The notes beneath the pieces are model-generated. The model saw only the letters and a list, made by a program, of their open reading frames with translations. It was not told the origin of the DNA and made no database searches. This document shows, one piece after another, positions 1 through 64,000 of a stretch of DNA of 64,000 nt; position 1 is the first letter of the stretch; every line of letters begins with the position of its first letter. The stretch covers positions 1-64,000 of the forward strand of contig JALJEE010003072.1 of assembly GCA_023231475.1 (NCBI GenBank). The letters run 5' to 3'. The translations under genes were made by a program, and so were the position numbers. Source of the stretch: Seison nebaliae (taxonomy: Eukaryota; Rotifera; Pararotatoria; Seisonacea; Seisonidae).

Positions 1-120
1 TTGTTCTTGTTCTTGTTCTTGTTCTTGTTCTTGTTCTTGTTCTTGTTCTTGTTCTTGTTCTTGTTCTTGTTCTTGTTCTTGTTCTTGTTCTTGTTCTTGT
101 TCTTGTTCTTGTTCTTGTTC
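1..120 (+). repeat. (TTGTTC)20 hexanucleotide microsatellite, coding
   Basis: Twenty perfect copies of TTGTTC lie at the extreme left edge. On the minus strand and in the kleisin frame they read GAACAA, that is (Glu-Gln)20. The array is cut by the window edge, so its true length is unknown. Confidence 0.97.
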
Positions 121-1008
121 TTTCATCAAATCGTCTTTAGAAATTGAAGTAATTTCTTTATCAGAATTGGGTGAACTATTTTCCGTTTTACTTTCAATCC
201 CCTCATTACTTTTCTTATTATTCTCTTCGTCATTCACTGATTTATGTTTAGGTTGAAGTACTAACTCATTTTCATCAAAATCGTAAGGGTACTGTTCAAC
301 GATATCCATCGATGGCAATTTTTTCTTCCGTCGAACTGATTTTTTTCGACTTGATCTATTAGCCACACGATCGAGGAAAGAAAATTTCACTTTCTTCTTT
401 CCCCACTCAGTAGGTTTTCGCGCATTCTCAATCAAATCATTCATTTCTTGAACTGCTGTTCCAGACACACCCTGGTTGAGATAGTCATTTGTCATTGGTA
501 AATCTTCTTCAAATTTACATCCAATTTTCATTTTCTTCTCTTCCACATTTCTTCTCCTGTTCCTTTTCCGTTTTAATGAACTGATTTGTCTATTCTTCGA
601 CGACTTAATTGGCTTATCATAATAATTCATATTCCTTGGAAAAATATTAGTCTTCGTGACGGTAATACTAAGCAAATAAGTTGGTACTTTATCATCGTCG
701 ACAATTATCTCGAATGTATTTAAATCATCCGACAGAAGATTATTCAGTTTTAAAATTTCTTCCTTTTTCATAAAGATCTTCTTCCGAATAATTTGGACAA
801 TTCCTTTAATAAAATAACTGCCGAAGTTTAAATCTATTAATGATGAGTCGATCTGATTTAAAAATCGAAAATATTCAGCTAAATCAGTTTCATTCAACCG
901 ATTCTTAGTCAAACGATTGTGGTCGTTAGCAGCCATCCAAATTATCTTTAATGCATGTCCGTTTTCCCCTTCAAACTCTGCCAGATCCAAATTATTGTGA
1001 AATTTCAT
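1..1008 (-). CDS. Alpha-kleisin N-terminus (RAD21/REC8 family), partial
   Basis: An uninterrupted frame starts at the ATG at 1008 and is still open at the left edge (336 codons). Seen: the first ~95 residues carry the Rad21/Rec8 N-terminal pattern: a Gly then KIIWMAA, then DHNRLTKNRLNETDL, then SYFIKGIVQIIRKK, where vertebrate RAD21 has KIWLAAH, KLTKAHVFECNL and LLGVVRIYHRK. In the family this helical domain binds the SMC3 coiled coil to close the cohesin ring. After it comes a basic, Lys/Arg-rich linker, then an acidic stretch, then 20 Glu-Gln dipeptides from the hexanucleotide repeat at 1-120. The C-terminal winged helix is outside the window. Whether this is the mitotic or a meiotic kleisin cannot be told from this half. 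No introns are needed here. Confidence 0.8.
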   Translation of the reverse strand, partial: MKFHNNLDLAEFEGENGHALKIIWMAANDHNRLTKNRLNETDLAEYFRFLNQIDSSLIDLNFGSYFIKGIVQIIRKKIFMKKEEILKLNNLLSDDLNTFEIIVDDDKVPTYLLSITVTKTNIFPRNMNYYDKPIKSSKNRQISSLKRKRNRRRNVEEKKMKIGCKFEEDLPMTNDYLNQGVSGTAVQEMNDLIENARKPTEWGKKKVKFSFLDRVANRSSRKKSVRRKKKLPSMDIVEQYPYDFDENELVLQPKHKSVNDEENNKKSNEGIESKTENSSPNSDKEITSISKDDLMKEQEQEQEQEQEQEQEQEQEQEQEQEQEQEQEQEQEQEQEQ

Positions 1009-2143
1009 TTTTCTGCTTGAAAACTTTCCAATTTCTTTTTAAACTTTCTACAAATTCACTAAAACCCACAGCCGAAATAAATATTTGACTAATTACATAA
1101 TCTCGATAAGTGGATGGAGGTCACAGGTCCGGAGTTGGCTCTCAGTTATCTTACAACACATTCTCCAGTTTTCTTCCCATTTATCACTATTTTAATCACG
1201 ACTATATGTCCTTTTTGAAAGTGAAGCCTGTAAATAATGAAATTGGGAAATATTCCGAAATTTTCCAATTTCATAATTATTTCTCAATAAAAATTATTTG
1301 TTCAAGTCTTTACAATGTAATTCATGTAAAGTTTACATGTTTTATTTTATTATTTTTGTTTTATTTACAAGTTTTCTTAATTAGTATTCCCGTCGGGATA
1401 AAAATGAAAAATAGGAGAAAAAATTATTATCGTCCTCGATGTTAATATAATGTGGTAATTGGTCGGGGGAATCATGATCGATTGATAGCGAAGAGATGGG
1501 GTCATATGAAGTAATAAAAACTTTGAAATCAGTACGAGAAATGTTTACGGATATCTCATAGTATTATATATAAAATATTTAAACTATGTTAGAAATCGTT
1601 AAATATAAATTTAAAATGTAAGCGTTTTTTTTTCGGAAAACCTATGAATGAACTTTCTGCCTAGAAAAAGGGGGCGCTATCGAAAAGTAGCCCGTTCTCC
1701 TAATGAGTCGATTGTAGGCCCGGTCCATCGACAAGAACGAACGATGAAAACATAGGAAGATGGTCTCTAGAGAGTATAGGGGTAGCATTAGACTCCTGAA
1801 AAGTGAAAGACGGATCTTCAACGGAACGATTTTCATTTACGAGAGAAGGAGAAAAAAGTTCTGGAGAATTTATTAGGGATACGGTCGAGAACTGATATGG
1901 AAAGTAATCGCATATCGATCAGCGAATCTAGGAAGATAGTGGTAGAAGTAAGAGGAATGCTTGAGAAAGAAGGACGTCGTCGATAGCCAGACAAAATAAC
2001 CAGGGACCCAAGATTGTACCTTGACGAACATCTGAATTGATTTGGATAGAAGTACTGAAGTTGTCACCATGAACGACTCGTCCAGAAGAGTTCTGAGAAT
2101 GATGAACAAGAACTTTTAGAAGTTTAAAAAATGTTTAGGGTAA
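1009..2143. other. Spacer between kleisin and TAF1B-like genes
   Basis: About 1.1 kb. It holds the 5' flank of the kleisin gene and the 3' flank of the TAF1B-like gene. Short open frames at 1642-1836 and 1873-2109 (minus) show no domain, no splice-site support and no family resemblance. Nothing else is recognised. Confidence 0.5.
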
Positions 2144-4486
2144 TTATTGAATTAAACGATAATAGAAACTATTTAAAATTTTCACAAACGACTTTACTTC
2201 ACAACCAAAAACGTTACACATCATTTCCACGATATATTGTCGAGAAGAATATTTAGCGAATTGTTGAGATGATAATATCCAATGTTTATCCACTTTCACG
2301 ATTTTCGAAATGAAATAATCGTTCTCATTGAATGTTTGACGGAGGAAAAATGGTGTAAATTGATGGTAATATGAATCATTTATTAAGGGAAATTCGTTTT
2401 GTAAAACTTGGAGAATTTTTCTTCCTAAATTCTCTTTATCTTCCGATTGTTTATCAAACAAATATAAAATTGTTGGTATGGGATTGTTGTGAAGAATATT
2501 TGTCTTGTTAATTCTTTTATAAATTAATGATATCTCGTTGGGTAGAATGAGAATGAGTAGATGACGTAGATAATCGAATGGAAAGATATGATGACTGATG
2601 GTTTGATTAATACATTTAATTTTCATTTCTAATAATTCTTCGTCCAATCTCTTCACTTCCAATTCATCGTCGTGATCGATTTGAAAGTTTTGTGAAAGTT
2701 TCTTAAATAGAAATTGACAGTCGTTTTTCGTCACATTTTCATATCGTTTATTATGTGCTTGGAAGAAAGTGGAGTAAGAAAATCGATTGAAATTCATTTC
2801 GAAGATATTGAAAAGATCGGACGGTTTTTTCAATTTCAACAATGACAAATCATCGAAAGAAAACGATCGATCTTTCATTAACAGACTTCGAACGAAGACG
2901 AGTTGTTTGCGTATGATGATGAACCATTGATAGATATCGAATGGATCAGATTTGAGGAAATTATTTAAAATTTTATCGGTCAATTCTTTCGTACGATATG
3001 AGTTGAGAAGTTTACGATAAATTCGAATTAATCGACTTGACATTTGGAGGAATTGGAATGAATAACGAAGAAAGAACATTTCAAGGGAGAGATAAATGAT
3101 GACTAAAATTTGTAGATCGAATGAACATGATAAATTTTCATCAAATTCGATGAATTGATAAAAAAATGTTTTATTGGGAAGATTTTGAATTGGAGCAGCA
3201 GATTGTTCATGGATTTCTTTTAAATAAGTCGTCGTCATTTGTTGAAGGATACGATAAAGATAATGGAATGGCGAATGTTCCATACTGATCAATTCGTCGG
3301 GAAGATTAAGTTGATGGAGAAATTGTTTAGCAATTTCATGAACTTGATATTCATTCGTTTTAGTGAATGGTGAGAAAGTGGGATAAAGTGGAAGATGATT
3401 AAATTTAAATAATTTGTAAACATTGGAAATAATCAATTCATAAGAATAATCGATTAATTTGATAGTAGTTGGAATGAAAGGAATCTCCAAATTCATATAA
3501 TTCTTATTTAATTCTTCTAATTTCGATCGTAATTGAAATTGTGTCATTTGGAAATGATTAAAGAATAATTGATTCTCATTCAATAATGTCCGATATTCAT
3601 CGAATATTATCGGAACATTCATTAAACGTAAACTACTCCAAACGATAATGAGAGATAAAAGACAATTCCTTTTTGGATAAAGATGTTGAATATCATCAAT
3701 TTTTAATTCATTTAAGTTCACTAATTCTCTCTCGGATAAATAAGTAATTCCCATACGTTTCAAATGATTGAAAAGAAGATTAAAAGATATTTTCATAGAT
3801 AATTCTTTCGGACAAATCGTCATTCGAGATAACATAGCCAATTGACGACTGATCATATAAGCAATGAGTGGAGAAATGAGATATTGTTTCCCTTCATCTC
3901 TAAACAAATATTCTAATCTCTTATACATATCTCGATGAATGAGAAAGAAAGGAATCACACAATTTTCATTAGGAAATGTCAAATCGAATTGATTCAATTT
4001 CATTCGACAATTATTCGTCATTTGTAAATCATAATAATTTATCGATTCATTCAGAATTTGATTAATATATTTCAAATCATCCAGATCTCCCGATTCATTA
4101 ACCGAATTGAAATTTTTTTCAATTTTTCCAAAATCATCATATTCATTAAAATTTAACACATTCTCTTCATATGTGAGATCACCATCATAATTCTCTGATA
4201 TCACTGACCGATTACTTTCATTATCAGATGAATCATCATCTGCAATTATCGAACCAGTTATTGTCTCGATTTCTGTATTATTATCATCCTCATCATCATT
4301 GTCGTCGTCATCACCTTTATCTGATCCATAATTATTATCTTCATCAGCATTATAGTTTTTTGATTCGCACATCTCTTCATTGATCTCTTGCATTTGACTT
4401 GAAGTAATCATACAACACGTCAAACAGGTCATGTTTCCATCTATCGATCGTCTCACTTTCTTACTTCCACAATTCGAACATTGCAT
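2144..4486 (-). CDS. TAF1B: TAF1B/Rrn7-like RNA polymerase I initiation factor
   Basis: A single-exon frame of 780 residues with an ATG at 4486. Residues 1-25 form a zinc ribbon (Cys3, Cys6, Cys21, Cys24) followed by ITSSQMQE, the layout of the TFIIB-like ribbon of TAF1B/Rrn7. Residues ~50-130 are an acidic Asp/Glu/Asn linker. From ~170 on the protein is helical, as in the two cyclin folds; the stretch KRNCLLSLIIVWSSLRLMNV followed by PIIF and an FNHF about 15 residues later matches the first cyclin fold of TAF1B. In the family this protein bridges SL1/core factor to Pol I at rDNA promoters. The length suits metazoan TAF1B, though sequence drift is strong. Assignment rests on the ribbon plus cyclin-fold pattern; TFIIB and Brf are less likely because of the length and the long linker. 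Confidence 0.75.
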   Translation of the reverse strand: MQCSNCGSKKVRRSIDGNMTCLTCCMITSSQMQEINEEMCESKNYNADEDNNYGSDKGDDDDNDDEDDNNTEIETITGSIIADDDSSDNESNRSVISENYDGDLTYEENVLNFNEYDDFGKIEKNFNSVNESGDLDDLKYINQILNESINYYDLQMTNNCRMKLNQFDLTFPNENCVIPFFLIHRDMYKRLEYLFRDEGKQYLISPLIAYMISRQLAMLSRMTICPKELSMKISFNLLFNHLKRMGITYLSERELVNLNELKIDDIQHLYPKRNCLLSLIIVWSSLRLMNVPIIFDEYRTLLNENQLFFNHFQMTQFQLRSKLEELNKNYMNLEIPFIPTTIKLIDYSYELIISNVYKLFKFNHLPLYPTFSPFTKTNEYQVHEIAKQFLHQLNLPDELISMEHSPFHYLYRILQQMTTTYLKEIHEQSAAPIQNLPNKTFFYQFIEFDENLSCSFDLQILVIIYLSLEMFFLRYSFQFLQMSSRLIRIYRKLLNSYRTKELTDKILNNFLKSDPFDIYQWFIIIRKQLVFVRSLLMKDRSFSFDDLSLLKLKKPSDLFNIFEMNFNRFSYSTFFQAHNKRYENVTKNDCQFLFKKLSQNFQIDHDDELEVKRLDEELLEMKIKCINQTISHHIFPFDYLRHLLILILPNEISLIYKRINKTNILHNNPIPTILYLFDKQSEDKENLGRKILQVLQNEFPLINDSYYHQFTPFFLRQTFNENDYFISKIVKVDKHWILSSQQFAKYSSRQYIVEMMCNVFGCEVKSFVKILNSFYYRLIQ

Positions 4487-5100
4487 CTTCTTTTACATCA
4501 ATATCTATATTAATTAGCTCACGATAAGTGTGTTGAATTGAACGAATGAAAGCTTTCGATTCATATTTCAAATTGATTCTTTTCTTCTTTTCTATTAGGA
4601 GAAATCGGAAAAAAATTCAGAAAATTATTAATTGGACATTTTACTACTTATTTCTATTTAATTTTTGTTCTCATAACTTAAAATAGGGTTGAAATAATTT
4701 CAAGTTTCATTAATATGATTAGTGATTCATTGACTTTTTTCATATTTCATCTGACTTCATTCTAAGTTCACGATAATGGCTAGAATATATTATCATATTA
4801 AAATATTTTCCATCCAAACATACAAATCACCAATATTTCTGTAGCGGATGTTTTATTTAAAATCTTTGTAAATAAAGGAGAAAATATTATAAAATTTTTG
4901 AGAATGTCAAAATGTCCCAAAGTTCATTTGGTAAGTGGTTGATAGAATGTTAAATTATCGATGGGAAATTGAAAAAAACTGAAATTGGTTTTTAACTCAA
5001 CTCGATTTTCAATTTTCTCTTCACTTCCTTATTTGTTTTCTAAACTGAACATTCCTACAGTTGTCGAAAATCGGTTTGGAAAAAGCGAAATCGAATTCAT
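4487..5100. other. 5' flank of TAF1B-like gene
   Basis: AT-rich sequence upstream of the TAF1B-like start. It has no convincing frame, tRNA or repeat, and presumably carries the promoter. Confidence 0.4.
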
Positions 5101-5760
5101 ATTTCAGTTTCAGTTTCGATTTACTTCCTTATAGTTGAATATAAATAAGAAAGAAATAGAAAGCGTTTATTAGTTTAGAATAACAAAAAATATTTTTTTG
5201 TATTTGAGTTTTGATTTTGGAATTTTGGTAGGGAGTCCAAATGGACTTCCGATCTGTTAGATAATGGTTGGACGACATGGCTAAACATTTGCGCCATGGT
5301 CGTTCTTCTTTCCTTTCTAGGAGAGAATGGGCAATGTACCCATATGCGTTTCCCAAACCATTACTGCAGAACCAAACAACCCGGTCTACAGAATTCTTTA
5401 CAAGTAGGTAATATTCGGGAACGGCCAGTAAGTCCAATCCTCCATAATTGAGGAGGTATTGGTAGCCCGGGAAATAAAGGGAGGCCTGGGCTACTTGAAT
5501 CGTTGTCCAATAGTTTACTTAGACTTTCTGTTTGAACTTTCATTTGGTGCCTATGGCCTAATTGGCATTAGTTACCCAGTTAACATTAGCGGGTCTGGTT
5601 AATATTAACGGGCCCAGTTACCACAACTGGGTCTAGTTAGTATTAATCGGCCCAGCTCAGATTAGATGGTACCATCAATATTCGTTGGTAAAATTAACAT
5701 TTGTTGGTACAATTAACATTTGTTGGTCCAGTTATTATACTCTCTACTCTCACCAAATAC
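5100..5760. other. GC-richer unassigned patch with degenerate ~20-bp repeat
   Basis: Composition is visibly richer in G+C than the flanks (CCCGGG, GGGCCC and AGGCCTGGG words). Two overlapping minus-strand frames (5129-5437 and 5361-5543) suggest a frameshifted coding relic, but I recognise no family. From ~5560 to 5730 a degenerate unit of ~20 bp recurs, with variants of GTTAATATTAACGGGCCCAG, TTAGTATTAATCGGCCCAG and TTAACATTTGTTGGTCCAG. It could be a decayed mobile element or a minisatellite. Confidence 0.45.
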
Positions 5761-5991
5761 ATTCAAATTGTTAAATTTTAACTAACACTATTCAGTTATC
5801 ACATTCACACATTGAATCTTATTGAATTGGTTTGAATATGGAAATAATTTAAAAAAAATTGTTTTATAACAATCTCATTTACCGGCAACAAATTAATTCC
5901 TATTTTCTAATTCCTAATAAACTGTTAAACTTCAATTTCTTCGATGTGTGTTAACAGTTGTTGTTCTTCGTTGTCGTGTCAGACATAGTCG

Positions 5992-6108
5992 AGTAATTGA
6001 ACTATAAAATTGTTTAAATTATTAATTAAATATAATTGTATAAAAACTTTACTACTCTCATAAATACAATTTTATAGTTCAATTACTTATGAGAGTAGTA
6101 AAGTTTTT
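5992..6108. repeat. Interlocked pair of perfect 22-bp inverted repeats
   Basis: Arm A is 5992-6013 and its exact reverse complement is 6066-6087. Arm B is 6042-6063 and its exact reverse complement is 6087-6108. The order is A, B, A', B', so the two stems cannot form at once in a simple nested way; this is an H-type pseudoknot topology. Arms A' and B' share base 6087. No gene is on this segment. Confidence 0.95.
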
Positions 6109-6297
6109 CAATAGTTTGTTAGGTGAAGTAATGAGAAGAGGATTATCATCAGTAATAATTCGTAATATATTTTATTAATAATGGATGTACTTTATAAAAT
6201 TTGTATATATATATACAAGTGTATATATATGATGATCAACTAAATGTGATAAGTGGGAAATTTAAGTTGTTATAGACATACTGGAAAATGCAGATAA

Positions 6298-9200
6298 TTA
6301 TTTATTATCTAAATTATAAAGAAGTGGTTCGACACAGAATCCTCCATCACAAGGATCATAATGTCTTGGTAAGGAATGAGCTGATGTTGATGATAATCCT
6401 CGTTGTCCACATCGGGACACGTCACGAGATTGATGACCTTTTCTGGCTCGATTATTCAATAAATTATTTTTCATCCCAAATTGATTATTAATAATATTCG
6501 TATTCTGATTATTCATCATATTATTTGTGTAGTATATTTGATTGACCATAAACGAATCCATATTATTCGGATTATTATTGTTGTTATTCTTATCAGTATG
6601 CTCAATTGTTATACGATCGTCTGAGATATTATTGTGCATATTTCCATGATTCATAGTATTGTTAGTTACACTGCTCTTATTCATGTTGTGATAACAGTTC
6701 AAATAATTAGAATGACTCAAATTTGTGTTGTTGTTCTTTGTGTTATGTCCACAAGCCAATTTCTGGAATTCTCCATTGTATAATGGTAAATTAGGTGGTG
6801 CTGGTAATGGTGGTGCCGTTCCACCAGTCATTGTCATCGGTTTTCTATCGTACTCATTGAAATAATCGAATGACGTTTGTTGAGTTGTATCGTTGTTGAA
6901 CGGATTTACTGCTGATTGGAAAGATGTCGGTAACAATATTGATGATGGTTCCGTTCCATCAAATCTCAAAGTTGCTGCAGAAGTTTTTGCACGAGTTGCT
7001 GCTCGAATCACATCTATAAAAGAAGATGATTAAGTGTATGTGTATGTAAAATATAAATATGAAGAATAACCATCAGCTGATGGTGGTGGCATACCAGTTC
7101 TTTGTACCAATAACTTTAACGTATCATGACAACCTCTTATTAATTGTGTCGCTTGTTCATGTGTAAGTGATGACGTGTCATATCCGTTAATATTCATAAT
7201 TATATCACCTACTTGCAATTTGTTGAAAGCAGCACCAGTAATACTTGTGACGAGAACGAAAATATTTGAATTGAAATCGCTTCCTCCTCGAATGGAGAAA
7301 CCGAACCCTTTCTTACCTCGTCGTAGAATGATGGAGTAAAGATTCCTATCCAATTGAATCACCGATCCGTCATTCTCCAAATCTCCATAACTGTCGTCAG
7401 TCGAAGTGAAATGTTCATGCTAAATTATAGTTGAATGGGAATTTAAAAAAAAAAAATCAAATTTTCCAACCTCTTCATCAATTTCATATTGATCATTGCG
7501 ACTGGAGAGAACAAGAGAAAGAAACGGATTAGAAAATTTTAAATTTAGTTTTAAAAAGATTTTCAAATAAATTAACTTTTTCTGATGTTGTGATGATAAT
7601 GAATCACTCTCCAATTCATTTTGAGCACAATGTGAATTAGGTATGGTGGAGGAAGATAATGTTAGAACGACATATGTCGAATGAAGACACAATAATTCGT
7701 TAAGTTGATCATGTGACAATTGGACGACTAATTTCCCGTGAACTGCAATTAATTCGTCATTTGGATAAATTCTTCTTGCTTTATCCGCTATACTTCCATC
7801 AATAATTTTACCTAAAAGAAATTATATGACAATTCGAATGAATAAAAAATTAACGAATGAAATGTCGATATCCATTTGGACATTCGATGGTTTTTATTTG
7901 AAATCCATAAGTCTGTCGTGCTTTCTTATGCAACGTCACTTGAATTGACGACACTATCTTACTATTAGCCATATTAATATTATTGTTGGTGTTACTGTTG
8001 TTGTTGTTGTTCACTAAATGACAATGATTATTATTCGTATTATCGTTACAGATTGATGTTGTACGATGATAATCACGGAAATTATCTTAAATAACAGAAA
8101 AAATTTTAAATAGTTTTTTTTTAAATTTAAATGTTAATTAATTTAAATTTAAACTATTTCTCTGATTGTTCTCACCATTCTTCATGGAGGATGGTAAGAT
8201 ATTTCTTTTCAAATGGAGAACGATGTTTCGATGAGCAATTGATCTTTTGAGAAGGTTAAATGTTTCGGTTGATGACAATTGTATCATGCTTTGTCCATTC
8301 ATTCCGATAATTTCATCACCGGATCGTAAACGACCATCTCGAGATGCGGCGCTATCACTTAATACTTCTTCGATTTTCATGGTACGAGTATGTTGATGTG
8401 AATGATTTGGTTGAATCTAAAAAGAAATTTTTTCGAAAGACAAATTTTAATTAGTGGAAAACAGATAAATTTTCTTCTCTAACCGTAAATCCGAAACCAT
8501 TACGATCCTGTGGAAGTATTTTCAATTGGACCGTCAAATATTGAAATTTATTTTCATCATAGCTGTTGTTATTGTTTTTGTGATGGCTGTTGTTGTTGTT
8601 GTTATTATTATTCATATTTTCATCTTTCTTCACATGTTCAACTGATGAGCATTCTTTCCGATGATGTTCTCGGAGATTCGGTTTCTTTCGATTCTCATCC
8701 GTTTTCCATTTCTGACATTCATATGATGCATCATATGAATAATTATTTGGTCGATCTGATCGTTTGTGAGGTTGTGCTGTGATATTTGTCATTCGATTAT
8801 TCACCGGTCGATAATATGTCATAGAATTTTTGAGGAAATGGAGATGTTTGTCTTGTTGGAAGGATGATTGAGGTGGAGGTGGAGGAGCGGTAGCAGCAGT
8901 AGGAATATGATGAGAAAGATGAGAACGGTAATATGGACAACATACTTCATTCTCATTCATTCCATTCCTTGAGAGTAGTTGGTCATGTGCACATCGATTA
9001 ACTGTGGGACATACGTCTATCATCTCATTCGTTAAATGATGTGACAAGTCACAATTACTTCGAATTCTAAAATGATGACCATTATCATTCAAATGGTCAT
9101 TATTATTATTATTGTTATTGTTGTTCTTATTATTATTAGTGCAATGAACATGATTACAATTACACAACTTATTTAATTGCGGCTGCTTGTTGGATGAGTA

Positions 9201-12200
9201 GTGTCTATGACAATTATGATGTTGCTCATCCATCGTATCCATCTGACACAAATCATTCATACACCAACAACTCGATTCATCAAATTCATCAATATCATTC
9301 TCCAAATGATTATCATTCTTATTCTGATGATCATTCTTCATCTCTTTTTCGTGCGCCTCGTTGTTGTTATTCGTTTTCTTCTTTTGGCAATTATGTGTCG
9401 ATCGGGTTCTATGATTCCCCACTTGTAACTGATCCACATGATGATAATTATCTTTATGACGATTATTCTTGCAATAATGATGATAAACTTCATGGTTCTC
9501 TTTCACATTCTTATTCATCTTATTCTGATGCATCGTCTTATTGACAATATTGGGATTGGTCGTAATACGTTGATTGGATGGAGAGATTGGAATTTTCTGC
9601 TCCTTTCCCGAATAACTACAATCGTTTACTGAATTTGAACGGAAACATTCATCTCCATTTCGGAATGGCAATTTATCTTCCTTCTTCTCTACCACATCAT
9701 CCTCACTCTTCTTATTGGATTGACATTGCTTCTTTTTGAGATCAGTCGCTAAATCGAAACAATTCATTCGTGCACAATCCGTCGTTTTCGTCATGGTGGA
9801 AGTGGAACTAGTTAAAGATGACGTCACCGTAATTGTGGTAGTGGGAGTGGTCGAATGATGGGATATGGTTGTTCCTCTCGATGGTATGACCATGGACTTC
9901 GTCTGTAACTTGTTACCATTCGCGAATAAATTACATTTCGAATTATTATTTTGTCGATGATGATGGTGATGATGGTGATGATGATGATTATCATTGATTG
10001 AACATAACGTTGTTGTTTTCGTTGTTGCGGTTGTCATAGATGGTGATGATTTGATCGTTGTTCCATAAAATTCTTTTCTGTTATTCTCATTCCTCGATTT
10101 CTCCAATAATATTGTCGCTGTCGTTGTCGTTGGTGTAGATGAAATCATCGAACTCGTCGTTGTACAATGAACGATATGACAATCTCGGGTGTTGGGGAAG
10201 TGTTCGCTATTATTAAATTTCGCACTTTCGCTCTTTCGTATATTCTCAAAAGGTATAAGTCGATCAATTGCCGTTGACGCAATGGAGAATATGGCAGAAC
10301 GACGATTTTGTGCATTGTTCTTAAGAATTTCATTATAATTCTTACGACTTTTATTACGAGATGAAGGACGACGATTTATATCGTCTCTTATTGTCATATT
10401 GCATAGTAGTTGATTAACATTCAAAGAATATTCACCACAATCCGAATAAACCCTTCTTAATCGTACCGGCTCCCGGTACTCGTCTCCATCTCCAACAAAT
10501 TCATTATTCTTTTCACCTTCTAATAAAGATTTTTAAATAAATAATAAAGCAATTCAAATTAGTTTTTATCAAGTCTTCCGTCTTCACCTTCACATTAACA
10601 ACATCAACAATGACAACCGTAAAATCCTTCTTCTTCAACCTCCTTCCTCCTCCCCCTTCTCCTCCTACCTCGTTCTCCTTCTCATTTCATTCATTTGAAC
10701 AAACAAATAATTTAACAACTTTTTCCTTCCTAATCTTCAATTGAAAATTCTTGAAATATAATTCATTTTATTAAATCAACTTCATTGATTGGATCTCGAG
10801 GAATCACCACCTCTTCCCGCCATCTCACAAATATAAGACAAACAAGCATAATAGACAACATTCCATTCATTGACGAGCATACTTTCTCGTTATTCACACA
10901 GCAAAGTCGATAGAAGAACGAATGAAAATATTCAATTTCATAATTACATTATTCGCTAAGAATTGTTAGGTTGAGAAGATGGGTGAATTGTTTATATAAA
11001 AACTTTTAAGGATTTCTCATTTCTTACAGATTCTCCAGATATCTCCTTCTCAACTCATATTTATATACCATCTTCTTTCATACCAAGTGACGATCAGTCA
11101 TATAACATTATCAACATCTTTCTCCTTCAACAATTCTTCCTCACACCTAAACACATACGTAATAGTTTTCATCCGAACCAACTCTAGACAAATTAATTAA
11201 AATCAACACATCATTATCACTAATGAGAATATACTCCAACTATTTCTTCATCTGAAGAAAAATGATTTCTGAAGTAAAAATTATTAACATGAATGATTGA
11301 CGAACTACTGGACTGGTGGTGGAGTACTACCCTAAAAAAAGATGAGACATAACGAAATTTTCATAAATATTCAATGATCCGTTCTTATCATTCAATTTTT
11401 ATCAAAAACAAATTCTTATCTCTAACAATTATTCTATTATGTTACTCGTAAAATTATGTTATACTCACATTTCATCTACAATCTCTAATTTAACACCCGA
11501 AGAAATTTTGAATTTGGGGAAAAGTTGCAAATGAAAAAAACTACTCATTTCATCACTACTACTCGATAGATATAACAGTTCGAATTCCCCATTATCTATC
11601 ATTCAGAATAACGTTATCGACATTCTGGTACTATTGGGAATAAGTTTTTCGGAAAATTTAACTTAAAACTGTTTTCGCTTCTGAAATGGTTGAATGGAAC
11701 ATGGATGAATCTCTTATTAATAATCAGTATGTATTTATAGTTACTGATGTTACAGAGAGTTGGAAAAGTTTCAAATTATTTTCAATTTCACAATTAAATA
11801 TTATTGGATGATCTCTAGGAAAATGTTATTCTAATTGATATGATGACTGGAATTAAATGATTTAGTCTAAATGATTTGTTAAAAGAGATGAAGAGGAAAT
11901 TGTGTTTATATTTTGGAGGAAAATTTTTAATTCACTTTCGAAGTGTAGATAGGAAGATAACAATGATATGAAAGATAATTTACTTAACATGATGGTGAAA
12001 TGGGAAGCGTAATTATGGATACGGATTGGGAAGGTAATGGAATCATTCGATTTTGAGTTTAAGATGGAGAAAGGAAGTGAAGTTCAATAATTTTAAGAAA
12101 ATATTATTTGTTTGGGGAAGAGAAATGAAATATTATTCAATTTCTTACTCCACTTATGGACATTGTTGTTTAAGGACATAGAATTATAGATTATTTTGAT

Positions 12201-12633
12201 AATCATGCTTATTTTCATAATGCGATCTATTGATACTATTGTTGGCACTAAACGATACATGGTCAACTATGCGGAAGGGTAATGGAATGTATGGGAAGGA
12301 TTAACGAATTTGTTGAAACGATCATCTCAATTCATCTCATCTCATCGAATGGGAATTGAAAGGAAAAATAAATTGACTTTATCTACCAATTCCAATTACA
12401 AACTAAAAAGTTTCTTTTCCTTTTCCAAAAAGAATTTCTCAATAGAATATCTGATCCAATTCGATTGTTTGAGGCAATTCCGTGTTGATTCCAAAAGAAA
12501 GGAATGCTGAAATGTTCCATTCTATTCGTTTGGGTTTTTCTTCTTCTTTTTCCTCTACGATTCGTGGCATTCTTCTTCTTTCAATTTTATTATTATTGAT
12601 TTACTGAAAAATATGATTAGTTCTATTGTTACT

Positions 12634-12669
<36 letters not shown>

Positions 12670-15600
12670 TTACTACTACTACTAATATGACTATTAATAC
12701 TATGAACACAACAACTCTTTTGAGAATCGTAATAGTCGCCATATTTTATCGTCATTGTTTATCGTTATATCTCAAATATGGACAACTCGATTGAGATTCA
12801 TCAAAAATTAATCTCTTTGTATTTTATTGTTAATCTCTGACGACTGCTTACATCATCATCAGCATTATAATCTGTCTTTCTAATTGTTTTTCTTTCTTTC
12901 TACTCAAAACTCTTCTTAATAACACGATGGAATGTTGATGAAATATTGGGAAAGGAAAATGCGGAAAGATAGAGATTTTCATTTCGTGGAACAAATTTCG
13001 AATCATCTCACAAATAAAAGAAAATCATTAAATATTTATAAGTAAAGGTTAGAGTGCACACATGCGTCTAGATGGAGGGGCAATGTAGGGAAAGACACAT
13101 ATCGACTGCAAATAAGAATATTTCGTTCGAAATTTTCCCAAATTATTTCCTTTTTCTATTAGAAGAAGAATATTAGCATTAAGAACGATAATTTTGATAC
13201 GAATCATCATGACAATGATGATGCCGATGACGACGACGACGACGATGATGATTGAACAACATTGATGGGAGAATGTATTAAATTGTGTCGATGAGAAGTG
13301 GATTCGCAGTCGATTAATCTTACGTCTACTTCACTACTCATCATCGAATACTTAATTTTGTATGGTAATTTCAACTTTATTATAAATACCATTCTTTTAC
13401 CCATATCCCTCCTCCATACAACCACACCGACTGGACTCGATATAATGAGACATCGTTATTTTATTGTGCAATTTAAAGTTAAGAGAATGTAATTGTTGTA
13501 AATGAGAATGAAATGAGTATAAACGATCCAATTCCGTCCCATTCAAACTTTACTTTCCTCCATCAAACAGAAACAAAATAAAATTATATAATAACTAGAT
13601 ATTGATCAGAAGACAACTAATATGACTAGCAACGTTGATTGTTGTTAGAATAATAAGAATTCAATAAATTTTTGATAAGTAAATGTTCACATTCCATATT
13701 ATTATTATTATTATTATTATTTCACTTCCCAATGACTACAACTAATATATAGATGTTAAATAGACGAACATAGTTACATATCATGAGATACCTACTCATG
13801 ATATATGATTGCATAATAATATTTTTGTTGTTGTCGTCGTTGTTGGTAATGAGAATGGGGATGATAATGCATATATTCACCTTTTTTTTATAGTTCTAAT
13901 TCTTCTGATCAGTATGCATTTCTGGAATATGTGTAATGAAATATGACAAGAACGTCTGTTTACTATAAACAATCGATTCCTGTTGGAGAGTGGAGATAGA
14001 TAGATAGATAGATAGATACTTATATTTCAATAATTTCACAAAAAGAATTCCACTGAAGAAATGAAAAGTAAGAAAAATTTATAATAAATTTTTGAAAATT
14101 GTTTATTTTTCTATCACCTATTCCGCTAATATCTGTTCTTTATTGCATATTTTTTGAAAATAACATTTTGGAGAAAATTTTGATTAATTTAATTATTCTT
14201 ATAGTCATCAACAATATCGTCGTCATCGTCATCATCGTCATCATTAATTAAAGGAATAATCAATATCTTTCATGCAAATAATATCTATTTGTTCCTGACG
14301 ATCATTGGTCTCTAAGCAAGGCGACTCTTAAAAAAGGGTCTTGAAGGAGAGGGGAATAGTTCAGTATTGGAATCTCATACTCTCCCTCATGAATAAATAA
14401 ATAAGACGTAGGAAATAATTCGACGATAATTGGAAGATGAATAGAAAATAAATTTATTATCTTATTAACTTATTGACATCAACAATTTGCTTAGCACATT
14501 TCGTTCATGTCTAATAAGAATTTTTAATTGGAAATTGGAACGTAAGAAAAATAGAAAAGTGTTTGTATAATTCATTCCATTTCCGTCAGAAAATGGATTA
14601 TACTCCACCAATATCCTTAAACTGTGCATCAAAGCGTAGAGAGCATGAATAATTATTTTGAATTAAAATTTTAAGAATGAATTTCATTTTGTTTTCTTTT
14701 GGAAATTCCCATTTCGAACATATCCAAAATAATTTTGGAATGTTCAACGAAGTTCGGAGAAGATGAACGGACAAAATGTAAGAGGAATTAGGAAATGGAA
14801 GTGTCGGTTGGAAGGAGAACGAAAGAGGAAAACTATATTAATTTCATTCGATCATGTTGAAGAAAACATAAAAGAATCATATTTCAATGATGACTTCCGT
14901 TTTTGTTTATTCGCATTCGAATCAATCTGACCAGTTAAATGTTGAAAAGTGGAAAAGTTGAGATTAATGAAAAAGAAAAATAGAGATGTCTCATATTCCC
15001 GTCGGATTATTTGATGGTGCTCGTTAATTTTATGGTAGAAGAGGAACGATTTGATTCGGAAAGAATCATTTCTTCCCAAACGAGAAATAATTTATTTTGA
15101 GGAATACTTTTCTCCTTTCCATTGACATAAAGATAAAATGATTTGTTTCAAGTTTTTTTTTCTTCTTCTTCTTTTTCTTTTACTTTGTAAACGATTTAAG
15201 GTTATTACATGAGAATTAAAAGGAATTTTCGATTCTTATATTATTTGTCATTTGAAGTTCAAATGATATGTTAAAATGATGTATAATGATTAAGATGTAT
15301 TTAAGAAGAATTATCTATTATTATCAAATTGTTGTCGTTGTTGTTGGTGTTGTTGGATGAATGAGAAGACGAAATAGATGAAAAAGAAAAATGGAAAATG
15401 GAAAAAAGAAATTGTACTGACTTGTATCGTTGTGATGATCAATATTGACTTTCATCATCAATGACGGGAGAGATTGATAGTGATAAATTTCGTTTGTTTT
15501 ACTTTTATCATTCCGATTATCATCATCCGTTTCGAGGATGAATGGTAACATTCTCAGATTGCCCCCATTCAATGAATCGTTCGGTAGACGAACGTTATCT

Positions 15601-18600
15601 GATGAATGAGGTAACGATGTGAAATTGGGCGCACAGTGTTCTCTCGGGGAGAACTTGGTGTTTCCCGTGAGTTCACTAGTCATCTGATGATGTTTTTTGA
15701 AGAGATGCTGGTGAGTGTTTTGGGTGGAGGTGACTGAATGTTTGGCGAATGAGAAGGATGTGGATGTGGGTTGTTCGTCTTCACTAATAGTGAAATTGTA
15801 TTTCCAATCATCAAACGGTATTACATCATCATATGTTCTGAATGTACGTAAAGTGGATAATTCGTCGTCGGTGCGTGAATAATGTCGAGAACATGAAGAT
15901 GAAATGATGTTATTCTGATAATTCCTTAAATATTTATTAAATAGTTGGTGTTTATGATGAATTGGAGTAATCATCTTATTAGACTCCACTCCACAACACA
16001 CCGGATTAGAAAGAGTAGTTATTGAATGATATTTCTTATAATCCACATTCGAGATGGGAAATGACGGAATAGATGATAATAATGTCGAAGATGATGTTGT
16101 TGCTGTTGTTGAAGATGATGATGATGATGATGTTAATATGGTCGTTGTTGATGAGATGGATGAGCATGTTGATGAAATGGTTAAATGATTTGATAGAGGT
16201 GTTATTTGGACAACGTTTGGACTTCTAATCGTTCCAATCAATTTCGTTTTTATTCCATCCTTATTATGTCTCTCAACTGATTCTATCTCATCGTAATTTC
16301 GATTGAACATCGAATCATTAATTATTTTATTATTCATTTCATTCTGTCTCTCATCAGTTAACACATCTACTTTAATAGGCATGAATGTCGTATTATCGAT
16401 TTGTTGGGGAACAGATGAAGTCTTCCCTCCAAACTGCTCCTCCTCCACATATTGTGGGAAGCAATCAAAATTCACAATTTGCTGCGTTCCATTATGTTGA
16501 TGATTCAGGTGTTGAAAATGATTCTTACTCTGAATTTTATTTCCCGATTTGGAGATTTGTTGAATATTTGGTGAATGAAGTGAATTATCTTGATACATAT
16601 TCGGATTGAGCAACGAATTTACATCATTCAATCGATATGATGTTGATTCAATTTGATCACAATGCAGTTGATGACAATGTTGAAATGACTGTTGGTGTTG
16701 TTGTTGTGGTTGTTGTTTTACATCTCCTTTCACATTTGATCTATTAGAATTATGTGAATTTAATTGTTCTTGTTCATATAGTTGTTGCTGTTGTTCATGT
16801 TGGAAATGATCATATTGAAGTTGTTGTTGCTGTTGTTGATGATGATATTGTTGTTGAAGTAGATAAATATATTCACGATCATAATCATTTAATTTTAAAT
16901 CATTATTATCATTATTATTATTGTCGTTGCTGTTGTTGTTTAGAGAAGAAGCATTTGTAGTAGATGATATAATATAACTGGTAGCGTCAATCGTCTCATT
17001 ATTTCCATTCAATGACATTGTATTAAGAATTGGTGTATTTTTATTCGTGGATATATTGCTTCGATGGATATTAGAAGCAATCGTTGAAGTTATCTTCTCC
17101 AAATGATCATCTTGACGACAATGAGTCAAGCACGTTGAATAATTACTTCCGTTTTTCTCCAATTCTATTTCGTCGTTCGCCGTTTCCACTTCATTTGATA
17201 CGCCATTCCGCATTATACGATCTGTTAAATGGCGAAGTATATTCGATCTTTTCTTCGATCGACGTCTTGCTGACGAAAACAATTTCTGACGATCACTCGC
17301 TTTCTCATCCATTGAATACTGACCGATATTCAAACGATTCTCATCAATTCTCTTCCACTTTCCTTTCTCTAACTCTCCGTTATTATTATTCTTATTCTTC
17401 TTCTTCTTCTCTCCAATGTTCCTGCTACTCTTCTCATTCCTGTCTGATATCAATGAAGAGAAATTATCATTCTCCATTTCATATCGTTCATCCATCTCGT
17501 TCACATTGGAAATCGTGGTATTCGTCGAACTGTTTGTCGGAGTGTTGTTAGCACAACGTTGAATTGTCTTCCACCTAATCACCGTAAACAATAAACTCGT
17601 TTTACGTTCATTTAATACTTTCCTCACATCATGTTGCGAAAGATGATCGACCCGCTCCCCATCAATTTTCACAAGAATATCACTATTCTTTAAAGGACAT
17701 TCGATGGAGATCTTCTTCTCTTGTGAATCGTCTTTTAATTTGATTTGATGTTCTCGACGATTATCCGGATTGATAATAAAACGTTTATCAAATAAATCTG
17801 AATGAACTTTCACCTGTCAAATTTTAAGATAAAAGTAAATATTAGTAATTGTCAATTTCTCAAATTAATTTCCAATTTAACAATCCATCTGAATATTACC
17901 ATCAAACTTTTCCAATTTACATCATAATAAACTTCTAATTATTATTATGCGTCTATTCCGATTTATCTTCCTTTCAATTACATTTCTTCTTCTCTTCTAC
18001 TATTCTCTTATCAATTTCTCTATAATTTCTCAAAAAGAAATTTCTTCTTCTTGCTCAATGCACGAAAAATCTGACAATATAACCGCTCCATTATTTGAGA
18101 GGGAGGGGAGGTGAGAGGTGGAAGAACATTGGATAGAAATAGGAAAAACAAAGTTCTCGCCTAGAGATAAGAAGGAGAATATGCAGAAGAAAAGTAAAAA
18201 TAAAGGACGAAAAGTTTAGGAAAAGAATTGTGAAGTTTTCCCGAGGAGCATAAGTAAAAAAGAAAAAACATTCTCCCACTCCGATGAGAGAGAGGTAAAT
18301 GACGTTCTTATAGGATTGACTGATTTCCGATGAAATTCGTGTATTATGCAAATTGTTGGAGGGTTGAAAATGCTTATTCTCTCCTCAAATAATACGAGTT
18401 CGAATTGATTAGAAGGAGAATATTAAAATGAAAAAACTCTCAATATAATATTCGATCGAGAAATTTTTCTTTCCTCAAATTCCTCGTAAAAAGGAAGAAA
18501 AATAATATGTCAAAGAAGACAGACTAGTTCGTTAGTGAAAAATGAGAAATGTTAATGAAACAATGAAAACAACATTTTTTCCTTCCGAAAAAGGTAAAGT

Positions 18601-21378
18601 GCACGACATAAAATGATCATTCATGTCCGAAAATTATTTATTCTTGCCCGTCTAATTCCACTTAATTTATTTTCGATTTAATCAAACGGAAGTCATTCAA
18701 CTCTAAAATATCTGTCCCGTTTCTCATCCAATCGATTATATAATTATCACGTCTCAATGTCAGTAGCGTTCATGTAATGATAAATCGAAGAATAGCGTCT
18801 TCAAACATCTTGATATTATTCTAATAATTTTTAATTGTTGAAAGTAAAATATTCTCCCAATATTCATGAGAATATTCTGTGAGAAAATTATAGAATTACA
18901 TAAGAATTTTCATTATTAACTGTCTGAAATAAGTGAAATGGAATTCCATTAAAGAAAAAAGGAGGAAACTAATAGTAGTCTTTTGGTATTCATTAAGAAA
19001 ATAATATTGGGAAGAAATAAAGTTGAGAAATAATTGGATAGTCTTATGACATTCAAATTTCTAATCTAATAACAATACATTATATTCGATGTCCAATTCT
19101 CCCGATGTCTTTAATATCTCAATCAAAGAGACAGATATTTCTATTACGACTGCAACTAAAGTACCTCCACACACAGACACACAAATCATTTATCTGATAT
19201 GTTAAACTTACTATGAAAAAATCATCGGATGTACATAATTTATTACGTAAATTGGTGTAATACTCATAAAACTTTTTACTATAATTTAATTTATTAATTT
19301 CTTTTTATTCTCAAAAGAGGAAACAAAGAGATTCCATTTCACGATATGAAATACATTTCACCAAATCATTAAAAAAAACTTGTGAAAGATGAAAAGTATG
19401 AGAAAAAATTGAAAGTTCCTTGAAATCATCAGGAAGAAAGTGTTGTGGGAGCATAAAGGAAAATCCATAACGATACAGTTCGAACGGAATTTCCTCTGGA
19501 ATGTAATGTTAGCGACATCTGGAAATCGGGAAACGATTATTAGTAAATTGTTTTAGAGAATTCGATGTTGAATAATATTGGATGTTTGGAAGGAATGTTA
19601 AGTGATTGATTGAATGTAATCCGTTTCATTGAGAAAAGATAAGAGATCTGTATGTGCTGTACTTCATCTGTGATAAATTGTTAGTAGTACTTCAGTAAGA
19701 TAAAACTTATTTATTTGGATTGTTACGGGGAAAAATAAATAAGGAAAAGGATAAGTAAAAAGGAGAAGATATTTCCTATAATCTAATGTAACAAGATATT
19801 ATTCGAATTTATTATCATTTGTTTTATGTCGAGAGAAAGTTTTGTGCATTTGTAAGACGAGTATATATATGTGAAAGGGGATTAATGTAAAATTATGGGA
19901 AAATAGAATGAGAAAAAGATGAAGAAGAAGAAGAAGAAGAAGAAAAGTATGATGAATTAACCGTCAGAATAATTGCTTCTGATTGTCTTTTCGGCATATT
20001 TCTTTTTTGATATTTATTGAGATTAATTTCATCATTTGTAAATTGAATTAGATGATTGTCGATTGCATTACTTTCGTCATCATCGTCATCATCGTCGTCA
20101 TTATCATCGTTATCGATAATTTCCTGTTTGATAATCTCAATGGTAGTTGGATTAGAATAATTGAATGAATGTTCTTCGTCTTTGATACGGGAAGAAGGGC
20201 GAGATATGAGTTGGTCAGATGATTGTTTCTGGTCGAAGGATAATGCGGATTTGAAGGAATAATCTTCGTCAATTAATAGCGAATTGTTTTCGGTTGGAAT
20301 CGACGAGTTGGTGGGTGGGACGTCCTCACTAAAATCAGTAATATAAGAGAAATTCTCGTCGATGAATTGACAATTCTGGTTGTAATTGTTGTTAGTAGAA
20401 TTGAGTGAGTAGATTGATTCATTTAGATCATCATCTATAAATTGGAGATCATTAATTCGATTTATTTTCTTCCATTCATCATCAACATCATCGAAATGAT
20501 TTCTCGATTTTAAGAGAGGAAAAGAATTAATTTGACTATTGATAACACTCCTTCTATTCGACGGATTGTCTCGCAAACAATAATTTTCATAAATATTCGA
20601 AGTTCCTCTTCCCGCCAATAATGATGCTCCTGTTCTGTCTATTGTTCTCGTTACTGGAGTTGTTGTGATTGTTGTCGTTATAGTTACAGAGCTGATTTTA
20701 TCATTCTCCTTATAATTCGACTTTAATTGTTTCCGTTGTGTCGATTTCCTATAATTCTTCCTTCGATGATATGATGTCAATTGTTGTTTGAGATATTTTC
20801 TCCCGATCTCACATGGATTGTGAGAAGGTTGAAGACGTGGATTATTCACATTTATCATCAACTCATTCTCATGTTGATCTTCTTCATTCTTATTCGTCTT
20901 CTCATTATTCTCCTTCGAATAGGCCAACGACGATGATAAGAGAAATGATGAGTGAACAAAAGGAATGTTAAATGGTGCATATGATGGTGCAGGTGACGAC
21001 GACGAATTGGATGATGACAATGCCGAATAAATAAGATTATTTTCCAGAATTTTCTTATTCTTCTCAAGCTGATTATTTCTCCAATTCATTTTCATTCCAC
21101 ATTTTGGAATAAACAACTCACTATCATCGCTATTGACGGTAGTCGACATACATTCTCTACAAAACATTCAAATATTATTCACTTTTCCTAAAATTTAACT
21201 TTTCTTCATCATCCAACGAATTCTTTTCATAAATCGAAGAAACTTTAGAAATTAATGAATAATCTTCATTGGAATTGGGAGAGATTGAACAGTTGACGAA
21301 CTGTGAAGATGATGATGGTATTACTGATGATGATGATGATGAGAAAGATGATCCGTAATCTTGATTCTTATCCATCAT
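6298..21378 (-). CDS. Multi-PDZ scaffold, MAGI-like (10 exons, 2534 aa)
   Basis: Exons: 21378-21200, 21156-19962, 17813-15422, 10519-8484, 8416-8176, 8085-7855, 7811-7577, 7501-7471, 7419-7071, 7013-6298. They sum to 7605 nt with all phases compatible. Four PDZ domains are seen, near residues 450-540, 1917-2005, 2062-2135 and 2205-2287. The second has DRNGFGFT and SRDGRLRSGDEI, the third GKIIDGSIADK, and the last KKGFGFSIRGG then LTHEQATQLIRG then QRTGMPPP. These resemble the PDZ series of MAGI scaffolds at cell junctions. WW and guanylate-kinase domains, usual in MAGI, are not seen. About 1400 residues between PDZ1 and PDZ2 are Asn/Ser/His/Gln low complexity, including His10 near 9960-9990. 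PDZ1 is completed only by joining exons 2 and 3, which supports the model. Start: first ATG of exon 1, with no acceptor just upstream. Another multi-PDZ family remains possible. Confidence 0.7.
12637..12680. repeat. CTA triplet microsatellite
   Basis: About 14 CTA units with a single interruption, intronic in the multi-PDZ gene. Confidence 0.9.
13699..13722. repeat. ATT triplet microsatellite
   Basis: Eight ATT units in intron 3 of the multi-PDZ gene. Confidence 0.9.
13990..14017. repeat. GATA tetranucleotide microsatellite
   Basis: About seven AGAT/GATA units in intron 3 of the multi-PDZ gene. Confidence 0.85.
17814..19961. other. Intron 2 of the multi-PDZ gene
   Basis: A 2.1-kb intron (donor GTTAAT, acceptor TTTGACAG on the minus strand). 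It is AT-rich with no recognisable gene or element. Confidence 0.6.
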
Positions 21379-24300
21379 TGCAAGAAATAGGAAAAAGATT
21401 GATTTAATTTCTGTTTGTTTATAATTTTTTTCTAATTAATTTCATGTTTTTCAAAAAATTTAAACAATAAATCTCTTTCGTCCGGGACGAATCTCCTCTA
21501 TTATCTGTAGTATCACAAATAAATTTTTAAAGGTGGAAAAAATATGAAATGATAATTTGGAAATTTATTGGGGAAGATTATCATCAACCAAATTTCATGA
21601 TATTGACGACTCTATAATAGATAATGTCGATGAAGATTGACGCATATTTCTCTCATGTGTATATGTTTCGATGAAATTCTAAATAATCATGTTGATAGTG
21701 CAGATAACATCGTTAGATGGATGATACATTGACGTCCTTGTCGAAAAGTTGAATGAAGAAAATTCACGGATAGTACAAAGTAGATTCGAGTGGCAGTAAA
21801 CATGAATAATAATTGAATAATTTATTTCATGCTGACGAAATTGAACAGATTGTTTTGTCATTCTTTCATCTTTCATTCTCTCCCAATTTGTTGATTAGCA
21901 TATTTCCCAGTAATTTCACTCTCTAATTATCATAAAATGGAAAGTTGTATTTAAATTTAATTTCTTCCCATTTCACAACATTCTCTTTCCTTCTCATTCC
22001 GTTGCAACTCGATGATATTCTTCTAACTCATATTCTAACGACGTAAAAAGAAAGTTTAGAAAATTACCTTCTCACAAAAAGTTCGTTCCACAATAAATAT
22101 AATTAAGAAAAGTCAAACCATTAATCATTTCTCCTTTTCCTAATTCAACCAAAACTACCACCAGTCTTTTACTTAACTGCGATATAACTAGACATATCGA
22201 CAAACCTCATTTCAGATATTTCCGACATACTCTCTATTACTTTTTCTTCACCATCCAGATGACCGGTTTATGATTCCCATGAAAGTTGTTCAGAATTCTC
22301 AAAAATTCCGTTCTCATCAAAAATATAGTTCAAAAAATTTTACGTTTGTTGTCTGTCGATTTTTCGTTAAAGAAAAAAACGTTGCAGATCTCTAGCGTTT
22401 GGAATATAAATTTAAATTAAAATTCTGAAAAGTAAAAAAAGGAAAAATTTCAAATTGCCGCCAAATTTTATTTGAAGAATTTCTCCTTCTTTTTTGAAGG
22501 AATTAGAGAATTAATATTGAATTAAGATGTTGATTAGGACGATTATTTGATTAGAGGTGATTAAGCAACTTATCAATTAGATCAATCATGATTTTGATGT
22601 GACATAAGAATTTGCAAGAAAATTAACTGACACGGAACGGAATGAGAAGAAAATGTTTAATAAGAACAACTTCCATGAATTGGAAGAATGGATATGAATA
22701 TGGAATGGAAATGTATCATTCTTTTTGACATTCACGTCAATCTGTTCACAATAGCAAAATAATTTATTAAAAATTTCCGTCTGCCGAACAATTACTGTCT
22801 TATGCCAGCACATCAATTCATTCACACTTTCCGTCGATCTTATCCAGTTACTGATATATAATTTATCATCTTTCTTCATCAATTCATCTTGTTCTTATTT
22901 TTTCTCATTATCAATTTACCCATTATTTTCATCTTTCCTTTAATAGTATTAGGATTGTGTCGAAGGATTAATATGTGGAAACAGTTCGATTTCCTTCATT
23001 TCTATTAATCACGAAGTAAATTACATATGTAAATAAGTCATCTCTCCTCTCTCTCTTTCTCCACCAGCTCCACCAGGATTAATTCCTTCACATTTCTTTA
23101 CAATCTCATACAATCTTGTTTTTAACAAGCTCATAACAAATCCTTATGATCGAACGGATATTATTCGTCATTCTCCCATAATCCAATCTACTCATTGACC
23201 TTTCCATATCTGCCTCTTCCATTCTCTACCTTAACGATTCTAACTCATTCCTCTTCCTTATCAACTTCTCAACGAACAAAAGGAACTCTAAAGACAATGG
23301 GAGAGAAGGAGTAGAAATTCAAAGAAAGATGGTAGAAACTGCAAGAAAATTGCATATCAAACATCATATCAAATATTTTTTTCCAGAAAATTTTATTTGA
23401 CTCAAATGACAATTTCGCTCGACTAATAGATAAAAGTTATTTATTCAATGAAATTGAATATGGAAAATAATGAGAATATGGAGAAGAAGAAAGAAATTTT
23501 GAATGAAAATTTGATACGAAACTGATAAAGAAAATCGGATGAATATGAAAATATATGGTGAATAAAGAATGGTGATAATTTATTGTTATAATTTTGAATT
23601 ATTATTATAATTATTGAAATAATAAGAACAAGATGAATGAATTTCGAACAAATTACTTTTTCTCCTAATACAAAGACGAAGTCAAAAAAATTCTTTCATA
23701 TTCTTATTCGATTATGCTTCTCTTTTGCCCACTATTTTTCTCCCATTCCTAATAACAAAATTCCTGCACAAACAATTCTACATAATATGACTGCATCAAT
23801 AATTTGTGTGAATTCGATGATGCCACATAATTTCTGGTAGAAGAATAATTCGACTTTCTTACCAAACTCCATCTTTCTTGTCTCTTTAATCGTTCATTCT
23901 TCGACAATGGAAAATGGAAAACTTTTGTTAAGGAAGAAATTTCTCAAAAATTTTTGTTTCTTTTTCCTGTTTTCTTGTCATCATCATCATTTTCTTCATT
24001 TTCGTCATCACTTTCTTCTGTTACATTTTTATGCAATATCTTCCCAAATACATTCCTAACAAAATATATAGCTCACGAATATGAAGTCCAATCATTCAAA
24101 TTACCGATATTCGTCTGGAAAACACTTAAGTCTTCTCATTCGTAATCTCCTCTCGATCAATCAATTCATCTGTCTCCTAAACATTTCCAAGTAAGAACAA
24201 CAATGGGACATAACAGAATTAGAAGAAATGGTAATGATTGAAGTAAAAGAAAAAGAAAAGGATTTTCCTTATTATTCAATTGTTGATGAATGAATTACAT

Positions 24301-26527
24301 TATTGATGAGTAAACATTACTAAATAAAACATATGTTCGACTATGCTCAATTAGACGATTTAATTGAGTTTCTCTTCCAATTGTGCACTAAAAAACATAA
24401 AAAACTCTTTGACTAAATCCTTGACAGTAATTCCCGAAGTTTTGGTTAATGCCATTCAGCTGCATTGTTTCCCCACACTCTAATTCCATTCATGCCATCT
24501 GACAAATAACTAATTAATTCTAAAAAATTTATTAATCCAATATGCTCCCACCGACGACCTAGTTCAACCTTTAAAATTTTTATTATCTTCATTTCACTAA
24601 TAATTACATATAGACAGAAGGGGATTCATTCCATCGAAATATATGATAAGTAACATCTGAGAAGATCAACGGAAAATAGCAATTGTTTTTCGCCTATTTA
24701 TCCTTATCCATTTTCTTCAATATTTCCCTACAATAATTATTGTAACGTTCAAATAAATAATTCGTCGAGAAAAAAGATCCTTGATTTCACCATTTCCATC
24801 ATGCTATGATTCAATGAATTGCCTAGAAATAACGAATAGAGGAGCAGAGAGTTGATTTTCTAATTTTAAATCAATTATTTCCTCCATTCTTTTCTCCTTC
24901 ACCATACTGTCGCTGATGGAGTAACTGCGCGGTGATATGCATCTATCGAAAACCAAATGGAAAATGGAAAATGTCCCGAAACAATTTTTAAAATATTTTC
25001 ATTATCATCAAATCAAATTGACTCGAATTCTGCAAATTAGACCAACATTGAATAATAATGACAATTATCATCAGAGAATCCATTTTCAAAAAATGATGAA
25101 TCAAATTTTTTTCCATTTTTTAACCAAAATATATTTATTGGAAAACTTGGAACTATTATTGGAAATGTCTAGCAAATATAAATGGGGAAAAGGAAAGAAA
25201 TTTGTATTTAAATTTAATTTCAATTATTCTGATAACGAACAATAATCATAATATTAGGATATTAATATCATAAATTTCGATAACTTATTAATGGAACGGA
25301 AAAAACATGTTAGCTCTCCATATTACTCATATACTACAATAAAGAGGAATTTGATTAAAGAAGATCTTCTCTGTTTGAACACACTTCAGATAATCGGATG
25401 TATTGTTATAATAAAGAAATTATCATCCAAGTCGACGATGGAAAATTTGAGAAAGAATTTTGTGGAGTATCATTTACATGAGTATTCTTTAAGATACAAG
25501 TTTACCAGTGTTCAAGTCTGTCCAACATCCAATAACCGAATAAGTCATCCATATATCATTTGTGGAATGAAACATATTCTTATCTCCCAAAGAACAAATT
25601 AGAGGACTCAAAAATATTACTGAATTTATAAATGTGTTTTGTGCATATTTTTAATTCGTAATCCATTTTAATTTGTTAGAAACCTGATTCTGAACATATC
25701 CTCTCCTATTTCCTTCGATTTCCTATCATTCTTGTCTTCATAATTTCCCTCCAATGGGAAATACTTGTGATAAATATTTGATTCTTCTTCCCATCTACTT
25801 ACATTGACTGAGTATTCACATTCAATAGAATTTTTAAGAATAATAGAAAATTAACGTTCCTATCAGAAATTGTTTAATTGAAATATGAGTAACTTAACTG
25901 ACAAGTTAGTTTGAATATCTACTAAATATTTATGACAGCAAAGTTACCTGGTATTGAGATGTGAATTTTAAACTTAAAAAATTAAATTTTAAATAGTTAA
26001 ATAATTTATTTGTTTATTCAGAATTGTCGTATTGTTTTAAATTGACTTTCAAATTGATGATAATCCCATCTTTGCTAGATGATCTTGCTAATTTTAACAA
26101 ATTCGATGTGTTTTTATTTCATGTTTTTGGTCATTTCCCAATTGAAGATAAAATGTCGTTTTGATGACTGATGGAAATTGGTGGAAAATGTGAATAATGA
26201 TAACTGAATAATTTTAATTAAAAAAATAAATAAGATTATTCGACATAAACAACATGGAAAACAAAACCAGTAAGGAAAATAATAGACGAATCATGTCACC
26301 GAAACAGATTGAGATAAAATCGTCATAGAAAATTACAGACAAACTGGTTCAGAAAAATTAAATGATAAAATTTGATTATGATCTGTGTAAAATTGGATGT
26401 CACCATTAATTGAATGTCGTTTCTCACATCTCAGCTCTCTTTTCTCAACTCATATATGATCTGATTGATTAGAACGAACATTCCAATCCAGGCTCAATGA
26501 ATATCTATCGTTTACCGTTTTCTCGTC
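21379..26527. other. Gene-poor stretch
   Basis: About 5.1 kb upstream of the multi-PDZ gene and of the tRNA. Short frames at 21679-21876 (-), 22586-22882 (-), 24937-25245 (+) and 25291-25602 (+) begin with ATG but match no family and have no matching splice partners. The 22586-22882 frame (KKDDKLYISNWIRSTESVNE) is the most protein-like and could be a small gene. Otherwise I see nothing here. Confidence 0.45.
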
Positions 26528-26599
26528 GGTTCTATGGTGTAGCGGTGAGCACTCTGGACTTTGAATCCAGCGACCCGAGTTCGAATCTCGGTAGGACCT
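26528..26599 (+). tRNA. tRNA-Gln (anticodon TTG)
   Basis: Full cloverleaf. The acceptor GGTTCTA pairs with TAGGACC. The D arm carries GTGTAGCGGTGAGCAC. The anticodon stem CTGGA/TCCAG encloses loop CTTTGAA, with anticodon TTG at 26561-26563. The T arm CCGAG-TTCGAAT-CTCGG pairs perfectly. There is no intron and the CCA is not encoded. A T-run ~10 bases downstream fits Pol III termination. Confidence 0.97.
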
Positions 26600-27610
26600 T
26601 CATATAATTTTTAGTATCTATCGAATAACATCGAAACATTTTACAGACAACTCATCTCGAATCATTGGTGAGGAAATTTGATACGAATTGTATATGAAGG
26701 AAGAGAATGTGCGATGAATTTTTAACAGCTCTCCCTTCCCAATTGAGGAGATAAGTAAAATTGAGCAGAATAACATGATGTTGCATGGTCAACATTCATG
26801 AATAATGACAAACTAGTAAAGTGGGCAATTGGCATAATGATTGCCTGTTTTTATGACATGAATGAAACGGTGGAAAGTATCAATTTGTAAATTTAATTTG
26901 TAAATGAGCTCATCTTTACATTCGATATTGGTAGAAAAAGTCTAACAACCTGTAACTACGTCAAAATAATTATTTTGTTATTCTACTCCCTCATACATGT
27001 AGTTGATGTTGGAAAATGTTTAGATGAAATCCAATTTATTTTTGAATATCATTCCTTTTATTGTATGATTTTTATCTTTCTTTTGAAACTTGTCCAAATT
27101 ATATTCATGATAAAATTAATGATGTTTGACAATTCTTATGAAATTTTCCGTTAATTCAGTTAAGCTAATTTTAAGTTCAATAGGGAAAATTCAATAATTT
27201 TTATTTTTATTATGTCATTGGCGAGATATAATTCTCGGAAGTGAATGCGTATATTTAGTTTAGGAGTATTTAGTTATACGATGATTTTGTTTGTTTCAAA
27301 TTTTTTACAGAGAAAGATATGGAATTAGAATAAATATTAAAGTGCCTTTCCATTTTCAAAACTTTGCGATGTGAATTAGAAAAGTTTAGGTTTAATTCGA
27401 TTGATAAATTTAGGTGATTGTTTTATTTGGGTTTCATTTGAGTTTCAATTTGAAATTGGTGGGCTGAGTGTGTAATGTTAATTAGAGTAAAAATTGGTTT
27501 GAGATTTAAGCCGCACATAAAGTAAATTATGTAATTTATTAGTTAATATTCTTCATTTGAACATCGAAATTTATTTAGTTTATGAAATAATAGGACGTTC
27601 GTAACAGAGA
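26600..27610. other. Spacer between tRNA and ARL6IP1-like gene
   Basis: About 1 kb of AT-rich sequence with no gene recognised. It should contain the promoter of the plus-strand gene starting at 27611. Confidence 0.45.
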
Positions 27611-28391
27611 ATGCAACGGTCACCGAATCGTCGACAATCGATAGTTATGTCGTCGTTGATGCCATTGTTGAAGTGGGCACAAGATGTGGATGAAATAAAG
27701 AGAAGTTCATACCATTGGAAACGGATATTTATCCTGTTGAATGAGTTGATTGAATGGAAGAGCAATTTTGCTCCTTTCATCATTTTCTTGTTGATCTCTG
27801 GAATTTTTGGGTTATCATCTTTCTCCACTTCTTCAACTTTTCATGAAAAGTATTTATAGAACGATAAAGGAGTATGAGTTGACAGTGTCCTCTTGCATTT
27901 TATGGTGTTCCCTCATATTTTTGAATGTGGATTTTCTTCTGTTGAAATTGCAGAATAAGTTTACAGAGTTATAATTTTTCAATTTTTTTAATGGAATTCT
28001 TAAACTTAATTCTTTTCCTATGTCATTCAGTAATGGGAAGAAGACGAATGAGAGAGAATACACGAACTTCTGTGAACGTATTTCACATTTGGGAGTTTAT
28101 CTCTTAAATTTTCTTATGAAACAATTAGAATTAAGACAAAAGAAGAAACAAGTCGTTAGATTAATTTCTTTCTTCAAACTCTCATATCTTTATTTGGAAT
28201 TTGAATATGAATAGTTTCTACTCATCTGGTTAACAATATTAGTAGGAAGCGCTTTCTTCTGTCATATATTCCACGATTTTTACATCACATATTTCTCCAT
28301 CTTATTCCTCTCCTTCATACCAGGAATACGTCAACGCAATCTATTCACCACATGCAAAAATCGACTCCGCCTACTAATGAGTTTAGATTAA
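27611..28391 (+). CDS. ARL6IP1: ARL6IP1-like reticulon-homology ER protein (4 exons, 198 aa)
   Basis: Exons: 27611-27810, 27860-27958, 28031-28151, 28215-28391. They sum to 597 nt with compatible phases; human ARL6IP1 is 203 residues. Seen: LNELIEWKSNFAPFIIFLLI corresponds to the first hairpin after the WERAWFPP region of ARL6IP1. Next comes a Cys-containing second hydrophobic stretch (SSCILWCSLIFL), then NEREYTNFCERISHLGVYLL in the place of QQQRFHEICSNLVKTRRRAV, and a last double hydrophobic block ending FLSFIPGIRQRN. The family shapes tubular ER membrane and affects trafficking and apoptosis. Antisense frames (27580-27828, 27854-28063) are shadows. The donors are weak (GTTATC, GTTTAC, GTCGTT), but the joined protein aligns along its whole length, which is the main support. 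Confidence 0.8.
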
Positions 28392-30556
28392 CAATCATGC
28401 CCAAACCAATTAATCCAAACAACAACAACAACAATAAGAAGAAGATCGAATTAGAGCAACATTATTTCTTTATAAAGTCTCGTTATTTTTTCCTTTCAAA
28501 AATGTTTTCATATAAGAGACATGCAAAAATAAAATTGTCTTTCCCATTCTGTCTGTTATGGGGGATAATGGGAGAAGATGGAATAATGACAGAATGGAAA
28601 TTCTTCGTGACGTTCATTCGAGACGACGTGATGACATTATGATTTGGATGTAATGTCATTCATCGGAACTTATGATAGAAAATTTAAAATTTCCTTCCAC
28701 AATTCCATTTTCGTTTACTTTGAGTCAACACACTTCTTCCATGTTCGTTTCCTTTTCACTTCGACTAATCATATTCTGACGTGAATTTTATGACCTAATT
28801 TCTCCGTTCGCTCATCAAATCTTGAAGTAAGTCATTGAAATTCATTTGCATTCAATCTCCTCTTTCATTGTCATCATCATTAGACATCCGATGGTCCACC
28901 TCCATCTTTCCTTCTATTTCTCCTCCCCCAAACAAAAAAAAATGAAACCAGTTCACTTATTTAAGTTATAGTATTATTAAAAATAATAAAAATTCTTTCT
29001 TCTCATATCGACATATTTCCCATTCTTCAAATTTCAGTTTTCTGATTTATTTGGCAGTAGAATTGCATAAATCTGATGACAATCATCGATTATACTACTT
29101 TCTTCTGATAGTCAAATTCTCATGGAATTCTCCTTTATTCTCCCGTACGCGCATGCGCTCTATTTATTCTCCATTATTCAGATTTAAGAAATCGATAAAA
29201 CCAACTTTTTTCATGAAAGAGAAGAATGCAAATGAAATTTACTTTTTATGTCAACCGAATTCCAATTAATTGTTATTTAAACATCCGTTCACTATCAATA
29301 CTTCATCCATTTTCATCATAACACTACCAATTATTGGACTTGTTGCATTCGCATAAATTGACGAAATAATCATTCTTCAAATGTTTCCATTAGTTGTTTG
29401 GAAAGTTTTGAACGTGCAATTCTTATAATATATTGTTCACTATCGATTGTCCATAAATTCACAAATGAGATTAATCGAAATAAGAATAATAATTCTATCA
29501 GACGGAAGAAGAATATATCAATAATTTCTTTACACGACGAGAAGTTACGCACTAATCGTCCACTAACCTTTTTCTCGCACTTTTTTCCATTTCGTTACTT
29601 TCCTTATCGATTCTCATCAGTAATTATTCATTTGATTTCCTTTTCATTTATGTCTTTCTCCTACGAAGACGTAAGAATGAGTTGAGAATGATCATCCTCC
29701 GATGGAGAATATTGTTTTGGAGAAATCAATAGATCGGAATGAAGCAGAGCTTGTTTCATGCTTCATAGCGTCATAATGATTTGCTGTTTTCCTCCTCCTT
29801 CTTTTTGTCTCACAATCTTCTTCTTTCCAATTATCTTTTCAGTTTTCTCACAACAATACGTTTCTCTTCTTTCCAATTATGCACACTACGTTTATCCATT
29901 CTCGTCTTATCTCCAATATTTCTCCTTCTTCACCAAATGATTTCGAAGAGAAATATTAGGAAAACTCCATTTGAAATTCAACGAGATATTCTCCCAACTA
30001 AATTGGAAATAAAAGAGAAATATTCGGAACTTTCATTCTCCTCACTTATCATTCGAACATGATTATATTAGTCTGTTATTTAGTCATTAAATGAAAATGA
30101 GAGAATGTTGGAGAAAGGAGGAGGCAGAAAATAATCAAATTAAAAAAAACGAAAAATTTCCATTAAAAAATTTCATGTCTCACAATTGAAATAAGTTTGA
30201 AGTAAACAACTTCATTTTTAATATGGATAATTTGGTGCATCATATACTACATCTTTCCATTCGAACACATTAAGATTACAATGGGATTTCTGATGAAACG
30301 ATGGAATGGATTTAATCGACTTCTTCTAATAGAAACTTCATTCAATCTATTAATCAAATTAAAAGATTTGCCCACATTCCTTCCCCCACCATATTTACTT
30401 CCATCATTTATTCATGCAATCACATATTTTCCCATTATCTTCATTTTCCTAACCATTCTTCATTCGTATTCTCTTGTTGTGACAGAAAGAAAAAAAATAA
30501 AAGGAAATTTTAGAAAAAAAACGAAAATTTTTCATCAGAATTTTTAGATTTTGAAA
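28392..30556. other. Spacer before neuropeptide gene
   Basis: About 2.2 kb with scattered short frames (29051-29269, 29398-29685, 29781-30062, 30281-30547). These are rich in Phe/Ser/Leu from T-rich sequence and look like chance. Nothing else is supported. Confidence 0.45.
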
Positions 30557-30982
30557 ATGGGCAAAAATTATGTGCTGATGATTCTAGTAGCATTATTCTC
30601 CATTTTCCAACTACTTCACGCTTTCCCCAACAAAGACGAAGCTGTTCTCAATTCCAATAAACGAGTTGAAGTACCAACAAATGATGAGATGTTATCGGCA
30701 TTAAATCGATTCTACGACAATGAAGTCGATTCACATTTATTGGAAGTGTTGAAGCAATTATGGGAAGAGGATGAGCCACATATGTGGAAACGTGCATTTG
30801 CAGCTTTGCGTGGTAAACGTGAAAGAAATGATGAATATCCATCAAATTTCAAACGAGCATTTCAAATGATGAGAGGACGACGAAATCCATCAAGTTTCAC
30901 ATTTCCTTCTAACAACAAACTTTTTCATTTAATTTCAATAGTCGAAGAGAATAAACGAGCATTTGCTGCATTGCGTGGTTGA
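30557..30982 (+). CDS. Neuropeptide precursor with amidated AFxxxR peptides
   Basis: The ATG at 30557 is chosen over the in-frame TTG at 30551 because it starts a clean signal peptide (residues 1-~23, VLMILVALFSIFQLLHA). Three cassettes follow dibasic sites: KR-AFAALRG-KR, KR-AFQMMRG-RR and KR-AFAALRG-stop. The terminal Gly of each is the usual amide donor, so the predicted peptides are AFAALR-amide (twice) and AFQMMR-amide. Bases 30894-30941 look like a 48-nt intron (donor GTTTCA, a CTAAC branch-like word, acceptor TTTCAATAG). Removing it keeps the frame and gives a shorter third spacer. I do not recognise the family in my knowledge of nematode nlp genes. A poly(A) signal lies 39 bases after the stop. 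Confidence 0.8.
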   Translation: MGKNYVLMILVALFSIFQLLHAFPNKDEAVLNSNKRVEVPTNDEMLSALNRFYDNEVDSHLLEVLKQLWEEDEPHMWKRAFAALRGKRERNDEYPSNFKRAFQMMRGRRNPSSFTFPSNNKLFHLISIVEENKRAFAALRG

Positions 30983-31020
30983 GAATATTTATTATTATTA
31001 TTATTATTATTAACAAGATC

Positions 31021-31026
31021 AATAAA
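31021..31026 (+). terminator. Poly(A) signal of neuropeptide gene
   Basis: AATAAA, repeated once immediately downstream, shortly after the stop at 30982. Confidence 0.6.
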
Positions 31027-31184
31027 TAAAACTTTAATTTGTCTATATAGTGGCTCATTCACACATGTTCAGTGAAAAACGATTTAGTTTTCATTATTTC
31101 ATTTAAAATTAAATTTCCATAAATTCTTCTTATTTGGTTTCTCTTTTTTAATTCTTCCAAAAATATTCCAAATAAAAAGAAAAT

Positions 31185-32871
31185 TCAATTCAACGAGGAG
31201 AATGATGAGAAATAACAGGCTAATTCCGTCGTATCGTTTGCTGCGTGACGACTTAGCATCGAATTCTTATCATACATTGATTGTACACGAATGGAAGTCA
31301 TCGATGTGTTCATTTCATCATCACTCGTCAACTTTTTCTTCGTGCGAACTTTCGACGTTGCCGGTCGTTGTTTCCGATGTTTCTTTGGTAGTTTTATATC
31401 ACAATCTTGTTCGATCAAATTCGAATAATATTTCAATGTGGATGGGGCAGTCTGTGCGAAACGTTGTGTCAATGGCAACACTGAACAACTATTGGTTATC
31501 TTCTTATATTTCGGTTTGTCTACATTTTTCGCTTGTAATTCGATCGAAGGAAATTCATTATAAGCAACAATTCGACCATCTTTCCCATTCTGGTGTTTTA
31601 TTCTTTCGATTTCTCTCAATTTCTCTCGATTACCCTTCATCGTTTTCAATTGCTCCTCAATCAAATGTTCATATTTCACTTCTCTTAATAATTTATCAAG
31701 CTCATCCGGCTCTTCTTTTCTTTCCACTTTCTCTTCATTAAATTTCGATAAATATTTCAAGTTGCATAAAACGTCACTTTGAAAGCAACCGGTTAGATCG
31801 AGAACTTTCTTATAATTCGCTTGCAACAACTTAGAAACGTAAGGATTGTACAAAGAATTACCAAAGAATCTAACTCGATACTCTTCAATAATCTCGTCAT
31901 TCTTCTTCTTATAAATCTCCATTTCCTCTTCTAAATGTTTTATGCTAAAAATAATTTTCAGTAATTTTTAAGCACCTAAACTATTCTAAGCTTAACTGTT
32001 CTTTAAATTCCTTTTCATTTGTGTGCCATTGCTTCGTAAGAATCTCCTTCTCCTCATTCCACTTCCATCGTTCTTTCACCAACTCCTTCTTCAACTTCTC
32101 CTCTGATCTTTTATTCCAACGCGCCTATAAAACAAATCGATCTGGATTATGAGGAGAACACACGGAAAATTTTCATTTTCTTTAACAATTTCATTCTGCC
32201 TTCGTTCCTCATATTGCTCATGAATTTTTTTCAAACATTTTGAATGAATCTCATACTCCAACTCTTTCGTCAATTCTTCAATTCTCTAAAAAAAAATCGA
32301 TTTTTCATTTTCCATAAAATAAATAAATAAGGAAAAACTTTATGGAATTTCTCTTCATTCGCTACCTCTTTCTCTCTCAACACTTTCTCCAACTCATCTT
32401 TATATTTCTTTTCATATTCCGATTGAAGCTGACCAATTTTCTTGTAGTTTCGATCAGTGACATTCTTCATTTCCGTCTTATGATTCTGAATGAAGGAGAA
32501 TTGATATTTGAACACATAAAGGAATATGTTTTAGTGTTGATAACTTCTTTCAATCGATTTATTTCTTTATCGAATTTCTGAAGATCGTCTGCTCGAATTT
32601 GTTGATATTTCTCTTCTTTTTCAAGTAGTCCATTCTCCAATTCTTTCTCATAATACTTTAACAATTTTTGTTTTTCTTCTAATAACTTCTCTTCAAATGC
32701 TTTCTGATTACGTTTATTGAGAAACACTATTTCCTTTTCACCAATCTCTTTTTTTTTCCAATAAAAATAAAACAAATGAAATTACTTTTTTATTTTTTTT
32801 TGTTTCTAACCAATTATTGTTCGATGTGTCAATTCTAATGGAGCATTATGACGAAATTTTAATTTATCCAT
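31185..32871 (-). CDS. Coiled-coil protein of unknown function (6 exons, 456 aa)
   Basis: Exons: 32871-32811, 32747-32545, 32485-32366, 32285-32187, 32124-31997, 31944-31185. They sum to 1371 nt and the phases agree. Residues ~20-300 are an almost unbroken Glu/Lys/Leu heptad-rich coiled coil (for example EKLLEEKQKLLKYYEKELEN). The C-terminal ~150 residues are basic (KLPKKHRKQRPATSKVRTKK) and end in a serine-rich tail. There are no membrane segments, zinc motifs or enzyme motifs. Such architecture is common in centriolar, ciliary and cytoskeletal proteins, but I cannot assign one. The first acceptor (AAAAAAAAAG at 32748) is poor, so exon 1 is the least certain part. Confidence 0.7.
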
Positions 32872-34202
32872 AAATCGAAATTTTCGAAGACGAAACTAGA
32901 AACGAATGAAATACTTTTCTCAACTTCTTATTATTGTTGGAAAGAAGAAATCTGGCGGAATTTCATTGACAGTTTATTGTTGAAAGGAAATAGAAGTTAA
33001 ATTATTTTGATAAAGTTTCAAGAATAACTTTCCTCCTTTTTTGTCAATTCGGATGTGTAGAACGCTTTCAGAAAAAATCAACTACGATTCCCAAGGAAAC
33101 ATCTGCCAATTCAATAAGAAAACAAGAATGTTACGGATATACGAGAAATAGTAGAAGAAGACGGAGAAGTGGCAAAGTAATTACTTTATTTATTTAATTT
33201 CAATAAATATATCAACATCAAATTCCTACTTCTTCTTTTCAAATATCGAATACGTGTGCCACGACAAGTTTCCATCAAATATTGCATTATTTCGTCGAGA
33301 TCCATGTAAACTGAAAGTAATAAATTCTGAATGGCGGAAACAAGCCAAATAACTATTCTTCTTTCATACAACTGAAATAAAACAATCAAATGTTTTTCCT
33401 CCATAAATGAATTCCCCACATTCTTACCATTTGCTTGTATGAAACTATATATTCAACTAAATCCCAATGGATTTCTATTCACATGGAAATCTCATTCAGA
33501 CTCTGTTTAGAAACCATATTATTAATCAAATTTATCCGCAAACCAGAATCAAACAAAAAAGTTTCCTCAAATTCTTCTAATGCTTCTAGTGGTCAATCTC
33601 ATTCTTTCTGTAATAGCACAATTTTTATTTTCTATTTCGAATTCGCCAATTTTTATTAAAATTATAAATAATTAATTAGTTATAATTAATATTGATAGTT
33701 AACTAGAAATATTCATAATTATAAACCACTAGAAATATTTAGGAAATAAACATTAATCAATTTTCACCATATTATTTCTGATTTTTGGCACGACTATCTG
33801 ATAATTTGATCATAGTCGACCTAAACCTGAAAAGAAAACCTAGGTGAAAAAAAAACCTATCAGCGGGGTTTAGTTGGGAAAAAATTGTCTAACAATTTCA
33901 ACACGAAAGGAAAAAGCCTAAAGAATTAAAATAGTTGGCTTATATTTGACGTGTCAAATAGTTTTTCTTATTACATACACGTATCGAAGGATAAATTAGT
34001 CGGAGAAAGGCCAAATTTTCCAATTTTATTTATAGTTCATTTGACTGCCTAGCACAAAGTGAACAATTCTCAACTTTTTTCAGGTACACCTTCAAAATAT
34101 GTTGTACCATTTAGTCATTTTGAACAAGTATAATTTACAATTCATTTTCGTACACATCTAATTTTACAGTTTTCATCTTCTATTAGATAGTTTTTTTCCA
34201 AC
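32872..34202. other. Spacer with a possible gene relic
   Basis: It holds the 5' flanks of two divergent genes. Minus-strand frames between 33650 and 33186 have splice-like joints and a tail VWMDLDEIMQYL-type helix, but an in-frame TGA near 33479 and missing upstream exons prevent a gene model. Two copies of ACTAGAAATATT lie at ~33700-33740. Nothing else is supported. Confidence 0.4.
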
Positions 34203-35540
34203 ATGCCGAAACGTAATCAAAACCATTGGCGATCAACTTTGTTGCCGACGACAGAAGGAGTACCTCTGAGTATCACCGACATATCGGTTATAGGAAAGGA
34301 TGATGAAGATCTGGTTTCTTCGGATATTGAGAACAAAGAGAATATTTGTTCGGGAACTGAAAACGTGGAAGAGCGGAAACAAGTCGAAAAGGATGTTGAA
34401 AGAAAAGAAACAATTATTGTAGATGAAACGGACACGTTGGAAGAATCGGAAGAAGAAGAAGGTGAGTCAATATATCTCTTGGATAAAGATAACGTGGTAA
34501 CTCAAACGAATTGGTTCTGTCGGTGGAAAAGAGAATTCTGGGATCAAACACCCCTTACACATATTATCATTACCATTCTGGCTCTAATACAGGTGTACCA
34601 ATTGATAAAAATTTATAAAATTCACATAATGATGTTCGAAACAATAATGATGATCCAATCGTTATTGATGGAAATGATAAATTATTGCATTGCAATAATT
34701 AGAAAAAATTCCAAATTGATTTCCAATTTTATTCAAAATATTGAATGGAGGGGAGGAGTCGTAATGTTTTATGGATTTATAACAAACATAATTTTCAATA
34801 AGACAATGTTAAATTGTTTTAGACGATCGTGGCACCTGACCACAAAATCGATAAAAGAAATAATATTCTTTGTGGAAATGATGGGAAAAAATTCCATTGA
34901 ATTTTTTAAGATTTTATTATTAATTATTTTTCGTATGGAATATGCCGTTACCATTTTCGGTTCGGTACTTATTTCACTCGTCCTATCAAATTTCATCAAT
35001 AAAAGAAAAGAAATCGTTTTTGTGAATGATGCTACGGAAAGGCAAACATACGGTGAAAATGTTATTGTAGCGAATGAGAATGAAGATTGTTTAGAAGAAT
35101 TACCAGTGGGCAATGTAAATGATGTTACGAATGATGCCAATCATTTTGGATCTCATGGCGATGACACCAACACAGGATGTGGTCAAGGAACAATTATTTT
35201 ACTTCCATCACCAAGACGAAATATGGAATCTTCGGAGGACGAATGTGAATTATCAAATGGAAAGAGAAAGTCGGAAAAATATGGAATTCCATCACCCATA
35301 GTCCTCGAATTCTCACGGAGACGATCGAATTCAACGGTGGATATTAATGAATTACTTGTGAAGAAAAACATTGTACCTCTCTCAAAAATAATCGTTTCTC
35401 CCAAATTATGTTATTACGAATTCGTAAGTGTGGAAATGATGGATGAAGTAAGAATTCAATTGAAAGATGTGAAGGAAATTCAAATGAAAAAAGTAACACC
35501 TCGTTGTTATAGAATGTTGCAAAATAAATATTTGTCATAA
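34203..35540 (+). CDS. Multi-pass membrane protein, orphan (445 aa)
   Basis: A single open frame with an ATG at 34203. Residues 1-~95 are acidic and Ser/Glu-rich (DTLEESEEEEG). About four hydrophobic segments follow between residues ~115 and 265: HIIITILALIQVYQLIKIY, a Met/Ile-rich stretch, a FYGFITNIIF stretch, and FFKILLLIIF into VTIFGSVLISLVLSNF. The C-terminal ~180 residues are polar with a KRK basic patch and RRR-SNSTVD, likely cytosolic or nuclear-facing. No family is recognised. A strong donor-like GTGAGT at ~34460 has no phase-compatible acceptor, so no intron is modelled. A poly(A) signal follows at 35598. Confidence 0.65.
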   Translation: MPKRNQNHWRSTLLPTTEGVPLSITDISVIGKDDEDLVSSDIENKENICSGTENVEERKQVEKDVERKETIIVDETDTLEESEEEEGESIYLLDKDNVVTQTNWFCRWKREFWDQTPLTHIIITILALIQVYQLIKIYKIHIMMFETIMMIQSLLMEMINYCIAIIRKNSKLISNFIQNIEWRGGVVMFYGFITNIIFNKTMLNCFRRSWHLTTKSIKEIIFFVEMMGKNSIEFFKILLLIIFRMEYAVTIFGSVLISLVLSNFINKRKEIVFVNDATERQTYGENVIVANENEDCLEELPVGNVNDVTNDANHFGSHGDDTNTGCGQGTIILLPSPRRNMESSEDECELSNGKRKSEKYGIPSPIVLEFSRRRSNSTVDINELLVKKNIVPLSKIIVSPKLCYYEFVSVEMMDEVRIQLKDVKEIQMKKVTPRCYRMLQNKYLS

Positions 35541-35597
35541 AAGGACAATTAAAATTTGACATTCATTTATATCGTTCATTTTGTAGTAATTCGGTTC

Positions 35598-35603
35598 AAT
35601 AAA
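35598..35603 (+). terminator. Poly(A) signal of orphan membrane gene
   Basis: AATAAA, 57 bases after the stop codon at 35540. Confidence 0.55.
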
Positions 35604-36507
35604 ATTCTTCTTATAAAACTCTAATAAAACTAAAAATTATTTATAAGTTCTTGATAAAATTCTCTTTCAATTCAACAAGGAAATATTTTTAATTTATCAC
35701 ATATCAATTGACATGGAATGAACTGTTGAAAAATTATAATTCATTCTATTATTAAGACACGATATATTAAACTAATTATCAAGGAAGAACTGATGGAATG
35801 GACATGTTGAAGTTTTAACAATTTCAATTTGAGATTTTTAAAAGAAATTCATAATATTTTTTAATTTGATAATATAGTTTTTAGATGTTCGTTAATGACA
35901 GTCATTTCCGTTGAACAATTAGAGACAGGAAAGGAGAGACGTTAGAGAATCGAATGAAGATTAATTTGACGAAATGGATTGTGATTGAAATAAACGAATA
36001 ATAATAATTATATAATTGAGAAGTTTCTTCTTTTGTAAACAAAAATAAAATAGATTATATTTAGAAGCAGTTTGGATATTCGATCCGAATAAAGACGAAA
36101 GAAAAATTCTTCAGGAGCAACTTCTTCAACTCAAATTTAAAGAATTGGATTGAAAGTGTTTCTGATCAATTTTCCTTTTCTGTTCGAAATGTTCGATCAA
36201 TAATTTCACACCGTGATGGCAGCAAATGATGATAGGGGGATGATGAATATTAATGACAATTATTATTAATTAAAACAAAAATAAAATAAATTCATTCAAT
36301 CAACAAATCAGTCGTTGTCGCAAATTAATTATTTGTCCACAAATGACACGATATATAATAAGAGTTTGTGAAAATAATTGCCTTTTTTTTTCAGATGCAT
36401 TTCTTCATCTGATGAGATATTGATCGCAATTTCATACATCTTTTTCTGTGTGTGCGCTATGTGTGTGTTTGTGTGTGTGTGTGTTGTGTATTTGTGCAAT
36501 ATTTCGA
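35604..36507. other. Spacer between convergent genes
   Basis: About 0.9 kb, AT-rich, including a TG-rich run near 36447-36485 that extends into the 3' end of the abLIM-like gene. No gene is recognised. Confidence 0.4.
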
Positions 36508-39500
36508 TTAGAATAAAGCACAAAGTTTCTTCATTTCAATACGACGCCATGACGGCAATTTGACGAAATCACTTTTGTGCATCTCAAATAATCTGAAGAA
36601 ATCTTCATTTCTCAAATACATCTGGAAAGAGAGAGAGAGAGAATAAAAGAAAGAGAAATATTGCGAGGAAAATCGAACTTCTAATTGTTGTCGATTAATA
36701 TTTCTTTTTCGTAATTCTTTAATGTCACTTTTGAGTTGAAGGATTTGAGGATAAGAATAATTCTTAGAGGAAGAAGATTAGATGAAAAAATTTATAGAAA
36801 ATAAAATTAAACTCCATTGATGCATAGTTGGGGAGTAGATTTAGCGGCTGGTGTGCCCAAAACGGATGTGCAATTCATATCGATAACTTCGCCATCCTCA
36901 TCCTGATAAAGTTCTTCATTCTCTTGAAGAATTTCTGTCAACTATTTTGGGAAAATTGAGGAATAAAAATGAAATTGAAACGAACTTTATCATCGTTCTC
37001 CCGATAAGCTGGTGGGAGCGATCGACAGTCACGAGTCGATTGTGGTTTCGACGAATACATTGCGCGATGACGTTGATCTAGTATGTAGATATATGAAATG
37101 TGAATAAAAAGTGAAATATGAAATGAAAGGAACAAGCATAATCAGTATATGGAAGTTGATGGAATCGATATCCGACTGGTGATAGAACACCGTTGGGTTG
37201 AACACGATAAGAAGAATTGCGAACATTCTTTGAAATGATGGGACGAACAATTCGTTCATAACGACTGGGTGATGTCTTATAATGATATGGATAATTGAGT
37301 GGAATACTTGAGGCATCATGAGTAGCATCATTGGTTCGAGATGATAAGATTGGATCATTACCATCACCAAATTTATTCACATTCTCTTCATATTCCTCAT
37401 TGTCATTGAGATTAATTTCAAAATTATTTTGGGTATTCACTGAAAGTTGTTGATTGACATCATCTAAATTATTCATATCCGTTTCCACTGATTGACGAAA
37501 ACGTTGAGTTTGCCGTTCAGCTTCCAATCGTTCGTGAACGAAATTCTTCTCTTCTTTCAATGATCGAATAAAAACACGAGCAAATGGATTCTTCTCTACA
37601 CATTTCTCTAACATCTTTATTCGTTCAATCTTCTTCTTCTCAATAATTTCCAATTGTTTTATATTCTCTTTCGTTTCTTCATCAATCTCATCATCAGAAA
37701 TAATGGCACCATCATGATATGGTTGTATCATACATTGATGTCCATTATCTGCTGTCAATCGTCGAGTATGTGATGAATATTTCGATTCTTCCTCTTTCTT
37801 CCATTCGATACTCTTCTTTTTGTTGACGTCATCATTCTCCGTTAAATAATAATCACAACTGAGAATTGGCGTGTAAGGAGGAGCGGGCCAATCGGTTGTT
37901 TCTATTGTGGGTACTTGATTAGGGAGTGGTGGAGCTCCCTCAGCGAAACGTGATAGATGAACAGGATCATCATATTTCTTTCGCTGTTGAATTCCTGTTT
38001 CTCGAAGTGAAAGATTTCCATAATTTCTCGAATTTGTCGAATGTGGAGGAAGGAAACAGTTGGGACGTTTATGAACACATTCGCTCAATGTTCGAGAAGA
38101 ACGAGTGACTAGAGCATTGGTTGCATTAGCTGTTGGTGTGATTGGCGATTGGGAATAATGTTCTAACATTCGTCTCTTCACTGTATTCTCCAATTCTAGA
38201 AATGATTAAATAAATTTTCATATGGAAAATGAGGAAGAAAAGAAGAATATTAACGTTTCTTTCTCAAATCGTCAGTGATGGTTCTATAGAAATTTTTTGC
38301 TTCTATGAAAAGAGACATGAAACAAGTTGAAATGAAAGAGAATGATGTTTACGTCTGGAGAAAGATATCGATCCTTCAATAATAATAATAATAATAATAA
38401 TGTGAGAAAAGAAGAAAGAATCTTTAAAAAAAAAAAACAGTTCCAATTATCAATTAACGAGAAGAATGAAGATATTCGACACTTCAATCAGATGAGAGAA
38501 TGAAAAAGAAGAAAAAAACAGGAAAGATATCGATAAAGACAGATGTCATCGATTGAGACATCTCTATAATCGGAAATGGATTATAAGAGATATCGTAGGA
38601 AGAGAAGAAGAAGAAGAAGAAGAAACGATTCGGCGAAAATAAGAAATAGAAATATCTTAATTCTATTTTATGCATCAATACTTTTCAATAAACAATTTCT
38701 TCTTTTTCTTTCAATTTCTTTCAATTTCCACAATTTCTTTCCTCCCACTCTCCACATAGCTCAATAATGACAACAACAACAACAGACAACAAGTTGAGTC
38801 GAAATAAAATTAACAGAGTTGAAATGAGTGGAGAATGGAGTGGAGAAAATATGAAGGAAGAATTTAAAAGAGAAAAATAATTAAAATTGAATGATGAAGA
38901 GAATGATCAATATATCGAGCCACAATTAGATTCGATTGATTGCACGAGAAGATGACAATTCTTTCATCTGTTTAATTATTTCATATCCATCACATGAACT
39001 AGATGACAACGACGAAACGACAGAATGAATGATGGGAGAGGAGAATGTAAACATTTACCAATCATTTGCCCGCTATTATTACATGATCGATCGAAAGATG
39101 TGAAAGTTTCGGTCGACGAAATTGAAAGACGAAATTTGTGATGAAAGAAAAGAAGAGTTCACTACACAATATTTCTTCTGGCTCGACTCGTATTCTTTCC
39201 TACCTCCCTCTCTCCCTCTCTGCCACTTCGACGATAATGATGAAAGGAAGAAGAAGAAGAAGAAGAAGAAGAAGTTCGTTGATCAATTCTCACGTAAGTG
39301 AATTGACCGTAATCCTTTAACTAAAAAAACTAAAACAATAATAATAATGAGACTAAAGTAAACCACATCGGATAAGAATATGATGTTTTATGGTGAATGA
39401 ATGAATGAATGAAGAAAACAAATAAAAACGAATTCATCTCATACAATTTCATATTCTACTACCTCTCTCCCTCCCAGCTCGCTCCTCATTCATTCTCTCC

Positions 39501-40777
39501 TTCTCATTACATACAAATCAATCAATAAATTCCTTAACCAACATAGCCAATAACGATGTGCATATTGATGAAGAAATTATTGATAGAATCGTCAAATATT
39601 TCGCTTCTTCTCCAAATTCGGAAACCATATTCATATGGTATCCATTTCGGATGAATATTTGAAGGAAATGATACGTGTAGTAAATAACATCTTATTATCT
39701 ATTGTAACTTGCACTTGAACTGTCCATCTAAACTAATCTCTAATAAGATGCTAAAGATCTTCTATAAAATACATTCTGTGATTTGTGTCATGAAAAATAT
39801 TATTGGAGAGAAGGCGAGAAAGGGAACAGTTTTCATGAAACCAATTCAAACATTGATGACATATCGTGATTATTGATGAGAATGAAATTTGTAAATGATC
39901 CAACTGATCCAAATTGCTGAAATATAACGAAAGATAAATGAACGAAATAGATGGTGATTATTAAAAAAGAAATAAGAAAAAATTGAAATTTAAATGATAA
40001 TTTGATGTGGATGATTTGTAGATGATTATTTCATTCATTCATCATCATCAACAAAAATAACAATAATAGATTATTTGTGAGTCTGATAAAAGAAGTTTCT
40101 TTATATTTCAACATTTCTTCTTCCCACAAAAAAGTTCGTAATGATGAACATTTGGTTAGAGATTGAGTAACTGACACAGATCATTACTTAAATAAACGAA
40201 AATATTTTTACCTATCTCACATTCGTATATGGATATGATACGATTAAATGATGAGAGGAGATTCTCATTCAGCTGTTGAGGAAAAGGAAGAAGAAAGAAA
40301 ATATGATGCAACTAAAAATCAGAATGTAAATTGAATGGAACTGAATAAAAATAAATAAAATGAAATGTCTCAAAATGAAGTTGATAGTAGAGATATGATG
40401 AAGAATTATGTATATATGTGTTTATATATATATATATATGTGTGTGTATGTGTGTGTGTGTATACTTACAAATAAATAAATGGAACTAGTATGGACGGAA
40501 AGAATGAAATGGCCGAATGATGTGAGAAGAATAAACATAATTAGATAAGTTAACCTGTTTTATGGAAGTGAGGCGAATGAGATATGTTCGGTTGGAATTC
40601 ATGTTTCAAATAACCGAAATACGACATATCTTTCTGGTAATCGTTCTCCGCAACATTATCTGGTGAAGCGTTGTATAAATATCCGGAAGTATAGACGCGA
40701 GCTAAATCATAATGTGGAGCGATTTGTTGTGAAGCAGAAGAAGAGGATTCATGTTGATTTTGAAGTTTTAGTTGCGT
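36508..40777 (-). CDS. abLIM/UNC-115/dematin-type actin-binding protein, C-terminal part
   Basis: Exons: 40777-40555, 38195-37134, 37077-36986, 36941-36813, 36762-36679, 36621-36508. They give 1704 nt with all phases matching, ending in a stop. Seen: the last ~65 residues form a villin headpiece: YSYPQILQL, then MYLRNEDFFRLFEMHKSDF, then the terminal LPSWRRIEMKKLCALF that aligns with the F-actin-binding end of dematin and abLIM. The large second exon has PVHLSRFAEGAPPLP and DWPAPPYTP motifs and a charged helix, as in the central abLIM/dematin region. These proteins bind F-actin; UNC-115 acts in axon guidance. No LIM-domain exon was found upstream, so the gene is either dematin-like or its LIM exons lie outside what I could detect. 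A plausible further exon is at 41350-41212. Confidence 0.8.
39245..39273. repeat. GAA triplet microsatellite
   Basis: About nine AAG/GAA units in the long intron of the abLIM-like gene. Confidence 0.85.
40421..40463. repeat. TA/TG dinucleotide run
   Basis: A (TA)n tract passing into (TG)n, intronic in the abLIM-like gene. Confidence 0.85.
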
Positions 40778-41211
40778 CTACAAAAGTAAAAATGAAAAAT
40801 TATAGATGAAATTCATTCGAATAAATTATTGGAAGCATCAACATCAGATGAGAAGGGGAAAAAGAATAAATTTCTGAAATCTTCTGTCACACATTCTAAT
40901 CGGACACGAAGGGAAAGAGACACTCGATCGATAAGAGAAATTCGATAAGAAATGTTTCCCAGTCGATTTCCCCATCGTCGTTTGATGATGATAAAAGAAA
41001 AAAAGGTTTCAAAAGAAAAGATATAAAACTAATAAAAGATGATTTATTTTAAGCACTCTATCTGGTTATAGTATTTATTATTATACTAATTGTAATTGAG
41101 TCGATAAAAATTATTTATGATAAAGAAGAATTGCGAATGAAATGGATGTGCGAATGAAATGGAAGTTGATAGATCGGAAATCGAATTACCAATCCAACGA
41201 AAAATACTAAC

Positions 41212-41350
41212 AGATTTATATTTGAAAAATTTTTTCATGTCATTCTTATAGTTTTGTTTGGGAGTTCGATACATATCTCGATCCAACAAATTACATTGCT
41301 TAATTTTCTTTATCATTAAATGATGAAAAGACGACGCTATTTTCTTCCGA
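41212..41350 (-). CDS. Candidate upstream exon of the abLIM-like gene
   Basis: An open frame of 46 codons between a TTTCAG acceptor and a GTTAGT donor. It ends in phase 0, which suits the exon starting at 40777. Its product is basic (RKKIASSFHHLMIKKIKQ, then DRDMYRTPKQNY). It would need an upstream exon ending in phase 2, which I could not identify. It has no recognised domain. Confidence 0.35.
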
Positions 41351-44101
41351 CTGAAATTGAGACGAGTCGATAAATAATATTAGGAAGATGAAAGAAGTAA
41401 ATGATAACGATGATGAGAAGAAGGTTAATTGAACTATTCGATTTATTCCTTACTATCCCTTATCAATTCACAACCATGTGCTGTTGGTACTGCTGCCACT
41501 AATACTGCTGCTACTATTCCTATAATGACTGATGGACTGATGGGAGGTGAAGAGGAAAGTAGAAGAATATGTCAAAAATGATATGTGTTTTATTTTTATG
41601 TTGAACTTGTCTGAAAAAAAAGAAGTTTGTTTTTCTCTAAAAAAATGAAAGGAATTGAATTGCATCATTATCATTCATCTCCTCTTTTTCCCAACAAAAT
41701 GCAACAAACCAAAACGTAGAAAAAAGTTTTATTTGATATTGTGTTGCTTTGTTACTTTTTGCTGTTATTGTTATTGTTCTTGTTATTGATATTGGAATAA
41801 GGACGATGATAATTTTATAAAAGTGAAACTTTGTTGAAACTTTATTTCGAATATCTTCTTCTCAAAAAAACGATGTAAAAAGAAGTTGTCCTTTCTTCCC
41901 CCAATAAAATAGACGAAGAGAATTATTTGAAAAAAAAAAATCTTTTAAAATTATTAAACTGGAAAATAATATTAATTAATATATTTTAATTCGATTAAAA
42001 TTTATTATTATTCAACAAATGGAAAATATAAAAAAAAAAAAAAATTTAATAGAATTCAATGAGATTTTATGAAAAAAATTTGAATAAAAACATTTTCTTT
42101 TTGTTGTTGTAACTGAAGAAAGTGAAGGATGATTTTGACTGATAATGATTATTTTCAGAAGAGAGTTCCAATTGGAATAGAATAAACATATTTCCAAATC
42201 ATCTACGTATTCTGTTCTCGTAACATATCGCGCGTTAGAAATGATATTTGATATTGTTCAATGACGAAACAATGGAAGAAAATTGAATTTGGATGAAATG
42301 AAGAAGAAAGATTCTCTCATTGAGAAAGATGATTCGAAGTGTTTAATGTGAGGCGGGACGACGATGTTTAGAAGAAGAAAAAGATTTTTGGAGAATAAAT
42401 GAGAATAATTTCCTCCTCCCTTCCCCCCCGCTAAAAAAAAGAATAACGTTGTGTAAGAAGATTGAACTAATAAATTTGTGTAACGTTTATGGGTGAACAT
42501 CATTTCAAAGTCAGAAGATGGTGTGGTTAATATTTGTATGGAATCTCGATCATCGTCCCACACAACTGACGATGTGTTTAAAAAATATGAGAAATGAATT
42601 TTCCTATTCGACTGACTGACTAGGGAGAAATGGTGGAGCGAAAACAAATAAAATTTGAAGAATGACATCATATCATATCACCTTTATACCATCACCATGA
42701 TGATGATGAAATTCTCAATATTATCTATTTATACAGATATGTATAAGTCGACATATGATAAATAAATCTCAGTAACTTATCTCTCTGATTCAATTACACT
42801 TATCTATTTAATTGAATCTATCATTTTGATAAATTTTAAGAATCATCATGATGGTGATGAATATGTTAACATATGAGGAGAGAGGAAGAAGAAATGTGTT
42901 GATAAGGAATCAAGTTGATTTGTCACTTGTGTTTATGATTGGTCTCGTCCACAATTCTCGTTCTTTTGACGAGAAGATGAGATGAAGTTCATTTAGACAT
43001 TCTGTGCAGAAACATAAATTTCAGGAATACACAACGAATTGACATGACGTCGGGGAGAGGAGTAGAAGATTGAATAATAGTAGAAGAAAATGGAAACGTT
43101 TTCATATGTGGTTCATTCCACTCCCCCCCTTTTTTCCAATGAAAGAAGAAATGTTGAAGGTAATTTATTTCATAACAAAAAAAAAAAGAAAAAAGTCGAT
43201 ACGATGTTAATGGAAAGAATGATAATTTATGGGAAGATGAATAGTTGATAATTGAGTAATACAACTAAAGAAGAATTCCATCCCTTCATAAACTTAAACG
43301 ATAAGGAGGTTAACTTCATTTGTCTGTTCAACCTAAAACTTTGCATTGGAGTGTCCAGAAGTGTTTCCAGTGACGTAATTGGGAATGGAAATGAATAATG
43401 ATGAATCCCAATAACATATTCATCCACGAACAAACAATGCAAAAACGGAACAATAAGATAATCAAAGGTAATCGTCGAAAAACATTTTTATATTTCTCTT
43501 CTCTTACACTCTCTTATCGTAATTGGGTGATAGTGAAGGTAACGAATGAAAAATGGGAAGAAATCGATGGTCAAATTCAACAATTCCCTCCCTTCTATTC
43601 TCTCCCAGAGAGTAATTTGTTGGAAGAATTTCCTTCCACTCTTCTTATATCCATGATATTTCGATTTGATCTTTCTTTTCTACATTATTTCCTAAAACAT
43701 ATTTTAGCAATATCTTCATCAATTTAATTGGATGTTATATTTTTTTTTTTTTATTAAGACGCTGAATGCCCATAAGATAAAGCGTTATATAGAAAAAAAA
43801 GTTGGAGGAAAGGAAAACATTAACAGGATAGGAAGAGAAGATCAAATGAGAAATCATTTCAATCAATCATCGGAAACTGCCGATCTTATTATTCAATCAC
43901 GATATTGAATCCAATCGATAATGATGGGTAATTGAGAAAAAGAAAATTTCAATCCAACTCTTTCACCTCACTCATTCGGGAATGTATATGAGATGGGAAA
44001 TATAATAATATTGTGATGGTGATGATTATGATACTGATCATACCAATACACACTCATAACAACAATATGATTAATAATAATAATAATAATAGTCAACTAC
44101 C

Positions 44102-44120
44102 TAGGTAGGTAGGTAGGTAG
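44102..44120. repeat. TAGG tetranucleotide microsatellite
   Basis: About five TAGG units, next to an AAT triplet run. Confidence 0.85.
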
Positions 44121-44952
44121 TTAAGTTGGCTAGTCAGAAATTAGTTTAAAAAAGAATTTAATTGATGATGATGTAAATAATAATAGTAAGAGAAATGTGA
44201 CCTTCGTCTTGTCAATTGGAACTGGCAGGAAAAGCGAAATACTAGAACGACAACGTTCAAAAGAAATGTTCCACGTTATTATTATTCCATTCACCCAAAC
44301 TATTTAGAGTTTCCACTAGAGTTAGAGAGATGGAAATATTTGTTCAATATATAAAAAATGAACTGATTGATGATAATAAATATTCGTTAACATTCGCCCT
44401 TTCTTATCATCATCATCCTCATTCATTTCCATAAAAAAAAATGGAGGAACCTTCAGAAAAAAGTTGATTCGATTTGACAAATAAAAAAGTCCATTCGATT
44501 TGACAAATAGAAAAATGTTTTCCTCCTTCTCTCAGTCTCCTTCACATTATCACCACCACCACCATCATCCAACAACAACAATTAATATAATTTATTATTC
44601 ACAATCGAGAACATGTAGAGCTGAATATATTGAGCAACTTCATTCTCTTACGTAAAAATAGCTGTTCTCCTTCTTCCAATATTCCTAATTATGTAAAACG
44701 CATATCCGTCATTCGACCAATTGAATGACCAAATGGAGATGATATCGCCATCATTCCCCCAATAGACACATAGAAACACACACGCGAAATAAACACATAT
44801 AAATAGGGAGGAGGAAGGACATCGCAACAGATCGAAAGAAGACGAAAATTCCTTTTCATTTTACATAAACATTTTTATTGCTTTTAACCTTTATGTCGAA
44901 AATAAATTTTAGACGAAAATTATGTAAGTGAAGTCTGATTAGAAAAAGAAGC

Positions 44953-45052
44953 AGTCCATATAAATCTCATGAATTTTCCATAAAAATTTTAAGTGGAAGA
45001 AAAAGTCAACTTCGTCTTCATCGAACTCACTGGGTAATCGGGGAAAAAATGT
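44953..45052. repeat. Dispersed ~100-bp duplicate, copy 1
   Basis: About 90% identical to 47047-47144, in the same orientation and 2.1 kb away. It shares CCATATAAATCTCATGAATT and AGTGGAAGAAAAAGTCA with that copy, as well as CGAACTCACTGGGTA. It is not low complexity. Confidence 0.8.
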
Positions 45053-46374
45053 TTGAATTGAAATGGAAAGTAATTTAATGAAAATTTAAATGATAATTTA
45101 ATATAAAAAATAAATTTAATTATTTTTCATAACTGTTATGAGAGTGACTGTGTAAATGTATTTGGTGTGAAAATGGAACGGAATACAATTGGAATAATTA
45201 CGTCCGTGAAAATGATTCAATGAATTTATGGGATGATAGTTATGGAGATAAAATGACGTTAACAATTGTTTTTGTGGAAGTCGATGCAGGAAATATCAAC
45301 CGAAATAAATGGACAAGTTAAATATAGAATTTGGGAGAATATGGAACGAGTCTCCTCCTTCTACTTCTCTACACACACACACACACAAACACAACCATAT
45401 TTATTTGTGATAATGATAAATGAGTTTGAAACGAATAATTCTTTGTAAATTTGTAAGTCGGCCCAAAACTCATTTATATACATTCCGGGAACTAATGTTC
45501 TAATATAATTGACAGTAGATTCATTTCAAATTCAAATTATTCCCAATTACAATTGATTTCCAATAGGTTTGGGGAGAATGTTGGAGGGAGTAACATCGTC
45601 TACCTGCCAAATAATTATCTTATTCGATAAGAGACATCTATCTTAATTCATCAGATTTGAAGCTAATTGTTGATTCATATATTGCTTACAAAACATGTAA
45701 AAGGAAAAAGAATTGATGGGAGAAGAAGAATTAAAGTGAATTTTATATCATTGATCTCTCTGTTTTGTGAGCAAATTTGAAAATTACCATTAAAGAAAAT
45801 GAGAAGAACTATCGTTTAGACAAGAAAATATGAGAGACAAAAGTTGTTTGGAAGACAACAATCAAGATCATTGAATGAAATGATAAATTAATCACAACAA
45901 CTATGAATAATCAAGTCCATTTTGTCTTCGTTTGTGAGAATGGAGTAGTAGAGAAAAGAAACGGAATATGAAATGAAACCGTTTTACAAATCTCGTCTCT
46001 ATTTCTCTCGTTTCTCTCGTTTCTCTATCAGATTTCCAGAAGGAATAGTTTAGAATGTTGTCAGAAGGAAAATGGAAAAATTATTCCAATATATTCAACA
46101 ACAACAACAACAACGATTATTATTAGAGTTAAATAACCAAAAATTATTTAAGTATTAGTAGTAGTTGACGGGGGGGGAGTGTTGATGACAAGAAGAAGAG
46201 AAGAGATTGGCCTTCAAACAAATTGTTTGTATCGTAATAAAAATTTAGTATTGATAAGAGGAAAGGAAGAATGATGCACTCAAAGAGAAGAGATAGAAGA
46301 GAAGATGTGTGACAATGGAGAGAATGTTGATGAGATGAAAGCAACAGCAATAGAATTAATGATTTGATAATAAC

Positions 46375-46584
46375 TTGCGTCGATTCATATCCATTCTTCT
46401 TTCGGATATTAGATGTAGTTAATGGATTTTCATTGAGTATAGGATTTGAGATGGTCATCAAAGAATTATCGAAATAATCATTTCGCCATTCTGCAAAATT
46501 GGGGAATCGGTGACAGTTCGCGTATCGGTTCGGTGTCTTCTCAATCATTTTCTCCTTTTCCATTTCCCTTCTCGAGAGTCGATA
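46375..46584 (-). CDS. Orphan candidate exon (70 codons)
   Basis: An open frame bounded by a CTAATTGCAG acceptor and a GTTATT donor, phase 0 at both ends. The product is charged (YRLSRREMEKEKMIEK, then NCHRFPNFAEWRNDYFDN). Codon use with CGA for Arg resembles neighbouring genes. It could be joined to the candidate exon at 47721-47608 (both phase 0). The gene it belongs to is unknown; a plus-strand frame across the same bases (46446-46691) looks weaker. Confidence 0.35.
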
Positions 46585-47046
46585 CTGCAATTAGTTCTTG
46601 CAAGGAAAATCACGTCGTAACCGTTCCCAATAATAGAGAATGGAACAATTCGTTAAGATCTACTAGAATTCCGTTGACTAATTATCGATAGAGAAAAGCT
46701 TCCAATTCAATTAGTGACACTGCTCCACCAACCAGGAAAGAGTGAAAGAAGGAAAGAAATTTATGAGGATGAAATTATAAAGACGAATGACAAATCATTA
46801 TTAATTAGCCGTAGTAGAACTTTTGCATTTTATTCAAAATTACCAATTATATGCGTATGTACACACACATTTAAAACACGAATAAATAAACACCTATAAC
46901 AAGTACTTTCTTTACACACACACACATGCACAGACACAATTACACATAATACAGATATATTTATTTAATCATTGATAAAGAACAATAAGAGCAATGCATT
47001 CGAAAGATTGTTTTCTCTTCCTTCCTATTATTATTTCCATCTGATA

Positions 47047-47144
47047 CAATGTGTCCATATAAATCTCATGAATTTCCCATAAAAGGTTTAAGTGGAAGAA
47101 AAAGTCAGCTTCGTCTTTATCGAACTCACTGGGTATCGAGGAAA
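47047..47144. repeat. Dispersed ~100-bp duplicate, copy 2
   Basis: Counterpart of 44953-45052. On the minus strand both copies have a pyrimidine tract and a CCCAG acceptor-like end followed by TGAG. On the plus strand both have an open frame ending at a GTA donor-like site. Neither reading is established. Confidence 0.8.
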
Positions 47145-47607
47145 AGAAGAAACAGAAGTTACATATAAAATATAATTTCAATTAAATGTTACTCTGGGAA
47201 AAAGAATTACACGAACACAGAAACACACGTACAAACCGAGTAGTAGGAAAGGAAAGTATTGACATAAAAAACTTTTGTATATTCTCCTTTGGTAAAACGG
47301 ATATAGAAGGGAACCGTATTCTATTTTGATGGGAAATAAAGCATAGCATAACATATTATACTACTGTAATCATTCCAATTGTTTTTTCTTCTATGTAAAT
47401 ATAGATCGAATATATGTATATATATATATATGTGTATATGTCGAACATTTTTTGTTTTTTTTATTTCTTCTCCCAACTCCTTTCTCATTATCGGAATTAA
47501 TGTAATATGTTGTTCGCTTCTCTATCTCATTAATGATATTTCCGCAATTTTATCATTTTCCAAAAATTATCTTAACAACTTCCTTTACTCCGATATGATC
47601 GTCTAAC

Positions 47608-47721
47608 CAAATCAATGACTATCCAGAAAGAACGATTCTTCTTCTCAACCCTTCTGAGATTTTCGGGCGATATGAAACCACTTCCCGTCTCCACATCTTC
47701 AGATATTTCCAGCGGAATCCA
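47608..47721 (-). CDS. Orphan candidate exon (38 codons)
   Basis: A 114-nt open frame with a GTTAGA donor, phase 0 at both ends (WIPLEISEDVETGSGFIS, then PENLRRVEKKNRSFW). It looks protein-coding but matches no family I know. The acceptor (AATAATAAG) is weak. Confidence 0.3.
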
Positions 47722-47817
47722 CTTATTATTCAAATGAAATTTATTGAAAAAGTTTTAAAAAATGAAATTGTTTGAAATTAGTATATGGAATGTGGAATAC
47801 AATTTGTTGTTCATTCG

Positions 47818-48350
47818 TTAGAAAAGAATATCTCTTCTAAAGAAACAAGTGAGTGTCAATGAGATTATAGTCAAGATTAAGGAAGATTTCGTTGTGTTCG
47901 AATTCAACTGAAATTATTATTTTAGTCGTTCAAAAATTAAAGAAGGAGTAACAGTTACATAATAATTACATCGATCTCCTTCGCAACATTCTACGCACAG
48001 CGAATCATAATATCGATGTCGAGTACAAATGGAGGCGGTCATTTCAATACTTTGACGACAATTCGGTTTTGTATCACACGCTTTCGTAATATAATGGCGT
48101 CGTTCATTTTGTGGTGAGAATTCTTGAGGTACTAAATATGAGATGAATGAAAAGGTACTCAAATTAAATACTAACATGTCCAACTGACGAACGAAGCACA
48201 AACATCTTCTCCTTCGTTGCATTGCTTCACCGTTTTCTTACATTTATCATCATTACCCTCCTGCTCTTCACAGATATAACATTCTAGTGAATCCAAAATT
48301 TTACAACAACTTATGACAACCAATAAGGCGAATGGGAAGGCGACGTTCAT
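47818..48350 (-). CDS. Ly6/uPAR-type secreted protein, paralogue 1 (145 aa)
   Basis: Exons: 48350-48176, 48131-47959, 47907-47818 (438 nt). The ATG at 48350 begins a signal peptide (FPFALLVVISCC). The mature part starts LECYICEE and carries the Cys spacing of three-finger domains, ending ECCEGDRCN, where CC-x4-CN is the family's hallmark. The last exon encodes a Ser/Thr-rich then hydrophobic tail (SSLILTIISLTLTCFF) that fits a GPI-attachment signal. In the family such proteins sit on the outer membrane and modulate receptors or channels; no specific partner can be inferred. It lies in tandem with the paralogue 310 bp upstream. Confidence 0.75.
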
Positions 48351-48659
48351 TTTCAGAATAAGTTCATTCAAAAAACAAATAATAATTCTTTATCGAACAA
48401 GCCTCAAATTTGAAAGTCCGCCAAAACTCATTTTTAAATCTCACAATATATTTTAAATTCTTTCAAAATCAATCTATTTAGGCATTTTCAAAAGTATTAT
48501 GTTCCATTTTAAGTGATTATAACTATAAAATTTATAGTTTCCTCATTTCTATGAATGAGAATTATCAAAAAGAGATTTTATTTGAAGTTGAAGTCGAAAA
48601 AATGGAATGTATCAGAAGATTAAAACAATTAAATTAATATCATGTCTCGTCATTATTAA

Positions 48660-49271
48660 TTACAAAGAAACACCAGACATTTTTTGGGAACTGATAACGA
48701 TAAAAGCCAAAATCGATATTATAACAAAGTTCCCAGATAAACTCGAAGCTTTCAACTAAAAATTAAGAATGAAGAAAAAGTTTGAAAGAAATGGAAACTC
48801 TCACATTGAGATTGCATTCATCACCCGAACAACAATCGACATAAATACGATCATAATTACGATTTCGACGACTAATAATTTCGAAACGATCTCTCATTTT
48901 TTCGCAATCTACTTTTGTCCCACATGACTTCGTCACATAATAACTACGTTCCCCTCGAATTGAATTGGGACGGACTAAAGTTTAAAAATTTAATTACGAA
49001 AAGAAGTTTAGAAGAATAAGAAAAATAACTTTTCCATTCGACTACTGAGAGACAAGTATCTTGTTCAATTGCACAAGATTTTGGAGCGATTCTGCAAGTT
49101 CGCTTTGTATATTGATTAGTTATGGTGAATACTTCATTGTCGCACGTATAGCACTCAAGTGAAAATGCCAAATTAATTGATGACGCTAAATGAGAAAAGA
49201 ATTTATTTAAAAGAATGAAATTCTTCAAATCAATAATAACAAATGAAGATGATGGTGAAAAGAATGGACAT
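48660..49271 (-). CDS. Ly6/uPAR-type secreted protein, paralogue 2 (150 aa)
   Basis: Exons: 49271-49241, 49185-49030, 48974-48805, 48755-48660 (453 nt). The tiny first exon gives a signal peptide that is completed in exon 2 (MSILFTIIFI, then NLAFSLECYTCD). The three-finger Cys pattern ends VDCCSGDECN. The last exon is hydrophobic (GNFVIISILAFIVISS), a likely GPI signal. The junctions after the mid-domain Trp and after the terminal Cys-Asn motif fall at the same places as in paralogue 1, which supports both models and a tandem duplication. Sequence outside the cysteines has diverged strongly. Confidence 0.75.
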
Positions 49272-50053
49272 TGTTGAAAATTAGAATTAAGATAATTTAC
49301 ATTAAGCTTAAATTCAACCAATAATCCAAATACCTTTTATTTAATTTTTTTTGTGCAGGTATGGCATGTAAGGAATGGTAAGGCCATACGATTAACGTAT
49401 AATCCTTTTGGGGTTCGAAAAAGCGTTCGGAAATACGAATTTTAATTAGTGAAACATACTATTATGAGCAAGCACTAAGGTCTATAGGTGGAAAAATTAT
49501 GAAAATTGATATATAAAAAGAACATATATAATATATGACTAGAACCGTTTCCGAAAGTATTAGGTATTGAGTCTTTTGGGCATAAGGATCCACACATTCC
49601 TCCATTTGTTTGGTTTATTATCATTCATTAGAAAGATTATTTTATTGAAACCTCTTCTTTGTTGCTTTTGTTAAAATTTAAAATTTTATCTCCAACTTTT
49701 TAAATTAAAACTTAAATATCTGTTGTCATAGCCTGAAATTTAAAATTCTGAGAACATGACGATGTTCAGAATTAAAAACTAATCTAGTAAATGTAACGAA
49801 TCGCATGCCGATCTCTCTTAGGACTACAAAACTGTGGGTATTTTACACAGTATTGAAGAAGAACCTGATTATCAATTTCTTTATTATTAAAAATTCAAAA
49901 TTATAACAACAATTACCTTATATCTATTATCAATAAATATTAATCAATACAATCAATTTATCATCAAATTGTCAAAAATTCAAAGGACATACAAAATCAT
50001 CCTTTCAATATACAATATTTTTGAATATTCACAATTCTCAATTATTAACTAAA
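49272..50053. other. Left flank of the accessory island
   Basis: About 0.8 kb. It has a T-rich run ending TTTTTTTTGTGCAGG and a tRNA-like sequence at ~49362-49432, then AT-rich sequence with no gene. Confidence 0.4.
49362..49432 (+). pseudogene. Degenerate tRNA-like sequence (tRNA relic or SINE head)
   Basis: Seen: a D-arm-like GTAAGGAATGGTAAGGC, an anticodon-stem-like ATAC/GTAT pair and a B-box-like GGGGTTCGAA in the correct order and spacing for a tRNA. The acceptor stem and T stem do not pair and U33 is lost, so it is not a working tRNA. It may be the Pol III promoter part of a SINE. Confidence 0.35.
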
Positions 50054-50798
50054 ATGTCTCTATCACCGAAAGATGAATTTGATTCAGATGACATTGGATT
50101 GGAGAATGGACAAGGTAGTAACGCTTATGAATTTGAATTAAACACCAATGAAGATGGAGGAGTGAATAATATTCCGAGCAATGACGATAATTCGAATAAT
50201 CAATTCGTACATGGGTTTGATGATAAAATGAAACTAACAGATGGACAAAAGCATGCTAGAGAAGAGTATCTTGCAATGAAAGATGATGCTCGTCAAAATC
50301 AACATAATCCAGATGCACCATTGATCGAAGGAGATCATGCAGGTCTCAGTTTAAAGAGTTTTTATCGATTCGTTAAAGGATTCGAGACGGCAGCCGCAGC
50401 AGATGTGAAATTAAGTGCGGTTTATACAAAATTTGTTAATGACAACAAATGGACTGATCAAATCATTAAAGTAGTAAAAATATGAAGAATTATACAGATG
50501 ATGATGATAAATTCATCGAAGATGTTAGGAATATTCATCATCAAAATAATCAAGGGAATCGTCATAAAAAAATGGCAAGTCGCATGGTTCAAGGAGTGAC
50601 TGAATCAGCGAATATTAATAATCCAGATAAAGAAGAAAAAAGGCATTATTGGCTAATAATTCTAACTTGGTCGATCTTTTTATAAAAGAGCAAGATGGAA
50701 AAGATCTTCCGATAGTTCCTGGACAAACATTTACTACATTGAATCATCAGCTAGCAGTTCAAAATGAATTATTATCGTCTAAACCTCCCAAGCAATAA
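50054..50798 (+). pseudogene. Acidic protein ORF broken by frameshifts (virus- or element-like)
   Basis: The first frame runs 50054-50485, is strongly acidic at its N-terminus (KDEFDSDDIGLENG) and ends KVVKI. The sense frame then shifts to 50482-50685 and again to ~50650-50798, each continuing protein-like sequence (KKMASRMVQGVTES; DLPIVPGQTFTTLNHQLAVQ). The overlaps suggest one ancestral protein of ~250 residues disabled by two indels. An acidic, disordered N-terminus resembles viral phosphoproteins, but I cannot assign a family. It shares strand and spacing with the next two frames. Confidence 0.45.
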
Positions 50799-50809
50799 CT
50801 GACAAAGCA

Positions 50810-51938
50810 ATGTCTATTCACTCTACTGTCAAAGATCCGAGACAATGTTCTTCGTCATCTTGGATGCCAGGCGAGAAGAGAGAGAGAAGAAACACTCAAT
50901 TTATTCAAGAACCAGCTGATTTTTCTGTGGACTCATTTAAAAATTTGGCATCCGGACGTCCTCCATCTACATCAAATACTGTGTCCCATAGCTATTTCAA
51001 TCGAATGTGCTCGAGAGGTATCAATATTCCTCCTAATTCGGTGAACGAAACATACAAACCGTTGTCAACATCCATCGGCCAAATGCAATGGCGATTTACC
51101 ACGTTAAATTTTCCTCCCAATGTAAGAGGACATAGAGAATGGGGCAAGTATGTCAAATATGCCGAACAATTTGATGCTAGTGTAAATGCTAGATTTCCTG
51201 AAGGTCTGGAGAAAACAGAAACTCGATTGTCTTATATTCCAAATATGGACATTTTCGATCTATGTACTCAAAAGAAATCCATGCCGGATAGATACTGGTC
51301 AAGATACTGAATATAAACAAGATACTAATACATAGATACTGATGTTAAAAAATGATGATCAAGCTGTAGCTCTCATAAAAAGTATAGTATTCAAGATACA
51401 AGTTGAATTCCAAATGTCAGATGAATTATTTGAGACATTTAATCCAATATTCAGAATGGCATGGGAGACAAACATGACGACTACTCCATTATTATTAACA
51501 TCCACGTGCAAATCTTTATTGGCAAATCAAGAAAGAGATAATTTTCATTTATCTTTATTCGGGATGCCAGTAACAATATTATATACATTACCATTTAATG
51601 TAGTGGTTCCAATTGTCATCAATTTGTACAGCAACAGTTCACGAACGTTGATGTATCAGATGAGTGGAATGTTACGTCAATTATTCGATGCAGGAATGGT
51701 ACATGCTTGTTCTCGATTAGTTCAAACAAATATAATCAGTTCAGAAGATGTAAATGCAGCAATTCCAGACCTTTCTGTACGAAGTTTGTACGAACAAATT
51801 GAGAAAAGTCAACGACCACAGTCAAGTCAATTCAAATTTTTACAACAACAATTGAAACGGATTGCTGCAGAACATAACTCTTATGATAAGTCATTAAACT
51901 ATGAATCACGATTTGAATTACAATTTTCCCAACTCTAA
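50810..51938 (+). pseudogene. Two-part ORF, possibly viral nucleoprotein- or gag-like
   Basis: Frames 50810-51310 and 51342-51938 follow with only 31 bases between them, in different frames. The junction is made of four AGATACT repeats, so the two may be one protein of ~370 residues split by repeat slippage. The second half is helical and hydrophobic, without a signal peptide (for example MPVTILYTLPFNVVVPIVIN). Compact same-strand genes without introns, unlike all neighbours, suggest an endogenous viral element or transposon cargo. Family unknown; no polymerase or envelope is seen. Confidence 0.45.
51290..51341. repeat. Four spaced AGATACT repeats
   Basis: AGATACT recurs at 51290, 51302, 51320 and 51334, at the frame break between two ORFs. 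Confidence 0.85.
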
Positions 51939-52088
51939 CTAGGAATCGGTAAACTTACCGTCATGCTTCAATCCGCCATTGGAGTTACCGTATGTCAACT
52001 TACTTAATGGAAATTCTTCGTCCATCACTGAAGAATTGGAAATAATTCGAACGAAAAGACGAAAATTAGCCATAATATTTAAGAATTT

Positions 52089-52815
52089 CATTAATAATGA
52101 AAAAAAAAATATTTTGATGACAAAATTTACTACAATTGTCGTAAAGAAAAATGCAAAGCTTACGTCACCGTATCAGGTGGAAAAATTTGGGCGCCCGTCT
52201 GGACCACAACCACGATTCATGCCCCACTCAAATCGATGAGCTGCGTTCGCTGAATACCATAAAGAATGTGGCCGAAACAACAAAAATATCGACAAAGAAT
52301 GTTGTTCTGAAAAATAAAGACATCGTGATTCAGGGAAATCGTCGTCAAAGCACGACAGAAAGAAATATAAGGCGATATCGCTAGAATATTCGAGCGAAAG
52401 AATTACATGAATGTCGATCTGATGCCCTAATACATTCTCTCAACTGTTTGTTTTTGGGATAAAGCGTAATAATCGTCTCATCACACCATTTTACATCCTA
52501 ATGAAAGGTCGAACGAAGAATAGTTATATAGAATTATTCACGAAAATTAAGCACGAATTTTCGATAAAACCACTCTCAATTACTTCAGATTTTGAAACTA
52601 GTTCCATTTTGGCGGCGGAAATGGTATTCCCTGATGCCAGCTTGCACGGATGCCTCTTTCACTTATCGCAATCGATTATGCGGCACGTGGGACAGCTAGG
52701 GATAAAGGAACTATATAAAACGGACAAAGATATTGCGAAGGATGTGAAGAAATTATCCTATCTTTCGTTTATTCCCCCTTTAATGGTAGAAAATACTTTT
52801 AATATGCAGTTATGA
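52089..52815 (+). mobile_element. Decayed MULE transposase with FLYWCH finger
   Basis: Near 52116-52240 a FLYWCH-type zinc finger is visible: IYYNCRKEKCKAYVTVSGGK, then, after a frameshift near 52200, LDHNHDSC. From 52501 the frame matches the MULE transposase domain: MKGRTKNSYIELFTKIKHE, then ITSDFETS (a catalytic Asp region), then FPDASLHGCLFHLSQSI, then YLSFIPP. Several frameshifts and stops separate finger and catalytic parts. The C-terminal end is lost where the GGTGGCGAA array begins, and the start of the catalytic domain is also missing. It is a dead autonomous Mutator-like element copy. Confidence 0.8.
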
Positions 52816-52825
52816 TTTGTATATA

Positions 52826-53058
52826 AGGGTGGCGAAAATGCCAAAAATACATACAAATACGTATAAAAGGGTGGCGAAAACGTCGAAAGCGCGAAACAAG
52901 CAGGGTGGCGAACTGTCCATTTTAAGAAAATGAAGCTCAGATTTGTACAAAAGGGTGGCGAAAACAACAAAAGTACATAAGTAGGGTGGCGAACTGTCCA
53001 TTATTATGGTGGCGAACTGTTCGAATGAGAGTGAAAAAAAAAAGTGGCGAAAACACCG
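52826..53058 (+). repeat. GGTGGCGAA motif array next to the MULE relic
   Basis: The motif occurs at 52828, 52870, 52904, 52954, 52985 and 53008, with a shorter GTGGCGAA at 53044. Copies alternate between a GGCGAAAA and a GGCGAACTGTCC context, and a longer unit beginning GATTTGTA repeats after ~125 bp. It looks like a subterminal repeat region of a transposon. Confidence 0.85.
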
Positions 53059-53994
53059 GGATTCGAAAAATTGTACATACAATCTCATGACATTGGCAAG
53101 TTTCCACCATTTCATAAAGGGAAATTATCAAATAATAATCAGAGTAGTGTACAAACTGTAATAAACTAGTTTTGTCTTCTTTATGAAAAATTATTATATC
53201 ATAAAGATATTACTACAACTATACTACGTATATACTATGTAAAAAGGGTTTATGAAAGAAAAGATAGTGATATTTTTTGTGATAATAAAGATACATGGGA
53301 AGAAACCAAAAAATTATATATTACACAAAACCAATAAAGAAAAGGATTAAAAGATGACAATAATGCAAAGGGTTCAAATTATCAATCATATCATGATAAG
53401 ATTACAAAGAATATTTACATCGAACAAACGGTTTCAAGATTCAAACCTTCCTCATCAACATTATCATTATTTTCTCAATTAAACAACAAACTATTAATCG
53501 TTGTTCTTATTTCTCTACTTAACCATAAATATTGAATTTAATTGATTTCTTTGAATTTAAAATTTGACAATATATCGATAACAAATTTTACTAACCATTC
53601 ACTTTTAAGTTCGTAATGGACAGTTCCTTTTCTCATTTAACTATTAATAAATTATTCGACGATTAACTTTTCTTTTATACTTTCCATTATAAACAAAATC
53701 TTCATTTAAATAAGAATAATAAGCGAATAATCGTCAAATTTCCGTTCGATTAAAATAGAGTTCGATGACGGAATGAGTAATTCATGATATGTTAATGAAC
53801 CTTCATTTTAGAAAGTTTCAGAAGTTTATATTGTTTAACTAAGAAACTACAAGAATATCGTAAAGTAGTGACAGAATTTATCAAAATTTTTTAAGAGATA
53901 TAATTTCTTCCTTTCGTTAGAAAGTTTTGTAAGTTCAACATGATAATTTTTAGTCACCATATTTCGCAAAGTCGTGTTCATTTGATAAGAAGTA
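53059..53994. other. Spacer right of the island
   Basis: About 0.9 kb, AT-rich, no gene. It presumably carries the promoter of the MAM-domain gene. Confidence 0.4.
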
Positions 53995-55153
53995 ATGAAA
54001 CTTGTTTTTAAAATAATTATCATATTATATAACTTTCGAAGAAGTAAATTACAGACATCGGAAAGTGATTATGTTGAATTAATTTACCAAGATGTTTCCA
54101 CCAAAACTGAATTAAAATTATCAGATATTAATGTCATTAGTCCCAATCGTCACGTTTTAAGTTATTGCGATTTTGGTAAGAAGAAATGGTGTGATTGGTC
54201 ACCTCATGGTTTAGAATCGAATCAATGGAGATTTGGCATTATTAATAATCGATCTGCAACATCATTTACCGGTTCTTCTTTTCTACCCAAAATCATCTCC
54301 TTCAAACTTTCCCATCTTATTCGACAGAACAAAACTCGAAACCATATTTATATTTCTTAGTGAATAATGATAAAAATTACGAACATAGTATAATCTCCAA
54401 ATGGATACCATCTTGTGGAAGTATCAATATCCATATCGAATATCGGATTCTTTGGCATCCCGATCATATCGGTATCGATTATATATATGCAAATGAATTA
54501 CGAAAGAGGCGGCATCGTTTCAAGAGAGAAATTGAATCGAATAATTCATTCCGCATTCCACGATCGACGGAAAATGACGACAATTCCGGTTTCGCTAAAG
54601 ATTCATCAATTCGATATTCGTTGACTGGAAAGCATCGAGTTAGTTTTCGAAAGAATTTTTTTTTAATTAAAATTTTTCTTTCAAGTTAATTTTCATCGCT
54701 CGAATTATAAAAAACGAGACTAATGTATCATTAAGATCAGTTTCCATCAAGAAGGTTATTATATTTGGAGAGAATTGTTTGAGGGACGTCTTGTCGAAAC
54801 CAGGAAAAATTATTAGAAACAACAAATCTCAAATGATCCAATCAAGTATAATTGCGCCATATAGTTCTATTTTAATAGTTTGTCAATTATAATATCATCT
54901 TTAAAACGAAGAACATTACTGGGAAATGAATGCATGTAGAAGTTATATAAATGAATTGAGAATATTGAAAGAATCTGGAGATCTTTGGAAACGAGCTTTA
55001 ATTACTCTCAGTCTTGTCATTGGAATAATTTGTTTAATATTTCTAATATTTTTCGTGAGATTCCTATGGATCGAAGACATTTCAATGGTTAAAACAAAAA
55101 AAGCCGTTTACGAATTATTCGGAAAGAGAAAAGGAAAGATTTCGACTCAATAA
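53995..55153 (+). CDS. MAM-domain type I membrane protein (4 exons, 329 aa)
   Basis: Exons: 53995-54271, 54328-54638, 54686-54845, 54912-55153 (990 nt, phases agree). The ATG at 53995 starts a short signal-like segment (MKLVFKIIIILY). Seen: the MAM signature starts YCDFGKKKWCDWSP, continues KPYLYFLVNN and HSIISKWIPSCGSINIHIEY, and closes HRLIFIARI with IFGENCL. A basic RKRRHRFKR run sits inside the domain. A single membrane helix near the C-terminus (ALITLSLVIGIICLIFLIFF) is followed by a short basic tail. MAM domains mediate adhesion or homodimerisation at the cell surface. The last acceptor (AAACGAAG) is atypical. Its stop is 6 bp from that of the convergent gene. Confidence 0.7.
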
Positions 55154-55154
55154 A
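55149..55154 (+). terminator. Poly(A) signal overlapping a stop codon
   Basis: AATAAA at 55149-55154 contains the TAA stop (55151-55153) of the MAM-domain gene. Its 3' end therefore must lie inside the convergent gene's coding strand region. Confidence 0.45.
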
Positions 55155-55159
55155 TCTCT

Positions 55160-56398
55160 TTAATTCAATGACAATTGGATGTAAAAGAATTTCATATTTC
55201 CACAATAAAAATGATGGAATTGACGTGAGAAATAATGGATAAGGCCAAATAAGTTATCATCATTCGATGCGAATATTTTCAGTTTTTCAAATTCTTCATC
55301 AACTGCTTCTAAATTTTGTTCCAATCGATTTTTATAATAATCCGTTTCCTCAACAATTTCCTTCACAGAATAATTCGCTTCGATTGCATATCCCAATAAT
55401 TCCTTTAATTCTAATAAATGATATTGTCGACTTTTGCAAAACGATGTGAAATCGACATCGTATGGTGGACCGATAGAAGAGAAATCTAAGAGAATTAAAT
55501 TTCCGTCTTTACCTAAACAATTTCTGATTAATTTCAGATGTTGTAATTTATTATCCAAATATATCATCTGTTCACTCATAATGATGATGTCATATATCGT
55601 GGAATTATCTGCTGTTGTTTGAGTTAAATATTTTCGATATTCGAATTCCATATTCCGATGTTGATTAATACCCATTTTCATACATGTCTGATACACATAA
55701 AGTTGATCTTCAATAATTTTTGCTTGAAAATCCTGTTGACACATTCGACGTAATCGACTCGCTAATGGAATGACATGGGAACCACAAAATAAAATTTTCA
55801 CTTTTCTTCCATCATTCGATTTCCGGTTAATTAGAGAAGATAATCGACGTAACAAAAGTTTTGTATATTCGTCATCGAATTTATAAGAGAATTGAAAGGT
55901 CGTCATAATTTGTTGGGCTTTCTCGAACAATTCCAAATTCATTTCATTAAAATTGTCGAATTCATTATGAAATTGAAATCCGAAATATTCTTCTATTTCC
56001 TTCATTTTCATGATAGTGGTACAAGTTGTATCGGAAATTTTTTGATTAATAATTTCCAGGAAATATAATTTATTATCGAATTCCAATGATTTCTCTTGGA
56101 ATTTTTTTTTCAATTTTGACATGTCATACCGATATAGAGCATCTTCGTTGATGACGATAGTATTTTTGGTAAACTTGCTTAGAATTGCTTTCAAAATGAC
56201 ATGTTCATTTTCTTTCAAACTTTCCAAAAATTTCAAAAGAATTAAATCGAATTCTTTCTCAGAGAATGTCGGTGGATTGTTGTGCAATTGTCTTAGGGTG
56301 AAATGTTGTGAGTGTTTGGAATATTGTTGGACGAAAGTCTTGAGTTTATCATCGAAATCTCCAATTAGGAGGACGGAACGATTATGAAATAATTCCAT
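55160..56398 (-). CDS. Divergent phosphoethanolamine N-methyltransferase (PMT-2-like)
   Basis: A single exon, 412 residues, ATG at 56398. The C-terminal half follows the order of nematode phosphobase methyltransferases: VKILFCGSHVIPLASRLRRM (residues ~200-219, motif I position), YDIIIMSEQMIYL, GNLILLDFSS, then the PMT-type tail YHLLELKELLGYAIEANYSV and RLEQNLEAVDEEFEKLKIF, like the YNLLTVKEY and LQRELKALEEEKEAF of the family. The N-terminal ~190 residues match no catalytic fold, as in PMT-2. PMT-2 converts phospho-monomethylethanolamine to phosphocholine with SAM. Odd: the Gly-x-Gly-x-Gly SAM loop is replaced by CGSHVIP, so activity is doubtful. It starts 65 bp from the divergent gene at 56464. 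Confidence 0.6.
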   Translation of the reverse strand: MELFHNRSVLLIGDFDDKLKTFVQQYSKHSQHFTLRQLHNNPPTFSEKEFDLILLKFLESLKENEHVILKAILSKFTKNTIVINEDALYRYDMSKLKKKFQEKSLEFDNKLYFLEIINQKISDTTCTTIMKMKEIEEYFGFQFHNEFDNFNEMNLELFEKAQQIMTTFQFSYKFDDEYTKLLLRRLSSLINRKSNDGRKVKILFCGSHVIPLASRLRRMCQQDFQAKIIEDQLYVYQTCMKMGINQHRNMEFEYRKYLTQTTADNSTIYDIIIMSEQMIYLDNKLQHLKLIRNCLGKDGNLILLDFSSIGPPYDVDFTSFCKSRQYHLLELKELLGYAIEANYSVKEIVEETDYYKNRLEQNLEAVDEEFEKLKIFASNDDNLFGLIHYFSRQFHHFYCGNMKFFYIQLSLN

Positions 56399-56463
56399 TG
56401 TCGTAAATGATATTTACATAAATTGTCTATGTGTTTTAGTCGATTGACATTTGGAGAAAAAAA
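56399..56463. promoter_or_regulatory. 65-bp shared divergent promoter region
   Basis: Only 65 bases separate the two start codons of oppositely directed genes, so both 5' leaders and promoters must share or overlap here. No TATA box or known site is obvious. Confidence 0.5.
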
Positions 56464-58063
56464 ATGGAATATTTGATTTTATTTCTTATTCAGTTTCCGT
56501 TTGTAATTTATGCAATTTATGTTACTGAGTTGAGCGATTCTGCTCATTCACCGGAATACTTTCGTAATTTGATCGGTTAATAGGAATCAATTCTCCTTGG
56601 AATGAATAAAAGAGAATTGGAGAAATTGAGAATGAATGAGAATGAAATTAATGAGAAGAAGTTGAGATAAAAAAAAAAGAAAGAAAAAAGAGGAGAGTTG
56701 GAAGAGGAATTGAATGAGTGAATAATAGAATAATTCAACATTTCCTTTTAGACAAGGATGGTATTGTTCGAACATATTATGCTTTACCTGGAAGACATCC
56801 ATTGAAGTTAGAGAGGGCGAAAGTGAAATGTAGCGACAAGAATCTTTATCCGTATATCGATCGGATAGGTCGTGTCTTTCGTACACATATAGGTTTACTG
56901 TGATTTTATCAATATCATTAATGTTCGAATTAATAGAGAGTAAATTAGCGACGATTAACAATGATAACGATCTAAAGATATTAAAACATTACGTGAAAAA
57001 TATGCAAGATATTTATCATTGTATCTGGATCGACGATCGACGTACACTGCCCCTGATGGGATTGAATGAGAGGAAGCAGGACATCTATCGACTACAACCT
57101 TTATGTCCATCGTTATGCGTCGAGAATAATGAATATGTGTTCGTCATTTCATCGATAATATCACAAGAACAAATTCTGATTTGATAGGGTCAATTTAGAG
57201 AAATGTTACGGAGGTGATACTTTATATGAACGACTTGTCGTTTGTGAATTAAGTTAGAAATCGTTCTTCATTATTCAATCTTTGTCATTCGATGGACATC
57301 ATTATGTGAGTGTCGTCCTTCGATCATTGAGACATATGTTCAAATTGGAAAGAATAATTTCTTTTATTCAGATCAAAATATTACAGCGATGTTATTATCA
57401 CAAACATTGTACGTTTATGACAAGGGGAAAACTCCAACATTAAAAGAAATTTATGCCGAGTATATACCCGATCCATTTCCTAATCCTAATTATGATATGA
57501 ATCTTTATTTCGGTATTTATGATCGATGTTCATTTCCATTCTTTTCTCCATCTCCTTTTCCAATTTCTTCTTCCAGTCAACGACGAACAAAAAGAATTAC
57601 ATGTGAATTTCATAAAACGAACCGGGTTATCTATCGTCGAATGATATTTAGAATCTGACTATTCCTTCCAATTTCACTAGGGAGAATGAATGTGTCAATG
57701 AACAACAAATGATTAGATTAGCTTACACTTGGAGTATTAATGTGGGAATATCTCTCTGTTTCCTCATACTCGTTTTCCATTGTTTATTGGCTGTACAATT
57801 CACGAGAAAGTTCATTTTCCTTCGAGGAACTATCAGTTTGAAAAGGAAATTAAAAAGTTCTTTTCACAATTCCAAATTCTTCACAATCTTTCTCCCCATC
57901 AGCTCTGAAGAAAAACTATCTGACTCTTCTCGAAGAAGCTGAAGATCAAGATCGTGCACAAAATAAACGACATTTGTCTAATTCATTCAAAAGTTCCGGC
58001 ACTCCATACAATACACGGAACACAATATTTAGTTACGCAACAAAACAAACAAATTCCTATTAA
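56464..58063 (+). CDS. Type I membrane glycoprotein-like orphan (8 exons, 341 aa)
   Basis: Exons: 56464-56575, 56752-56892, 56937-57138, 57188-57252, 57372-57512, 57577-57625, 57681-57835, 57903-58063 (1026 nt, phases agree). It begins with a signal peptide (YLILFLIQFPFVIYAIYV). The ectodomain has conserved-looking motifs DKDGIVRTYYALPGRHP and KNLYPYIDRIGRVFR and several cysteines (LCPSLC, EKCYGGDTLYERLVVC). One membrane helix follows (INVGISLCFLILVFHCLLAV), then a ~65-residue cytosolic tail with LLEEAEDQD. I recognise no family. The ectodomain motif faintly recalls extracellular sensor domains, but that is only an impression. The donor at 57139 (GTTCGT) was chosen because it alone restores phase. 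Confidence 0.65.
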
Positions 58064-58416
58064 AATCCATTTTTCCAACCATAAATAACTCGACTCAATT
58101 ATCAGAATAATCCAAATAAATTCGCATTCTGAATAAAGATTATTAATGAGAATAATTGTCAAGTTTTCAGGTAATTCCTCAGTTCTCGACGGTCATTTTG
58201 CCAAGGTAAATTGGAGATCATGGTACGTCGTGTGCAATTTGAATAAGCAGCTTCTGAGAATAGGAAAGGAGATGACAAATGATTATCTTGTAGAACTTCA
58301 TCGATCGCTTTTTGGAATTGTCGGTCGCTAAATAATTTTTATATTGAAAAGAAAATTTTTCTTTCTACCTAAATTTTTCAACTGTTTATGAACTAAATAA
58401 CTACTTGGTAAAGAAG
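58064..58416. other. Spacer with ambiguous frames
   Basis: About 350 bp. A plus frame (58146-58331) and an antisense frame beginning DRQFQKAIDEVLQDN both look weakly coding. Neither has partners or a recognised domain, so no gene is called. Confidence 0.35.
58132..58137 (+). terminator. Poly(A) signal of the type I membrane gene
   Basis: AATAAA, 68 bases after the stop at 58063. Confidence 0.5.
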
Positions 58417-61400
58417 ATGTTGCAATGTTTACTTCGAAAGCGATCAATCAAACACATTCTCATTCTCATGGGAAGTTCACTCTGTATTACTTTGATATTC
58501 GGATTCTATGCCACTTCCATATCTTCCAATCACTCTGTCATTGTTAATTTTCCTGATAAAAATTCTAAAAATTCTAATAAATTTTTTAATTCCTAAAATT
58601 TTTATTTTATGGTATATCTATATCTTATGATTATGATGTGTTAAAACAGAGAACAAATACTAAAACTCATCAAAAAGACGAATTGATAAAATCTGAAGAT
58701 GTTCAAAAGAGAAATGAAAAGAAAGAAAAGACGAACATTATTCACGTTTCTCAAGTGTGCGAGAGTATTTCCTTTAAAGACATTAATGGTGGTGTCTGGA
58801 AACAGGGATGGCCAATATTCGTAGAGAAAGAGAATAAGAAAAGATTAAATGTTTTCATTGTTCCACATTCTCATAATGATCCCGGTTCGTTTTATAATTA
58901 ATCATATTTCATCAATTTTTCCTGATTCAGGATGGATAAAAACGTACGAAAATTATTTTGAAACACAAACGAAACATATTCTTGATTCTCTTCTTCACAG
59001 TTTATATGAGGAGCCGAATAAACGGTTTATTTGGGCAGAAATTAGTTATCTTTACTTATGGTGGAATCAAGTTCGTTTTTTTTTCTTTCGATTATTTAAA
59101 TATTTCAATAATAATTCTCCTTAAAAATCATTGATTAGGCATCAAATGAAGATAGGAAACGTATGAAATATATTATTGAAGAGAAGAAGCGAATGCAAAT
59201 TGTGACTGGTGGATGGGTGATGCCAGATGAAGCGAACAGTGACATTTATTCATTGATCAATCAATTAATTGATGGACATCAATGGCTGAATGAGAATATG
59301 CCAAGTTTAAAAATTTATTTAATTTATAAGAAAATAATTATTGGTGATCGATTGATTGATTAGATGTTGTGGTGAATAATGGATGGTCTATTGATCCGTT
59401 TGGATATGGACCAACTAATGCTTATTTGTTGTCTAAATCTCAAATCAAATCAGGTAGTATTATTCAGCGAGTGCATTATATTCTCAAAAAATATTTCGCT
59501 TCAAAACAACAATTAAGATTTTTTTGGAAACAACTTTTTGGTTTCTATTTATTATTATCCGTTGATTTGTTTGCAATATCGATTTATTAGATGATAATGG
59601 AAAATTGACAAAGAATTTAATCGAAACGATGCCATTCTATTCTTATGATGTTCCACATACTTGTGGGCCAGATCCGGCGGTTTGTTGTCAATTCGATTTT
59701 GCGAGAATTCGAGGCTTGCGAGGTCATTGTCCATGGGGGAAAGCTCCAATTCAGATCAATCCGAGAAATATCGCAGAACGGTTTTAATATAATTTATTCC
59801 ATATTAAATTTATCGAAGTTTATTTAGAGCAACAACTCTAGTAGATCAATATCGAAAGAAAGCGTCATTGTATTCGATTGATGGAATGGATGAAGATATC
59901 GTTCTCATTCCGTTAGGTGATGATTTCCGATATCAATCAATTGAAGAATGTAAATATCAATTTCAAAATTATGATAAATTAATTGATTACATTAATGAAA
60001 AAGAACATTTCAATGTAGCCGTTAGTCTTTCTTTTTCGATGTCTCTCACTTTCAATTCTCAGATTCAATATGGAACATTGGAAGAATATTTCAAACAGTT
60101 CGCTGCATTAATCGGTTCAGATATCGATTCCAATTTATCAATTTTAGATGGCGACTTTTTCACATATGCTGATCGTGAAGATCATTATTGGAGTGGCTAC
60201 TTTACCACTCGACCATTTTATAAACGACAAGATCGTCGATTAGGCGCCTCATTACGAATGAGTGACCAATTGTCCGAATGGGCCAGTGACGAAATGTCCG
60301 CGAATGAAAAGATAACTAATTATGATCTTCTCATATCAGCTCATCGTACACTCTCACTCTTCCAACATCATGACGGTATTACTGGTACTAGTGTTCATAA
60401 TGTCGTCCTTGATTATGGTAGCAAGTTCTCTTATTTTTCCTATCAACAACAACAACAACTAAATTTTTCTGCAGATTGAAATTAGCTTTAAGAAATGCGA
60501 ATAAAATCAAAAAAGAATCGATCGAAAATATATTACGAAATAAACAAAAGGAAACAGTTTCAATTGTACTCGACGAAACGGAAACAGAAACCCCATATGA
60601 TCCTCCTCAACGTAATCGAATGGAACTGAATGAGAGAAACAAGTTTAAATAAATTTTTATACTGTATAATTTAAAGTAAATTTTTGTGTTTTCAGTTGCA
60701 AATTCGTTGGGATTACTAATTCCATTCATTTAAAACGAAAAGAATTGATCACCATTCGTATTTCCACGAAACATCCTAAAGATATTTTTGTTAAACATTC
60801 GGAATCGGATGAAGAAATTCCATCACAAATTGAACTCGATTTGTATGTTCATTGTTGTTCGAACCATTTGAGAATAGACAAGGAACTCTATCGAGTTAAT
60901 TTCCCAAAAAACATTTCATAATTTTCTTTCAATATTTCTTATCATTTAACAGATAACATTTCCAGTAAATGTCAAACCATTTTCGATGAATTCCTATGCG
61001 ATATGTTTAGGATCCAATCCGAAAAATATGAAAATTAGTAAAATTGAATTCCACGATTTCTCAGTTGATGGAATTGATGATATTTCAGCTGATTTCATCA
61101 GTCCGACTGATCGATCGAAACCGTTGGAATTAGGAAACTTTTTATATCGATTATCATTCGATCGACAAACAACTTTATTGAAATCGATTGAGAAGAGTGA
61201 CGACATTGAGAAAATGGAAATATCATTTAAAAAATATCAATCATCTACTCGATCCGATCATCAATCCGGTGCTTATCTTTTCCTCCCACAAAATGAGAAT
61301 GGACAAATAATCGAATTAGATAATCCGAAATTTTTAAAATATTCTAACGGACAATTAGAAGAACGAATAGAAACGTTCGTAGGCAATACCATCAAACATA

Positions 61401-62299
61401 CCGTTCAATTGATATCTGTCGGTCTAATGCAACAATCCGTCACCATCAAAAATGAAATAATGTTATCAAATGAAAATGTAGATGTAGCAATGAGAATAAA
61501 ATCGAATGTGGAGAATTATGAAAGATATTTTTTTACAGATTCAAATCGTCATACGATTATGCGTCGTCGTTTTATGAAGAAATTACCATTACAAGGAAAC
61601 GTTTATCCGATGCCATCATCGATTTTCTTGGAAGATAATGAGAGACGACTCACTGTCACTTCAACTCAACCTCTTGGAACTACTAGTCCAGATGTTGGAG
61701 TAATCGAAATATTTTTGGATCGTCGATCAATTTATGATGATAATCGAGGAATGGGACAAGGTGTGACGGATAACGTTAGAACCGAATCCATATTCAATTT
61801 AGTTTTAGAGAAACGTAACTTATTCCAAGAAAAGAATCATCTCAACTCTGCCAATACTTTATTATCGACACTCATTCAATTATCATCATCAAATCCATTT
61901 TTCTTATTTGAAATGAAAAAATCGATGACTGAAATGAAATCGGATTTATTTCCTTGTTCTATCAACGTCGAAGGTAAAAGACGATTATTTAACAACGATT
62001 ACTTAATTGTATTCCATCACATATTAACTGATGAGAAAGCGTTTAAAGAACCGATTCCTGATGACATTTGCATTCCATCAAATAACCACAAAACGGTTTT
62101 CAATTAATTTAAATATTTTAATTTCACAATTTCTTTCTTCTAATAGATATTCGTTCCAATGAAGAGATATATGAAAAGTAAACATTTCAAATCATATTTC
62201 TTAAGCGATTTGACAGGTCAACGAATCATCGAGAAAGAAATTGTCGACGATTCTTTCTCAATGTTTCCCGGAGAAATTAGTTCGGTAATTTATCGTTGA
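58417..62299 (+). CDS. aman-2: Golgi alpha-mannosidase II (12 exons, 1083 aa)
   Basis: Exons: 58417-58542, 58650-58884, 58931-59070, 59139-59304, 59364-59540, 59591-59780, 59828-60020, 60063-60424, 60475-60642, 60696-60894, 60953-62095, 62147-62299 (3252 nt, all phases agree). This GH38 enzyme trims two mannoses from GlcNAcMan5GlcNAc2 in N-glycan processing. Seen: type II anchor (residues ~14-32), PHSHNDPGW (zinc ligands His117, Asp119), [10 protein letters not shown] (nucleophile Asp233), GDDFR (acid/base region), [20 protein letters not shown] and HHDGITGTS (zinc ligand His512). The length is close to animal orthologues (~1145). All catalytic residues are kept, so it is predicted active. 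Every one of its 11 introns starts GTT and most are 42-107 bp. It is tail to tail with the BTB gene. Confidence 0.95.
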
Positions 62300-62497
62300 A
62301 CATTTTACTAATAACTCATTTTGGTGTACTTTCCTTCTTATTCTTTGTTATTGTTTATCCAATATTTAAATTCACTCATTATTTATCTTTCCATTTCCTC
62401 AATTAAAACTGGTATTAAACAGGAATTATATCAAATAAGAGAAAAAGTGAAATAGAAAAAAAAAGTGGCGAAAAATAAATTGTTAAATAAAAGAAAT
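62300..62497. other. Convergent 3' flank with a lone GTGGCGAA motif
   Basis: 198 bp between two convergent stops. AAAAGTGGCGAAAA at 62462-62475 repeats the motif of the 52.8-53.05 kb array, immediately before AATAAA. Confidence 0.5.
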
Positions 62498-63982
62498 TTA
62501 AAATATCGATTGAATTAATAGGATTAAGATATTTCGAGGAAGTTTTGTGAATTGTTCACGTTCATTCTTCAAACAATATCGAAGACAATCCACATGTCCG
62601 ACGAGATTCACTAGAATTTTATCTAGAGATACTTCGTTGAAATAGGCATATTGTTTCATATCTAAGATCTCGTGAATGATATCGACAACTTTAAATTTGC
62701 CTTTTGGATATGTGAGAAATTCTAAATAAAATAATTGGACGGTGTGAACGGCACATTCTTCGATGAGAAATTCCTTCGCCGTTTTCCAAATATCCAGTAG
62801 GAGATTGATGTTAGTTTCGTTCATGACGGTTTTTGGTCGTGCTTTTCTCGATTGACACGAAAGAGGAATGTTGACCACTGAAGTTGATATATCGTTATTG
62901 ATTTCGAAGGAGAATTGGAATGTGTAGCAGAAATAAATGATGTTGAGAATGACGTCATGTGGATATTGTAAATATATAATGGTCATTTTATCATTTTCTT
63001 CTTTTTTATTTGAATATTTGATGATGGATTGAAAATATCGAGATTGATTCCACAAAATATGAGAATGAGCATATACGGAGAAATCTTCATTTTGCTCATT
63101 TTTCATAATGAATTGGAGATCGGGACGGAAAATATCTTTAGTCATTTCAGCAATCTCAAAATCCATCAAATTCAATTGATTTCGATATTTCTCCCATTCT
63201 TCCTCACTCATCGTTTCATTACCAAATCGTTGGGCATAAATGAATAAGGGTAATCTCTCCATTTGATTGAAAGCTTGAAGGAGGAAAGCATTTCTCGTCC
63301 AAAGCGGCAAATTACTTAACGACTTATTCTCTATCGAGTTGACTGGAAAGAAAGTTGGAGCAAACGTGTTCATCGCAGCTAAATGTATGCCAGCTAATGT
63401 ATACATGTTAATACTCTTATCAATTAGTAATCGGATAGCACAACACTTGAAAGCAACTCGACGAATATTCGGACGATTTATCATTCCCAACTTTGAAAAA
63501 AAAAGAGAAAAAGAATATTAAAAAATCAAATTTTTCAAATTCAAAAATTGAAATTTAACGGAATGTCTATTTTCGTGGGAGGTACTTGGAGGTTGTGTGG
63601 CTGATCTGATTCGTCGACGATAAATTGAAATAAATTGATATTTTTTATCATTTTTTCGATCTTTTGTCGGATCGATGACCGTCAACAAATCTTCGTCGAA
63701 ATCCAATCGAGCATCAATTCCAATCAGTCCGGCCGATCCGAATGTTTCATAAAAATCGAAATGATGGACATAAACATAACTAGGGAACGAGACGTAGAGA
63801 GTTCCGATCTCTCCATTTTTTACGGGAAGTGAAGCACCATTTTCTGATGAGGATGCAGGAAAATCTTTCGGCTTCCCTGTCACAAGTTTCACATCTCGAC
63901 GAATTAATTCGTTTCCTGTACATCCCGTCGCCCAAAAATATTTCAAATCAGATTGATCGATGTTCTTATTCCAACAGAATCC
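62498..63982 (-). CDS. FBXL4-like discoidin plus BTB/POZ protein, partial
   Basis: Exons: 63982-63560 and 63490-62498 (1416 nt, phase 0); the 5' part lies beyond the right edge, as 63982 follows a TTACAG acceptor. The first exon has SENGASLPVKNGEIGTLYVS then VHHFDFYETFGSAGL, resembling the beta-sandwich N-terminal domain of FBXL4. The second exon has a BTB fold: DLQFIMKNEQNEDFSVYAHS, then HILWNQSRYFQSI, then the post-BTB helix EFLIEECAVHTVQLFYLEFL. BTB proteins commonly recruit Cullin-3; that role here is inference. No Kelch repeats or LRRs are present, and the protein ends ~90 residues after the BTB helices. The intron is 69 bp with donor GTTAAA. Confidence 0.65.
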
Positions 63983-64000
63983 CTGTAACAATAAAAGTTA

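Follow-up and report, generated by a model that had tools for sequence, protein, structure and literature searches.

GTT donors and U1 snRNAs with an altered 5′ end: an apparent natural rewiring of intron recognition in the rotifer Seison nebaliae

The 5′ end of U1 small nuclear RNA (snRNA) is generally regarded as one of the least variable RNA sequences in eukaryotes, and its base 6 is a pseudouridine in other species. Donors of Entamoeba histolytica read GUUUGU, and share a U at +3 with the donors described here. A review, in the portion available, gives U1 snRNA as absent from that organism, however, leaving nothing to compensate (PMC13292270). In the diplonemid S. specki, the available text describes a U1 paralogue whose 5′ end is altered, proposed to fit divergent donors and kept beside a canonical U1, much as in Seison; there the alternative end is a run of C whose complementarity to donors is comparable to that of canonical U1, and no dominant +3 switch is described in that text, whereas in Seison a single base fits a near-fixed +3 among the sampled donors (PMC12621601). 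The tunicate Fritillaria borealis is likewise an animal whose 5′ splice sites deviate from the standard across the genome, but has two U1 versions with identical 5′ ends, and its authors, in the sections available, propose U1 m6A together with a U2AF duplication; most introns of this tunicate are non-GT/AG, and the same study considers what might constrain U1s from diverging (PMC13326754).

Yeast switches from A to U at donor +4 are also lineage-wide changes at one donor position, but in the available text U1 ACUUACC is invariant across 227 Saccharomycotina and 9 outgroups in which U1 was found, the +4 switch tracks METTL16 and SNRNP27K, and +3 varied little (PMC10581693). Laboratory suppressor U1 snRNAs offer a further likeness, a U1 base being altered to restore pairing with a changed donor; these, as the available text has it, were made for single sites, whereas the Seison change is natural and extends across the sampled genes (PMC11732430). 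In the parts available, the Seison genome paper mentions RNA-seq but not splice-site bias, and the term ‘snRNA’ is absent from its main text (PMC8351084). Our search of the open literature (most subscription journals excluded) found neither a change at U1 position 6 nor an animal switch to GTT donors described, and a search of the open literature for donor bias in rotifers likewise found none.

Results

Genome, sample and window genes

The window is the whole stretch of DNA analysed, 64,000 nucleotides of ~31% GC, from an assembly of 36.0 Mb in 846 contigs. Its mannosidase model is 96% identical to Seison nebaliae SNEBB_002454, and an IFT172 model on another contig matches Seison nebaliae SNEBB_000136 at 99% identity along its full length. 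A nematode frame was rejected on these matches; the genome is that of a seisonid rotifer. Donors were sampled from 279 kb (0.28 of 36 Mb), made up of the window and 22 further stretches, partly picked for the presence of snRNA genes and all drawn from this one assembly. A simple gene finder was trained on the 279 kb without supervision, and its counts comprise models in frame at their start (ATG or stretch edge), free of internal stops and with at least 250 coding bases. Deposited proteins were placed by exact spliced mapping, in which an AG acceptor was required, a GT donor was preferred only and the base at +3 was unused.

The window genes are as follows, with mannosidase introns placed by spliced mapping and a slash marking the exon–intron junction:

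58417..62296, + strand: alpha-mannosidase II gene (SNEBB_002454, P0121), 12 coding exons and 11 introns, all GTT, mapped from first to last residue
58543..58649, + strand: mannosidase intron ATT/GTTAAT...AG
58885..58930, + strand: mannosidase intron CCG/GTTCGT...AG
59071..59138, + strand: mannosidase intron CAA/GTTCGT...AG
59305..59363, + strand: mannosidase intron CAA/GTTTAA...AG
59541..59590, + strand: mannosidase intron TTG/GTTTCT...AG
59781..59827, + strand: mannosidase intron ACG/GTTTTA...AG
60021..60062, + strand: mannosidase intron GCC/GTTAGT...AG
60425..60474, + strand: mannosidase intron CAA/GTTCTC...AG
60643..60695, + strand: mannosidase intron CAA/GTTTAA...AG
60895..60952, + strand: mannosidase intron CGA/GTTAAT...AG
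62096..62146, + strand: mannosidase intron ACG/GTTTTC...AG
56921..58063, + strand: predicted 6-exon gene (gene finder only), 5 of 5 donors GTT in the full model, GTG at 57603 if +3 is hidden
36508..38318, − strand: predicted 6-exon gene (gene finder only), 5 of 5 donors GTT in both models
31185..32871, − strand: predicted 6-exon coiled-coil-like gene (gene finder only), 5 of 5 donors GTT in both models
6298..10397, − strand: predicted 7-exon multi-PDZ gene (gene finder), 6 of 6 donors GTT in the full model

Our own model of the mannosidase gene has a PDB homologue (6rpc_A, E 6.7e-160). Two donors of the multi-PDZ gene become GTG and GTC when +3 is hidden from the model, and a length-limited search with this gene found three multiple-PDZ relatives, with no deposited Seison record among them.

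Donors across the sample begin GTT

Mapping of SNEBB_002454 yields GTT at 11 of 11 mannosidase introns, exactly as the original prediction had it. Joined to SNEBB_000136, of which residue 144 to the end was placed on its stretch (16 introns, 15 GTT and 1 GTA), this gives 26 GTT and one GTA among 27 donors, and all 27 introns have the GT–AG borders of the major U2-type class. A further 28 junctions lie inside alignments to solved proteins: nine in IFT80, three in clathrin heavy chain (placed by the aligned range only), four of five in a Cys-loop receptor, five of ten in SLC13, one of six in an SLC22-like protein and six of twelve in an AKAP14-like protein. These 28 come from a model aware of +3 and lean to GTT, whereas the 27 deposited-protein junctions do not; combined, 54 of 55 homology-supported donors are GTT and one is GTA, so that the purine usual at +3 of major introns is present in 1 of 55. 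Another 17 junctions (15 GTT, 2 GTC) in the Cys-loop receptor, SLC13, SLC22-like and AKAP14-like genes had been left out by eye as lying outside alignments or near gaps; once they rejoin the homology set, GTT stands at 69 of 72.

With +3 hidden from the gene finder, T occupies this position in 147 of 187 donors across the 279 kb (79%), in 134 of 159 introns shorter than 120 nt and in 24 of 35 donors of the window alone. A flat donor and acceptor model, knowing GT and AG only, gives 73 of 107. The full donor model returns GTT in 173 of 197 donors in the 279 kb and 33 of 38 in the window, counts that are self-reinforcing since +3 is learned. Under the hidden model 40 of the 187 donors lack T at +3, which counts against a switch; at least one call of that model is wrong: it has GTA at 59454 for a mannosidase donor that the deposited protein puts at 59541, with GTT.

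T follows GT in 40.1% of cases overall and in 46.5% of 415 non-donor GTs within predicted introns; 54 of 55 against a background of 0.465 has P ~3e-17. Composition does not account for the GTT bias, which is not confined to the window, and the sampled donors are presumably representative of the whole genome. The broader claim that donors are mostly GTT, made from 49 introns given without coordinates, is borne out in aggregate by both the homology-supported and the +3-hidden sets. Elsewhere in the donor, position −1 is A in 51% and G in 31%, +4 is A in 25% and T in 47%, +5 is G in 25% and +6 is T in 60%, leaving +3 as the most conserved donor position beyond GT. Towards the acceptor, T makes up 45–70% at −4 to −10 of predicted introns.

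Three U1 genes carry A at position 6

Searching with Rfam RF00003 (41 of 293 candidates scored) identified four U1 genes above the cut-off, all full length, at 112.9, 112.4, 108.0 and 97.4 bits against a gathering score of 69.5; this is a count of genes found, and diverged copies may be missed. They are:

L001, contig C208: U1 gene with 5′ end AUACUAACCUGG, A at position 6
L003, contig C647: U1 gene with 5′ end AUACUAACCUGG, A at position 6
L004, contig C762: U1 gene with 5′ end AUACUAACUUGG, A at position 6 plus C9U
L002, contig C208: U1 gene with 5′ end AUACUUACCUGG, canonical

Three of the four start AUACUAAC in place of AUACUUAC, base 6 being A rather than U (hereafter A6), and the standard 5′ end AUACUUACCUG is present in L002 alone (one of four). 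The A6 U1s depart from AUACUUACCUG in sequence and not in fold, and still pass the family cut-off; positions 1–5, 7, 8 and 10–12 are identical across all four copies. U1 position 5 lies opposite donor +4 in the available text of the yeast study (PMC10581693), and position 6 therefore faces +3. An A here and a U at donor +3 would form a Watson–Crick pair, where the standard U pairs with an A at +3. An altered U1 5′ end had been among the original suggestions, and the base opposite +3 is indeed changed in three of the four U1 genes found.

When all 27 possible single-base changes at positions 3–11 of the canonical U1 end are compared, U to A at position 6 increases the mean number of pairs most under all four scorings, by at least roughly double the runner-up (without wobble, +0.96 for the homology set and +0.80 for the hidden-+3 set); this ranking partly repeats the +3 bias, its independent part being that U1 genes bear that very change. 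C9U, the second change of L004, comes third in every one of the four scorings; it fits the A often found at donor −1. Mean duplex energy over the 55 donors falls from −1.9 kcal/mol with the canonical end to −2.6 with A6 and −3.2 with A6 plus U9. A scan with the 5′-end pattern ATACTNACYTGG gave 10 matches versus 34 in a backward-read control; four are the known U1 genes and five others have C or G at position 6. The only further match with A at this position, on contig C629, was rejected, having no match to the U1 model.

We consider it highly probable that a genome-wide donor switch from GTR to GTU at +3 has been matched by a U-to-A change at U1 base 6. The remaining donor is weak (+5 G 25%, −1 A 51%), and U1 therefore accounts for +3, not for the whole donor.

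Other components that could read the donor

The U at +3 might instead be read mainly by the tri-snRNP handover, LUC7 or SR proteins, with A6 of U1 having drifted later or neutrally. Weak pairing with U1 at donor positions other than +3 would suit such a reading, as would the single LUC7 locus found and a review whose available text assigns commitment of the site to U6 and U5 (PMC11732430). Against it, the change in U1 is the best of the 27 examined and is common to three copies just 61–66% identical. The other parts of the early recognition machinery covered here also look ordinary: the one U6 gene found has a canonical ACAGAGA box, the one U5 gene found has a canonical loop GCCUUUUAC, and U1C is identical over 20 residues, in the zinc-finger helix, to the solved U1C 2vrd_A, which we take to be human. 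An altered U6 or U5 is unsupported by these single copies, and the altered U6 pairing and compensating U1C of the original prediction gain no support from the sole U6 found or from those 20 residues. We regard reading mainly by other factors as unlikely, and prefer the joint change of U1 and donors.

The A6 copies look like genes

It could also be that the A6 loci are pseudogenes and that canonical-ended L002 handles all GTT donors despite its mismatch at +3. L002 has the canonical end and, at 112.4 bits, is on a par with the best A6 copy; no promoter element tells the copies apart, and L004 is the copy with most pairs disrupted (8 of 46) and with the Sm site that departs furthest. The structure of the copies argues the other way. 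All four U1 copies are 61–66% identical to one another, and form 43 (L001), 42 (L002), 40 (L003) and 37 (L004) of 46 pairs of the model in standard form; 23 of the 46 are changed on both sides between copies, which points to selection on the fold, held in the A6 copies through such two-sided changes. Loop II AUUGCAC is the U1A-binding motif, and is intact in L001, L003 and L004 (three of four copies) but altered in L002, which has AGAGCAC. The U1 Sm site is AUUUNUG-like; three of four copies have it as AAUUUAUG (L001 and L003) or AAUUUCUG (L002), and L004 has AAUUUGUU.

Downstream, ATTAAACT starts 11 nt past the end of the RNA model in all three A6 copies, within nine identical bases at one offset, where the longest such run in 20,000 random triples was five. 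The word was chosen by eye in the A6 copies and then sought after other snRNA genes: it follows the U5 gene and one U2 gene of the three in exact form, has one mismatch after L002 and after a second U2, and is absent after the third, diverged U2 and after the U6 gene. Random 40-nt stretches of these loci contain it exactly in 34 of 5000 draws and with at most one mismatch in 289 of 5000. The word resembles an snRNA 3′ box and would probably act as one, and the A6 copies look like real genes because all three carry it, as do a U2 and the U5. We therefore think it very improbable that the A6 loci are pseudogenes.

Two observations on these loci count against a switch to A6: L002 persists with a high score and a 3′ word at one mismatch, and a search upstream of six genes, four of U1 and two of U2, found no common element above shuffles. 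L001 and L002 are separated by ~1.5 kb. Of the 12 predicted donors on the contig that they share (L012), 11 are GTT, making contamination unlikely.

AT-rich sequence or faulty gene models are scarcely credible as the source of the GTT excess: the window is ~31% GC, T follows GT in 40% of cases and our own models misplace some junctions, but 26 of 27 donors are GTT when deposited proteins are placed with +3 ignored, and the +3-hidden model and homology set reach 79% and 98%.

Discussion

GTT donors and A6 U1s together look like a naturally rewired intron-recognition code. The simplest account would have U1 base 6 and donor +3 changing together to an A–U pair, and on the sequences in hand the two appear to have changed jointly, with the A6 U1s probably the main expressed U1 and the A6–U(+3) pair presumably forming in vivo. 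We envisage that an A6 duplicate within a mixed U1 pool allowed GTT donors to splice; donors would then have drifted to GTT in an AT-rich genome, with A6 ending as the main form of U1, probably in that order. Because the U1 copies have diverged, A6 is either old or of multiple origin. The canonical-ended L002 may have a specialised role or handle the few donors that are not GTT.

If U1 and donors have moved together in an animal, as they appear to have done, the long-standing question of how a recognition code used by so many genes can change would become testable, and the occurrence of several divergent U1 genes together suggests a route via duplicated, mixed U1 pools. More tentatively, and on balance doubtfully, the isoforms A6-C9, A6-U9 and U6-C9 (named by bases 6 and 9 of U1) might each decode a donor class, G/GUU, A/GUU and the rare GUA. 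Such a division of labour would resemble tRNA isoacceptors dividing codons, and would have evolved with the animal's whole intron set.

Among other parts related to splicing, a U12 snRNA search returned no match here, nor in control genomes, and a bdelloid-type spliced leader had no match at three or fewer mismatches. A single METTL16-type locus, which has an NPPF motif, was also found.

A candidate 3' box in snRNA genes

The word ATTAAACT lies downstream of five snRNA loci, namely three U1 genes with A at position 6 (A6; L001, L003 and L004) and one gene each for U2 and U5 (L029 and L038). It is a candidate for the 3' box in snRNA genes of rotifers. Two U1 genes share contig C208:

C208:6576-6739, canonical-ended U1 gene (L002)
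C208:8280-8439, A6 U1 gene (L001)

These face one another at a spacing of ~1.5 kb, one canonical-ended and the other A6; in the canonical-ended copy, loop II is altered and loop I changed. Of the three U2 loci, one is diverged:

C796:78598-78799, U2 locus (L031), 78.7 bits

The other two U2 loci score 139.1 and 135.4 bits. L031 retains GTAGTA, the ATTAAACT word is absent downstream of it, and it is perhaps a pseudogene.

Donor positions other than +3

Among the 55 homology-supported donors, A (51%) exceeds G (31%) at position -1, and G occupies +5 in just 25%, despite canonical U5 and U6.

Other features of the window

2144-4492, -, long ORF with a Zn-ribbon-like start (MQCSNCGSKKV)
26528-26599, +, tRNA-Gln (UUG)
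30557-30982, +, ORF in one exon, signal-like at its start, containing the repeats KRAFAALRG / KRAFQMMRG
52423-52815, +, ORF

We take the repeat-bearing ORF to resemble a neuropeptide precursor, and the 52423-52815 ORF is presumably similar to a MULE-type transposase fragment; in a gene model near the latter (50054-51938), one of three donors begins GTT under the full model, in which donor +3 is learned. The minus-strand ORF perhaps encodes a TAF1B/RRN7-like factor. The tRNA-Gln is the sole tRNA detected within the 64-kb window.
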